The notes below the pieces were generated by a model, which did no database searches, had not been told where the DNA came from, and saw only the letters and a list, made by a program, of their open reading frames with translations. From Pisolithus tinctorius (Eukaryota > Basidiomycota > Agaricomycetes > Boletales > Pisolithaceae), in the NCBI GenBank assembly GCA_024663395.1, contig JANFAH010000038.1, positions 186,001-250,000 on the forward strand: a stretch of DNA of 64,000 bases. Reading direction: 5' to 3'. The position numbers and the translations under genes are program-made. This document shows, piece after piece, positions 1 to 64,000 of the stretch (positions are counted from its first letter, which is position 1; every line of letters begins with the position of its first letter).

Positions 1-2636
1 TGGTGATGTCCAGTTTTCACTGGGATTGAGAAGCCGTTGAGGCTTGTTGCATGAAAGAAGCTGCTGGAAGAAGTTTTGCAAGTCAAAATGTTGGAGCATG
101 CAGTGGGGGTGGACGACCTCACACTCAAAATATTCCGTGGTCATGCAGCATCAGCAATATATACTTTATTTGAGAATCCATCAAGAGAATCAATGTGCAC
201 ACTTGGTATTAGGACTTGTAGAGAAAGTCCAGCAATGTTGACTAAGTGGAGTCACATGACTGCTCTGCACATCATGGCCATGTGCACTCAAGTACTACAT
301 ACTGACAACTCTAGTGTTACAGGCCAACTATGCAAGATCATGGCAATTGAAGGATATGAAGAATGGGGAGAATGACCTACCATGTGGAAACTACTGCAGT
401 TATGAGTGATGGCAACAACGGCAGCAGATAGCACAATAGCAATGATGACAATGACCCTACGTAGCACAGATAAATGGCCATATGAGTTTGGATATGCTGT
501 TCAATGGGAACAAGGCATGGTGAGTGCAGGTACTGGGCTTGATGGCCCAAGGTTCTGTTTCAATTTCATAGTGTTTTACTTACAGTGTTCCTACACTAGG
601 GAAAATGGGTATAGATGACGAAGACCAAAGGACATCCAGAGGATCATGATACAAGGAATGAAGACAACAATTAGACTTGGCACAGATCAATGGCCATGCA
701 AGAGTGGAAGTGCCATTCGATGGAGATGGGGCATGAGGAGCGCAGACATGGAGCTCAATGGCTCATCGGTTCATTTTGATTGCAGAACATCTTATGTACA
801 TCTATGCTGTTCTAGGGGAAGTGGTTATATACAACAAAGAGTGACCTACATCCCAGCAATCACTATTCAAGAATCTATGAAGGACTATGAATGAAAGACA
901 CTCAGATGTACCATGAAACAAGTGCAAGGACTACAGGTTGATCTATGACAGCAGTCATTGAAGATGCCACATCTGACAAGCATGAGTGCTGAACACAACA
1001 GCCCAAGTATGACCAAAGTACTAGCAACTGCGATTCAAGAAACTACAGTGATCTACAAGCAAATGTTGCATGGACATATGACAAGATTTGTATGACAACT
1101 ATGGTTCAAGCTACAACCACAACCATCGAGGACATGAGATCCAACAAGCATGGATACTGAGCCAAATGGCTCAAGGTTTTGTTTCAGTCTTAACCCATTT
1201 TACTTACAACTACCTTATTCTAGGAAAAGTGGATGTGTGAGATGACACTCGAACGATGTCCAAGCAGCTGCAATTCAAGGATCTATGACAATCTACAAGG
1301 AAAGACAGCAAACTGTCAAGGAGGTGCTGTGCATCATGATACAGCAGTATTACTACAAATGGGGCAAGCTGAAGGCTATAAGGTGGTGTTGTTCTTTTCA
1401 TACAGTACAGAAACTATGCCTGAAGAGATTGCATACAGACTAGCAACAGCAGCAAGGATGATGATGACAATGACAAGAGTGCAAGTGATGACAATGATAA
1501 GGCTCGATGTAGATCAATGGCCACCTGACAGCTCGAGTTTTTATTTTTGGGAATACAAGGTGCTACCTAGTATCATACAGAAGCTACAGCAAGTATGGAC
1601 AACAACAACAGCTACAAGAGTGACAACACCATCGACCCAGGCAGTAGTGACAATGACAGCTGGGCTTGGCGAAGGTCTGTGGCCAGGCGAGACCAGATGT
1701 GCTGTTCAATGGGAATGGGGCATGAGGAGGGCAGATAATGAGCTTGACAGCTCGCAGGTTCATTTTGATTTCGGAACCCTATACTTACATCTATTCTATT
1801 CTAGGGATAGCAGATGGTTGCAACAAAGTGCAACCAATGTTCTGGCGATTGCAACTCAAGGATCTAGGACAAGCTACAAACAAAGCTCACCCAGAAGTAT
1901 GATACAAGCAATGGTGACAACTGCAGTGACAACTACAATGAAGATTAGGTTTAGCATGGATCGACAGCCATGAGAGAAAAGAAGGGCCAGGCCACAGAGG
2001 CAAAGCACAATGGACACAGATGCTGGGCTTGCCAGCTTGAGTTCTTGTTTTGGCTTTGAGACATGTTACTTACATTTTAGTTATTCTAGGAGGGACAAAC
2101 ATCTATGACAAAAGGCAATTGTGATATTGGAGACTAAGATGAACTATGAACAAAGGACATGCAGACATACAGTCAAGTGAGTATGACAAATGCTGTTTGA
2201 ACTACAACAACAGCCTTTGGTGGCAGAAGAAGTATGCGATGACTATGGACAAGGACAATCATGCTTACAAGTACAAAGGCTCTGAATTGACCTACAATGG
2301 CTGGCTGCGGTGACACAAGACCATGCAAGACATGCAAGAGATCTCAGAGATGCACTGAAAGGGCTCAATAGCCCAAAGTTTTATTCATGTCTCAAAGTGT
2401 TTTACTTATGGCCAGGTTATTCTAGAATATGCGAAGGACTACAAAGTACAGGCGAAGTTTTAAGTCACCTTGATGTGGATCAACTGCCAGATAAACAAAG
2501 TAGCACTCAACAGGTTCAAAGCAACATGATTTCACACCCAGAGCCCAAGCACTCTTTGTTTCCTTTCATTTTTGTGACAAGTGACTTACAAGTATTTGGC
2601 ATTAGGGTATTCTGCAAGTGTGAGCATGAATGGTCA
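1..2636 (+). repeat. Degenerate tandem exon-intron-like repeat block (left flank of the giant transposon)
   Basis: The same module recurs at least six times in diverged form, at about 455-620, 680-850, 1150-1250, 1500-1850, 1950-2110 and 2340-2440. Each copy has a stretch around GATCAATGGCCA, then CAATGGGAATGGGGCATG or similar, then a GAGCTCAATGGCTC-like piece, a T-rich stretch ending CTTACA, and TATTCTAGG. The last part resembles an intron 3' end. In the first copy the conserved GGTGAGTGCAG resembles a 5' splice site that has become GAGGAG in others. The block reads as a tandemly duplicated exon-plus-intron unit, now decayed and rich in TG/CA. No product is recognised. The short open frames here are not supported as genes on their own. 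Confidence 0.55.
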
Positions 2637-2645
2637 GCTACCAGC
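2310..2645 (+). pseudogene. Left part of an unrecognised gene split by the giant KDZ transposon
   Basis: An open frame runs through this stretch and enters the transposon at GCT-ACC-AGC. The same frame resumes after the copy of that 9 bp at 26418. If the transposon and one duplication are removed mentally, the reading frame stays open from 2310 through 26427 to about 26795. That is what insertion into a coding exon would leave. The frame also crosses a copy of the intron-like module described for 1-2636, so the true exon may start later. Product unknown. CpG content is low, as in the rest of the flank. Confidence 0.5.
2637..2645 (+). repeat. Left target-site duplication of the giant KDZ element
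   Basis: GCTACCAGC (plus a shared A) precedes the left terminus and is repeated immediately after the right terminus at 26418-26426. KDZ/Zisupton elements are known for short target duplications of about 8 bp, so 9-10 shared bases fits. The end of the repeat partly overlaps the inverted repeat, so the exact boundary is uncertain by one or two bases. Confidence 0.75.
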
Positions 2646-3369
2646 ACTTCAGGTAACCACTTTTCATAAGCATTTAGGCTGAATAGTTTCTCCAAACCAT
2701 CCAGCCTAATAGCCTCCCAGACCAAGGTCTGCCCAGGGACATCTGGTCATGTCCCAGGGCTATGCAGATTTTTAGGCCCTGGGACAGATGGGATTTCCCA
2801 CATAGCCATCCATTCAAATGCAATTATTTGGGATGTCCCAAGACTGCCTTGGGTGACTGGGGTCCCTACTCCTGAAAGTGCAGCTTATATTAGCATTGAA
2901 ATAGCTGCAGAAATCCTAGCCCCCTTGCTCCTCTGACAGATTTAATCCACAAAGTATCCTTTGACCTATACATCCCCTCCCATCCCACCATGCATAGTAG
3001 TATACAATAGTACTTTTCATGTACATCTTTACAATGTGATTCTGCTGTATTGGGACATCTCACTAGTTGCCATGGAGATGACCCACCTGGGCCTCCACAT
3101 TTGCCTTGAAAATTGCAATAATAAATTCAATCAATTTGTGTCTATACCTCATGCAATTTGTACTGTATGAAGGAAGAAGTGAATGGTTTTTGAACACTTG
3201 TGAGACAAGCCAATATCTCAAAGTCCCCCACATAGAACATGGTGTTGGTCACCTTTGCAACACCATCTGCAGAGGGCAGAATGTCCCAGATGAGCCTCTG
3301 AGGTTGTCATGGGGCATTGTGCTGGTCTGCAAAGGTAGCTTAGGAGGATGTGCCATCATAGCCCTCTGA

Positions 3370-3765
3370 GGCTGGGATGGGACATCCCACTGACTTTCAT
3401 AAGGGGACTTGGGATGTCCCACAGCAGCCTCCAAGGCTACCTTGGGACATCCCACCCTCCCCTTTGCCAACCAGTGGGATGTCCCACAACAGCCTCTAAG
3501 GCTACATTGGGACATCCCACTGTTCCCTCTGCCAACCAGTGGGATGTCCCACAACAGCCTCTAAGGCTATGTTGGGATGTCCCACCCTCCCCTTTGCCAA
3601 GCAGTGGGATGTCCCACAACAGCCTCCAAGCCTACATTGGGACATCCCACCCTCCCCACTGCCAACCAGTGGGATGTCCCCCAACAGCCTCTAAGCCTAC
3701 ATTGGGACATCCCACCCTCCCCTCTGGCAACCAGAGGGATGTCCCAACACAGCCTCTAAGGTGTT
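3370..3765 (+). repeat. Palindromic tandem array L1
   Basis: About six units of roughly 65 bp. Each unit is GGGATGTCCC, then ACAACAGCCTCTAAGGCTAC, then ATTGGGACATCCC, then a C-rich spacer with GCCAACCAGT. The outer decamers are reverse complements of each other and the centre holds AGCCT-CTA-AGGCT, so each unit folds as a nested hairpin. Open frames of 60-140 aa here are by-products of the repeat. Confidence 0.9.
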
Positions 3766-3811
3766 GAAGTAGTAATCTGCACTAATCCTACAAGCACCAT
3801 AGAGAATCCAA

Positions 3812-3896
3812 TGCAAGGTAGCTCCATGGTCAGAGCAGCTGCTTGACACTGAGAGGGTCCTGGCTCAATGCCAGCTCTGGTCACATTTTCATCAGG
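3812..3896 (+). repeat. tRNA-derived SINE-like head 1 (left arm)
   Basis: TAGCTCCATGG at 3820 resembles a pol III A box and GGCTCAATGCC at 3862 a decayed B box, about 40 bp apart as in a tRNA. It is followed by the shared tail CTCTGGTCACATTTTCATCA. It does not form a complete tRNA gene. Confidence 0.6.
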
Positions 3897-4230
3897 TTAT
3901 GAGCTGCAGCTGGAACCCATGCATGCTCAGTACAATGGGTCATGCAGCATCCTTAGTAAGTCCAGATCATGTGAGTTACATGGACACAAGGTGGCTGATA
4001 GTAAGGCCTCCTGGAAACACAGCAGTAAATCCTGATCCATCACATGACACAAGGTCAAAAGGCAATCAGACCATTTGCATGACCCTAGGGGGTGTGCACT
4101 GTTTTTACACTCCAAAAGTGGCCAGATGAAGGGACCACATTGGAGATGGTGCATTCTGTGCATTAACTTCATGGAGATATGTTCCCACAGTGCTAGTCTA
4201 AGCCCCCAAGCTACTGACACTAGTACCCAG

Positions 4231-4320
4231 ACCATATGGCTCAGTGGTTGCAGCACCTGGTAAACACCTAGGAGGTCACTGGTTCAATCTTAGGACTGGT
4301 CACATTTTCCTCATAAGGCT
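4231..4320 (+). repeat. tRNA-derived SINE-like head 2 (left arm)
   Basis: A box-like TGGCTCAGTGG at 4237 and B box-like GGTTCAATCTT at 4281 are followed by the shared tail ACTGGTCACATTTTCCTCAT and then directly by array L2. Confidence 0.65.
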
Positions 4321-4830
4321 ACTTTGGGACATCCCTCCCCCCCTCTGGCAAGCAGTGGGATGTCCCACAACAGCCACTAAAGCTACATTGGGACATCCCT
4401 CCCCCCCTCTGGCAAGCAGTGGGATGTCCCACAATAGCCTCTAAGGCTACATTGGGACATCCCTCCCCCCCTCTGGCAAGCAGTGGGATGTCCCATGACA
4501 GCCTCTAAAGCTACATTGGGACATCCCTCCCCCCCCTCTGGCAAGCAGTGGGATGTCCCACAACAGCCTCTAAGGCTACATTGGGACATCCCTCCCCCCC
4601 TTTGGCAAGTAGTGGGATGTCCCTTGACAGCCTCTAAAGCTACATTGGGACATCCCTCCCCCCCTCTGGCAAGCAGTGGGATGTCCCGTGACAGCCTCTA
4701 AAGCTACATTGGGACATCCCTCCCCCCCTCTGGCAAGTATTGGGATGTCCCACAATAGCCTCTAAAGCTACATTGGGACATCCCCCCCCCTCTGGCAACC
4801 AGTGGGATGTCCCACAGCAGCCTCTGAGCA
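4318..4830 (+). repeat. Palindromic tandem array L2
   Basis: About eight units of the 58-61 bp variant, in which the spacer is TCCCTCCCCCCCTCTGGCAAGCAGT with a variable C run. The hairpin-forming GGGATGTCCC and GGGACATCCC decamers are preserved in almost every unit. Confidence 0.9.
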
Positions 4831-4914
4831 AGTGGGGAATGGTGCATTGCTCTTCACATAGTCTTGTTCCCATGTCACTGGTTTTCCCCCATGCTACTGA
4901 TATTAGTGGCTGGA

Positions 4915-5003
4915 CAATATATATTTGCTCAACTGTTAGAGCACTGGTTATCACCTAAGAGGTTGCTTCAATCCCAGCTCTGGTCACATTTCCATCATAA
5001 GGC
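4915..5003 (+). repeat. tRNA-derived SINE-like head 3 (left arm)
   Basis: A box-like TTGCTCAACTG at 4925 and B box-like GCTTCAATCCC at 4964, then the shared tail CTCTGGTCACATTTCCATCA and a single palindromic unit at about 5003-5040. Confidence 0.6.
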
Positions 5004-5043
5004 TACATTGGGACATCCCACTTCCCCCTCTGGCAACTGGGGA

Positions 5044-5234
5044 TAGTGTTGCTGTGGCTCAGGGAGCTGTCCTAAGCCAAGGGCCATACCACATCTATAT
5101 TATTGAGTATTAAAATAATTATTGTAGATTTGGTATGTGGCAACTCAAGGCTACATTTGGTAATAGTTGTCATAGTGACTAAGCTGCTTGTTGTTGAGCA
5201 GGTCAGCCTTTGGAGCTGAGCCACAGCAACACTA
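5044..5234 (+). mobile_element. 191 bp MITE-like hairpin element in the left arm
   Basis: It starts TAGTGTTGCTGTGGCTCAG and ends with the exact reverse complement, CTGAGCCACAGCAACACTA. The AT-rich centre has no coding capacity. A copy sits at the mirror position in the right arm, so it was present before the arms were duplicated or homogenised. Confidence 0.7.
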
Positions 5235-5297
5235 GCTGAGGCTATGTCCCAGACCACCCTCTTGGGTTATATTGGGTCATCCCACCCCACTCTCCAG

Positions 5298-5385
5298 CAG
5301 ACAGTCCAGTGGTTGTAGCACCTGGTGAACATGTAGGAGGTCACTGGTTCAATCTTAGGACTGGTCACATTTTCCTCATAAGGCT
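5298..5385 (+). repeat. tRNA-derived SINE-like head 4 (left arm)
   Basis: CCAGTGGTTGTAGCACCTGG with B box-like GGTTCAATCTT at 5346 and the shared tail ACTGGTCACATTTTCCTCAT, running straight into array L4. Confidence 0.6.
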
Positions 5386-6135
5386 ACTTTGGGACATCCC
5401 TCCCCCCCCTCTGGCAAGCAGTGGGATGTCCCACAACAGCCTCTAAAGCTGCATTGGGACATCCCTCCCTCCCATCTGGCAAGTAGTGGGATGTCCCACA
5501 ACAGCCTCTAAGGCTACATTGGGACATCCCTCCCCCCCTCTGGCAAGCAGTGGGATGTCCCATGACAGCCTCTAAAGCTACATTGGGACATCCCTCCCCC
5601 CCCTCTGGCAAGCAGTGGGATGTCCCACAACAGCCTCTAAGGCTACATTGGGACATCCCTCCCCCCCTTTGGCAAGTAGTGGGATGTCCCATGACAGCCT
5701 CTAAAGCTACATTGGGACATCCCTCCCCCCCTCTGGCAAGTATTGGGATGTCCCATGTCAGCCTCTAAAGCTACATTGGGACATCCCTCCCCCCTCTCTG
5801 GCAAGCAGTGGGATGTCCCACAACAGCCTCTAAGGCTACATTGGGGCATTCCTTCCCCCCCTCTGGCAACCAGGGGGATGTCCCACAATAGCCTCTAAGG
5901 CTACATTGGGATATCCCTCTCCCCCTCTGGCAACCAGTGGGATGTCCCACAACAGCCTCTGAGGCTACATTGGGGCATCCCACCCTCCCCTTTGCCAACC
6001 AGTGGGATGTCCCACAACAGCCCCTACACCTACATTGGGACATCCCTCCCCACCATCTGGCCAGCAGTGGGATGTCCCACAGCAGCCTCTAAGGCTAAGT
6101 TGGGATGTCCCACCCCCCTGTCTGGCCAGATGTCC
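5385..6135 (+). repeat. Palindromic tandem array L4
   Basis: About a dozen units of the same nested-hairpin repeat. Some decamers are altered (for example GGGGCATTCC near 5842 and GGGATATCCC near 5908), so the array is older or under less homogenisation than L2. Confidence 0.9.
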
Positions 6136-6334
6136 CACACCACTCTCCACATAACACATGGCCAAAATGCTATCAGACCATTTGCATGATCATAGGAGGC
6201 ATGCACCCTTGTTGCACTCCAAAAATTCCCAGATTGAAGGACCATGTTGGAAATGGTGTATTCTGTGCATTGCACTCCACATAGTTTTGTTCCCACATCA
6301 CCGGTCCATGCCCCATGCTACTGATGCTATCACC

Positions 6335-6428
6335 TAGACAATATACACAACTGAGCAGTCAGAGCACCTGGTTAACACCTAAGAGGTTGCTTCAATCCCA
6401 GCTCTGGTCACATTTCCATCATAAGGCT
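6335..6428 (+). repeat. tRNA-derived SINE-like head 5 (left side only)
   Basis: CTGAGCAGTCAGAGCACCTGG followed by B box-like GCTTCAATCCC and the same GGTCACATTTCCATCATAAG tail seen at 4985. The preceding 6140-6300 is a diverged copy of the spacer at 4045-4210. No counterpart is seen in the right arm. Confidence 0.55.
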
Positions 6429-6790
6429 ACATTGGGACATCCCCCCCCCCCTCCAGCAGCCAGTGGGATGTCCCACAACAGCCTCTCAGGCTATGTTGGG
6501 ACATCCCATCCCCCTTCCATACACCTGTGGGATGTCCCACAACAGCCTTTCAGGCTGTGTTGGGACATCCCAACCCCCTTTCCAGCAACCAGTGGGATGT
6601 CCCATGACAGCCTCTCAGGCTATGTTGGGACATCCCATCCCCCTTCCATAAACCAGTGGGATGTCCCACAACAGCCTCTCAGGCTATGTTGGGACATCCC
6701 ATCCCCCCTTCCAGAAACCAGTGGGATGTCCCACAGCAGCCTCTCAGGCTATGTTGGGACATCCCATCTCCCCCTCTGGACACCAGTGAG
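6424..6790 (+). repeat. Palindromic tandem array L5 (left side only)
   Basis: About six units of a distinct subtype with AGCCTCTCAGGCTATGTTGGG in the loop. The outer GGGATGTCCC and GGGACATCCC are intact. The 5' part of the arm uses the CTCTAAGGCTACATT loop instead. Confidence 0.85.
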
Positions 6791-6879
6791 ATGTTATACA
6801 AATGCCACAGAGGCAAATGTTGGACATCCTACCCTGTATCTCTGACATCCACATTGTCCTCTGCCCACAATTGGGATAT

Positions 6880-7720
6880 ATATTGTCACATTGTAACAGG
6901 CTCAATCAATGGCACCAATCAGTTCAAGTCAGATCACCATGATTTTTGGAGATTCAGAATCAGGGCAATGAGACACAGGTCTGCCTTGCAGATGTCCATT
7001 ACACATATAACCAAGATTGTGAGCCCATTATTGCATAATTCTTCACACAAGATTCATATCCTTGAGCCCCACATACTTTCTAGAGAACAGTACCAAAAAA
7101 TATGTGCAGAGATGAAAAGTCAGTGACCAGATGAGCAGTGAGCAGTGAATAACGTGCTCCAAATGACCTATACATATCATTGCTTGAAATAGTCATGGCA
7201 CCCAAAGAATGCTATTCAAATTTTATTTGAAGCAAGTCTTGAGATGTGAGGCAAGGGGACAGGTAGAGGGTAGCACATGATTGGTAAGCAGCCACCATGT
7301 GTAGATAAGACAATACTAGGTGTAGAACTTCAGATCACAACAACACACTGCATAATTGCATATATTTTTGGTACTGTTCTCTAGATGATACACAGGGCTC
7401 CAAGGATATGAATCTTGTGTGAAGAAATATGCAATAATAGGCAAAGTAGAGGGCTCTCTACTGCCCAAAAAAACATTGAAAGCCTGCTGGACAATTGATG
7501 TATAGAAGACCACTATTGGTTTGCTAAGGTGTACAGATGCCTAGATCACTTGCAATTTTGATTGTATATGTGAAATCAGCCTGTGCTTTTTCAGGCTTAT
7601 ATAGTGCTAGAACTAGTCTAATTTTTACACCAGGACCTACATCTAATTTCCCTGATTCTGAATCTGAAAAATTGTGGTGATCTGACTTGAATTGATTGAG
7701 ATATCAAAGTTATAACATTT
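6880..7720. repeat. Long imperfect inverted repeat (fold-back structure)
   Basis: 6905-6990 is inverted against about 7632-7705 (shared TCAAGTCAGATCACCA and GATTCAGAATCAGGG). 7025-7110 is inverted against about 7348-7442 (shared CACAAGATTCATATCCTTG and TAGAGAACAGTACCAAAAA). Together they form a nested stem of roughly 850 bp with a central loop. No coding region is recognised from 6800 to 7960. It could be a fold-back transposon or the remains of one nested in the cargo zone. Confidence 0.6.
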
Positions 7721-8046
7721 AGCTACTACATGTGTGTGATTTTGTTTATTTGGCCTTGCTCTCAGTTTTGAAAATAACTGTAACACGAGGAGCAACAAGG
7801 CACAAACACAGTAGCTAGGACTGCAGGAATTGTATATACAGATTGAGGCATCATCTACAGTGCCTAACAGCAATGGACATGTGATGGACATTGGTACCAT
7901 ATGTGATTTGACCCTGGACCACCCCTAACAAAGAGTTGATAAGTGGCTGGTACTGAAATGTAACAGTAATGGCTGGGGCGACTGACACGAAACTATGGGA
8001 TGCAGTAGAGGACTCCCAGGCAACCAGGGAGAAAGAGGGAAAATGC

Positions 8047-8700
8047 CGATTGGATCACCCGATCCTGAGGTATATGCTAAACTGCCTCGAAACCCTTCAA
8101 ACACAAAAGCGGGAATATCTCAACAACAAGCAAGCAGAATTGGGTGAACAAGGGCACCCCGGAAATGGGTCAGTGAGAGGGACTTGTGGCTCGAAAAGCG
8201 AGAGAAGCGGTGCAGATACACATGAGGTACGATGAGAGGACCTCAAGGGGTGGGCCGTGCCACAAAAACACGGACATCTCCGTAACTACTGCACCAATCA
8301 CAACGATCTAGACATCTCCAGGGAGTCGTCATCTAGTAGTGCGAGTCCGCAAAAAAGCGAGAGACATGTCAGAGAAACCACCGAGATACAGCCCCAAGAT
8401 GATAGGGGTAACTCCAGGCAAGTGAACAAGCAGGTAATGACCTCAGGACAACGGCTGGGGTGATCGACAGGGGCCTCAGGAAGGCGGTCGGGTACTCGTA
8501 GATAAACATGGAAAAAAAGGAGTCACCATGATTGGACCATCGGATCCTGAGCTATGCACGAAACTGTCTCACTGCCCTCCGAACACGAAAACGGTGATAT
8601 CTCAATAGTGGCTTCATGGAATTAGACAAAAGAGGCCCCCCCAGAGAGGTCTCGGCGAGGGGAACAAGTGGTGCGAAAAGCGATAGGAAAGGCGCAGGAC
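8047..8700 (+). repeat. Diverged direct repeat pair of about 165 bp
   Basis: 8047-8212 and 8529-8692 share an ordered set of blocks: GATTGGA(T/C)CA..CGGATCCTGAG, then CGAAAC or AACTGTCTC, then a stretch of the type ACACGAAAACGG, then TATCTCAA, then GGAACAAGTGG(T)GCGAAAAGCGA. They lie about 480 bp apart and show no convincing protein-coding frame. This stretch (7960-8818) marks the start of the CpG-rich cargo zone. Confidence 0.55.
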
Positions 8701-8818
8701 TGAGTGGAGAGCCGCAGACTTGTCCCCTGAATCTGATGGTAACATCATCGCTGACACCAGTGACATCAATATACAAGTGGTGCATGACAAATATGTTGTA
8801 GGGGAAGCAAAAACTACA

Positions 8819-11800
8819 CTAGTAGTAATCTTCATTTATATACTCCTCAGCGAAGTTGTCCTCATATTGTGCAGCATTACCCCTGTTGACCCAATGAGGT
8901 TCACCCGACTGGGTTGGAGGGTAGTAGTCATCGGTATATGGACCGTTGTAGTAAGGATGGTTGGTTCGAGACAGAACGCGATGGAATCCTTGGCGAGATG
9001 GAGGAAATTGATTGCGGTGGCCAGAAGGTAATGCCTAGAGAGAATGCAAGTCAACGGTGAAACCTCTGCAAAATCGAATTACTCACATGATATGGGATAT
9101 TAGATGGGCCAGGATCACGATAGTTCGTATGGTCACCCCAAGAATCCTACATAATGTTTCCTTAGTCTTGTTACTGAAGGTCAGAGACCTGGATACTCAC
9201 TTGTCGTCTGGGAAAAGACTGCTGGGCTGGGCCGGCCTCTCGCATGTGAGGACAGCTTGGAAGATTATCCCGATGTAGATCCTATACAACGCTTCATTAG
9301 TCTTGTTATCAGACCATAGGAACCAAACCCTACCCTGTATCGCAGAGCCGGCGCGGGAGGCTCGGATGGGCCAGGCTCTCGAGTGTGCACATTGCTTGGA
9401 ATTGTGGACGGGTCACGACACAAATCTTGCGCAATGGGGCACGCATCCCAGCGTTGATTGTGTGGTGCAGTTCGACGGTCAGACTGTAAAGCCTTGCGAA
9501 CGTCAGCAGATACCGGATATCGAGTAAAGAGCAGAACTTACCTGGGGACCAATAGTATCGCGATTTGATGCCTCCATGCGGGGTCGCTTCCGAGAGGGAA
9601 AAGGGAGTTGTTGCTGCGGTCGGGGTTGTGGCTGTCGAAGGACCTCCATGCCTTGCTGCTGGCGATCCATTTCCTTGAGGGACTTCTGCCACTCTGGATC
9701 ATCTGAGATCTGCCGCAAAACAGTACCATCGGTAGCTTTGACGAGCACGATCTCACCCTTCAAAGGGTCAGCATCCAAAATATCAATGACCTCTACACAG
9801 GACTTCAGCATCCAACTGGATGAATAAAATAGGGAATACCTTTGTTCCAGCACTTAATCTCAATTTCCAGCACATCATCCAGACTATCTTGTTCTTCCTC
9901 ATCATCGGTTTGCCCGTCATACAAAAGACCCAGTTTTCTCCGAAGGTAAGGTACTACAAGTTGACAAAGAGGGCCAGCCTTAAGTTTCTTGTACTCGAAA
10001 CCAGGGCCCGGTGGAGATACACCGTGGGGCCAGTTGACAATAGTGAGGTGGCTCTTCCACAAAAACTCGAGAAGCTGGTGCCAGGAAACTTTCTGGGGAT
10101 CGCCGACTTCAATGCCATGTGTGACTGAGCAAAGGATCAAGATAAATGCACGTACAGCACAAGAATAACTTACTGCGCAGATCTCTCAATGCGGCCAACA
10201 TCTTCTCCTTCATCATGCTTCCGAATACTCTGTGGTTGCGGTCTCTCGGAGTCTCCTTTGTATGGCAACGTAGTTCCAGCGCAGAACCCACATCTCCAAT
10301 GGAACCAGTGCTGGCCACCCTGGCATCCGCACCATCACCATTCCTGAGACACCTACAACAATCCAATGAGGTCGAATGAAACATGCAAGAAATAAACTTA
10401 CTTGAAAATCGCGGTATACTTATCCATGAGTGACCGGACATTGATTCCATTTTCATTGATGAAGTTTCTTATCGTCTCGGAGCCTCCAAATATGCCAGAA
10501 GTTTGACATCCTGCAGGGTCCTGTCCAACATACATTACCGCTCCAACTATCTCAATATCCTCGAGATTGGACCACACCTCCACCTGTGGAACGATGAGAA
10601 TCAATGGCTGCACAGTTGCAACCACATACCAATCCAGAAAATTGTGTCTTTGCATTGTCCACTCTAGCTGCAATAGATTTGACAGATCGGTTAGTCGGTA
10701 CGGCGGAGGAGCTCTCACTCCACTCATAGACGGCTTTTAACCTTTCCCTCCTTGCCGCGAAGTCATCCTTGGGGATGCCTATCATGAGGGTGTTGTACTC
10801 CTTCGTAATCAAATTGTTGATTGAATTTCGATCGGCTGGTCAGGACATTAGAACGGTAGATGTGAGAGGGAGGAAAGCCATACCACCATCTGGTTTGGGC
10901 TGCGTGGCCCAATACCACGAGCGGAAGAGGTTGGCCTCATTAATTTTGGTATGAGAAGCCTTAACACTAAATCCTGCAGCGATGAGTATGTCGCGTGTAG
11001 ACCGCCCGTGCTGTCAGCCAAGTTCTTCCACCATCGTCTTGACGTCCTTCGCAAAAGCACGTATTTCATCTAACGCTGCTGTGGACAGATTCCCCGGCTT
11101 CTTGAGGTTCGGGAGTTGGGTGTCATGGTCACTGTGGTTTGCAGCATCAATGTCCTCAGCATCTATAGCCCTACCTTTGCCCTTCTTCTGAAGTCTAGTA
11201 TAGATCGGGCCACCTTCTTGGCGAGGATGGACAACGTCCCCTACAGGATGGGCAGAGTCATCAGACTCGTACGTGGGTGGCGAGGACGGGGGAAGCAGGG
11301 ACTGGGCACAAGAAACGGTCTGAGCATTGCAAGCGTGTGCATCATCACCATCTAGGAGTCAACATGTCAACACGAGGTAGATGTGTATATAGATGGTAAC
11401 AGAACAGGATCGCAACAATTCTTTATCTATATAACAACCAAGGGAATGATGGGCGGCAGGAAACGGTCACGAGTATCCAAAGCACCAAGCTTTGAAACAC
11501 AAGTGGGCACCAAGCACACCATCGCATGACCAGAGAGGCACCAAACCCCGAAATCAAAAGAAATGAGAATTATCTGAAAAAAACGTGAGAGAACGAGGGA
11601 TACGAAACGGAAGAACCTACTACAGGAGTCACTCGAGCTCTCCGTCTCCTTGTCATCATTCTCATTCTCATTGTAATCGGAACCCTTGTTGTCATCATCG
11701 CTACCAGGCAGCCGGTCATCCTCTTTCTCACTACCGGACGGCAGGTCATCCTCGTTCTCGCTACCAGACAGCTGATCATCCTCGTTCTCGTTACTGGAAG

Positions 11801-12271
11801 GCTGGTCATCCTCGTTTTTGTTGTTGTCAAGATTCTCCGCCACCTCCTCCATTCCAGAGTCCTCATCATGGATTTGGTCGTCCAGGCACAGGGAAGGGGA
11901 AGGGAGTGTTGGGGTGTTTGCGATGGAAGGACGAGGTGTCAAGGAGCGTCTTCTATCTCTCAGGCCAAACATGTGCTCTTCCCAGCCTTCGGGAGGCTGG
12001 ACTGCACGCCACGGTTTCGGTTTGCCAATCATATCCTTCGGAGTAGATTGCCGTGAGCAGAAAACGATGTTAGAGTAATGGATGAGAAATATACAAGACG
12101 TACCTCTGAGTGTTGCACTCCATCATTAGAGACAACAGCACCACCTTTTTTTACTCGTTTGGAAACTGGGGCATTTTGTGAGGACGGAATCCTTCGGTTG
12201 CGAAGAACACGAGTGTTCAAGTCGGCAATGGAGTCCCTCGAAGGCTCCAGGATATCAGCAGAGCGGGGCAT
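8819..12271 (-). pseudogene. Cargo gene 1: large multi-exon gene of unknown function with one in-frame TGA
   Basis: Start ATG at 12269-12271 (upstream in-frame ATG at 12305-12307 possible), stop TAG at 8819-8821. Phase-consistent exons include 12104-12271; 12035 down to about 11626; 11351 down to about 10893; then exons ending near 10657 and 10402; 10352 to about 10177; about 10115 to 9838; about 9793 to 9541; and three to four short 3' exons. The protein has a basic N-terminus, an acidic low-complexity block of NEDDQ/SGSEKEDD type, a conserved-looking SWYWATQPKPDG segment, several globular exons, and a Tyr/Asn-rich tail ending INEDYY. No domain is recognised. A single TGA at 11014-11016 interrupts an otherwise open exon; CGA would restore an Arg codon. 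Codon use and CpG content are high, unlike the arms. Function unknown; likely a passenger or accessory gene of this transposon family. Confidence 0.6.
11460..11547 (-). repeat. Double-hairpin repeat remnant inside cargo gene 1 intron
   Basis: Read on the minus strand it contains CGGGGTTTGGTGCC, GCTTGGTGCCC and AAAGCTTGGTGCTTT. These are the signature pieces of the repeats at 12907, 14418, 15094 and 15366. It falls in the region between the acidic exon and the next coding exon of cargo gene 1. Confidence 0.4.
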
Positions 12272-12309
12272 GGTTGTATGGGGGTGTTGAGAAACAGGGG
12301 GAGGCAAGG

Positions 12310-13171
12310 CGAGTATTTAAGGTCAGAGCACGTCAAGCCAAGACGAACCACATGGGAAAAAAAATCTGTCTAGAACATGTTGTCTCAGCATGCAAAGTTC
12401 TGGATATAGCATCAGCAAGGACATATGAAACCACAAAAAGAGGACACGACATAAGGGGGACGAAGGAAAAGCATGCAGGAAAGAAGTGGTTGTAATGTGT
12501 AGCGAGGATGACACACCTATCAAAATGGAAACATACGGGTGGAATCCCAATCGAAATCCAGAACAGCAGTATTCCATCTGCATGACCCAGAAAGTGGGTT
12601 TCCTCGGGACTGAAAAACCACAAGAGTTCATCAGTATCCAGTAATAGAGAAAGGAATGGGCTTACTAGATGGAAAATGAATCGTTCAAGCCCCTAAGGGC
12701 GGTCACTGACGAGAGCAGGGTCGATGGAGTCTGATAGACGCAGTCCCTTTCATGCGATCGATAGCCAAATCGAGCAAATAGTGTAGACCAAACGTCAGAG
12801 GTACAACAACCTTTAGGTGAAGTTGTTGCTGAAATGAATCTCCAGTACTGAGCGACGAGGGTCATTGTCGTCTGTGCAATTGATCACCGGATCGACACCA
12901 AGACCACCCTTGAAGGCTCCAAGCCTTCAGGGGCTGTCAAGGGCACCAAGCCCATGACATTTAGCAGAGAGACGCTCCAAGCGTTCCGCTGCTAAGTGGT
13001 AGAGCTTGAATGGTAGAAATTTACGAAGGATGGAAAGTGCCAAGTTGCGACTTGCCTCACAGTCAGGCTGCCATATGCAATACGCGGCCTGAGGATTTAT
13101 ACTTCGTAGTAATTAATTGGAGACCGCCGCGAGAAATACTTGCCAACAGATAATACAATAGCTGTTAGTCT
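12310..13171. other. Gap between cargo genes 1 and 2, mostly no supported gene
   Basis: This holds the presumed 5' region of cargo gene 1 and one double-hairpin repeat at 12907-12986. Open minus-strand stretches at 12540-12865 could be 3' exons of cargo gene 2, but I could not place phase-consistent splice sites. Nothing else is supported. Confidence 0.3.
12907..12986 (-). repeat. Double-hairpin repeat, copy 1
   Basis: CCTTGAAGGCTCCAAGCCTTC forms a stem-loop, followed by GGGCACCAAGCCC and then by a second stem-loop, GACGCTCCAAGCGTTC. The same two-hairpin layout returns at 14418-14497. Confidence 0.6.
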
Positions 13172-13715
13172 TTACATGGATATGGTAAAAAAAATTCCAG
13201 TGGGAGTATGCATGCAGTCATCCACTAGATATGGAACCCTTGCTTCACGATCTGGGTGGCCGCAGACAAGAATAGTGGAGGGATCAGTCGAGTTAGGTGG
13301 CGTTAGATGTATCGATACTGGTGGTGCGGGAAATTCCACGTAAATGGGGATCGAGGGGGATAAGGTGGCAGGTGTACACTCTTTGCGGGACAACAATCCT
13401 GAAACCCCAGGACTCGATGGGCATAATGCCGCCGTGGGGTATGTGGGTTGTGAGCCGGATGACCCTATGAAGGCTGCAATATGATCAGTCCAGAAATGTC
13501 ACTTAAGAACATACTCACCTTCAGCGCGAGATCTTAGTAACAAAGCGCTTGCTAGCGTTTCAGCGTCTGCTGCATTCAATTCGAGGTTTCCGATCAGAGT
13601 AATTAGAGCGCCTGTGCCAAAATGCATTAGTCGTCAGGAGTTAGTCAGAAAAACACGTACTGAGGTTGCTAGAGCTTATATCCAATCCAGTACTGGGCGA
13701 AGGTATTTCGGACAT
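13172..13715 (-). CDS. Cargo gene 2: small three-exon gene of unknown function
   Basis: ATG at 13713-13715 on the minus strand. Exon 1 ends at a GTACGT donor near 13656. Exon 2 (13611 down to about 13519) begins after GGCACAG and ends at GTGAGT. Exon 3 starts after ATTGCAG near 13475 and reads to TAA at 13172-13174. All junctions keep phase. The predicted protein of about 145 aa has an Ala/Leu-rich helical N-terminal part and a Pro/Ser/Thr-rich C-terminal part. No family is recognised, and additional 3' exons further left are possible. It lies between two double-hairpin repeats and has the high CpG content of the cargo zone. Confidence 0.45.
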
Positions 13716-14417
13716 GGTGGGTCAGGGAATGGGAAGGAAAGGCTGGAGAGTGAATGCGCAGAGAATTGTAAGTATGACGGCGGATCTCCAGCAGAAGGCT
13801 ACCTCGTTCCCTTTCCCCATTTGTCGGAAGCCATTGCGGGAAAACTGGAAGTTCGACCATGACGAATCGTGCACTTAGATGTGACGTAACTCTTCGTAAT
13901 ACCCTGGAGGAAGTAGCAGAAATCGATGGATAAGATACACTGAAAAGCTAACCATGTACCCACGTTAGAACTTCGCATGGTTGATCATGAGGCAACCTGG
14001 AGAAAATTCATAGTAGAGGAACATGCCATGTATTCGATCGGCAGGGATAGATATGAACGGATGTGTTGCTAACTAGAATCTTCAGGACTAAAAGGCGAGG
14101 GGAGAACTGCACTATCGTCTACACGATTGATCACTGAATCTGTACCAAGGGTAGATGAGTGGGGAGACAAGGGCATCGCTATTGAAGGCATATACTGGCC
14201 AGGTGGAACAACGGAGTGCAGCCGGAGGTGGGGAGAACGATGGACCTAGTACATGTAGTATGTGCTGGTAAATGGGTCAGTAGACTGCGAAGCATAATGA
14301 TGCATAACTTAAGTCGAAAGCACTGACCTGCAAAACCTTCATTAACATCGCTGAAAGATGAGGGTCAGTCTTGACTGTCGTCGTGCGATTGATTGTCGGA
14401 TCCACTGGACACCAAGA

Positions 14418-14497
14418 CCGCCCTTGAAGGCTCCAAGCCTTCAAGGCTGTCAAGGGCACCAAGCCCCTGACATATGGTAGAGGAACGCACCGAGCGT
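14418..14497 (-). repeat. Double-hairpin repeat, copy 2
   Basis: CCCTTGAAGGCTCCAAGCCTT stem-loop, GGGCACCAAGCCC, and AACGCACCGAGCGTT stem-loop. It is close to copy 1 in sequence and in the same orientation. Confidence 0.6.
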
Positions 14498-15093
14498 TCC
14501 CCCAATACCATGTGGACAGCATACAGAAGACGAGAGTGTCGCTAAGTAATAGCTGCGGGTGGTGCGAATGTTTGTTTCGGCTGTGATGATGTAACAATTG
14601 TGCAATTGTGAAATGACATGTTAAGATTCTGTCATTCATCGAAACTTTAGTCACATCGGTAAAAGTGGCCAAATCTATTAACAAAGTAGCAACGGCGCAC
14701 TAGTACTTGTAACTAGGACTTGCTATAAGTAGCTTATCAGTATGTCATTACTGTAATGCACGAACACATCTCCCGTGAATATTACAATAGGCAGTGCGGA
14801 ACATTGAGGAATGAAATACGGAACACAAAACTTATATCTAATCACCCGATTATTTGACAATTTAGAGCCTAGACTCAAGGTCTTCCTCGAGCACGCTGTA
14901 AGTCAGGCGTCACATTCATTTGTGGTGCAGGTCACGTGCACAGCAGTACCCGTAATATTTCTCACTACTACTAGTAAGTGCTACCTACTACTTCGAGTTG
15001 CCGACGCCCCTCCATATAAACCAATTCAGTGCAAGGTAAGTTTCTCTCTATCTTTTCCATGTTAATTTTCCAGATGGCCTGGTTGCTCTTTCC

Positions 15094-15176
15094 ACGAACG
15101 TTTGGAGTGTTCGTCTGTCAGGTCTCGGGGGTTTGGTGCCTGCAAGTTCTTGATAGGCTTGGGGCCTATCAAGAGA
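15094..15176 (+). repeat. Double-hairpin repeat, copy 3 (inverted)
   Basis: CGAACGTTTGGAGTGTTCG stem-loop, GGGGGTTTGGTGCC, then TCTTGATAGGCTTGGGGCC with TATCAAGA closing the stem. The order is inverted relative to copies 1 and 2. Stem sequences differ while pairing is kept. Confidence 0.6.
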
Positions 15177-15365
15177 TATCCTTGCGGTTTCTGGGGTGTT
15201 TCTTCATCGAAATTCAGACGTTAACATAGTCTATATGCATGCAGAGTCAATACACTAATCATTGTCACCTCTTTGTCAAGAAGATGTTTTTTGAAAGTAA
15301 GTTTTTATTCTCTTTCATTCATACCTTTCTTTCAAACATCTGGTCAACTTATGTTGTACTCGGAG

Positions 15366-15449
15366 CCAAACGTTCGGAGCGTTTGTCTGCCAAGTGCTCT
15401 GGGGTTTGGTGCCTCGTGAGTTCTCAATAGGCTTGGGGCCTATCGAGGG
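15366..15449 (+). repeat. Double-hairpin repeat, copy 4 (inverted)
   Basis: AAACGTTCGGAGCGTTT stem-loop, GGGGTTTGGTGCC, then CTCAATAGGCTTGGGGCC with TATCGAG closing. It lies about 120 bp upstream of the start of cargo gene 3. Confidence 0.6.
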
Positions 15450-15569
15450 CAACATTCTCGTTTCATTTCAGTTACACCGGCCTTAACGCTGCATGATTCA
15501 TTTTTTTCTCCCCTCGTTGTCATCTCTGTCAATTTAAGTAAGTACTGACTGACTTCTTTTGTTTCCAGG

Positions 15570-17809
15570 ATGAATGTAGCTAGCATTCGCCCTTATGAAT
15601 TATCATTGCACAACTGCCCTGGTGACGGTGCGTTCTCGCTGTCCCTAACTCAGCTCAAATTGATTATCATTATTTTCAGGTAGATGGGGTGCATTTGATG
15701 CGCACGTCCTAGCGAAGTGTGACGACCACTGGATCATGTCGCCGAACGCTGACTATATTCCCCAACCCTTCATCTTTGATGGAGAAACAATCATGCCCCT
15801 ACGCGATGGACGGTTCGGCCATATAGACTGTTTTCAATGGCCACAGTTGTTCGCAGAACACTACACATGGAGTCCGTGTGTCCCTCGGAAAGTGGCCTAT
15901 GGAGACGACCCAACATGGAAGTGGCTGTGGTGGAACGTTACCCAGTCAGCAGAAGATTTTGTGCTGGAAAGAGGGTCTGCCTTCAAAGTTGGCAGGATTC
16001 ATGCCGACAAGTGGAAGTCAATGGAGACCATTTATAATTGACTAGACGAATGTTTGCAAGGTTGGCTAAACAAGCACCCCCACTACAAAGGTCCTCTGAG
16101 ACCTGACTCATGGCTGGGGTCATGTTGGCGATGTCTCCTGCATCTGAAGGTATGATTTTTTTCTGGTTCAGATTTCGTTAATTAAAATTTTCTCTAGCAA
16201 CTCCCATTTATGTTTCGAGACACAGTCATATTGGTCGCTTTTTGTCAATGCCTCCTCCTAGACATCTTTGGCATGCTAGAATATCTGGACACAGACCTTG
16301 ACCCTGCTACAGGCACTTTCGTTGATTCATTTGACCACTGGATCGGGGCATTCACGACAGACCCCGACATTTGCCAGTGCCTTTTCGAAATATGTGTGCC
16401 TGTCTGGATGGTCTGGAAACCTGATCGTGTACCCCCAGACATGCAAGTGTCGAAGACTGTCGAGATTACGCGCCCTCATGACATAGTCATGGATCCTGAG
16501 GTTTTTGAGGTCGGGCAGATGCTGAAATGGCACAGCGCCTGGTACCACCCTGGTGAATTGCGCCACAGGCACACTCAACAAGGCCCGGCGATTGGGCTCA
16601 AGCAATTTGCAGTTCCCTGGCCGGAACTGCCACGCACCAGCAGTGGTGTGGCCTCGACTCCCACAAGCATGGGTCCCATGGCTTCCAATGCTGCAAGTTC
16701 CAGTGGTGCAAGTTCAAGTACGGGAGCTGTTAGGACGGGCAGGGCTCGACAATGTAATCAGCCATGTACATATCCTATTCATTTTGTCTCAGTGTGTTTA
16801 ACATTTTGCTCAGATCCCCCTGCGGGCTCGAAAGGAGCCAAGCCATCGGTCGTTCTGAATCCCGAACTGTGGGAAGACCTCGGCAATCCAGCTATTCCCC
16901 CTGCTATGTCCGCATGGCATGCTGCCCTGAAGGACATGAATAAGGATGCAAAAAGGGTTAGTCCCAACGCGCCAAAGGTAGCTTACTTCTTTCCCAGCCC
17001 GAGTCTGTTTGTGAGGGGCAAGTCCTCCGATTGCCAGCAGAGGTACCTGAGGAATTGGCTAGTCTCTCGAGCAGGTTGGATCACTTGTCTTTCTGCCTCG
17101 GATGTGTCTCCTGTTATCCCTCGGTCCTGGTGGGATTTCCTGAACACAATTCCCAAGCAGATTTCATCCACATTTTCCGGCGACCGACTATGTGAATCTG
17201 CCACCCTCTTTGGTCCCGAGCTCGTCAGCCTCCAACACGACATACCTAGCCATGTACAATTCCGGGATATTTCAATTTCCCTTGCAGACCTCGCTACCAT
17301 CGATCAGATGACGAAAAGCAAGATTTTATGGGATTTATATGAACACAACTTCTGGTTCGAGTTGGTCACTCTTGACCGTGTGATGATGCCTAGCTTGTGG
17401 TCAAATCGGGATTCAGAGCGGCTCAATCATGTCCGGCAGGTACGTACAATTTTACCTCACCAGGAATGCGCTGTTTCTGAACTCTACGCAGATTTTCCCT
17501 GGTGATTCGGAACTCACCATGTGTGCTGAGCCTTTCCCTCAGCAAAATCAAGGCCTTGGCTCGTCCGACTTTCAATCGAAATGGGAGTATGTAGAGAAGC
17601 TCTGAGCGTTACTTGCTGTATGGCCAGGATGCCCCTCAGACTTGGCGGAGCCAATTATGCCATTAGCATCATCGTTGCGTGTCTGGGCAATGGAAAAGAA
17701 GTTGGCTATATTTTATGTACAGTCGTTCTTTGATACTTTTGGTCGTCCGCCCCTTCTTCCCCACCTTATTCCAACTGCACCGCAGGGTTACAGTTCAAAT
17801 AGTCAGTAA
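15570..17809 (+). pseudogene. Cargo gene 3: five-exon gene of unknown function with two in-frame TGAs
   Basis: Exons 15570-15627, 15680-16149, 16198-16753, 16814-17439 and 17492-17809 join in phase and end at TAA 17807-17809, giving a protein of about 675 aa. Visible features are an N-terminal NCPGDGRWGAF segment, a Trp-rich region with FGHIDCFQWPQLF and CVPRKVAYGDDPTW, and a Ser/Ala-rich linker before exon 4. I recognise the general look of a gene repeated in Agaricomycete genomes but no named domain. TGA codons at 16039-16041 and 17603-17605 interrupt the frame, and in both CGA would fit. It sits upstream of, and in the same direction as, the transposase. Confidence 0.6.
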
Positions 17810-18131
17810 CCTCCTTCATCATTCCCCAATACCATTTTTACTCTGTACGTTTCCTGAACGATATTCGTAGCACGCCGCAATTGCAATCTCATTTTGTTCA
17901 TTGCACACTTGCTCTGTCTCTTTCCCCATCGCCCTCGCTAGTCATGTGCAAAGGTCAGTTCGCTTTTCTATGCTGGAGGCTAACTATTGGAGATGTGCTG
18001 GTGGCATCTTGGGGTTGCCTTCCAGCAACCAGGATTCGGTGTCCTGGTCACAGTCCTGTAACTTGGTGTTGCAGGATCGTTGTCTACCACTAACTCGCCT
18101 AGACAGTTTATGCGTCTGACCGATTTCATAG

Positions 18132-21100
18132 ATGTCTTTTCGTCGACCGAAACAGCTTACTAGGCATGGTCCCTCTGTACGAGTTACCGCCCCAATGAAC
18201 CAGATTCCTGACTCGCTCCGTGTGGATGATCTCGCAGTCCTTGTTGACCATCAGACTGCTGAACCTTCGCACTGTGTTCCTGGAACTGCGGGGCTTTACC
18301 TTCCTGTTGAGCACTTGCTCACCTTACCTGGCCATTGCGCTTTCACACAACACCCCAGTGATTCCTCCGACCCCCACATCCAACGCTGCTCTGCTTCAAG
18401 CACTGCTCGCCCGTTAGAGCCTTCTGCGGGTAGTGAATGTGACCTCTCCCATGATGCCGCTTTCAACCGCTTAACTGATGGGCTACATATTAGCCAAGAC
18501 CCGCTCCTGTCACCGTCTAGGAATGCCTGAAAAAAAATGAAGCAGTGGCAGCGGTGGTCGCACACTGTCATCCCTTCCCTCCTTCAGCTGTACCTTGCAT
18601 ATCAACGACTATCCAACCACTTCCGGAATCCTGTTGACTACGAACTGCCAATGTGTGGTTGTCACCAGACTCGAAAGCTGAGAGTCATTTGCATTGATTT
18701 CAATGGTGAGATTTCTGTGTTCTTCGTCATTTTCCTCTGCTTAGATGCATTCATGGCAGCTCTGCAATCAGTTGATCTGGCTGTCTGTCCTTGTGCACCT
18801 GCAGCCCTCCAACTCCTTTGGATGGGCTACTTTCCCTGTGCCCCACTGGGGCCAACACTTGCTGTTAGCCTACAGCTTCTCAGCTTTGTCCGACAACTCT
18901 TCATGCGCATACCTCCAAACACTTCAGCATGGTGTGAGTCCCTTGAGGCATACCTTGCAGCTATGGGTTATAAGGTGGACACAAAGGTATGGAATTGTCA
19001 TGTTTTGTATCATTACCCCATTTTTTCCACTTCATAAAACATACATTACTGCCATAGTGACTGTAGTACAGATGACTCTGCTATGTAGGTAGTATATCTT
19101 AATCTGATGCATGACTATTTCATGGTTATAAGTGCATGCATGTGTGACATGTTCTGTTTCTTGGGACTGCTGTAGTGTTATATTGATAGGGTAGGATGTT
19201 TGTTGGTATTGTTTGTGGTGATGTTGCTATATTATTAATGCATACTTTGGTTGTTCTTCTCAGTCATGGATCATTGCTGATGATACTTGCGGGAGGGTAT
19301 ATGCCGGAGGTTCAGTAATGCATATCACTGGTATTGTATTCTGGAAACATCCCTTGATGAATATGTCCAACAACAACTGCAAGAATCTGCTAGTCCACCA
19401 TCAAACATCCCCTCTGCAATCCCATTGCCAAGTTCCTCAGACAATGATGTCTTCAGTTCAAAGATGAGGCCATCAGAATACCTACAACAGCGTTGTCCTT
19501 TATGCTTTGGTGGCCAGAGCTGGCAGAACAATAATAGTGAACATGGGTATGTCACTTGGTGGATATAGTTTTGTCAACTGCTAAAATTTCCTTTGTTCTA
19601 GCTTTTCTGATGTTGATGCAATTGTTTGCATTGATGCTTGTTTTACTCAGAAGCGCAGAGGTGGGCATCCAGATGATCCAGTAAACCCTACAGCTACAGT
19701 CTTTCTTTCACAAGAAGATATTTGTGCTATGGAGCATGAGGTTAATGAGTTGCAAAAGTCAAAGTCTTCAACCCAAAGGAGGAGTGGACAGGCTTTGAAA
19801 AAGAATTATCTTGGTGATGGGGAGGATGAGTTTGAAGAGGGAATGAGGATAACAATGTCAGTGCTGAAGGGTTGTAATGAGTCCTTTACTGCAGCTGATG
19901 AGAGGCGCCAGAAAGTGAGTCTTAATCATTTATTCTGACTCCATTGGTCTGATGGCAGTGTAGGCAAGTACCCAGTTCTTTTCAGATACTGGTGTCATGG
20001 CCCTACTCTGTCGTCATGATTGTGTCATTTACCTTGCAAATATGACTTCAGCTGGGGAGAGGCAACATTATGCACTTGCCCTCATCAAATCTCTTTTTGG
20101 CCATCTCCCAGATAATTTTCGTATTGGGCTGTTATATGACATAGGTTGTCAACTGGAACAGAGCTGCAGGAAGTGGGGTTTTCTCAAGTCATTTCTGCCA
20201 CGTATTTCTTTTGCCATCTCAGTATTTCATGCCTTTGGTCATCAATGGGCATGTCAGCTTATCTATCACCCCCAAAAATGTGAAGGATTTGGGCTATCTG
20301 ATGGAGAGGGATGTGGGCATTTTTGGAGTTCAGTCAAAGGGCTGATACCATCTCTTCGTGTTTCTGGGGTATGTGTGCAGTATGCCACATCTGTTTCAAG
20401 CTAACATATTATTCAGTATCATCAACGCCTCTTTGTTATTGACTTCCAGGTGTGCCACCTGGACATGAAGAGTCTCACTGGTTTGGGCCAGTGGCTTTTG
20501 CGTCGCTGGAATCATTGCCAAGAAAAGAAGGCTGCTGCAAACAGAGGCCTAAGGAGATGTGGAGTTGATATCCCAACTCTTCAAGCTGAATGGGTTGCTC
20601 AAGTCTCTGCACAGACAAAGCCAGCTCCTCGTAAGCTGCTGATATAAATAATGACTCCTGCTCACCATCAAATTAGGTCACAGCTCTAAAGCTGCTGAGA
20701 ATATGATATTGCAAATCATGGCAACTCAGAAATCATTGGCAAATTATGAGGCCAAGCTAGAAGTGCTGGAGAAAGATCTTCTCCATGGGGTTGCTGACAT
20801 GACAAGCTTGAATATCCAAATTGCAGAGTGTCATCAAAAGGTTAAGTGTTTTAAAGAAGCTTTGCAGAACCAGAGGGCAACCCTAGGCATAAATGGGCAT
20901 TCAAATCTTGCTAGTATCCAAAAGAGTGCTTATCTTCAAGTTAGTGGCAGTGTATTTTCTACATGGTTTCATCTAATTGAGACCATGTTCCATAGCTTCG
21001 CATGCATGCATTAGCAATCAAGAAATGTATCAGAGATCGTCTGCGCCAACGAAAGTTTGAGTTGGAAAGACTGGAATGCTCATATCGGCAGACTCTCAGT

Positions 21101-22000
21101 GGTAAGAGGTCATCATTCATGAATACCCTTGTATTTGACTTGCCTTGAAGAACAAAGACTTCAAAACCACACAGAAGCATCTGTGAAGCGACGAGAACCA
21201 GGAATAGCCAAGCTTGCCAGTAGCTACAATAATTTGTGTCTGCAAATTGTAGGCCTCATACACAAGGGAAAAGCTCCTCAGGGGTCAATAGCCCCACTCC
21301 TGATTCCAAGGGACTCTGTGTTCAAACTGGATGTGGATGATGATATTTGGCAGGATATTGGCCTTGGGGATGATTCAGATGGGTTACTACCCCCATGGTT
21401 AGCTGATGAAAAAGTGCGCTCAGGGATCAGATCACTCCTTGAGCTGAGGCGTTGTGAAGAAGAGGAAAGGCGCCTGTTGCAGGAAAGAAGAGCTTTGACA
21501 GAGTGGTTTTCTGAAGAGTGGGGTTGTGTGCAGAAAACCAGACAGAGTGCTGGTAAGAGACATGTGTCATTGCATTACCATGACTAACACACATTGCAGA
21601 TGTTGATCTTGCATATGAACTTGACTGCAGAGCATTGAGACTAGCAGGTTTGTGCATCTTGTGGAAGAGGCAACTTAGAGGCTATCCTGGAACACCTAAT
21701 GAGAACTGGGGTGCAAGTGATGAAGAACTGCACAGCATGGTGCAGGGTGGTCATGTTATATATATTGATGGTGATAATGAGGAGAGGTTTGATGGATTGG
21801 AGTCAGAGGGTGAAGAGGATGAGGATGAAGTGATGGATGATGAGTTGCTATGTGTTGCTGAAGAATTTGCCCTGGCAGATGAATATCACCAACAAAGTGA
21901 TATGCCATTGGAAGAATTCTGTTGGGGAGAAGAATGGGAGAATGACCTACTGGATATGGATCCACCATCATCTCCAAGTAAAAGAGTTCGATACAGATAA
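18132..22000 (+). pseudogene. KDZ (Kyakuja-Dileera-Zisupton) transposase with CxC1-type cysteine cluster
   Basis: Catalyses movement of the surrounding element. ATG 18132, stop TAA 21998-22000. Phase-consistent exons: 18132-18705, 18745-18986, about 19293-19546, 19602-19914, 19964-20368, 20417-20630, 20677 to about 20940, 20996-21101, 21151-21552, 21600-22000. Domains in order: N-terminal low-complexity region; QWQRWSHTVIPSLL and a Cys cluster (CGCHQTRK, CPCAPAA, PCAP) like CxC1; a CPLCFGG knuckle; first catalytic region VCIDACF (Asp at 19633); DTGVMALLCRHD; YDIGCQLE; HAFGHQWACQ and DGEGCGHFWSS with the Glu; then a coiled-coil C-terminal half with RKFELERLE and LPPWLADE and an acidic tail. 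One TGA at 18528-18530 lies in frame six bases before ATG 18537, so the N-terminus is either cut off by a nonsense change or translation starts at 18537. The splice into 19293 is not clean and may hide a frameshift. Confidence 0.85.
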
Positions 22001-22109
22001 GGGTGATAGAGACAAATTATAATCTATTTGGTGTCTTTAAATAGAATGTTTTTTGAGCATCATGTTTGCAAGACATATGCATGGGTAAAATGTAGAATAT
22101 CCTGCTGGT

Positions 22110-23560
22110 TGGCAGAGGGGTAGGTGGGATGTCCCAATGTAGCCTTAGGGGCTGTTGTGGGACATCCCACTGCTTGGCAAAGGGGAGGGTGGGACATCCC
22201 AATGTAGCCTTAGAGGCTGTTGTGGGACATCCCACTGCTTGCCAGAAGGGGGGAGGGATGTCCCAATGTAGCCTTACAGGCTGTTGTGGGACATCCCACT
22301 GGTTGGCAAAGGGGAGGGTGGGATGTCCCAATTTAGCCTTAGAGGCTGTTGTGGGACATCCCACTGCTTGCCTAAGGGGAGGGTGGGACATCCCAATGTA
22401 GCCTTAGAGGCTGTTGTGGGACATCCCACTGCTTGCCAGAGGGGGGGGAGGGATGTCCCAATGTAGCTTTAGAGGCTGTCAAGGGACATCCCACTGCTTG
22501 CCAGAGGGGGGGAGGGATGTCCCAATGTAGCCTTAGAGGCTGTTGTGGGACATCCCACTACTTGCCAGAGGGGGGGGAGGGACATCCCAATGTAGCCTTG
22601 GAGGCTGTTGTGGGACATCCCACTGCTTGCCAGAAGGGGGGAGGGATGTCCCAATGTAGCCTTAGAGGCTGTTGTGGGACATCCCACTGGTTGGCAAAGG
22701 GGAGGGTGGGATGTCCCAATTTAGCCTTAGAGGCTGTTGTGGGACATCCCACTGCTTGCCAGAGGGGGGGGAGGGATGTCCCAATGTAGCTTTAGAGGCT
22801 GTCAAGGGACATCCCACTGCTTGCCAGAGGGGGGGAGGGATGTCCCAATGTAGCCTTAGAGGCTGTTGTGGGACATCCCACTACTTGCCAGAGGGGGGGG
22901 AGGGATGTCCCAATGTAGCCTTAGAGGCTGTTGTGGGACATCCCACTGCTTGCCAGAGGAGGGGGAGGGATGTCCCAATGTAGCTTTAGAGGCTGTCATG
23001 GGACATCCCACTGCTTGCCAGAGAGGGGGAGGGATGTCCCAATGTAGCTTTAGAGGCTGTCAAGGGACATCCCACTGCTTGCCAGAGGGGGGGAGGGATG
23101 TCCCAATGTAGCCTTAGAGGCTGTTGTGGGACATCCCACTACTTGCCAGAGGGGGGGGAGGGATGTCCCAATGTAGCCTTAGAGGCTGTTGTGGGACATC
23201 CCACTGCTTGCCAGAGGAGGGGGAGGGATGTCCCAATGTAGCTTTAGAGGCTGTCATGGGACATCCCACTGCTTGCCAGAGAGGGGGAGGGATGTCCCAA
23301 TGTAGCCTTAGAGGCTGTTGTGGGACATCCCACTGCTTGCCAGAGGAGGGGGAGGGATGTCCCAATGTAGCTTTAGAGGCTGTCATGGGACATCCCACTG
23401 CTTGCCAGAGAGGGGGAGGGATGTCCCAATGTAGCTTTAGAGGCTGTCATGGGACATCCCGCTGCTTGCCAGAGGGGGGGAGGAATGTCTCAATGTAGCC
23501 TTAGAGGTTATTACTTGCCAGAGGGGGGGAGGGATGTCCCAAAGTAGCCTTATGAGGAAA
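22110..23560 (-). repeat. Palindromic tandem array R1 (longest array)
   Basis: More than twenty units of the nested-hairpin repeat in reverse orientation. Blocks of several units are themselves repeated (about 22440-22680 against 22745-22985, and 23010-23170 against 23250-23400). The array has therefore grown by multi-unit duplication. Long open frames on both strands are repeat artefacts. Confidence 0.9.
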
Positions 23561-23633
23561 ATGTGACCAGTCCTAAGATTGAACCAGTGACCTCCTACAT
23601 GTTCACCAGGTGCTACAACCACTGGACTGTCTG
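23547..23633 (-). repeat. tRNA-derived SINE-like head 4 (right arm)
   Basis: Reverse-complement partner of the head at 5298-5385, with the same GGTTCAATCTT B box and GGTCACATTTTCCTCATAAG tail. Confidence 0.6.
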
Positions 23634-23696
23634 CCAGAGAGTGGGGTGGGATGACCCAACATAACCCAAGAGGGTGTTCTGGGACATAGCCTCAGC

Positions 23697-23888
23697 TAGT
23701 GTTGCTGTGGCTCAGCTCCAAAGGCTGACCTGCTCAACAACAAGCAGCTTAGTCACTATGACAACTATTACCAGATGTAGCCTTGAGTTGCCACATACCA
23801 AATGCACAATAATTATTTTAACACTCAATAATATAGATGTGGTATGGACCTTGGCTTAGGACAGCTCCCTGAGCCACAGCAACACTAG
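23697..23888 (-). mobile_element. MITE-like hairpin element in the right arm
   Basis: Inverted copy of the 191 bp element at 5044-5234, with the same TAGTGTTGCTGTGGCTCAG termini. Small differences exist inside (for example CCAGATGTAGCC against CCAAATGTAGCC). Confidence 0.7.
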
Positions 23889-23927
23889 CCCCAGCTGCCA
23901 GAGGGGGAAGTGGGATGTCCCAATGTA

Positions 23928-24015
23928 GCCTTATGATGGAAATGTGACCAGAGCTGGGATTGAAGCAACCTCTTAGGTGATAACCAGTGCTCTAAACAGT
24001 TGAGCAAATATATAT
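23928..24015 (-). repeat. tRNA-derived SINE-like head 3 (right arm)
   Basis: Reverse-complement partner of 4915-5003, with the same GCTTCAATCCC and CTCTGGTCACATTTCCATCA. Confidence 0.6.
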
Positions 24016-24109
24016 TGTCTAGGTACTAATATCAGTAGCATGGGGGAAAACCAGTGACATGGGAACAAGACTATGTGAAGAGCAATGCACCATTCCCCAC
24101 TTGCTCAGA

Positions 24110-24612
24110 GGCTGCTGTGGGACATCCCACTGGTTGCCAGAGAGGGGGGGGATGTCCCAATGTAGCCTTAGAGGCTGTTGTGGGACATCCCACTGCTTGC
24201 CAGAGGGGGGGGAGGGATGTCCCAATGTAGCTTTAGAGGCTATCATGGGACATCCCACTGCTTGCCAGAGAGGGGGAGGGATGTCCCAATGTAGCTTTAG
24301 AGGCTGTCAAGGGACATCCCACTACTTGCCAGAGGGGGGGAGGGATGTCCCAATGTAGCCTTAGAGGCTGTTGTGGGACATCCCACTGCTTGCCAGAGGG
24401 GGGGAGGGATGTCCCAATGTAGCTTTAGAGGCTGTCATGGGACATCCCACTGCTTGCCAGAGGGGGGGAGGGATGTCCCAATGTAGCCTTAGAGGCTATT
24501 GTGGGACATCCCACTGCTTGCCAGAGGGGGGGAGGGATGTCCCAATGTAGCTTTAGTGGCTGTTGTGGGACATCCTACTGCTTGCCAGAGGAGGGGAGGG
24601 ATGTCCCAAAGT
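24110..24612 (-). repeat. Palindromic tandem array R3
   Basis: Right-arm counterpart of array L2, about eight units. Confidence 0.9.
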
Positions 24613-24702
24613 AGCCTCATGAGGAAAATGTGACCAGTCCTAAGATTGAACCAGTGACCTCCTAGGTGTTTACCAGGTGCTGCAACCACTGAGCCATATG
24701 GT
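24612..24702 (-). repeat. tRNA-derived SINE-like head 2 (right arm)
   Basis: Reverse-complement partner of 4231-4320. It is almost unchanged, including the A box-like TGGCTCAGTGG and B box-like GGTTCAATCTT. Confidence 0.65.
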
Positions 24703-25041
24703 CTGGGTACTAGTGTCAGTAGCTTGGGGGCTTAGACTAGCACTGTGGGAACATATCTCCATGAAGTTAATGCACAGAATGCACCATCTCCAATGTGGTC
24801 CCTTCATCTGGCCACTTTTGGAGTGTAAAAACAGTGCACACCCCCTAGGGTCATGCAAATGGTCTGATTGCCTTTTGACCTTGTGTCATGTGATGGATCA
24901 GGATTTACTGCTGTGTTTCCAGGAGGCCTTACTATCAGCCACCTTGTGTCCATGTAACTCACATGATCTGGACTTACTAAGGATGCTGCATGACCCATTG
25001 TACTGAGCATGCATGGGTTCCAGCTGCAGCTCATAACCTGA

Positions 25042-25121
25042 TGAAAATGTGACCAGAGCTGGCATTGAGCCAGGACCCTCTCAGTGTCAAGCAGCTGCTC
25101 TGACCATGGAGCTACCTTGCA
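25042..25121 (-). repeat. tRNA-derived SINE-like head 1 (right arm)
   Basis: Reverse-complement partner of 3812-3896, with TAGCTCCATGG and GGCTCAATGCC retained. Confidence 0.6.
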
Positions 25122-25174
25122 TTGGATTCTCTATGGTGCTTGTAGGATTAGTGCAGATTACTACTTCAACACCT

Positions 25175-25700
25175 TAGAGGCTGTGTTGGGACATCCCTCT
25201 GGTTGCCAGAGGGGAGGGTGGGATGTCCCAATATAGCCTTAGAGGCTGTTGTGGGACATCCCACTGGTTGGCAAAGGGGAGGGTGGGATGTCCCAATGTA
25301 GGCTTAGAGGCTGTTGGGGGACATCCCACTGGTTGGCAGTGGGGAGGGTGGGATGTCCCAATGTAGGCTTGGAGGCTGTTGTGGGACATCCCACTGCTTG
25401 GCAAAGGGGAGGGTGGGACATCCCAACATAGCCTTAGAGGCTGTTGTGGGACATCCCACTGCTTGGCAGAGGGAACAGTGGGATGTCCCAATGTAGCCTT
25501 AGAGGCTGTTGTGGGACATCCCACTGGTTGGCAGAGGGAACAGTGGGATGTCCCAATGTAGCCTTAGAGGCTGTTGTGGGACATCCCACTGGTTGGCAAA
25601 GGGGAGGGTGGGATGTCCCAAGGTAGCCTTGGAGGCTGCTGTGGGACATCCCAAGTCCCCTTATGAAAGTCAGTGGGATGTCCCATCCCAGCCTCAGAGG
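25175..25700 (-). repeat. Palindromic tandem array R4
   Basis: Right-arm counterpart of array L1. It carries about two more units than L1, an unequal copy number between otherwise matching arms. Confidence 0.9.
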
Positions 25701-26417
25701 GCTATGATGGCACATCCTCCTAAGCTACCTTTGCAGACCAGCACAATGCCCCATGACAACCTCAGAGGCTCATCTGGGACATTCTGCCCTCTGCAGATGG
25801 TGTTGCAAAGGTGACCAACACCATGTTCTATGTGGGGGACTTTGAGATATTGGCTTGTCTCACAAGTGTTCAAAAACCATTCACTTCTTCCTTCATACAG
25901 TACAAATTGCATGAGGTATAGACACAAATTGATTGAATTTATTATTGCAATTTTCAAGGCAAATGTGGAGGCCCAGGTGGGTCATCTCCATGGCAACTAG
26001 TGAGATGTCCCAATACAGCAGAATCACATTGTAACGATGTACATGAAAAGTACTATTGTATACTACTATGCATGGTGGGATGGGAGGGGATGTATAGGTC
26101 AAAGGATACTTTGTGGATTAAATCTGTCAGAGGAGCAAGGGGGCTAGGATTTCTGCAGCTATTTCAATGCTAATATAAGCTGCACTTTCAGGAGTAGGGA
26201 CCCCAGTCACCCAAGGCAGTCTTGGGACATCCCAAATAATTGCATTTGAATGGATGGCTATGTGGGAAATCCCATCTGTCCCAGGGCCTAAAAATCTGCA
26301 TAGCCCTGGGACATGACCAGATGTCCCTGGGCAGACCTTGGTCTGGGAGGCTATTAGGCTGGATGGTTTGGAGAAACTATTCAGCCTAAATGCTTATGAA
26401 AAATGGTTACCTGAAGT

Positions 26418-26426
26418 GCTACCAGC
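26418..26426 (+). repeat. Right target-site duplication of the giant KDZ element
   Basis: GCTACCAGC directly after the right terminus, identical to 2637-2645. The next base A is also shared. Confidence 0.75.
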
Positions 26427-27008
26427 AGAGAGCCAGTATTGAATGGGGCAGGAGCTGATCCCCAAAGGGCAGAGTCCTTCAAAGTGAGGGGTGCACTGAG
26501 AGCAACAGTGCCAGAAGAGAGATTTGGGGAGGGGATATACAAAGTCCAGGTACCCTATTCAGTTTTGATTCGAACACTTTATACTGCAAAGTACAGATAC
26601 CTTAGCATGAAAGGCAAGGTGATCAATAGGGACAGGCAGCTCAAAGCCATTCATCAATGCTTAGAATCAAGACTTCATCCACCTAACTGTGAGGTTGAAG
26701 GCCAACAACTGAGATCGAATGAGATTAGCACCTACACCTGTCAGGGTCGAAGACCTATCACTGAAGAGATCTTGAGAATGTACAGGCTTAAGGTGACATC
26801 TTTTACTATGATTTGAACATATACTATGCCAAAACACTTTGTTTCTAGGGTTGAGGTAGTGGTGAATGAAGATGGGCAACTCAAGGTCACTTGGCAGCAC
26901 TTAGCACAAGGGCTTCAGCTGCCAGACGAAGTACCAGACGAAGTACCAGAAGTCAAGCATGCATGCATGCAGAGAGTTGAGGGTACAAGAATGAGAAGGA
27001 TGGTATAG
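26427..27008 (+). pseudogene. Right part of the gene split by the giant transposon
   Basis: The frame that enters the element at 2637 continues here in phase to about 26795. A possible intron (GTGACATC ... TTTCTAG, about 26793-26849) separates it from a final stretch ending TAG at 27006-27008. The splice is not phase-clean, so decay is likely. The protein is basic and unrecognised. A 12 bp direct repeat (CCAGACGAAGTA twice) lies near 26923. Loss of function by insertion is inferred from the continuous frame. Confidence 0.5.
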
Positions 27009-28117
27009 ACAAAGTCCCAGTGAGAGTATTGATATATAGTTTTCCTTAACATGAGTTTTGCTTTGTGTGATGTTGTTCAACCAAGTTGTACTAGCTGTGG
27101 GGTGATTCTACTCACTCTGATGTGTAGTTTTGAGTTTTCTGCGATTTTCCCTGTGCTAAGTTGTCTTAAGGACAAGCAGTAATTAAGAACACATATGCAT
27201 ATAAGGATAGTAAATACATGACTGATTGAGGTTTTTTTTTAGGTACATATACATCTTTGAGCTGCCTTGTAGAGGATCTGTGTCTGCTGTACCAGCTGCT
27301 GCACTGTGTTACACCCTGTTACCATTTTGCACAAAGACTGTGCCTCAAAGAGCAGTCTTTGACTTGCCCTGCACTCAATTTATTACTCACTTGTTCATTT
27401 GCCTGGAGTTTATCTCTGTTGTCATTTGGTTTGAGGTTTGGGTTGTGAGGGGAGTGTTCGAGAGGCAGGGTGTGTGTTCGAGAGGCCTGGTGGCGTTTTG
27501 TAGGCAGAAAGGGTTGTGTTCGAGTAGCAAGGAGGTTAGGGGCAAAGAGTTGTGTTTGAAGGGCATGAGGGTATGTGGTGAGGTCAAGGATAGCAGATGC
27601 AAGGGTGATGATGTTCATGCAAGGAGGAGAGTGACCGAGGATGGTCAAATTCTAAACCACCCCTCAGATGTAGGGAATGAGTTCAAGTTCCCTACAAGAA
27701 GCCATCTTGGTCAGGGGTTTAGGGGTGGAGGATTTCTTTTTGTTTTATTTATTTCTTTTGTTTTTCATGTTTGTACCACTGGACTTAGTGGCAAGCAGCC
27801 ATGTTGCTGACTAAGCACACACACTGTGTTCATGCGAGTTCAGTTTACCCAAGAAGGAATCGATGTCAACAGGCCCTCAGTAGTAGGGTGATTTTGTCCC
27901 ACAATTCAGTGAGTTTTTGAAGTTAGATTTATTACTTTGGGGAGTACCCAAGGTGCCAGGAGGACTGGCAAGAGTTATTGGACAGACAGAGCTAGGTGTC
28001 CTTTCTAGTTCACATTTTTACACTCTTACTCCACTTCTTTTCTCCAGAGAGAACCTCCCTTTTGGGTCACACACAAATCTTGCCCATCACTGATAATTTC
28101 TATTTCTAGGTACCTTC
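27009..28117. other. Low-CpG stretch with no supported gene
   Basis: A plus-strand open frame at 27226-27810 is long, but it starts in a T run, has no recognisable domain and a biased Val/Gly/Arg composition. I do not call it. The right half may be decayed internal sequence of the LTR element whose 3' end follows. Confidence 0.4.
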
Positions 28118-28380
28118 TATTACCTTTTCCTACACTGCTCTGCCCTCTCAGCCTCAGCCTTCTCCCTCCCTGCTCTCTTGGCCTCAAGCCAAGCCTGCTC
28201 CTCCTGCTGGGCTTGCTCAGCTGCCTTGTGCCACTTCCTCTCTTTGGCCTTGGCCCTCATCATCTCCTCTTCATCATCAGTGTCATACTTGATGGTGTCA
28301 TCTGACACCTGGGTCCAGTTGATCACAATCCAGCCTTCACTGTTGTCAACAGTTGTGATGATCAGTCTCAAGGTGGACAT
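28118..28380 (-). CDS. Small minus-strand ORF with Glu/Arg/Lys-rich coiled coil, inside a retroelement remnant
   Basis: ATG at 28378-28380. The protein begins MSTLRLIITTVDNSEGW, has a DTDDEEEMMRAKAKERKWH acidic-to-basic switch, then a long charged helix, and ends at TAA just left of 28120. It is antisense to the direction implied by the adjacent LTR. Such charged-helix ORFs often accompany fungal retroelements, but I recognise no domain and the C-terminus may be truncated. An upstream in-frame ATG exists at 28426-28428. Confidence 0.35.
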
Positions 28381-28517
28381 GATGGTTGAGATACAAAGAA
28401 AAGACACAAAAGGCTTAGCAGGCCACAAGTATCACTTTTTCAAACTCAGCCAAGTTTTGGACTCAGCCTACCACTCTCACAGGGGTCTCATGGGTTCAAC
28501 CCCTAAGAGGGGGATAC

Positions 28518-29069
28518 TGTCATAGTTGTGTCTTGACCCTGGCTGGACTCAGCCTCACCAATTCCTCATACCCAGATGTCCTAGCATGGTGAACACTGCT
28601 TTGCAGTGCATGTCACTTCAGTTGAGCTTTGCCTGGTCTTGTCCCTGGTCCACCCTGTCCCAGTCTCTGTTACATTAGTCATACCTTGCTAATCCTTGTC
28701 TTACCAATTGTCTTAGCAATCTTTGCAAGACCAGCATTACTGGTCTCTGTACTATAGATACTTCTAGTATATAAACTCTTAGATACTCAGCCCATAGTCT
28801 CCAGTCTGAAATCAAATAAGTTCTATCTGTAACCCTCAGCCTTGGACTCAGACTGCAACCCATGCAAGGGAATAGCGCTGCATCACCAGTCACTAAGTCC
28901 AATCAGTCCATCCCTTGTATCTCTGCCCCTTTCCTCTGATCCTGACCTCTTGGCCTTGCACCCACTTCAGTCTCCAGTCCAGCCTCAGCCCAGACACCCT
29001 GAAATTGACACTTTGACTTCAACCCTTGCACAAGAGTCTAGCACATAAGCTAGACTAAGGGTTGTCACA
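28518..29069 (+). mobile_element. 3' LTR of an LTR retrotransposon (probably gypsy-type) with polypurine tract
   Basis: AAGAGGGGGA at 28505-28514 is a polypurine tract, directly followed by TGTCATAGTTGTG. The segment ends GGTTGTCACA at 29069, giving TG...CA termini. Inside is a TATATAAACTC promoter-like box near 28768. No second LTR was found in the window, so only the 3' end of the element remains. Assignment to gypsy is inferred from LTR length and is weak. Confidence 0.5.
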
Positions 29070-30296
29070 CCTCAGTCTTCAGTCTTCAGTCCCCTTGACC
29101 TGTCTCAGACTTAACATGCTGCTAGTGCACTGCCACCAGAAGTGACCATAGAGATATGATGTCATATGAAAGTTGTAGCTTGTAATTACAGAACTATACT
29201 TGTCTTCTCCAGAAGTGAAAAAATGCATGAGCACAATGCAAAATACTTGAAAAATCTGAATCTTTTTACACAATATGTCATTGGATTGTGATGACATCAT
29301 AAGCCAAATTGCAGGCCCTGATGACAGCATCACAGTGGTATGCTCTCCTCATCATGATTCACAAAAAATGGGCAAGATACAGACAGAAGAAGTGCAGTGT
29401 ATTAGGATTAGGGTGAGATTAGCAATGGATTAGGATTAGACTTAGATGAGGTTAGGTTTGGGTTAGAGTTGGACTTGCATAAGGTTAAGATAGGTTTAGG
29501 TTGGGAAGTGATAAGTAGTATTATTTTTGTATGGTTTGGTTAGTGTTCTGATTACTGAAGGTTAGTATTTTGTTGTATAGTGGACTACCAAATGTGTGGA
29601 TTCCAATGAATTGCTGTGAGACTAGTGAACTTTAGAATGTTGTGTAGTGCAGTACCATACTGTGCTGTGGCATGAATGCTGTAGGGCTGGGACACTCTGG
29701 GGACTCTGGGGTACTGTGAGGTAGTGTGACAGCATTGCAATATGTGTAGGAAGCTGACACCCTCTAGTAATTTTTTGGGGGGTTGCTGATATGGGAGTAC
29801 AGTAGTTAACCATAGTACATCAGCAATCTGAAATTTTCTTCAGATCATCAAACCATCAGATATGATTTCAGAGCTTCAGAAAAATTGCCAAGTTACTGAT
29901 GCAGTCAGTAGTAAATAAGAGAATTATGTGGGGGCCAACATGACCAGTGTGCCAGAGTATGTAGAAAGAGTACCAGTGGGAGCAATCCCTGAAGCCAATG
30001 GTATGGTCACTTGAATTGACAAGGCTCTCACCAACTTTGGGAGTAGCCCAGAAGCTGGCAGAATGGCATCCTGCTTTATGAACATGTATACAGGATGGTT
30101 ATTATTTGGCAAAATTACCAATGCAGAATTTCTGCATGCAGTCCATGACAACATTGTACATTGTATCTGCCCCTGTGAGCAAGTATTGATTTCCTGGTGT
30201 AAAATTTAGAGGAATGTAACTATGATCTTAATTGTCCAAAGCACTGATTGTTCACAGTAGAGAAGTAGAAAGATATACATGGATAGTAAACAAAGA
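29070..30296. other. Intergenic repeat-poor stretch with a telomere-like patch
   Basis: No gene is supported. 29398-29520 on the plus strand is a run of degenerate TTAGG-type motifs (TTAGGATTAGGG, GATTAGGATTAGAC, GTTAGGTTTGGGTTAG), reminiscent of the fungal TTAGGG telomere repeat. Confidence 0.45.
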
Positions 30297-33200
30297 CTAA
30301 TTCTCAATAGACCTGAAACATTGATGCCACTTGGTGCCATGAACCATCTGACTCAAATCTAATTCTACACAGCATCCAATGGGGATGACTGCAGTGTTCC
30401 ACATGGAGTAAAAGGGTACCCTGAGTGATGCAGGTATCCACAGCAGCAACCTTCCATTAGGGCCTTTCAACCAGCCATCATTGTGAAGTTTCACAGGTTC
30501 ATCCCTATCAGCATGTGCATCCTGGAGACAATCAAGCAGTTGCCCAGCATCATGCAATGCATGAGAAGACATGGAGGAAAAACATATTGAATGTGCTTAA
30601 TGGTTTCAGTGTAAGTGAGATCCATAAGAAATGGGAAATGCTCACCATATGCAGGGAAAGGCAAGGCACATGCACTCCTTGGATTGTTTGCAGGTGGTTC
30701 AAATGTGTCTTGGTTGCAAAGCATTTCTTCATAACTCTCAGCATCCCAAACCCTCATAGTCTTGTCATCTGAGCCTGAGACAATCCTCTTCCCATCAGGG
30801 GAGAATGCCACTGATCTGACATAATGTGTATGACCCTCCAGAGGACTGCCAACCTGCACACCTCTCTCAGCATCCCAAACCCTCACAGTCTTGTCGTCTG
30901 AGCCTGAGACAATCCTCTTCCCATCAGGGGAGAATGCCACTGTTCTGATATAATGTGTATGACCCTCAAGAGGGCTGCCAACCAGCACACCTCTCTCAGC
31001 ATCCCAAACCCTCACAGTCTTGTCATCTGAGCCTGAGACAATCCTCTTCCCATCAGGGGAGAATGCCACTGATGTGACAGAATCTGTATGACCCTCCAGA
31101 GGGTTGCCAACCAGCACACCTCTCTCAGCATCCCAAACCCTCACAGTCTCATCATCTGAGCCTGAGACAATCCTCTTCCCATCAGGGGAGAACACCACTG
31201 ATCTGACATAATGTGTATGACCCTCCAAAGGGCTCCCAACCTGCACACCTCTCTCAGCATCCCAAACCCTCACAGTCTTGTCACCTGAGCCTGAGACAAT
31301 TCTCTTCCCATCAGGGGAGAATGCCACTGATGTGACACAATTTGTATGATCCTCCAGAGGGCTGCCAACCTGCACACCTCTCTCAGCATCCCAAACCCTC
31401 ACAGTCTTGTCATCTGAGCCTGAGACAATCCTCTTCCCATCAGGGGAGAATGCCACTGATCTGACATAATGTGTATGACCCTCCAGAGGACTGCCAACCT
31501 GCATGCCTCTCTCAGCATCCCAAACCCTCACAGTCTTGTCATCTGAGCCTGAGATAATCCTCTTCCCATCAGGGGAGAATGCCACTGATCTGAAATAATC
31601 TGTATGACCCTCCAGAGGGTTGCCAACCTGCACACCTCTCTCAGCATCCCAAACCCTCACAGTCTTGTCAATAGAGCCTGAGACAATCCTCTTCCCATCA
31701 GGGGAGAATGCCACTGACCTGACATAATCTGTATGACCCTCCAGAGGGTTGCCAACCTGCACACCTCTCTCAGCATCCCAAACCCTTACAGTCATGTCAT
31801 TTGAGCCTGAGACAATCCTCTTCCCATCAGGGGAGAATGCCACTGATCTGACATAATGTGTATGATCCTCCAGAGGGCTGCCAACCTGCACACCTCTCTC
31901 AGCATCCCAAACCCTCACAGTCTTGTCTTCTGAGCCTGAGACAATCCTCTTCCCATCAGGGGAGAATGCCACTGATGTGACATAATGTGTATGCCCTTCC
32001 AGAGGGTTGCCAACCTGCACACCTCTCTCAGCATCCCAAACCCTCACAGTCTTGTCTTCTGAGCCTGAGACAATCCTCTTCCCATCAGGGGAGAATGTCA
32101 CTGATGTGACATAATTTGTATGACCCTCCAGAGGACTGCCAACCTGCACACCTCTCTCAGCATCCCAAACCCTCACAGTCTTATCATTTGAGCCTGAGAC
32201 AATCCTCTTCCCATCAGGGGAGAATGCCACTGATGTGACATAATCTGTATGACCCTCCAGAGGGTTGCCAACCTGCACACCTCTCTCAGCATCCCAAACC
32301 CTCACAGTCTTGTCATTTGAGCCTGAGACAATCCTCTTCTCATCAGGGGAGAATGCCACTGATGTGACATAACGTGTATGACCCTTGCCCTCCAGAGGGC
32401 TGCCAACCTGCACACCTCTCTCAGCATCCCAAACCCTCAAAATCTTGTCATTTGAGCCTGAGAGAATCCTCCTCCCATCAGGGGAGAATGTCACTGATCT
32501 GACATAATCTTTGTGGCCCCCTAAAACCAGCTGAACACCTGGCCACTCCTTGAACCCTCCTGCAAAAACCTCTGCTAGACAATGGAATTTTGGCAGGAGC
32601 ATTTTTGACAGAAAGCTGTTTGAGGGACAAAATGAAAGTGCAGAGATGTAGACGTGCATTGCACTGTGTGAGATTGCATTGCCAAAGTTCCAAATGAACT
32701 GTATCCCATCTTGTGCCAATGCTAATGTATCCTCGAGCCCACTTTGGCCCTTTCATAGGTCTCAGATGATGATATGCATAAATTATGGAATACTCACTTG
32801 TAGCCACTTTGCAGTACAGGCAAGAGCATCTGCAGTATTCCCAACTAAACCAAGCAGACTCATGGCCTCAAGCCAGAACAGAAGCCTTTCACTTCCAACC
32901 ACAGTGTGCACCAGCGCTGCCAGCCTGGAGTCAAATGCGGTCTGCTGTAGATGTTTCGCCCAGAATCGACAGGAATAAGATAGATGTGGCAAGATGTTTT
33001 GGGCACTCCTCTCGGGTAAATCATGAATGTCGACATTGCTGAAGTAGGAACTCTCCAGTCCACAGATGTTGAACTTCAGATCCCTGCAAAGAATTTGCAA
33101 TGACGCAAAGGACTGGCCATACGAGTCGCTCATGTCAATGAAGTAGACCCCACTCCGTGAACGATCGGTTAGGAAGTCGTAGAATGATGCATGGAGAGGG

Positions 33201-35497
33201 CGAACAGGAGATGAACGGTCAATAATGCCGCTGAGCACCGGAGCCATGAATTCCAAGATGACAGAAATGTCATAACAACGATCCTCCTTGCTTGGGAAGT
33301 GCATTCGCATCAGCCTCAGCGTCTGCATTGGCAGGGGCTCCATGACCATCAAAATCTGCCGCATCACCGAACGAAATCGGGAAAGGGGTACCGGTGATGA
33401 GGGTATACCGCTCTCCAGGATTGAGATATATGTTGCATCCAGAAGCGTCCTCCCGTCTCCGGATTGCAAAGTGACAACATTGTCAAACCGTTCCTTCACG
33501 GTAAGTCCAGCTGTCCTTGGCATGACAAATTCACAAGCCAGACGGGCCCATTCGAACAACCCATTCGCCTTTTCAGCAATCTGATTTATCTCAGTGGATC
33601 CGATGTCTTCTAGGTGACCAACTTCTCTCGTAACGAATAGACGGATGTCACGTTCTGCGGATTCCAAGGGAATGTCATCCAGACAGGTTTTTAGCACATG
33701 CTGTGAATTTCCCAGCACGGACTTGATGTCCGGTAATGGTCTGGACGTCAAAAGAACGCGGAAATTGGCAGGCAAACGGGATGCCTCGGTCGACGTGAGG
33801 AATGACAAAATGTGCCTTCTTGACTTGTCTGTCCCGCTTTCGTCCAAGGCATCAACAACCACCACCACGTTCCCGACTATCGCTCCCTTGGCCTTCGACA
33901 GCGGTTCCAAGATGAGCCGTTGCCATTGCTGCGCTACGTCAGGCGTAGTCTTGAGAGTGTGATCCTCCGCAAGAGTAGAAGCCAACGCTCGTCGAAACGC
34001 AGGGTCACGTCCAGCCAGATCGCGCGCGATGGTAGTGAACATCTTCTCTTCGCGGTGCTCGGATTGTCTGTCACGGACGAAGCAAAAGCAAGACCCGATT
34101 CCCCCTACGTCCTTGACCCACGATGCAATTGTATGCGCAATAGCAGACTTTCCCCTCCCAGCCTGACCATGAAGCCACAAGATCCGGGGCACATCGACGT
34201 CACGATTGGTAATCCAACCAATGATCTGCTGTAAAACCTCTGTCCTCGTACCATCAAGACATCTCTTGGTCGTGTTCAGGCCAGCCCCGCCCGCGTAAGC
34301 CATGCCATCGAGGTTCAAATCCTCGAATACGCGAGTCACGTTGATGTGAATGTTCCGGATCGTGCGGTCGCGGTACTGCTGCATCAAGTCATCTAGGGTT
34401 TTGATGTGGCCATCGGCAATGGTCTGCGTTTCAGATAAAATATTTTTCCCCATTCTTTCCCCTGAGGACGTACGTATCGCATCAACACATTGAGACCATA
34501 TAAAAATAAGACGTACAGAAGCTCTTCGTTTCGGAATAGTCTTTGATGAATTGTGCAGAGTCACTTATCACCCGCGCGATCATTGCAAGGGTATCCTTCA
34601 TGTTTTCGATATTCTTTATGGTGTCATCTTCCGCAAGGAATTCATAGGTATTCCTGATTTTATTCAGCAGACTGGATACTGCTGCATCTCGATTCACTTG
34701 GCTGATGAGCAACTATGGACGATGAGAGATAAGGAAAGTCCATCGAAGTGTGAACGTACATTGGAAGCAGCGGACAAGATTCCCAGCGCAATCTTGGCAT
34801 AGGGGTGAACCTGGCGAACCCCATGCGGTGAACGTATCGGATGCAAATATAAAACACGTACGTTGGAAAGAGTAGTAACGATTTCATTGAAAACTTTGAA
34901 AGGTTTGAGATACGTATCGCTGAAGTTTTCGATTTCCGTGAATTGGGTATTGGCGTCGTCGATGACACTGATGACACTACATCCGATGCGAGAAATAGGA
35001 TTAATGTCATCGAATGCTTTCACCGCGGCTTCGACATCTTGTCCAACCGCAGCTGATGCGGGTGGTGACTGTGTCTCGTCGGCTGGCCTTTGGGTCTGTC
35101 CAAAGGGGATCAGCCAGGCTCATAGCATGAGGAGGAGGTTACAGATGACGTACGTCCTCTGTTCCAGGCGCTGGTGATTGTTCCATTTGTTCCTGAGGAC
35201 CCACATCGGTGTTTGTATGAGCCCTCTCCGTCGCAGTGGTTTGATGACTTTGGATCTTCCGATGGAAGAAGCGCTTGATCTTGGCAAGCCCTCCCTTGGA
35301 TGCGCTGCTCGAAGTTTCCACATCAAGGGTAGGACTCTCTGGCGGAGCCCGAGAAGGGCCTTGAGACTGATCCCCAAAATCAACATGCCATCTCCTGGCA
35401 AAGACAATATGCCTACCGTCAGGCGGCTAGACGCAGAACCGGGCGGCTTTCCGAAATCCAAGAGACGACGATGTTTCTTCGACTGCATGCGTGCCAT
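30297..35497 (-). CDS. NACHT-WD40 NLR (STAND-type) protein
   Basis: A probable intracellular sensor of the fungal NLR class, related in architecture to HET-E-like incompatibility proteins. ATG 35495-35497. Exons: 35417-35497, 35154-35366, three to four short exons to about 34517, 32801 or so to about 34464, 30590 or so to about 32732, and a last exon from about 30533 to the TAG at 30297-30299. The N-terminal 300 residues are a helical region of unknown type. The NACHT domain has Walker A (LHGQAGRGKSAIAHT) and Walker B (NVVVVVDALDES). The C-terminus has 14 WD40 repeats, then a terminal segment with DGWLKGPNGRLLLW and MVHGTKWHQCF typical of basidiomycete NLRs, reached only through a last intron. 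No premature stop was seen. Repeats are CpG-poor; the NACHT half is CpG-rich. The ligand is unknown. Confidence 0.85.
30745..32530 (-). repeat. Array of 14 near-identical WD40-encoding repeats
   Basis: Each unit is about 126-129 bp and codes for a 42-43 residue blade of the form SVAFSPDGKRIVSGSxDKTVRVWDAERGVQVGxPLEGH. Differences cluster at a few positions: the residues after the GH (DY, NY, HY, NC, DS), V/F/I and T/R just after, the residue before D in SGSxD (N, E, D, I, G), Q/L, and S/N. Framework residues are almost invariant even at DNA level. This indicates recent unit duplication or gene conversion with diversity kept at surface positions. Confidence 0.9.
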
Positions 35498-36046
35498 TGA
35501 AAAGGGTTTCGTGTACAGTTCGTGAGTTCTGTTCGACGTTCGAGGATGCGAGACGAGGAAAAGGCGAGGCTGAAGGTATTATGTAAGCACGATGTGCCCA
35601 ATTGCCAAACCTGTTTTGTTAGCGGTCGATATCTTTCTGCTCGACGTCGCCCACTCCGTACCAGTCAGCAGCTGTGATCGCCATATTCATGTCGGTGGTT
35701 TGTACTGTCGGGTATTACCCACAGGCACTTGCCGACTTGCCTGCCTCCATCGCCAAGTGCGATCAGTCAGCGATAGTCTACTGCAGTTCTACACTCGAAC
35801 AAGCGTCACCGGAAAGCTCCTCCGCCCCAACTCTTTCCTCCGGTAAACTGTTCTACCATGTACGCGCATGAGATGTGATGCAGGACGCGTGCGCAGATCG
35901 ACAATTTCTTTGGTGCTCATTTCCGGCCATCCCCCAAATTATTCTCAGTTGTATTTTCGACAAGGCAGAGTCCGCCGTAGGCAAGCAAGGCCAGGGGCAC
36001 ACCTATATTGCCTGACTACATGCCAGCTGGTGCTCCAGTGCACGAG
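35498..36046. other. NLR upstream region
   Basis: CpG-rich DNA between the NLR start codon and the second transposon. It presumably contains the NLR promoter. No further gene is supported. Confidence 0.4.
36041..36046 (+). repeat. Left target-site duplication (CACGAG) of the second element
   Basis: CACGAG stands directly before the left terminus TATGGCGTAAAATCTG and is repeated at 45196-45201 after the right terminus. Confidence 0.65.
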
Positions 36047-37331
36047 TATGGCGTAAAATCTGCACATTTATTTTTCGTGGTCACATCGCCACATCACCGC
36101 GTCCGTTCAGCCGCGACACCTATATGCCGCGGCCTCACCACCGCATCCAATCAGCCGCATCACCCATATGTCGCGGCCTCACCACCTCGCTGCCGCGCCC
36201 GTTACTTTTAACGGTACTACCATGTATTTGTATTATTGTATATAGTACACAGATAAATATATTTGGTTGGAGAGTGTTTTTGTTTTCTTCTAATTCACTC
36301 TGTTGATCTCACTCGTCGTCGCTATACAGTAGGGAGTGGGGGAGTGTGTAGATATAAATGAGAGCAACAACACCACATATAGATCAGGTCTACTAAGGAC
36401 AGAGGGAGTGTGGGGAACTAAAGATCCTCTGCCAAATGAATGAATGAGCCGTGAAAGAAAAAAAATGGGGAGAGACACATTAATACCTGGAATGCTCTCT
36501 GCGCAGACAGCTCCTCCACGATTTCAGTTGTCTCGCCCTCTAGGATTTCCCCCAGCAGTGTCTCCTTTGGCACCAATCCCTCCCTGTCCTTCTTGTGAAA
36601 TATAAGACTGGCTTCTACTGCTGCTTCACGCATCCAGTTGCACTTCTGTTCTTCGACGTCAGCTGCACGTAGATAGTCTTCAAGTGCATGGAAAGCAGGT
36701 TGTGAAAGGAAGATTTGCGAGAGGCGAAGACGATTTTTGCAGATAGATCTTTGACACCAGCAGGTGTGGGTGCAGGTGTGGAGGAAGCCAGGGAAGTGGA
36801 TAATGTAGAGTAAGACAGAGATGCCTCTGGGGTATCGGGAGCAGTGAAATATAAGGTGGGGATGGGGGTGCAGAGGAAACCGGGGAAGTGGATGATGTAG
36901 AGTAAGATGGAGATGCCTCTGGGGTATCAGGAGCGGTGAAATATTAGGTTGTACCTTGCTCATCGGATCCCTGTACCTCTGACAAAATTCATCCGGAGTC
37001 ATACCGACCTCAAACACGCATGCATTCCTCTTTGCAACCTTGACCAACCCTGAGCTGTGTACCTGCCCTTTGACCGATCATCCCTCGAGCTGATTCAGGA
37101 GTTGGGGGGAGTCATTCGGGTTGATACAGAACACGAACCAATTGTGCATGTCTCCCAACGTATCGAAGAGTGTATCGAGGGCAGTGTGGAATTCGCCTGC
37201 AATGCACGGAGTACCTGTGTTCTGTGAGGTAGTGACGTCCTCGTCCTCGCGTTCTTCTTCGACGATGGGGGGGAGTCATGCCAGTGGCAGCATTGTCATG
37301 TGGCATATGATGAACAGTATTTTTCCAGGGT
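36047..37331 (+). repeat. Left terminal inverted repeat of the second element
   Basis: Inverted copy of 43916-45195. Several differences are CG against CA or TG (for example GCATCCAATCAGCCGCATC here against GCGTCCAATCAGCCGCGTC in the other arm). The outer part holds three tandem GCCGCGGCCTCACCACC-type units (36120-36190). Confidence 0.85.
36480..37331 (-). pseudogene. Inverted, frame-broken copy of the myosin-chitin synthase exons
   Basis: On the minus strand it encodes the same region as 43916-44746: VAKRNACVFEVGMT and DEFCQRYRDPM, then after an intron LSQPAFHALEDYLRAADVEE. A longer C run near 37268 shifts the frame relative to the right copy. It is part of the left TIR, so its presence follows from TIR duplication rather than separate capture. 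Confidence 0.65.
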
Positions 37332-37813
37332 ATTGGCGGTGGTGAAATATGAAGGCAGTGGGATGTATGCGGACTACAGGGGTAACGGATGGCGGTACGA
37401 GTGAGGGGGAGGATGGGGTAAAAGGGTTCACGTTCGCGCATCGCAGACAAAGGGAGGTTCATTCTTGGAGCACTCGCCGAGGATCGCTCCTCTTCCCTGC
37501 GAGATATCGAGGAGGAGAACAAGGATTTCGAGCACAATGATCTCGTGTGCAACAGCTTGATTGATGATGTGAGCAATAAAGGTTGTCGGAGAATGACAAA
37601 AAAAGTCTGTCCGGTGACATCAACCTCGAATCCAACACTGAGAGTTGTACTTACCTTGTTATTATACTTAGTTGTGCTTCGAAATTGACTTATGAGTCAG
37701 GCCAAATTAACTTCAACTTAAACGAAGTCTTGTCAATTTACATGACGCGCCACCACATTTCTACATACAATTATAACAAGTAACAAATGATGATCGATGA
37801 CGCATAACGAGGC
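37332..37813. other. Interior spacer with a possible exon fragment
   Basis: The plus-strand stretch at about 37438-37585 reads as an uninterrupted exon-like peptide (RIADKGRFILGALAEDRSS, then DIEEENKDFEHNDLVCNSLI) with no recognised family. It may be another captured host exon. The rest shows nothing. Confidence 0.3.
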
Positions 37814-38777
37814 CTACATAGGTATAATGCTCTGGATAAGACGATCTCTAACACGAGTAATGAATCGGTGGGAGTGGGCGAGTGGTTTATTTATGTGCAT
37901 TATATTTGAAAACATATACCTCTTGCAATCTTCGCCAACACGGCCAAACTGCAATTTCTTGAAGAGATCGATAGTGTCATCGAAACTGTATGGGCTCCTT
38001 CCATTGAGGAGGAGTCACCCCATGCCGTTCCACCACACCACACCCCAGTCTTCTTCACACCCCTTGTGATCCTGACAGCGAGTGGCATGTACGATAGGGG
38101 GGGCCTCCACAGCGACTGTGCGGATGTACTTGTCCAGGTGAGACCTGACATAAACATAGGTGACATAAGTTTCCATCCCCATCCAGCGGTGGTGAATCTT
38201 CTTGATCCTGGTCAGAGGGAGGTCGCAGAGCCTCATAAAACCTCTTTCGAAGAGTGCCCGAATCTTGTACTCGATGCCCAGATAAATGAGTTCGGAAGGA
38301 TGGAAGGAAAATGATTTCTCGATGATGCAAGAAGTAACAAAGCTGAGCAGGCGTGTAGTGCATTGGAACTTGCGGATAAACTCCAGGAGGTTCTTGAGGT
38401 CATCTGCAGAATATTTAGCAGGTGGGCGGGGACTTTAGTAGGTGAAATCAGTAAGTGCACCAGAGCAGAAACTCGTAGACTTACCATGTGAACTTGATCT
38501 CGAGGAACAAGTCAAAAATTTCAGTAGTGAGGAATCCATCCTTCACAATAATCGGATTGTGATCAGCGCGCCCCTCCCTGTCCTTGTCTTCCGGCACAAA
38601 TTTGCCAAGTGAAAAGATGTCAGAAAAGAAGGCCAACTCGTTCACCAAGATGTCGTGGTTGAGTTTGTACAGGGAATCTTCGACCAGGATAATGTATGTG
38701 CCATTTTCAAAATAAAATTTGGGATGGCAGGTGGCCGTCACAGTCGCTGGCGCTGGAGGACTACTCGATGGAGTCAT
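37814..38777 (-). pseudogene. BTB/POZ-domain gene with one in-frame TGA
   Basis: Start ATG 38775-38777. The N-terminal exon has the fungal BTB pattern: HPKFYFENGTYIILVEDSLY, an FFSDIFSL core, and DNPIIV before the C-terminal BTB helices. After an intron (GTAAGT near 38485 to TCTGCAG near 38406) the frame continues with LLEFIRKFQCTTRL to the TAG at 37814-37816. A TGA at 38015-38017 sits where TGG would continue WWNGMG. The splice phase at the intron is not clean. BTB proteins mediate dimerisation or cullin binding; the role of this one is unknown. It lies divergently next to the integrase gene within the element, so it is cargo rather than a neighbour. Confidence 0.6.
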
Positions 38778-38815
38778 GATTAGGATGAAATGCTGGAGAG
38801 GATAGGCCTAGAAAA

Positions 38816-40818
38816 TTGTGCATCGATATTATGTCAGTTATTTGTTTGGCTGTTGTGGGTTTAGGCTTCATGGGTCCAGTCCTACGTACTCTGTTATCGA
38901 TGGCGACTTCGCTCCCAAGTGCCATCCCTCAGCTACCTGCAAGCACCACACCATGGCCACCCAATCTCCTCACCGCTTTTGATTCACTATCCGTAATTTA
39001 CCAGTGTGCTCTCCACACCTGGACTCAAGAGGATAGCGACTTGGTTCACTTGGACTGCCACCTTGGCTTTCTGGAAGGTAATGCGATGCATCTCCTTACC
39101 GCGATTGAAGAAGACTGTCTAGGATCTGATCTGTCTGACTGGCTGACTCTGGTGGCCGAGTCAATTGGAAGACTGTATGCAGCGCTTACATGTTATCGAG
39201 ACAGCATGAGGACTCAGTGAGTACGTTTGAACAAATGGCCGCTGACACTAACAGTTCATCACATGAACTCATGGTTAGTGTCGACGACACTGTAGAGATC
39301 CCAGAGCCTGTGACAGAAATTCACACCGGTTTACGAGGACGACCAAGGAAAGTTATTGACATTGGCATTCTCGAGGAGGCCATTTCAACTTCAAGGCAAA
39401 TCCACACCACCGAGCTTGTGCGTGTCCTCGGAATCCATAGAAACACCTTGCATTCTTACATGAAGTCTCATGGCATCGAACAAAGATACACAAAGATTAC
39501 AGATATGGAGCTCGATAACTTTGTTACCGCATTCAAGAAGAGACAGCCCAAGTCTGGACTTCGCTATATCATGGGGTTTATGCGGGCACAGGGGATCTGT
39601 GTGCAGCATCACTGTGTAATTCAGTTGCTTTGAAGGATCAATCAACTAGGCCAAGCTTTATGGGACCGCTGCACGAAAACGAGATGCAAGTATCACATCA
39701 AACAGCCAAATGCACTGTGGCACATTGACAGTCACCACAAGTTGATTCAGTGGGGAATTGTCATTCACGGGTTTATCGATGGCTTTTGCTGCACAGTACG
39801 TCTATCGCCTACTCAATTTTGTCACATTTGTTGATTCACTCATAGGTTACCACAATTCGTGCTAGCGACAATAACCGGTCATCCACTGTCCTTCGTTTAT
39901 TTGAACACGCTACTGAACAATATGGAATACCTTCCTGTGTACGTGGAGACCACGGTGGTGAGAATATTGACGTTGCAATGTACATGATCATGAAGAATGG
40001 CCACCACCATGGCTCGTTTATCTGGGGAATGTAAGTTTCACATCATTTTTGTATTCATTGTTGCTAATCATATGTATAGTTCAACTCAGAATTGTCGCAT
40101 CGAGCGTTTATGGGTCGAAGTTGGATCCCAATTTGCCAGACACTGGTGTGCTTTTTTTGCACGACTTGAATGTATCCATATGCTTGATATCGAAAACCCA
40201 TCTCATATTTGGTTACTCCACACACTGTTCCTCGACGATATCAATCAAGACTGCCAGGTGTTTCAGGAGGAGTGGAACTGCCACCCGATGGGTGGCGCAG
40301 GTACTAACAACAAGAGTCCAATGGTAAGTATCAAATTTTATTAGTTTATACTCTTTTTGTCTCATGAAATAAAGGACATGCGTCTGCTCAGTCAAATTCA
40401 ATTTGGAGTCTACCAAGAACATGAAGATCGTGCAGGATGTAACGTTGCTGACGATGAAGTAACAGAGATGGCTGATGCGATCGTGTGCCAACAGCAAGTA
40501 CACGTTAAACATGAGGCCGTGCGCGTACCCTCTCTTCAGAACCCTTTTCAGAATGACGAAGAAGAACTAACTTTCTTCAGGGGTCTTCAGGAGGTAGTCA
40601 CCCAGGACATCACGCTGGAAAATTTCGGGTTGACAGCAACGGAATGGAGCTCTGACACGTACCCGCTGATCAAGACTATACACATTGGGCGCCGCGCACG
40701 AAAAGAGGTAGATATTTCATTGGCTGATGCGATTTGGTATTCCTGGGCACGCCTATGGTGCCAGGCATTGTCTATGTTGTCGTTCTACTTAATGAGCCGT
40801 GACTCATTATTTGTATAA
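38816..40818 (+). pseudogene. rve-type DDE integrase/transposase of the second element
   Basis: Probable start at 38816 or the in-frame ATG at 38900; stop TAA 40816-40818. Introns near 39219-39252, 39797-39845, 40031-40079 and 40324-40373 keep phase. The N-terminal half contains a GRPRK basic stretch and a helix-turn-helix-like LVRVLGIHRNTLHSYMK. The integrase core has LWHIDSHHKLI (Asp at 39727), VRGDHGGEN (Asp at 39948) and QNCRIERLW (Glu at 40103), a plausible DDE triad. The C-terminal part has VPRK/VPSLQNPF and a final WARLWCQAL segment. A TGA at 39631-39633 interrupts the frame just before the core, and CGA would give Arg. It most likely mobilises the 36-45 kb element. Confidence 0.75.
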
Positions 40819-40875
40819 ATGCTTCTGAATTTTACTGTGGTAACACCAACCACACTTCACCCCATCCTCACTAGC

Positions 40876-42417
40876 ATGTTGAGTGCGTCGACCCGGACGA
40901 ACCTCTGCTGGGGTGGAGGTGGTCAATGCGATTGTGAGTGCTTTAGGCCTAAGGCGGATGACCCCACTCATTGCTGGGAATGTTCACATGGGTTCAGTAA
41001 GCACCCGCACGCTGACAATTCCCCAGCCGTCAATGCCCCAGCCATCAATGCCCCAGCCATCAATTCCCCAGCTGTCAATTCCCCAGCCATCAGTGCCCCA
41101 GCCGTCACCCAATCGCAGCCTGCTGTATGCAGCTCATCGAACGTGGCGAGAATATTCGAAGGACTTACTTCAAGATGTCTCACTGGCATTTCTCAACCAA
41201 ATCCCCACCAGGAGGCGCTGGCAACTAAATCTTCAAAGCCGAAGCTGCTTCCAGCATTACGGATGTCTGCTTCTAACGAGCACAAGGTAGGCCTTTGTAG
41301 TGCCTTGGGACTGCTCGCGCTGACATTTTTATCCCAGCCTTCTCAACGGCAAACCAGTGGTCAGACGTTCCATGTCAGCTCCATTGCGATCATTACATGT
41401 GGAATAGATGTATTTTTTCTTTTTAAATTTTTATTGTGCAGACTCTTACTTCGCAAATCGAAATACAGGCAAATGGCCAGTTAATGAAGGACCCGATCTT
41501 GCTGCAGATGACTGCGGAGAAGAGACTGTTCATCCAACACTTGGAAAACCACGGATGCTATCTCCAACAAACGGTTGAAGTTAACTCTTCTTGGTCACAT
41601 GACGATGTTACAGCCCAGCTGCATTCGTGGTTCCTGAATGTCTTCCAATATTTTGACTCTCATCGCGAGAAAGCTAATATGACGTCCCAAACACAACCTG
41701 ACCGGCAGCTTCTTGTTCCTGCTAATGGCAAACTCGAGCTCTCTATGGCTGTTTGTCCGAATGGTATTGTTCTCGCCTGTTTTAAGGGACGTCAGAAGTC
41801 TGGCATTGCTGATAGTAATCTGTGGTTCGGTATGTGGCTAAAACATTACAACTTTGGCCATCCTAATTTTTTGGACAGTCACTCGAAATCCTGTCCCCAA
41901 TCATATTTTCGACAAGTGGAAGATTGGATCGGACGTAGTGGGAACTGATGAAGAGGCTATGAGTGAGAGTGACAATGAGGTGGTTGAACTATCGAGTTCC
42001 ATTGCCGACCTCGAAATCACTACTGCGACTGGGACCAGTAAGTTTAGTACTGTTATTTTTACCACCAAAATCAACATTTTTTTTCTAGGCAAGAGGTCGC
42101 ATTCTGTTCATGTCTTATCCTCCCCTGAGGCTATGGACTCCAATAGGCAGTCCTTCCGCAAGAAACACAAAGACTGTACATTTGTGTTTAGTTGACTTAC
42201 AGTAACATACTAATCACACTATCTGCACTAAGTAAATGCTGACACCCTACCCACTTGGCCTCGTCAGCTTGCGGGGTCCATTTCCGGCCCTGTTGAAGTG
42301 AAGGACTTCTTATCTGACAGCGATGACAATGCCCCGTCTCTGCCAAATCCATGGTTCGCACAATTTGAACAGACAACAATGGTGAAGGATGGAGATATTT
42401 CCGACATCGATCTGTGA
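40876..42417 (+). CDS. Companion gene of the integrase: Cys/His-rich N-terminus, unknown function
   Basis: ATG 40876-40878 (another in frame at 40819), stop TGA 42415-42417. The first exon has CDCECFRPKADD and CWECSHGFSKH, a zinc-binding-like Cx1C...CxxC...H pattern, followed by a Ser/Ala/Pro-Val/Ile tandem region (SPAVNAPAIN type). Later exons (about 41444-41830, 41877-42039, 42090-42180 and 42235-42417) give a soluble-looking protein with acidic Ser-rich linkers. It starts within about 60 bp of the integrase stop and reads the same way, so it is probably a second mobility or regulatory gene of this element. No domain name can be given. Confidence 0.55.
41020..41112 (+). repeat. 15 bp coding minisatellite
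   Basis: About six copies of a CCCCAGCCATCAATG-like 15-mer, in frame, encoding a five-residue Ser/Ala-Pro-Ala-Val/Ile-Asn repeat in the companion gene. Confidence 0.8.
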
Positions 42418-43003
42418 TACTTCCATTTTTTTCACTCGCTACTTATCGTTCCCTAATGTCCATAGTACTTTGTCTGAATTTGATTTGTTTCGCCGGCAGT
42501 TGTGCCGGCCTATATCGAGAATATCTGTGTGACTAATAGTGAAGTTGTAGCACGCCACTCTCAGCCCTTACAGTTTTGTAATATCGAACTACCAGCCACA
42601 CATACCAAGCTGCCCCCCTTGCTCCATCGCAAGCAAGGGTGGCAAGGAACGTTCCAAGCATGTTCGCACGCACCAGCACCATTCATGAAGAAGGTATGTG
42701 GCTTTTGCACTTGCGATATCATGATTTTTTACCCTTAAGCAGCCGAAGAAGAATCTACGACAGACGATATATCTCACAGCTGTGAACACTCACAATTACG
42801 AAGAAGTGGACTACGAGCTCTTGAAGATTCAGCTTGGGGAAAGAGAAGAGGTGAGTACTGGTCTTAATTGCTACAAAATCATCCTCGTAACCGCTGGTTA
42901 GAATACACAGGAACCCGATCGTGACCTCAGGACTTGTGCTCGTCACCTTCCCTTTGTCGATCTCCCTCCCCTCGTTAATCTCCTGCTCCGCTTTGTCGGT
43001 ACC
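42418..43003 (+). other. Possible exons between the companion gene and the chitin synthase fragment
   Basis: Open stretches at about 42502-42693, 42743-42850 and 42902-43003 are separated by introns (GTATGTGG ... AAGCAG, GTGAGTAC ... CACAG) and lead in phase into the 43004 frame. Their peptides are not recognised as chitin synthase, so the downstream gene may be chimeric. Confidence 0.35.
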
Positions 43004-44746
43004 GTGATGGTCGCATGCCAGCAAGGCAAAACTCACCACCTCACCCCTGCCATGTTTTATCCCTGCGTTGACCTTGGGAAGACGATCGTGAATGAGAACA
43101 CCTTATCTTACAAGACCAAGCTGGTATTCTGTACCATCTTCCTCCACCCTGATGGATCATCCGATAACAGGGACGACCTCGCCAAAACCCTTTACTCTAT
43201 TCATTTTGCATGGCTCAACGAACACATCAACCAACCTCTCTGTAGAGACGACTTTGACACTTTCACTGGTTTATTTGATCTCCCTGGTCCACAGAACATG
43301 ATGGGCAGATCCAACTCACTCGATCAGTTCTGCATCAACTTCGTCAATGAGCGACTGCATCATTTTATCCAACAACGTCTGTTTGAATCCCACGTCAATG
43401 AGTACCAATCAGAAGGCATATCTAAATACGTCCCCCCCATTTCTTACTTCGACAACTCTGAATGTGTCCGACTCTTCCAAAATAAACCTGGTGGTCTCAT
43501 TCATATCATGGACAATCAAGCTCACCGATCCCACAAGAAGACAGATCACACCATGGTCGAGGCCTTCGCCAAGCGATGGGGCAACCACTCTTCCTTCAAA
43601 TTGGGAGGTGGTTTGGATAGGTCTGGTTTCCCACCGTTCACCGTTTGCCATTTCAATGGCCCGGTGACATATTCCTCCGAGGCATTTTTAGAGCGCAACC
43701 TCGATGCTCTCAACCCTGATTTCGTAGCCCTTCTTCGCAGAACGACCACCGGCGCTGGCCTTGGGGATGGTGCTGAAGGGGCAGGGTCCATCAATCCCTT
43801 CATCAAAGGTCTCTTCTCGGGGAAAGCCATTGCCACACAGGCTCATCCCAAGAGCGAGGACATGATCGTTGCGGCCCAACAACCTGTCAAACCTATGCAT
43901 GCCCCTTCCACCCACCGGGAAAATACTGTTCATCATATGCCACGCAACAATGCTGCCACTGGCACGACTCCCCCCATCGTCAAAGAAGAACACGAGGACG
44001 AGGACATCGCTACCTCACAGAACACAGGTACTCTGTGCGTTGCAGGCGAATTCCACACTGCCCTTGACACACTCTTCGATACGTTGGGAGACATGCACAA
44101 TTGGTTCATGTTCTGTATCAACCCGAACGACTCCCCCCAACTCCTGAATCAGCTCAAGGGACGATTGGTCAAAGGGCAGGTATGCAGCTCAGGGTTGGTC
44201 GAGGTTGCGAAGAGGAATGCATGCGTGTTTGAGGTCGGTATGACTCTGGACGAATTTTGTCAGAGGTACAGGGATCCGATGAGCAAGGTACAACCTAATA
44301 TTTCACCGCTCCCGATACCCCAGAGGCATCTCCATCTTACTCTATGTCATCCACTTCCCCGGTTTCCTCTGCACCCCCATCCCCACCTTATATTTCACCA
44401 CTCCCGATACCCCAGAGGCATCTCCATCTTACTCTACATTATCCACTTCCCCGGCTTCCTCCACACCTGCACCCACACCCGCTGGTGTCAAAGATCTATC
44501 CGCAAAAATCGTCTTCACCTCTTGCAAATCTTCCTTTCACAACCTGCTTTCCATGCACTTGAAGACTATCTACGTGCAGCTGACGTCGAAGAACAGAAGC
44601 GCAACTGGATGCGTGAAGCAGAAGTAGAAGCCGGTCTTATATTTCACAAGAAGGACAGGGAGGGATTGGTGCCGAAGGAGACACTGCCAGGGGAAATCCT
44701 AGAGGGCGAGACAACTGAAATCGTGGAGGAGCTGTCTGCACAGTGA
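43004..44746 (+). CDS. Captured fragment of a myosin-motor chitin synthase (class V/VII type)
   Basis: The frame encodes the second half of a fungal myosin-like motor domain and the segment after it: a degenerate DLPGPQ loop, NSLDQFCINFVNERLHHFIQ, ISYFDNSECVRLFQNKPGG, HFNGPVTYSSEAFLERN, CVAGEFHTALDTLFDTL, WFMFCINPNDS, QVCSSGLVEVAKR, and after an intron LSQPAFHALEDYLRAADVEE. In intact proteins the motor couples a chitin synthase to actin for polar growth. Here the P-loop half of the motor and the whole glycosyltransferase domain are missing. The frame crosses the inner boundary of the right TIR at about 43916. It ends near the outer half of the TIR, so it is a transduplicated gene fragment rather than a working synthase. 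Confidence 0.75.
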   Translation: MMVACQQGKTHHLTPAMFYPCVDLGKTIVNENTLSYKTKLVFCTIFLHPDGSSDNRDDLAKTLYSIHFAWLNEHINQPLCRDDFDTFTGLFDLPGPQNMMGRSNSLDQFCINFVNERLHHFIQQRLFESHVNEYQSEGISKYVPPISYFDNSECVRLFQNKPGGLIHIMDNQAHRSHKKTDHTMVEAFAKRWGNHSSFKLGGGLDRSGFPPFTVCHFNGPVTYSSEAFLERNLDALNPDFVALLRRTTTGAGLGDGAEGAGSINPFIKGLFSGKAIATQAHPKSEDMIVAAQQPVKPMHAPSTHRENTVHHMPRNNAATGTTPPIVKEEHEDEDIATSQNTGTLCVAGEFHTALDTLFDTLGDMHNWFMFCINPNDSPQLLNQLKGRLVKGQVCSSGLVEVAKRNACVFEVGMTLDEFCQRYRDPMSKVQPNISPLPIPQRHLHLTLCHPLPRFPLHPHPHLIFHHSRYPRGISILLYIIHFPGFLHTCTHTRWCQRSIRKNRLHLLQIFLSQPAFHALEDYLRAADVEEQKRNWMREAEVEAGLIFHKKDREGLVPKETLPGEILEGETTEIVEELSAQ

Positions 44747-45195
44747 GCATTCCAGGTATTAATGTGTCTCTCCCCATTTTTTTTCTTTCACAGCTCATTC
44801 ATTCATTTGGCAGAGGATCTTTAGTTCCCCACACTCCCTCTGTCCTTAGTAGACCTGATCTATATGTGGTGTTGTTGCTCCCATTTATATCTACACACTC
44901 CCCCACTCCCTACTGTATAGCGACGACGAGTGAGATCAACAAAGTGAATTAGAAGAAAACAAAAACACTCTCCAACCAAATATATTTATCTGTGTACTAT
45001 ATACAATAATACAAATACATGGTAGTACCGTTAAAAGTAACGGGCGCGGCAGCGAGGTGGTGAGGCCGCGACATATGGGTGACGCGGCTGATTGGACGCG
45101 GTGGTGAGGCCGCGGCATATAGGTGTCGCGGCTGAACGGACGCGGTGATGTGGCGATGCGACCGCGAAAAATAAATGTGCAGATTTTATGCCATA
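43916..45195 (-). repeat. Right terminal inverted repeat of the second element
   Basis: Inverted partner of 36047-37331. It retains more CG dinucleotides and the open chitin synthase frame. It ends CAGATTTTATGCCATA before CACGAG. Confidence 0.85.
44300..44485 (+). repeat. Tandem duplication of about 91 bp inside the TIR
   Basis: Two adjacent copies share CGATACCCCAGAGGCATCTC and CATCCACTTCCCCGG. Both encode a Ser/Thr/Pro-rich peptide in the intron or linker region of the captured gene. The left TIR carries the same duplication (36770-36945), so it arose before the TIRs were copied. Confidence 0.7.
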
Positions 45196-45201
45196 CACGA
45201 G
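45196..45201 (+). repeat. Right target-site duplication (CACGAG) of the second element
   Basis: Directly follows the right terminus and matches 36041-36046. Confidence 0.65.
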
Positions 45202-46075
45202 AGTGCTCTGCCCTCAGCTTGTTTGGCTGCTCGGCCTTCGACAATCTTAGTGAACCGCAAGTCGCACTCGTCCACAACGCTGCATGCTACCTTGCTCTGA
45301 AACAGTTCCAGAGGCCGGAACCAAATCGGTATTCGTTCGTTGAGGGGCCACCGTCGTGATTCACGAACATTGTGAACGCGTGCATATCACCAATTTCGAT
45401 CACAGATGTGCCGCTATCTGCGAGATATGAACATGAAACTACTGGGCCTTTTTCTCTCTCCTTACTACGAGGGCGAGGAGTTCCCTACCCCCAGTATTCG
45501 CCCTTATGGAGTACTGGCTGGTAATTTCTAAGTCGATGACTGCGTTTGCTGGCTAATAACCGGAAGCATCCGCTAGTCGCTAGATAACATATTCTAGAAA
45601 CGGTGAGCTGACGCTACCACCCCTTCCTTGTCTTTGGTAACATCTAGCACGGGCGTCGCCACTGACGGTGCGCACAGGCCAGATGTCTAGGCGGTACAGT
45701 ACTGTATTCCGAGCGTTTGGCGGGACTTTCTGCGGTTTTCCAAGTCCAAAACCTGCCTGGTTCGCTGATCACACTTGACTCCCCCTCAACGTGATCGTAG
45801 CAAAAGAGTAAAACTTGATATTCCATTTTCCAAGAGGCATCTCCGGAATACATGAGTGATACATTGCAGGCATCTATGCTACATCATACTAAATGGTACA
45901 GGACGCTATAGCTACAGCAAGTCGTAACGATCAGGTGCATATGGAAATGTCGTATGCAGAGGAAGATGAGCACACACTCGTATGTGAAGAGATCGTTGAA
46001 AATTTAGCATTTATAAAAATGGTATTTCCCCTTGCTCCCCCATGATTTGAAGCCCTTGTCGATGTGATTGCAGTT
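45202..46075. other. Intergenic, no supported gene
   Basis: CpG-rich unique-looking DNA. Open frames here are short and lack splice or composition support. Confidence 0.4.
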
Positions 46076-46860
46076 TCATGTTGCATTCACCCAAGTTTGA
46101 TTTGGGTGGTTCTTCCATACCTGCTGTCGATAGTTACCCTTCCTAGGGAAGGTCTTCTCGCAGGCACCCCCACCATACTGGCAGATCCAACCTTCAAGAA
46201 GCCACATTAATGCAACCGCACACACATACAGCGTCGAATGACTGTACGCACCTTCGTCATTTGTGTACATACACTTGATGTGCCCCTTTACATGCTTTCT
46301 ACGCTTAAATGTCCCCGCACAAGCGGCATGGGGACAGAGGAAGGTGTTGCCATCGGGTTCTCCGTTCTTACCGGGTTCCCACCGAGTGAAACCGGTACTT
46401 GTCTCCCACATGTTCTTTTAGTGCTAGGGGTGGTGGGTAAGGGGGGCGCCGCATGTTTGCTTCTCTGCAGGGTGGACGGCGTTGATGGGTTGGATGGAGC
46501 GAGCGGGGTAGACTTGGTAAACAAGTTCTGCGTCTGCGTGATCGGTGTTGGGAAGGATTGCCCAAATGTCGGTGGGAACAAATGAGTATATGCGCCCTCG
46601 GCAGGGAACAAGCTCGGATCAGGCACCAACTCCAGGCGTGGGGGCCAAAAGGCATCTGTAAAACACGGCGAGGGGCATTTGATTCTGTGTGGGGTGGACG
46701 AGTTCGACAGGTTCTGTGCCTGTATGCACGGCATCGGTCTGGATAGTCCAGGCATTGGTGTGAACGTAGGAGTATATGCGGTCGCGGCAGGCAACATTCC
46801 AGGATTAGGCATCGCTGGCAAAGAGGGCCAAAAAGTATCTGGAGAAATCAGCGAAGGCAC
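46076..46860 (-). CDS. C2H2 zinc-finger protein (possible transcription factor), frame partly unresolved
   Basis: The N-terminal part (ATG 46858-46860) is Pro/Ser/Thr-rich. The C-terminal part holds one clear C2H2-like finger, CPHAACAGTFKRRKHVKGHIK, with a second, less regular one split by an intron (GTGCGTAC near 46253 to TTGAAG near 46194): CQYGGGACEKTFPRKGNY. It ends at the TGA at 46076. The Pro-rich and zinc-finger frames differ by one register near 46410, so either a small intron is missed or there is a frameshift. A nuclear DNA-binding role is inferred from the fingers only. Confidence 0.55.
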
Positions 46861-47458
46861 CCTGGGACCGACGGGTGACTAGCGATGAGACGAGGTAAAG
46901 CGACTGCAAGCTCCGAGTGATGGTTGATGGAAGGAGTCTCTGCTGGCAGGTCGAAGCGCGCAGGCTGGGCGAGATCAAGGCGCACGGCATACAGGACGCA
47001 GTGCATCTGGGGTGCTTAGTTCACACCTTCCAATAATGCGGAGACCAGCGACCCGTGTATCGAGATGCATGCCAGTGATGCGCGGGAGGGAATGATAAGC
47101 CGTTCGCAAATTGGAAGTCGATAGCTACCTAGTCATGTCAGCCACCTGGACATGCCCCACCATAAACAGCGTGCTGTTGCTCTGTTGTATATATTGTGGA
47201 ACACATAGTGTCAGGACTACAAGGAAGAGCGGGAGACAAGTCTCGGAGTGGTGCGGCGAGAGGATGAGGGGGAGCATTGGGGCCAAACTTGCTTGCCGAC
47301 ATCCGATCGCTCTGGTCCACTTCAGCACACCGGCAGCTTCCACCGAAGTCAGCATCATTGCACCCGCCGTTCTATGCATGACGTAGTAGGCGAGGTCACG
47401 ATGATGCCACCAACACTTGCCAGTGTCCAAGTAACGCAACTCTTTTTTTTCTCCAGAA
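46861..47458. other. Intergenic region with no clear gene
   Basis: A minus-strand open frame at 47125-47508 overlaps the better-supported plus-strand exon at 47459 and is not called. Confidence 0.35.
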
Positions 47459-48683
47459 TTATACACTCCTGCAGTATGACCAGGCCGGGCATCCCAACTT
47501 CCGCCCACTTCTAAGAGTCGTACTTCGACACCCAGAATTCACCCATGAGCAGGCGTTAGAAACACTCGAGCAGGAATGGGAAAATCAACAGCAGGCTCGG
47601 GCAAGGCTTCAACCAGACCCACTCCGGCTAACCTTCGACACAGGCAAAATGGTACCAACAGTACCGCGGATACGACCCTCGGAGTACGTGATCATTCGCC
47701 TTGAAGCTTTCAAACATGTTTCCTTACAGTTCTTTACACGGGAGGGACTAAAAGGCGCGGCAGGGCTAGTGGATGTTGGCGTCAACGGTCACGTGGTTAC
47801 GCGCGTCTGTACTTATAGGTTTGTTTGCGTTGCTTTGCACCTCAGCCGTTGTGTCTACAACGCTGAGGTGAGTACGATAGCCCCTGAGGACCCGTCTACA
47901 TACTCATTCTCGTAGCGTGTCCGATCAGGTAGAGTTAATCAAAGCCGTTGTGTCTACAACGCTGAGCGTGTCCGATCAGTTTCTCTACAGTGGACTCGAA
48001 ACATGACAAGCCCGACAACGATCTCTCCTTCATCGAATTCTTGTTTGCGAAGAACTATTTCCTGGCCCAGCTCGAATTGACCAAGTGGCCTGCCAAGGTT
48101 ATAGATGGCTTCCATCGATTCTTTTTCTACATAGAAACACACGAGCTACGACTGGAAGAAGAGTGTGGCGAACGAGTCTTGTTACACTGCAAGTCGAGCT
48201 AGGGCTGACTGGCACAACTGCCCGCCTACGGAGCGTTTCGATATCGCGATCATCAATGACTCGCTGATCAATGTGATACCAGATAACTGGATTTCAAGGG
48301 CAACAGACGAGGAATAGAACGGTGAGTGCCGTTTACATATATTCCTATCAACGCTTAACATTAACCTGATCACATGTTACTATCGATGTCCTGCGAACGT
48401 AATCTTTGCCTAAACCCACTTGTGTGCTTCCATACTCACATAAAGCAAATGAACCACCAGACTCGAAAGGGTCCCCAGGTCGAACAATACCTCAAGTTTC
48501 GGCAGGGGAAGAACCGGCGAACGCTACTCAATCCAGGTGATATGACGCGAGCATGGACGCCCATCTCAAGAAGCTGGAAGATCTCGCGCGTAACCAGACC
48601 AAAAAATCTCAGCGGAGAGGTGCATGATTTGGCACAGGTCATCCAGCGCCCCCGACTTTCACCAGTGTGTGCAGCCCAATCCT
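47459..48683 (+). CDS. Unrecognised multi-exon gene (partial model)
   Basis: A well-formed acceptor (TTTTTTTTCTCCAG) precedes an open exon from 47459 with QYDQAGHPNFRPLLRVVLRH and EQALETLEQEWENQQQARARL. Further exons are seen at about 47980-48190 (KHDKPDNDLSFIEFLFAKN), about 48200-48315 (ADWHNCPPTERFDIAIIND) and 48470-48680 (Lys/Arg-rich tail with HLKKLEDLARNQTKK). The 5' end is not found. The WHNCP-then-acidic block pattern is common in repeated fungal genes, so it may be transposon cargo. Exon joins are only partly phase-checked. Confidence 0.4.
47843..47980 (+). repeat. Short interleaved direct duplications near an exon boundary
   Basis: GCCGTTGTGTCTACAACGC occurs at 47843 and again at about 47945. 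CGTGTCCGATCAG occurs at about 47918 and again at about 47968. The pieces are in the same order but differently spaced, as if a segment were copied and its middle removed. They fall in a probable intron. Confidence 0.6.
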
Positions 48684-49209
48684 AGACTAGTGACACAGCC
48701 CGCCTGGGACACCATATCACCGTGGCGAGACACTCCCCGCTATGGTCACATACCTAACTCACTAATTAATACTTTCAATGCACATACCCACCAACTTACG
48801 TCCACATTCACTCTCCCGACTCACCCGTTTGTTGCTTAGAACCCTGAATCACATAGTCATTAGAGAAATCACCAAGTAACGTTATCTGTGACCTGTTTTA
48901 TGCAATCTACTCGGACGCACCTTAGCCCTCTTTCCATTTTTACCTTTGACCATCATTAACCTGCTGTCTCGTTCCTGTGTCCACATATACCCTCTTCAAT
49001 TGATAGTATCAGGCCAATAAGTGTAAAGATTAATCCCTATGTACATAGATGGGGAGCGAAGTACTCCATATGCTTCCGCTACGGACCTGGTGATTGACTG
49101 CAATACTACGCATTCCATAGATGGCAATAAAGATGGACCCCTATTCGATCTGCGATCACTCGGCAACATCTAGGGTAAGTAACGACAGCCGTGTCGAGGA
49201 AGGGGTGTG
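48684..49209. other. Intergenic, no supported gene
   Basis: Probable 3' region of the preceding gene and promoter of the ZIP2-like gene. CT-rich stretches lie upstream of 49210. Confidence 0.4.
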
Positions 49210-52200
49210 ATGGGCCCATACGACGACCCCCACATTTGCGACATACTCCTACCATATGCCCGTGCACATCTCACGACCAACTATGTCGAATACACGGAAC
49301 AGGGAGTGGAGCAGGTATGTGTTATCATCGCTCTATACATAAAAACACCCGCTAATACACTGAGCACGCACGCATAGATCCTGCTCGAAACGCTGGCCTC
49401 CGTGCCATTGGCAGACGCCACGTCTTTCTTACTCCCAACAGACCCGTTCGAGGCGCTCGCTAAGTACTTGGACTCGCTCAGCCTTACACCGTATCAAGAA
49501 CGATGGTCTGCCCCACAGGGCGCGATCGACCTCATCAGAGATGTCTTTCCGCCACTCACCGAACTCAGATCCGAGAAATCCTGTTTCGAACCACAAAGTG
49601 ATCCTTGTAAGTCGGCGGGTACCCACATATAGTCATACACGAATATTACACGAAACACAGACGACAAACTTTCCGAGTTGTATAGACCAATGTCGCCCGT
49701 GTTAACTCAGCTAGCGAGACACAAAACGCCCAAACTCGGTTGTACAGGAGCCCTGGCCTCCGCCCCACGGACTAGGTCGTCGTTGCAGGATCATTTGATC
49801 CTAAAACCCGTCGCCGACGAGGTGATCACAGAGCTTCCTACTCCGGATATAAATGAGGTCTTGTGAGTGAAATGTAGTCGGAGTGGCCTTGTTTACCGAC
49901 GCATTGTTGCCTAGGGACGTTCGGTACAAGATGGATGAAGCAACACAGGCAAACGTCCGGTCTTTGCTACAAGCAATATCCAAGCCTCACGAAAACGCAT
50001 CAGACGGACTGCATGTTGCTAACTTCTTGAGGTCCGAGTCACCAACCCGCCACATTTCTCCCTCAGATTCGCCTCCACTCTTTCCGCGCGACAGTGGAAC
50101 GGACAATCAATTAGTACGGAAACACGAAAACATATGTGAGAGGACTCCTGGCCCCAATTGCGCGGCTGACGGTGCCATAGTACCTACACTTGAGCACGCG
50201 GTTGAACAAGTCATCGAAGAGGAGGAAGGCGGTCTGCATGGACAGCACATGGAGGTGGTGAACGGATGGTGTGCGTCGATGCCAACGTTGTGTTGCTGCG
50301 TACCCGACATTGGAAAATGACATCTCTTTTGATAGGTGCATACGTTGTTTCTTCGCCGCTGTCCTACCGCTCGGATTCACCGTCGGATAATGACGTGGAC
50401 GAGCTATGGGACATCTCACCACCACGATCTCCGCCCACCTCGTTGGCTGCTGATAAGATGGGTATGTTGCCCATTTTTTCTGCGGCCGGAACGTTGCGAC
50501 ATATCCGTGACGCTCCCCCTTCTTAGAAGAGATCGAAATACCCAGGACTAGGATATTTGGACGTGGAAGCGAAAGCCATAGGAATGCAATACCTGATGTC
50601 GTTGGAAAGAGGTGCATTCACCTTTCCTCCCGTTGCACAGAGTGCATTTTGTCATGCGTCTTTATATACTTATCTGTTCTGTTGTAGCGCTGGGTCCTTC
50701 ATCACATCAGTTATCTCACCTACGCCCGTTCCGGCGACCAAGGCCTACAGGGTCCCCCCTCTCAGTCCCGCCAATTCGATGCTCGGGCAACCTCCATCAA
50801 CCACCGCAGAGCACGATCAAACCATGGATGTAAAGGTACCTCCCGTCATCGACGCAGTTGTAGACGTAGATTCGGAAGCGGATCTCGACGCCACCATAAC
50901 GAAGATTTGTGCGTCGCCTCGTGACCCAGTGGCTTATATTTTGGAGGAGAGACTGGACGAAAAAGATGTATTGTTGATGGATGGTGAGGCCTCTGGCTAC
51001 TTGCGTTCCCGCTGTGATTCCTTACCTTTGCACAGTGCCAACTCTCCAGCCACCTACGAAACGTCCAAGAACGCTCTTTCCACAACGGATGGCGAACCTG
51101 GTGGCGTCAGAGAGAGGAACTAAAGTAGTCACTGGTGCCATGGAAGAAATGACCGCCGGCATGTCGCCATTTTTGGAACCTGTGAAGGGATTAAAGGCCT
51201 TGTCACTTAATCTATCATGGGTGTGCGTTTCCTTTCGATCGATGGTTTTCGCAATTGTGGGTCGTCGCTTTCGCTGTTGGCATCGCAAGCGCTTCCTACT
51301 AGCAATTTCTTTTCGATGAATGCGAAATACTGAAAAATTGATAGGCCGTTTAAATTCGGACGATCGATCCCTACAGACGAAGAAGTTACAGGGGTCGATG
51401 ATGCGTTGGATATGGTCAAGGCCGGTGCAATGGGTGCTATCAATGCTTTGGATGTCCAAGAAGACAGGGCGAGCGCAGCCAAAGTGTGGCGGGGATTCGA
51501 AGGGTTGGGTGCGAGTCCTACCCCAGTATGCAGACAATCCAAAGACGAGGAAGTGGAGTACGTGCTTGCTCGGTGGGAGAGGGATAAGATTGCAGGGGGA
51601 GAGCCGGATAAAGAGGTTCGGAATGAGAATAAGGAAGCAGATGGCAACAGTGACGAAAGGGCGGAGATGAGTTGGTATAACGAGGAGTTCGATAAACCCC
51701 AAACCGTGGAAGACAGCGATGTGAATCCATGCCTTGACGCAGACCAACCTCCTGAATGCGCGGCGCCTCGAGCCACAACTGCGAATGCGGGTGGTATCGG
51801 ATGCATCGAGAGACCATTCGGTGACGATCCGTCCTACAACGTGGGGTATGGAGATCATTACCGGGGCGAAACAGACGGTGCCAACATGGAAGATATCAAT
51901 CGCTTCGGTGGTGTCCACAGAGATAGGACCACGCACGGCACTGAGTTTCACCCGCAGTTCATGTCCCAGTCACCTGCAGGCAGGCCTCATCCGGAAGGAC
52001 CGATGGATTCTGTTGGATTCGTGGATCACACTCCTGAGGATGTCATGCACAGTTTTGTGGAAGGACGACAGCATGTCGGTGGTACAAATCCAGGAAATCG
52101 ATCTTCCAAACATACGCCAGAAATCTCTCGCGAAGAAATCAATTCGGCCTGCGCTACAAAACGACGTAAACTTGATCGCCTCGTCCCTACCTCTGCAAGA

Positions 52201-53202
52201 GACCTCTTCGCGACATTCATCGGACTTCGCAATAAGGGTATCGTGCCCTTACCTGCGTCGTCGCCAGATCGTCCTGAGACACCACACATGCAAGCGCCGC
52301 TAGTCCTCGCAGAGTCACCACCGCAAACAACGGCTGACGAGGTAATCGATCAAAACACGGTTATACTCCCACCACACTGGATCGATGCGACTACAGCCCA
52401 TCGATACATGGCATCTTTATCCATGATTCAAAGACGCGCCATCGTTCAGGAATTACAGGGCGACGCGTGTAGAGTGATTCTAGCCGAACGGTATTCCCTC
52501 GGGGGGTGTGATATCATCGTCGATCCGGGCCGGGCAATTATATTTGCGCCCTTGTTTGCCTTGCCTGCGCAAATTGAGGCACTCGCAGAGAGGATATCGG
52601 GTGATTCATGGCGATACGATGAGATTCTTGTCGTGTTTGAGGCATATCCGAGCGCAAGAAGCTACCGAGCGAATGATAAGAGTGGAGATCGAGGTGGCTT
52701 GGGGCTGAACGCGTATACTCCTCCAATCCTCAAAGCGGTTAGAAGGTTGAGAAGGATTATGAGTATTGCGGAGGGGTGTGGGACAAAGGATAACGGGTGT
52801 TCGGTTATATGGGCGTTTGCAAATACGATCGAAGAAGCTGCAAAGGTGGTAAGATGTTTCGGCGAGGAAGCCTGTGCGAGGGCTGTGCAAGGGGGAGCAG
52901 GCGTGCTATGGGGAGACAGGGAGTGGCTGGAAGAAGAGGAAATGGAAGGCGAAGCAGATCTTGCGGGGGTGGATGGTATGAATGCCTTTGCAGCATTTAT
53001 AATGTTGTATGGGAGGACGTTGGAAGATGTGCTTAATATGTCGCCCGAGAGCAGGGCAGAGGAGTTTGCGGCGTTGGTAGGGCAGAAGCGTGTGGTACGT
53101 GTGTGTATATTCGTTGCTGTTATCTCACTAATAGACGTGCACTAGGAGAGGCTGAATAGGATGCTTGAACAGCGAATGTTGGAGCTGGGATCTGAGATCT
53201 GA
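49210..53202 (+). CDS. XPF-like meiotic protein, probable ZIP2/SHOC1 family
   Basis: Multi-exon gene. First exons 49210-49314, 49378-49606, 49661-49862 and from 49915, all in phase; a long exon from about 51350 to 53094; last exon about 53146-53202 (TGA 53200). The first 800 residues are poorly conserved, acidic and Ser/Pro-rich. The last 250 form an XPF-like nuclease fold, ILAERYSLGGCDIIVDPGRA, IIFAPLFALPAQ, YDEILVVFEAYP, followed by tandem helix-hairpin-helix-like sequence (ADLAGVDGMNAFAAFIMLYG). The ERKxxxD nuclease motif is absent, as expected for ZIP2/SHOC1-type proteins that bind branched DNA with SPO16 and promote crossovers. FANCM- or EME1-like proteins are alternatives. No transposon features or premature stops seen. 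Confidence 0.55.
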
Positions 53203-53278
53203 GCCTATGACGCGACATGTCACACTTCGTAATTAGTCGTGTCACGCGTCAGTAGTCACACTCCACTTCATTACTCTC

Positions 53279-56133
53279 ATGGTCGACATAAACCCAAGGC
53301 CGCAGAAAAGACTGCGCACGGACCCAAATCTCGTAGATTCTCCGGAAACAGCGTCAGATCCACACTGTCCGTCAGCGTTGTTGTCCTCTGCTTCTGTACC
53401 GCTGTCTCGACCTCCGCCGTCGCCGGGCTTGAAGCCTCTGCCACCCCATGTGTTACTCCTGGCCTTGCCAGCGCTTCTCTTGCATCCCCCGACACACGAA
53501 AAATATGCCTTGTCCCTTTTCTTGTCTCTAAAGTCAATACGGTTGTGTTTGCAACTGCCAGCTCTGGCTCCTGACGTGGAGTGCTATGCATGGACAGCTC
53601 TCGCAGAGGTGGGTATGCGGGTTATCAGGAGTGGGTTTTGTAAGACAGGTGAACATGACTGGACAATGGGACTCGAAGAAGAAGTGAGTATGTTTATCTG
53701 AAGAGGATCGTGTCCGCTTCCACCATTCACCATCTCACGAAGGTCGAGAAAGCAATTGGGAAGGGGGTAAGTTCGGATCTCTGTCCCTCTCTTATCACTC
53801 TTACTCGGGTTCCCGAAGCTCTTACTTGCACAGAAGGTATGGAAGATGCGCATATATACGAGTATCTTGTTCATTGCTTCTCCAGCATCCCATTCTTAGA
53901 CATCTCCGTCACCATCTCTCGCTACTAAACGCCAACTTTGCATTTTGGCGATCCAATACAAGGTTTGCACGTGCTGTGCTTCGTAGATTGATATCCACCT
54001 TCGTTCCATCGGACCCTCCTACAATCGTATATGCGGCCCATCTTGCCCTCATAACCCAGCTTACATCCTCCCCGCCCGCATCTCCATTTTCTCATGGCAA
54101 GGGTGCGGACTCGTCTGTTTCCATCCAACCACATACGAATCCTCCGGAAGTACAGGCTGCTCTAACTGCTTTGATAAACCTCTCAGCAATCGCTGCACAG
54201 CACCAGCATTTCTCGATGTTGAAACTAGTCGCCGTGTTGCGCCTACGGGTGTTGGTTGCGGCTGAGATGTGGGACATGGTAGGAGATGCGCTAGAAGGTG
54301 CCGAGAAACTGTTGTCGTTGGTTTTCGACGATGGCAACAGTACTAAGGAAGGTGGTCAGGAACATGTGATGAAGAGGGAGGCTTCTGAATTTTTGACGCG
54401 TTCGTACTCGATAACTGCTCAGGAAGTGCACGATAGTGCAGCGTCGCAGTCAAGGCCTCAGACAGAGTCTGACAACAAAACATTGACAGAACAACTACCC
54501 GCAGACGTAAAGGACGCTGAGGAAGATCCCTTGACTGCTGCACTTACCGTTCACACACTTATGCTCGGCATCGTCTACCATACACCTGGCGGACGTACGC
54601 GAGCTACTGAACCCCGCCTGGCTGCCCTCCATTCTCTAATGGATAGCGGTGCACCAGTCGGAGGTGTCGGCTCTGACGGTCTCGTGGAAGTTGGTGTTTG
54701 GCCCGTTAACTTCCTAGTATGGCATCTAAATTGGTGGTTGCTGATTACTATAGGTTCCCCTCTCTCCGTGCCCTCCGATACACCTCCGAGTCAGCCACCC
54801 TCGAGTCATCTTCCTACTTACGTTCCTCATCTCCGCTGTGGCGAAGCGTGATCCCGTCGGGCGACGTCCAAAGAAGAAAGTGTTTGCCGAATCTGGCATC
54901 GTTCAATGTAAAGCGGGATGTGATGAAGATGGGGGCAGCGGAATCGAGATGAATGGTAAAGTTCTTTCGTTCTCTGTTCATTTTGAGGTGCACTTGCGCT
55001 TACACTATCAAGTCCCGCCTTGGTCTTCACATGGAGATGTGGAGAATATCGATCAGTGTACGCTCAGGATCGAAACGGATTTGCTGTGCAAACTAGCTGC
55101 TGTAAGGGTGCCCTCGTGTCAACTAAACGTATCCTGTTCTGACGTATGCCAGGTATCGATACAACGATGCGAATTCGACGCTGCTGAAAAGGTATGTAAC
55201 GCGTTCAAAGTTACTTGACTATTATACACCTACGTCATCGCAGTATCTCGATACCGTCGTAGCCCATACCCGGACACACGGATTTTTCTCGGAATATGCG
55301 CCCCATATAACGCTCCACTATGCCCACCTCGCCTACGGGCTCGGGGACACTGACCGAGTTGGTACGTGCTACCGCGTTGCTGCTTATGTTGCCGGTGCAG
55401 GACCTGTTGGCGCGGCCGATGCAAATACGGGTGGGTTCGTAGCTGCCGCTGCAAGAGCTGGTGAAGCACTTCTCCGTATCGGGCTTGCTGCTAAACAGGC
55501 AGCACCGAATATGACTTCCGATTCTCCTATTGTGATGGCGAGGAATCACACGCGCCTTACCTGGACGAATCGACAATAGCGCTCACAAAAGATGCCATCG
55601 CACGTTGTTCAGCGAGCGCTTCCCCACCTCTCCCTGCCCTTGCGGAGCTTCTCTCAGCAGCAGTCTCACCTTCTCAAATTATTCGATCTAAATCGCTTCT
55701 GAAACATGCTCTTGCGCTGTCCGGCTCTGCAGGTGACAATCACACGCGTGCGCTTGTGCTCGCGGTTGTAGGTGTGTAGTATGTGCACACCGCCCCGGAG
55801 CACGCTTTGGAGGTTTTGGCTGTTCGCGAGACGTTGGGTGCAGGTATGGGTGCAGGTGAGAAGAAACCTGCTAGTGTGGACTCCGGGCCAGGAGAAAGCA
55901 AAAGCGCAAGTGTATGTGGGATCGAAAATGCGGCCCTGCGGCTGTGGGTGGGGGAAAGGTTTCTCGGTGAGCGTATCTGCTGTCCAGTTTGGCATCTTAC
56001 GTGGTCATTGACCAAATTTGCAGAATTATTCAAGCGTGCGGGCAAGGAGAAACGTGTTCAAAAACAAGAAGAGTTCAATACGTTGTATCGATCTGCGGTC
56101 CATGCGGTCCGAGTGGTAACTGATGCACCATAA
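53279..56133 (+). CDS. mau2: MAU2/SCC4 cohesin-loader subunit
   Basis: Starts 76 bp after the stop of the ZIP2-like gene. ATG 53279, stop TAA near 56133. Several introns, for example near 53682-53741, 53768-53833 and 54960-55000. The product is a TPR-like, Ala/Leu-rich helical protein. Conserved-looking pieces are [20 protein letters not shown] near the N-terminus, [58 protein letters not shown], and a C-terminal [13 protein letters not shown] and [22 protein letters not shown]2 binds the N-terminus of SCC2/NIPBL and loads cohesin on chromatin. The call rests on the overall helical-repeat pattern and these segments; a search would settle it. It appears intact. Confidence 0.65.
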
Positions 56134-57224
56134 GGGCTCTCTGACTCGGAAGGCGCATTGCTTGCAATGCTGTGCACATGGATAGTGCTTTGCTATCTTA
56201 TCGAACAGCTCCCCCCCTTCGCATTTGCACTCATAGGCATCCAGGCATCCGTGAAGTGTAGGATAACCAGCTTGGACATTACAATCACTATTGCATCGGC
56301 AGTACTTACTGTGCGTGGTAGTTGTAATCGCATGTAAGTGTCCCTTGCCCCCAGTGAGTTCCCTCCTGAATGCCTTTCCATGTACCGCTTCTGCAGGTTG
56401 TGGTATCAGACTCTGCGTTGAGATCAAATTTAGGGGTCCTCATGAGTTGGAATATTACTCCGGATCACCACGGACACGGGCGGCAAACCGTCCCGAGTGA
56501 GTATTTACCGCAGAAGCCACTACCCGAGCATCTGTACATTCTGGGAGAGACCTTGTTGACGGGATGGGATCTACAATCAGCGTATTACCACGGGACTACG
56601 TCAGGGCGTAGTGGGGTGATACCACTTCCACCATCAGCAGGAATATAGAAGTACACGGAGGATTGGTAGTCGATTGGCTCGTCCTTGGTGGACAGGGACG
56701 TGAGAGTGATGCATACTCTAGTCTTCAGAACTGAACGCTGTCTTCACATTGGCACTATCATCGTGGTCGGAGTTAGGCGATGCTGTTCCCGCTTTTAAGG
56801 ATATTAACAACCAGTTCTCTCCACACAGGCCGTGTCTTGATCTTTGTGTAGAAACTGAGCGATGTCACGGTTTGTCTGTCCAACGTAGTGACGGACAGGC
56901 GTGTGACGGCGTCATTTTCAAGGTGCTGTATTGAAGGGGAACTATAGCTACCCATCTCAGGCTCCTGTCTACGCGTTACTGCTCGTCGGTCTAAAGAGAG
57001 ATGCGAAGTACTGTGGTGGAGTGGGGAGATGAGAGAAAGAAACATATATATATCGTGCTGTGATGATATGGGGGACTTGGGCGAAAACCGGAGGTTTTCC
57101 GGCCCGAGGCTAGGACCCGAAGAAAGTCCTCGAGCTGAGCTGTGGTACCCAAGTGGTAGGAGTTAGCGACGCATCTAGCGAAGCTCGAGGCCCAAAGAAA
57201 AAGGAGCGAACAATGCTTACTGTT
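56134..57224. other. Region with a weak Cys-rich minus-strand candidate and otherwise no gene
   Basis: On the minus strand 56140-56460 reads Cys-rich sequence (YCRCNSDCNVQAGYPTLHGC, then DAYECKCEGGELF), with GTAAGT at about 56308 inside it. Upstream there is CRSGTWKGIQEGTHWGQG. It could be a small secreted Cys-rich protein, but start, signal peptide and splice pattern are not clear. 57060-57200 contains a perfect hairpin (AAAACCGGAGGTTTT) and no coding frame. Confidence 0.3.
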
Positions 57225-58109
57225 TCAATGCACTGGGGGAAGAGTATATCGTTTAAACTTCTCGAGGATTTCTGTGTCGTTCTGCAGGAAAGGTGCTAGG
57301 ACCAGGGCATGGTGATGGAGGTATAGTGTGAATGATTCCCCTGTCCATCTTCCCATTGTCTTTACTATGTCAAGCAGAACTCCTTTGAGTAGGTAGAACA
57401 GGGTTCCCCCTATGTGTAGACTGTGGCCTTTGAGGTAGGGGAGGTCCTGGTGGGATTTGGCTATGGCCATGATCCTTTTGGTGACTGCGGTTTTGGAGAG
57501 GGGGCAGAGACCTTTGGTTGGGTGGTGCCAAGCAAACAGGTGGTCTGTCTTGCTTGCTGGGCTCAGATGGAAGTGGTTTTCCAGTGCGTTGTATGGGTCC
57601 GTGTCGGATAGTGCTTGGTGGGGTGTACATTGGACTGTCTCCCCTCTAGAATTGCACTTTGTCACTGGAAGCTGGAAAACTAGGACCAGTAAATTGTTGT
57701 GGTTGTGCGTGAGTCTGTAGCCTGCTCTCGTGATGTGCTTGGCAGGGTTGAAGCTCTGTATGGATGGGACTGTGAACTCTCCTAACCTTGCTATGCAGTA
57801 GAAGGATACTACTAGGCATGCAAAAATGGCCGTGTTGCATGGGTCTTTGTGGTTGAGGAGGCTGTGGAAAATTATGAGGATGTCTACAGTGAAAGGTGCT
57901 TGTCTGGAGCGCTTGGATGAGTGCAGAGCAAGTTTAGTGGCACCTGCAAGGATTGCTTTGTACTCTACTTCGTTTATGTCCCATTTACAGCTGTGCATGA
58001 TGTACCATGCATGCAGTCCTGCCATGTAGTTGGCAAGGGTGGAGCCTGAATGGGCACCTGTGCAGCTTGCCAGGAAGGCAGTGCACATAATGTACCTACA
58101 TTGTACCAT
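57225..58109 (-). pseudogene. Tyrosine recombinase fragment (crypton/DIRS-like)
   Basis: 294-residue open frame. It carries the tyrosine recombinase layout: a conserved Arg in CIARLGEFT (Arg108), the HxxR box, and YLHHHALVLAPF with the nucleophile Tyr263. The HxxR box reads HSLHIGGT, with His232 (codon at 57414-57416) where the catalytic Arg is expected. CGC to CAC is a single CpG transition, so the enzyme should be inactive. The N-terminus starts inside the expected SAM-like domain, so it is truncated. No flanking repeats were found to define the element. Confidence 0.75.
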
Positions 58110-58440
58110 ATGACAGGGCCAGTGGAGGCTGACAATTTGCCATGTCCCATGGGCCAGTGGAGGTCAAGTCCTACACTGAGTCATCCCCCTGCTGTATGGA
58201 CCAGCCCAGCTTCTATTATCAAATAACACATGAGTAGGCCACAATCAAATTGTCCCTGTAGTACCTGGAGTAGCCCAGTGTGAGATGTCACCTATCCAGT
58301 GGCATGCTGTGGCATGTGTAGATCAGCACTGGAAGTTGGCACAAGACCTCAGCATGCTTCAGGATAGCTCAGCAGTGTAGTGTTGTATGATTTCAGAGTA
58401 CTCCAGGGCACACCATGGCCCTCTGGGGTGAGCTGTGGCA
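58110..58440. repeat. Satellite-like repeat, left of the copia insertion
   Basis: Contains GGCATGCTGTGGCATG, CTCCAGGGCAC and CATGGCCCTCTGGGGTGAG, the same vocabulary as 62994-63377. No gene. Confidence 0.5.
58436..58440 (+). repeat. 5 bp target duplication (TGGCA) left of the copia element
   Basis: Matches 62989-62993 directly after the 3' LTR. Confidence 0.7.
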
Positions 58441-58695
58441 TGTTGGAACATACTGCTGTTCTGCACATAATATTTCCATACATTTTAGCTACTTCATTTT
58501 TCCTTGTACCTCAGACTTTGTCCTATTTTGAAGACTGAGGTAATGTTCCTTACTGGTATTATACCCTACCTTTACTTACCAGCTTGAGTAGTTTTCACAC
58601 TCTAGGTTGGTTAATAATAATACAGACTTCAACCTACTTCAAAGACTGAGTTTTCACACTCTAGTTTGCCCTGCAACCTCAGTCCCTTCTCAAAA
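58441..58695 (+). repeat. 5' LTR of the copia element
   Basis: Begins TGTTGGAACATACTGC and ends CCTTCTCAAAA. It contains an internal duplication of TTTTCACACTCTAG(G/T)TT about 55 bp apart. Confidence 0.85.
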
Positions 58696-58707
58696 GGTTA
58701 TGAGCCC
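58696..58707 (+). promoter_or_regulatory. Primer-binding site for initiator tRNA-Met half-molecule
   Basis: GGTTATGAGCCC, directly after the LTR, is complementary to the anticodon arm GGGCTCATAACC of initiator tRNA-Met. Copia-type elements are known to prime from an internal tRNA-iMet fragment. Confidence 0.75.
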
Positions 58708-58762
58708 TGAGCTTGCAGAACTATAGATGAAAACAAATCTTCCCTACCCTTAAGCTAATGAA

Positions 58763-60352
58763 ATGTCAAACCCTTCAGCTTCAACAGCTGGTCCCTCCAA
58801 GGCATCAGCTTCAACAACCACTGCCTCAACAACCACTACTCTCTCATCAGCAAAAGCTAAGCAGGCCTTGAGTCATCTCTATGACATACCATCACTCGAA
58901 GATGATGGCTCAAATTTCCAGACATGGAAAATAAGGATCTGCATGGTGCTTGACATATGAGACCTATGGGAAGTTGTTGGAGGAAACACAACTACAGTGC
59001 CTGATCCTAAAGTTGACCCTAATGGCCATATGGACTGGTTGATAAAGGACAAAGAGGCATGAGCCCAAATCATACTCACACTGAAAGACAAACCCCTCAC
59101 TGGAGTTCTTCATGTGATGACAGCAGCCAAAATCTGGAAAAAGTTGTGTCAGTGGTATGAAGGGCACAGCAAGCAGACTATAGCCTATCTAATAGGTGAG
59201 CTGTTCCATGGCATGCTATCAGATGACAGTCCAATGGAAAGCCAGCTAAACACTATGTGGCACAAAGCACACACACTAAAGTCACTTGGCCAACCTCTTG
59301 ATGACTCCCTTGTAGCCATTGCTATGGTAATCTCCTTACCACCCTCCGATGCAACACTCTGCACAATCTTGATGTCTTCAAATGACAAACTGTCAATTGA
59401 CTCAGTGATCTTGCAGGTTCTAATTGAGGAGAAGTTGCATCAACTTGCCTCCAGTGGGCAAACTGCACTCATCTCCAGGACATCTGCTCAGCAAAAGTCA
59501 AAAGCAAATGATGACAGAAAAAAGATCAAGTGTGGTTACTGCAAAAAGAGAGGACACAGCAAAGATGAATGTCAAAAAAAGAAAGCTGATGAAGTTTCAA
59601 AAAATGCGACATCAGAAGACAAGGGAAAGGCAGGAGAGAAGGAAAAGGATGAACTTGCTGCCAAGTTTGCACATGTATCCTCTGAGTACAATGTGCTGCT
59701 CTGCCTCTTTTTAGCACATGCACACAGCCATCCTCCACATATGCACTGGATCCTTGACTCCAGAGCCTCTGCTCACATGAGCTGTCAAAACAGTTGGTTC
59801 ACCTCACTTAAATGGCTCACACCTACACAGCCTATCACAGTCACAAATGGAAACACTGTGCATGCAGTCGCAGTCAGCCATATAACTCTTGATATGGACC
59901 TTGGGGACAGACAGAAAAGTTGCATCATCCTACATGATGTATACTACATGCTGTCCTTAAGCTCAAACTTGCTGTCAGTCTCATCCCTCACCAGTCAGGG
60001 AGTACAATTCACCTTCAAACAAGATAAGTGTCTGTTGGTCAACAGCCAGTCAGGAACTGTTGGAGTCACTACTCATAAGAAGACCAGACTCTACATACTC
60101 ACTGCAAAACCACACACCCAAAATGATGCCTCATACATGCTGTATAACTCTGTCTTCCCATTCTGCAATTCTGACATCTTGCTGTCTGAGTTGTGTGTGG
60201 GGTCAGAAGCTTTGCTTGAGAGCTGGTGCTCTAGCCCAGACTGGTGTGCAAGTAAAAAACCCACACACAGACTTGTCAGCACAGATATGGTTGACAACAG
60301 AAGTTATGGACTGCACATGGCATCCTATGGCACCATATCACCTTCATCTTGA
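58763..60352 (+). pseudogene. Copia gag-protease frame with two in-frame TGAs
   Basis: The Ser/Thr-rich start (MSNPSASTAG) is followed by a copia-type gag (LSHLYDIPSLEDDGSNFQTW near the N-terminus, then LIEEKLHQL), a CCHC zinc knuckle at 59531-59572 (CGYCKKRGHSKDEC), and a pepsin-like protease start at 59747 where the usual DSG motif reads Asp-Ser-Arg (AGA at 59762). TGA codons at 58958-58960 and 59060-59062 interrupt gag; CGA fits at both. The frame stops at 60350-60352, before any complete integrase domain. Confidence 0.75.
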
Positions 60353-60356
60353 AGAG

Positions 60357-61133
60357 ACACAGCAGATTGACTTAACCCCACCTAAGTCCTATCTTAATGA
60401 CACTCATGGCGCACTCTACCAGACCTACTTGGCCTTCAATGGATCTGTACCAACATCTTGGACAGACCATCAGTCAGAAAAGACCCTTGACTTGACCAAC
60501 AAGGTTCATGCTCAAGCAGAAATCAAAACTGGTGAATGTCCTAAGCACCTCTTGACCAATGGTAAGGGGAAATACAACTTGGCAGAGTTAATCACCTACC
60601 TCGAGCCCAAGACAGCCTGCTACAAGATGTCAAACACATGAATTCCAGGCCACATAGCTGAAGGTGCAACTCACACACTTGTCCTGCCCAGCAAGAACTG
60701 CACAGATGCAGTCATACCCACAGTACATACTCCAGGCACACTAACAAACCATACTACATTTGATGAAACGTCCTCAGAGGCATCTGCATGCCAGAACAGA
60801 CCAGGCATCCACAAGCTTGGGACACACAGCATCATCCCCCTCAAGGGTGACTACCCAGGGTCAAGCGAAGCAATCACAGCCAAATTACCTGTAGGCACTC
60901 AAGCTGTGAGCAGGGAAAGCAGCAAGTATGATGCAGACTCACTGGCCACCTCTACAAATGCAGGTGCTAGTAGCACAAGCACAAACCTGAGGCAGATAAG
61001 CCCAGATCTTCAATTGGGCATACCCAGTGCTAAGGACATCCCTAGAAAGGTCAAAGACAGCCCAAACGAGCCACTTGTCAAACACGATCAGTCCCCAACA
61101 CCATCTGAGGAGCCAGATAAGCACTCCAGTTGA
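60357..61133 (+). pseudogene. Copia remnant: integrase tail and linker-like sequence
   Basis: A different register from gag, with one TGA at 60639-60641. TNHTTFDETSSEA resembles the TFDE segment near the end of copia integrases, followed by Ser/Thr/Pro-rich linker. The missing catalytic core implies a large internal deletion and a frame change near 60350. Confidence 0.45.
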
Positions 61134-62717
61134 ACAGAGGCTTTCACCTCAAAATCTAAACAAACCTTGGTTGAAAAACCAAGTAGCCATCCTACAGAAC
61201 ATAGCCAGCCACCTCCTAGGGCCATGGGTCATCTACGAAGCCTTCAATGACAGTGCCCAAGCCTGGAATCAGCTCGAAAGTCCAAGTTAGCTCCAAAGCA
61301 CCCCAAGCCATCATCTCACACCAGCTACAGCCTCTCTCTTGGAAATTTGGATGCCAAATCAACCTATGGGAAGGATAGTGTCAGTACGAGAGGCAACGAG
61401 GGTGGAGGAGGCGAGACAATGAGTGTAGAGGGCCAACACACAGTCAGCAAGGCTGTGGAGGTGTGTCAGAACAATCAACAATGGACCACTTACAAATCAA
61501 ATGCACATGCACACAGCAACTCTGTGCCACACAACAAAGCTACTCACAGCTCAAATGTTGGCTCTGGAAGTGCTGCCAATGCAAATCCCTTGCCTACAAC
61601 ATATCTACACAAGGTGTTACATGAAGGTGTCAAGTATGGGTTTACCCTCAGATGACTGGCCTTCAAGACTGGGTGACAGGGGCCAAGTCTGGATGACCAA
61701 AGTCAAGGCCAGGAGACAGGGGCCAAGTCTGGTTAGACTGGAGTTAAGGCTGGAGTTCAGGGGTTAAGTCTGGGTGACCAAAGTCAAGGCCAGGAGACAG
61801 GGGCCAAGTCTGGTTGGACCAGAGTTAAGGCTGGAGTTCAGGGGTTAAGTCTGGAGGACTGGACTTAAGGCTGGAGTTCAGGGGTTAAGTCCAGAGGACC
61901 GGACTTAAGGCTGGGAGTGTGGGAACAAGACTGGTAGCATGGGAAACCAGCCGGTCTTGGAGTGCGCACAGGGGGAAGCTGGTCCAGGGTTGGATCTACC
62001 TCCCTTGGTCTCAGCTTATGTGCTGTACCCTTATGCAAGCTGGGGAGAGGTCTGGGACAGGGGCTGGGGATAGCTTAAGGCTCAGCCTTAGCTATAGAGT
62101 AGTCTTGAGGGATAATATGGAGTTGAGGGTAAGACTTAGTTGATATTCTGACTGGGTTGCTATGAAGTATGTACAGGGGTTAAATACACAAGGCTGGTCT
62201 GGAGTAATGAACATGAAGCCAGACTTGTGAATAAGCTATTAGCAAGATGATTAGCAAGAGTGTGGACAGCCATAGGGGCTGTGCCAAGGCTAATAGTCAA
62301 AGTCTGGGTGACTGGCATGACTGGGGTCAGACACAGGATTGTACAGTAAGCAAAAGTCAGATGAATGGACTAGACTAAATATAGTGCAAACATGGGAAAA
62401 CAGACCGGAGTTATGTCCAGGTGACCTGGACATGGACCTAGGAGGACTGGGGTGGAGCAGCACAAGGCCAAGAGGCCAGAATGGACCGGAGATAGGGGTA
62501 AAACACCGGACATGAGTTATCTGGGCCAGAGTTGGGTTATTCAGGACTGGAGTTGGGTTTCCTAGGCTGGAGTTAGGTTTTCTAGGCTGGACTAGGACTG
62601 GACTTGACCAGAGTTAGGGGCTAGGTGTCCAGAATGGACCGGGATTGAGTCTGAGAGTCATGGATATGACAGAAGGGTATGGATTTATTTTTCAAACCAT
62701 GACTTGCTGAGGGGGCA
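61134..62717 (+). other. Copia internal non-coding region with minisatellite-like stretches
   Basis: 61715-61915 has four to five copies of a unit of about 43 bp (CTGGAGTTCAGGGGTTAAG followed by TCTGGA and GGACTGGACTTAAGG). 62510-62610 has shorter CTGGAGTTGGGTT repeats. No RT-like frame is present. The final bases form the polypurine tract. Confidence 0.6.
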
Positions 62718-62988
62718 TATTGGAACATACTGCTGTTCTGTACAGCAAGCACTGCTTACATAATATTTCCATACATTTTAGCCACTTCATTTTTCCTTGT
62801 ACCTCAGACTTTGTCCTACTTTGAAGACTGAGGTAATGTTCCTTACTGGTATTATACCCTACCTTTACTTACCAGCTTGAGTAGTTTTCACACTCTAGGT
62901 TGGTTAATAATAATACAGACTTTGTCCTACTTCAAAGACTGGGTTTTCACACTCTAGTTTGCCCTGCAACCTCAGTCCCTTCTCAAAA
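62718..62988 (+). repeat. 3' LTR of the copia element
   Basis: Begins TATTGGAACATACTGC (TG changed to TA) and ends CTTCTCAAAA. It has an extra stretch of about 16-18 bp (TACAGCAAGCACTGCTTA) near its start compared with the 5' LTR. Confidence 0.85.
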
Positions 62989-62993
62989 TGGCA
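62989..62993 (+). repeat. 5 bp target duplication (TGGCA) right of the copia element
   Basis: Identical to 58436-58440. Confidence 0.7.
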
Positions 62994-63377
62994 TATGTTC
63001 CTAAGTGAGCTGTGGCAAGCCAGCCACTCTGGAGAAAATGGTGGAGCATGCCATTGTCCTCTGGGGTAAGCTGTGGCATGCCAGCCACCCTGGAGCAAAT
63101 TCTGGAGCACACTGCAGCACATGTGCTGGAGTATACCATAGCATGTGCCACAGCATGCCAGCCACTCCAGAGCAAATTCTGGAGTAAACTGCAGGACATG
63201 TGCTGGAGCATACCATAGCATTCTGGAGAACTCTGGAGCAGGCAATGGCCCTGCAGAATAAGCTGCAGCATGGCAGACACTCTAGAGCAAATTGCAAAGC
63301 AAACTGTGGCACATGTGCCAGAGCATACCATAGCATTTCAGAGCACTCTGGAGCATGCAATGGGCCTCCAGGATAAG
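62994..63377. repeat. Satellite-like repeat around CTGTGGCATGCCAGCCACTC
   Basis: Degenerate tandem units built from GTGGCATGCCAGCCAC, CAGAGCAAATTCTGGAGCA and ACATGTGCTGGAGCATACCA, repeated about four times, some in inverted sense. The repeat continues on the left at 58300-58440 and on the right after 63662. The open frames on both strands are shadows of the repeat. Confidence 0.65.
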
Positions 63378-63382
63378 CTTTT

Positions 63383-63656
63383 TGTTGGGGCACAGTATGC
63401 CATCCAGTCTACACTGAGTTGATTATGTAATATGTTAGGTACTTAGTTTACACTTCGTCTTACCTTACACCTCAGACTTTGTCATTTCAAGTCTGAGGTA
63501 CAGTGTTATTCCACTACTAAAGTACACCTTTCTTTACTCACTACCTACACAGTTCTGTGTCTAGGTTAGTAGATAATATAGACTTCATCATTTCAAGTCT
63601 GAGTTCTGTGTCTAGGCTAACTTGAGTAGCCTTCTGCTCTCACCCTACCCACAAAA
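63383..63656 (+). mobile_element. Solo LTR related to the copia LTR
   Basis: Begins TGTTGGGGCACAG, ends CCCACAAAA, and is flanked by CTTTT on both sides (63378-63382 and 63657-63661). Its inside parallels the copia LTR: an AAGTCTGAGGTA block, then TTCTGTGTCTAGGTTAG and a second TTCTGTGTCTAGGCTA about 55 bp later. A recombination product of an older insertion. Confidence 0.75.
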
Positions 63657-63661
63657 CTTTT

Positions 63662-64000
63662 GGCATATGTTCTGAAGCAAACTGTGGCATGCCAGCCACT
63701 CCAGAGCAAATATTACCAGCATACCCAGCATGCCTACCCCTTGCAGATACTACCAGAATTTGCATAGCTTAAAAGGTTGGCATTCAGTACCACAAACTGG
63801 GATGCAGCACCATGTATTCAGAAGCAGTAGCAGCTGGCAGATATGGCATTCCCCATTATAGCACACTGCAGAATGCAGCATACAGTCATCAACCTAGATT
63901 TGAGACACCACCGGGATTTGAGACAGTGATGCTTTTGTTTGATTCATCAACATAACACATCTCAACAATTCACAAGCAACTTGGCTATGGTTCTACCTAG
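63662..64000. other. Repeat remnant and unassigned end of window
   Basis: The first 50 bases continue the satellite (ACTGTGGCATGCCAGCCACT). From there to 64000 I see no gene or structured repeat. Confidence 0.4.

What the first reader, a model, noticed from the sequence alone, without database searches (positions are those of the whole stretch)
2637..26426. Complete 23.8 kb KDZ transposon with target-site duplication, giant composite arms and cargo
Seen: GCTACCAGC(A) on both sides, matching ACTTCAGGTAACCA termini, multi-kb inverted arms, and a KDZ transposase between them. Known: KDZ elements exist in fungi and make short target duplications. Inference: this is a whole cargo-carrying KDZ element, structurally comparable in ambition to Starships but driven by a different enzyme. 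I am not aware of a described KDZ element with this arm architecture.
Basis: partly seen in the sequence, partly recalled or inferred. Interest (0 to 1): 0.88.

Follow-up and report, generated by a model that had tools for sequence, protein, structure and literature searches.

The report
KDZ jumping gene with foldback arms
A fungal genome holds a large family of "jumping genes", many about 20 thousand letters long, whose ends are long mirror-image arms packed with one repeated short sequence; the copy reported here is real and once moved, but it does not look like a vehicle for foreign cargo genes.

Summary
Window 2645-26418 (23,774 bp) is one copy of a KDZ transposon in Pisolithus tinctorius. 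It has 5'-CACTTCAGG..CCTGAAGTG-3' ends, a 7-bp target duplication (CTACCAG, not 9 bp), and an uninterrupted homologous site on another contig with one CTACCAG. The genome holds 194 matching termini; those listed pair into 49 copies, 25 of them 18-25 kb. Of 27 copies with both flanks read, 17 have an exact 7- or 8-bp duplication.

"Cargo" is not supported. Besides the KDZ transposase there are two genes of unknown function, under purifying selection between two subfamilies and found on the same contigs as KDZ genes in other Pisolithus species. The one giant copy opened (43.6 kb) holds a nested LTR retrotransposon.

The arms are not described in what I read. They are 4.2 and 4.4 kb, nearly CpG-free, and hold 62 and 76 copies of GGGAYRTCCC about 32 bp apart, with none in the core. 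I read them as arrays of protein-binding sites, as proposed for Galileo, a Foldback-like element. Short gene-less derivatives, some palindromic, also moved. The lineage (Kyakuja or other) was not tested by a tree. A new structural variant of a known superfamily.

The parts
2638..2644 (.). left target-site duplication CTACCAG
   Evidence: one copy at the empty site L065
26419..26425 (.). right target-site duplication CTACCAG
2645..26418 (+). whole element, 23,774 bp, CACTTCAGG..CCTGAAGTG
2645..3760 (+). outer collinear terminal inverted repeat, left (27 differences in 1116 bp from the right one; only 2 in the first 920)
25303..26418 (-). outer collinear terminal inverted repeat, right
2645..6800 (+). 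left arm: 65-bp tandem units with 62 GGGAYRTCCC sites, 2 CpG
22001..26418 (-). right arm: 65-bp tandem units with 76 GGGAYRTCCC sites, 2 CpG
8819..12271 (-). gene 1, multi-exon, relative P0003 of 889 aa, no Pfam family; function unknown
15680..17800 (+). gene 2 (limits approximate), relatives P0107/P0108 of 678/723 aa; no Pfam family in P0107 (P0108 was not scanned); function unknown; this copy has an in-frame TGA at 16039-16041
18030..22000 (+). KDZ transposase gene (5' end uncertain: relative P0144 matches from 18243; this copy has a TGA at 18528)
18765..18956 (+). CxC1 cysteine cluster PF18802
   Evidence: E 9e-9
19615..20368 (+). KDZ transposase domain PF18758 in two exons
   Evidence: E 2e-7 and 6e-44

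Best explanation
A cut-and-paste DNA transposon of the KDZ superfamily, with three conserved genes and Foldback-type ends. Shown: the anatomy, the 7-bp (sometimes 8-bp) target duplication, the empty site, low divergence between two long copies outside CpG, and purifying selection on all three genes. Inferred: the KDZ transposase, perhaps with gene 1 or gene 2 products, assembles on arrays of the GGGAYRTCCC site. The site is repeated about every 32 bp (three helical turns, so on one face of DNA) in the two arms; the ends are brought together and the element is cut out and inserted. Short gene-less copies keep the ends and part of the array and would be moved in trans.
For: PF18758 and PF18802 in the core. 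194 termini, 0 for the reversed pattern. 49 pairs among the listed termini: 25 of 18-25 kb, 15 under 8 kb, 3 of 8-18 kb, 6 over 25 kb. Exact 7-8 bp duplication in 17 of 27 copies. Empty site with flanks 99.1% and 98.7% identical over 1640 and 1638 bp. A second long copy, 97.5% identical over 15,981 aligned bases of the core, with its own duplication TCGGTTC. dN/dS between window and C165 copies 0.22 (KDZ), 0.21 (gene 1), 0.11 (gene 2, one exon, dS saturated); shifted frames give pN/pS 1.05-1.52. Sites: 62+76 in the arms, 0 in the core, 0 elsewhere in the window; 121 of the 127 gaps under 100 bp are 31-33 bp, and 111 of 122 neighbours 30-35 bp apart differ in orientation. In the A subfamily, whose unit spacer matches in 28 of 45 positions, both sites are kept. 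Gene-less short copies with duplications.
Against: No binding or transposition was tested. 10 of 27 copies lack an exact duplication, among them the C165 copy used for comparison. The units compared were picked by the first site, so only the second (10 of 10) is an unbiased test. Structure models of genes 1 and 2 are poor (mean pLDDT 47 and 42), and no fold match was significant for gene 1, so their role is a guess. The two subfamilies share only about 120-140 bp of end sequence at blastn level. The window copy's transposase and gene 2 carry stops, so this copy is probably not autonomous.
Confidence: 0.6

Rival explanations
1. The arms are ordinary satellite growth inside a transposon end: the 65-bp units expand by slippage and unequal exchange and have no function; only the outer ~150 bp is needed.
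For: Only about 120-140 terminal bp are shared at blastn level between the two subfamilies. Site numbers vary widely (42 in C165, 115 in C2, 138 in the window copy, 139 in C1); the 1.4-kb copy L039 has only 3. Tetris in Drosophila shows that foldback arms can seed satellites (PMC4079207, abstract and outline).
Against: The second 10-bp site is kept exactly in both subfamily consensus units while the spacer diverged; spacing stays mostly at 31-33 bp; both arms keep an array in the four long copies analysed.
Confidence: 0.3
2. A cargo-carrying giant mobile element like a Starship, with the extra genes picked up from the host.
For: Large size; genes 1 and 2 match no Pfam family in the P. tinctorius relatives scanned.
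Against: Same genes, order and orientation in two diverged subfamilies; purifying selection; by equal contig length, relatives of gene 1 share contigs with KDZ relatives in Pisolithus and Rhizopogon, and those of gene 2 in Pisolithus; the one giant copy opened holds a nested retrotransposon.
Confidence: 0.04
3. The inverted arms, or the whole palindromic copies, are assembly artefacts.
For: L049 has flanks that are reverse complements of each other; L052 is a whole-length palindrome without a duplication.
Against: 49 paired copies on many contigs; similar arm structure in the four long copies analysed; 17 exact duplications, two of them on whole-length palindromes (L040, L048). No raw reads were at hand.
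Confidence: 0.03

Closest known systems
KDZ1, KDZ2, KDZ3 of Cryptococcus neoformans (PMC12810828, passages read)
   Same: KDZ transposase with CxC1, TIRs, duplications of 4-8 bp, whole elements shown to insert
   Different: 9-11 kb with TIRs of 139-241 bp; long arms or site arrays do not appear in the passages read; 2-5 full-length copies in the isolates described
TET+ Kyakuja families of Agaricomycetes (PMC12730594, parts 1-3 of 7 and the legends read)
   Same: 7-bp target duplication, 5'-CA..TG-3' ends, Agaricomycetes including Boletales
   Different: the two described first have no TIRs, and all carry TET/JBP; here giant TIRs, and no Tet_JBP hit in the listed paired copies
Galileo, a Foldback-like element of Drosophila (PMC3688188, abstract and outline)
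   Same: unusually long TIRs with tandem repeats; multiple transposase binding sites found along the arm
   Different: Galileo belongs to the P superfamily, not KDZ; insects
Tetris foldback transposon (PMC4079207, abstract and outline)
   Same: TIRs with internal tandem repeats; shares only the ends of its TIRs with another element
   Different: apparently non-autonomous, 220-bp units, transposase not known
Starships (recalled, no call)
   Same: large fungal mobile element
   Different: Starships use a tyrosine recombinase and carry variable cargo (recalled)

Membership tests
KDZ superfamily | KDZ transposase domain PF18758 | tested here: met
   window; P. tinctorius relative P0142, E 3e-61
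KDZ superfamily | CxC cysteine cluster before the transposase domain | tested here: met
   PF18802
KDZ superfamily | target duplication within the range reported for fungal KDZ elements (4-8 bp) | tested here: met
   15 copies with 7 bp, 2 with 8 bp and 10 with none of 27; range
Kyakuja lineage | 7-bp duplication and CA..TG ends (as for TET+ Kyakuja in PMC12730594) | tested here: met
   criterion
Kyakuja lineage | no TIRs (as reported for Kyakuja-1_LB and -2_LB) | tested here: not met
   TIRs of about 1.1 kb (window, C2) and 231 bp (C165); it is not certain that this defines the lineage, and I do not file the element as Kyakuja
Kyakuja lineage | transposase grouping with Kyakuja in a tree | not tested
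   no labelled reference sequences were at hand
Zisupton lineage | 8-bp target duplication | tested here: not met
   15 of 17 exact duplications are 7 bp, 2 are 8 bp
TET+ transposons | TET/JBP dioxygenase inside the element | tested here: not met
   of the 150 Tet_JBP matches scored (186 candidates), 0 lie inside the 49 paired copies (compared by eye); the divergent PE type of PMC12730594 may escape this model
Foldback/Galileo-type architecture | long TIRs with internal tandem repeats | tested here: met
   palindromic gene-less relatives also present
Galileo (P superfamily) | P-type transposase with THAP domain | tested here: not met
   the transposase is KDZ
Starship | tyrosine-recombinase captain gene (recalled) | tested here: inconclusive
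   no such Pfam hit among the 20 ORFs scanned; 76 ORFs of 90 aa or more overlap the stretch
Starship | variable cargo between copies (recalled) | tested here: not met
   collinear core in the three long copies compared; nested LTR element in the fourth; the other long copies were not read

The most novel reading that the evidence does not exclude
A three-component KDZ transposition system whose ends are almost CpG-free docking tracks: dozens of identical sites, mostly in alternating orientation and three helical turns apart, that CpG methylation cannot mark and CpG decay cannot erode. Gene 1 or gene 2 would be the docking protein, and palindromic one-end derivatives would exploit the tracks.
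Probability: 0.25. Interest if true: 0.8.

Novelty: new variant of a known kind. Interest (0 to 1): 0.62.

Why it matters
KDZ transposons are widespread in mushroom-forming fungi, yet in the papers I read few complete elements are described. This gives a complete, recently spread family with clear ends, target duplications and an empty site. It shows that Foldback-type arms also occur with a KDZ enzyme, adds two conserved companion genes without a Pfam family, and offers a strong candidate DNA site that can be tested directly. The arms hold almost no CpG while the core is losing CpG by mutation, which makes the family a natural test of how transposon ends behave under DNA methylation.

Tried and rejected

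Origin of the palindromes: both halves of L053 follow the right arm of the window copy for 2101 bp but the left for 1120; both halves of L046 follow the left arm further (1318 and 1393 bp) than the right (1123). This suggests inverted duplication of one end rather than plain internal deletion, but gene conversion between arms is not excluded. L047 does not fit: one half follows the left arm for 1488 bp, the other either arm for 284 bp only. L052 is undecided.
Full report
HOST. The name is an inference from those lengths; the tool itself gives none.

BOUNDARIES. A 34-base terminus is found 194 times in the 92.5-Mb genome with up to 3 mismatches, 103 forward and 91 reverse, and 0 times for the pattern read backwards. 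59 have A and 69 have T at base 16 with no other mismatch, and 9 match the window's left end exactly; the remaining 57 were not listed. Base 16 is only a rough subfamily label: C3:226208 carries A but is 99% identical to the window's end over 356 bp. Pairing neighbouring listed termini (137, plus one right end) that face each other within 60 kb gave 49 copies: 25 of 18-25 kb, 15 below 8 kb, 3 of 8-18 kb, 6 above 25 kb, 848,527 bp in all. Copies with an unlisted end are missed. For 27 copies both flanks were read: 15 have an exact 7-bp duplication, 2 an exact 8-bp one, 10 none; 3 of the 27 (L043, L045, L051) have the same 20-bp flanks as another. Among 702 mismatched pairings 4 had 7 or more, all between members of duplicated loci.

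EMPTY SITE. A query of the joined flanks matched C52:254424-254691 over its whole length at 99%. L065 1-1640 equals window 1007-2646 at 99.1%, and 1631-3268 equals window 26418-28055 at 98.7%; there is one CTACCAG at the junction. The flanks belong to a repeated sequence: 34 matches in all, of which 31 are other places at 72-93%. The insertion point is therefore shown; allelism is not.

GENES. A splice-aware comparison of the window copy with the C165 copy (about 70-81% identical in the aligned pieces of the core) found three collinear genes. dN/dS is 0.22 for KDZ (756 codons), 0.21 for gene 1 (572) and 0.11 for gene 2 (408 codons of the exon 16198-17439; dS 3.19 is saturated); pN/pS in shifted frames is 1.05-1.52. 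Gene 1 had 104 relatives among the 7998 candidates scored, gene 2 35 among 5864, KDZ 953 among 6084 (120 listed). The named sources of the gene 1 and gene 2 relatives are Pisolithus species, Scleroderma, Paxillus and, for gene 1, Rhizopogon. By equal contig length, gene 1 and gene 2 share at least ten contigs outside P. tinctorius (391217, 344112, 280434, 457042, 405922, 240470, 2023801, 1414671, 372037, 5050126; all Pisolithus except 1414671, Scleroderma yunnanense), two of which also hold a listed KDZ relative (391217, 240470). Further contig lengths hold gene 1 and KDZ (e.g. 14793, Rhizopogon vinicolor; 552097, P. croceorrhizus) or gene 2 and KDZ (e.g. 1115821, P. microcarpus; 305854, P. 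marmoratus). I read these from the tables, and equal length is taken as the same contig; linkage in Paxillus was not seen. In P. tinctorius the 41 gene-2 clusters that I drew (65 of 269 candidates scored there) include 28 inside paired copies, 9 within 25-26 kb inward of an unpaired listed end, and 4 neither; 28 of 34 copies over 10 kb have one, 0 of 15 shorter copies.

STATE OF THE COPIES. The window copy has in-frame TGA codons at 16039 (gene 2) and 18528 (upstream part of the KDZ gene) where the C2 copy has CGA, and two changed residues in the DGEGCERFW stretch shared by C2 and C165. C2 in turn has single-base insertions relative to the other two, and the C165 copy has a stop in its KDZ domain. 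Window and C2 cores differ at 306 of 15,250 positions; 290 are transitions and 263 lie at CpG. The rate is 0.219 at CpG and 0.003-0.005 at other C. The remaining 43 differences (0.28%) point to recent spread; the CpG bias points to decay of methylated CpG (inference).

ARMS. GGGAYRTCCC occurs 62 times in 2645-6800, 76 times in 22001-26418, and nowhere else in the window. Of 127 gaps under 100 bp, 121 are 31-33 bp. The two forms GGGATGTCCC (68) and GGGACATCCC (69; one site is GGGATATCCC) are reverse complements, so one directional site mostly alternates in orientation: 111 of 122 neighbours 30-35 bp apart differ (88 of 98 in C2, 28 of 34 in C165, 107 of 118 in C1). Both could also have come from the palindrome GGGACGTCCC by loss of its CpG (speculation; that form occurs 0 times in these four copies). 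The pair of sites occurs 1579 times in the genome, 0 for the pattern read backwards; only the first rows were listed, all on C1, and five of their six clusters lie beside listed termini. CpG: 2 in the left arm, 2 in the right (o/e 0.01 each), against o/e 0.40 in 6801-8800, 0.76 in the intergenic stretch 12272-15500 and 0.29-0.73 in the genes. C2 has 0 in either arm, C165 0 and 1, C1 1 and 4; five short copies have 1 to 40 (o/e 0.01-0.11), so they are less clean. TpG+CpA is raised in the arms (1.42-1.49) but also in the KDZ gene (1.45), so old CpG decay explains part of it; whether selection keeps the arms CpG-poor is open.

SHORT COPIES. All 15 paired copies under 8 kb have the T base at both ends. 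In 11 of the 12 compared, the outer arms are 98.2-99.9% identical to each other, over 285 to 3501 bp (L050: 95.6%). L040, L048 and L052 are palindromes over their whole length.

LARGEST COPY OPENED. C1:496228-539868 (43,641 bp, exact duplication GAGTTGG) is an A-type element with about 21.4 kb inserted in gene 1. The insert has 655-bp direct terminal repeats at 99.4% and long ORFs that read like Ty3/gypsy polyproteins (by eye, no family search), so it is taken as an LTR retrotransposon with further nesting. C24:529393-573889 (44,497 bp) was not opened.

LITERATURE. Searches were run on an open-licence library. Read: PMC12730594 (parts 1-3 of 7 and legends), PMC12810828, PMC12510652, PMC7641404, PMC9297572 and PMC10066745 (passages), PMC4079207 and PMC3688188 (abstract and outline). 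None of what I read describes a KDZ element with multi-kilobase arms. Iyer et al. 2014, which first defined KDZ (recalled), was not held.

CONFIDENCE. Real KDZ element and family: about 0.97. Three-gene module rather than cargo: about 0.9. Arms as binding arrays: about 0.55.

Noticed in passing
window 36047-45194: Second inverted-repeat element: arms 36046-37326 / 43917-45196 (1.28 kb, 95.9%), ends TATGGC..GCCATA, likely 6-bp duplication CACGAG; these fit the IS3EU criteria in PMC12730594. An ORF at 42905-44743 + matches Myosin_head (PF00063, E 3e-45), perhaps a captured gene.
   Followed up: partly
window 30735-32510: Tandem array of a unit of about 129 bp, copies about 93% alike.
   Followed up: no
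window 58465-58695 and 62758-62988: Direct repeat of 231 bp, 97.4% identical, possibly the two ends of a small LTR element; no 5-bp duplication at the positions tried.
   Followed up: partly
L049 (C9:185467-190664): The 20 bases on either side of this short copy are exact reverse complements of each other: either a larger palindrome or an assembly fold.
   Followed up: no
whole genome G000: 150 Tet_JBP matches scored (186 candidates), nearly all over the family cut-off, none inside the 49 paired copies; some lie close by, e.g. C6:772548, about 700 bp outside a copy.
   Followed up: partly
L041/L043, L044/L045, L050/L051: Pairs of contigs with the same short copy and the same 20-bp flanks, so the assembly seems to hold some regions twice, either as alleles or as duplications.
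   Followed up: no
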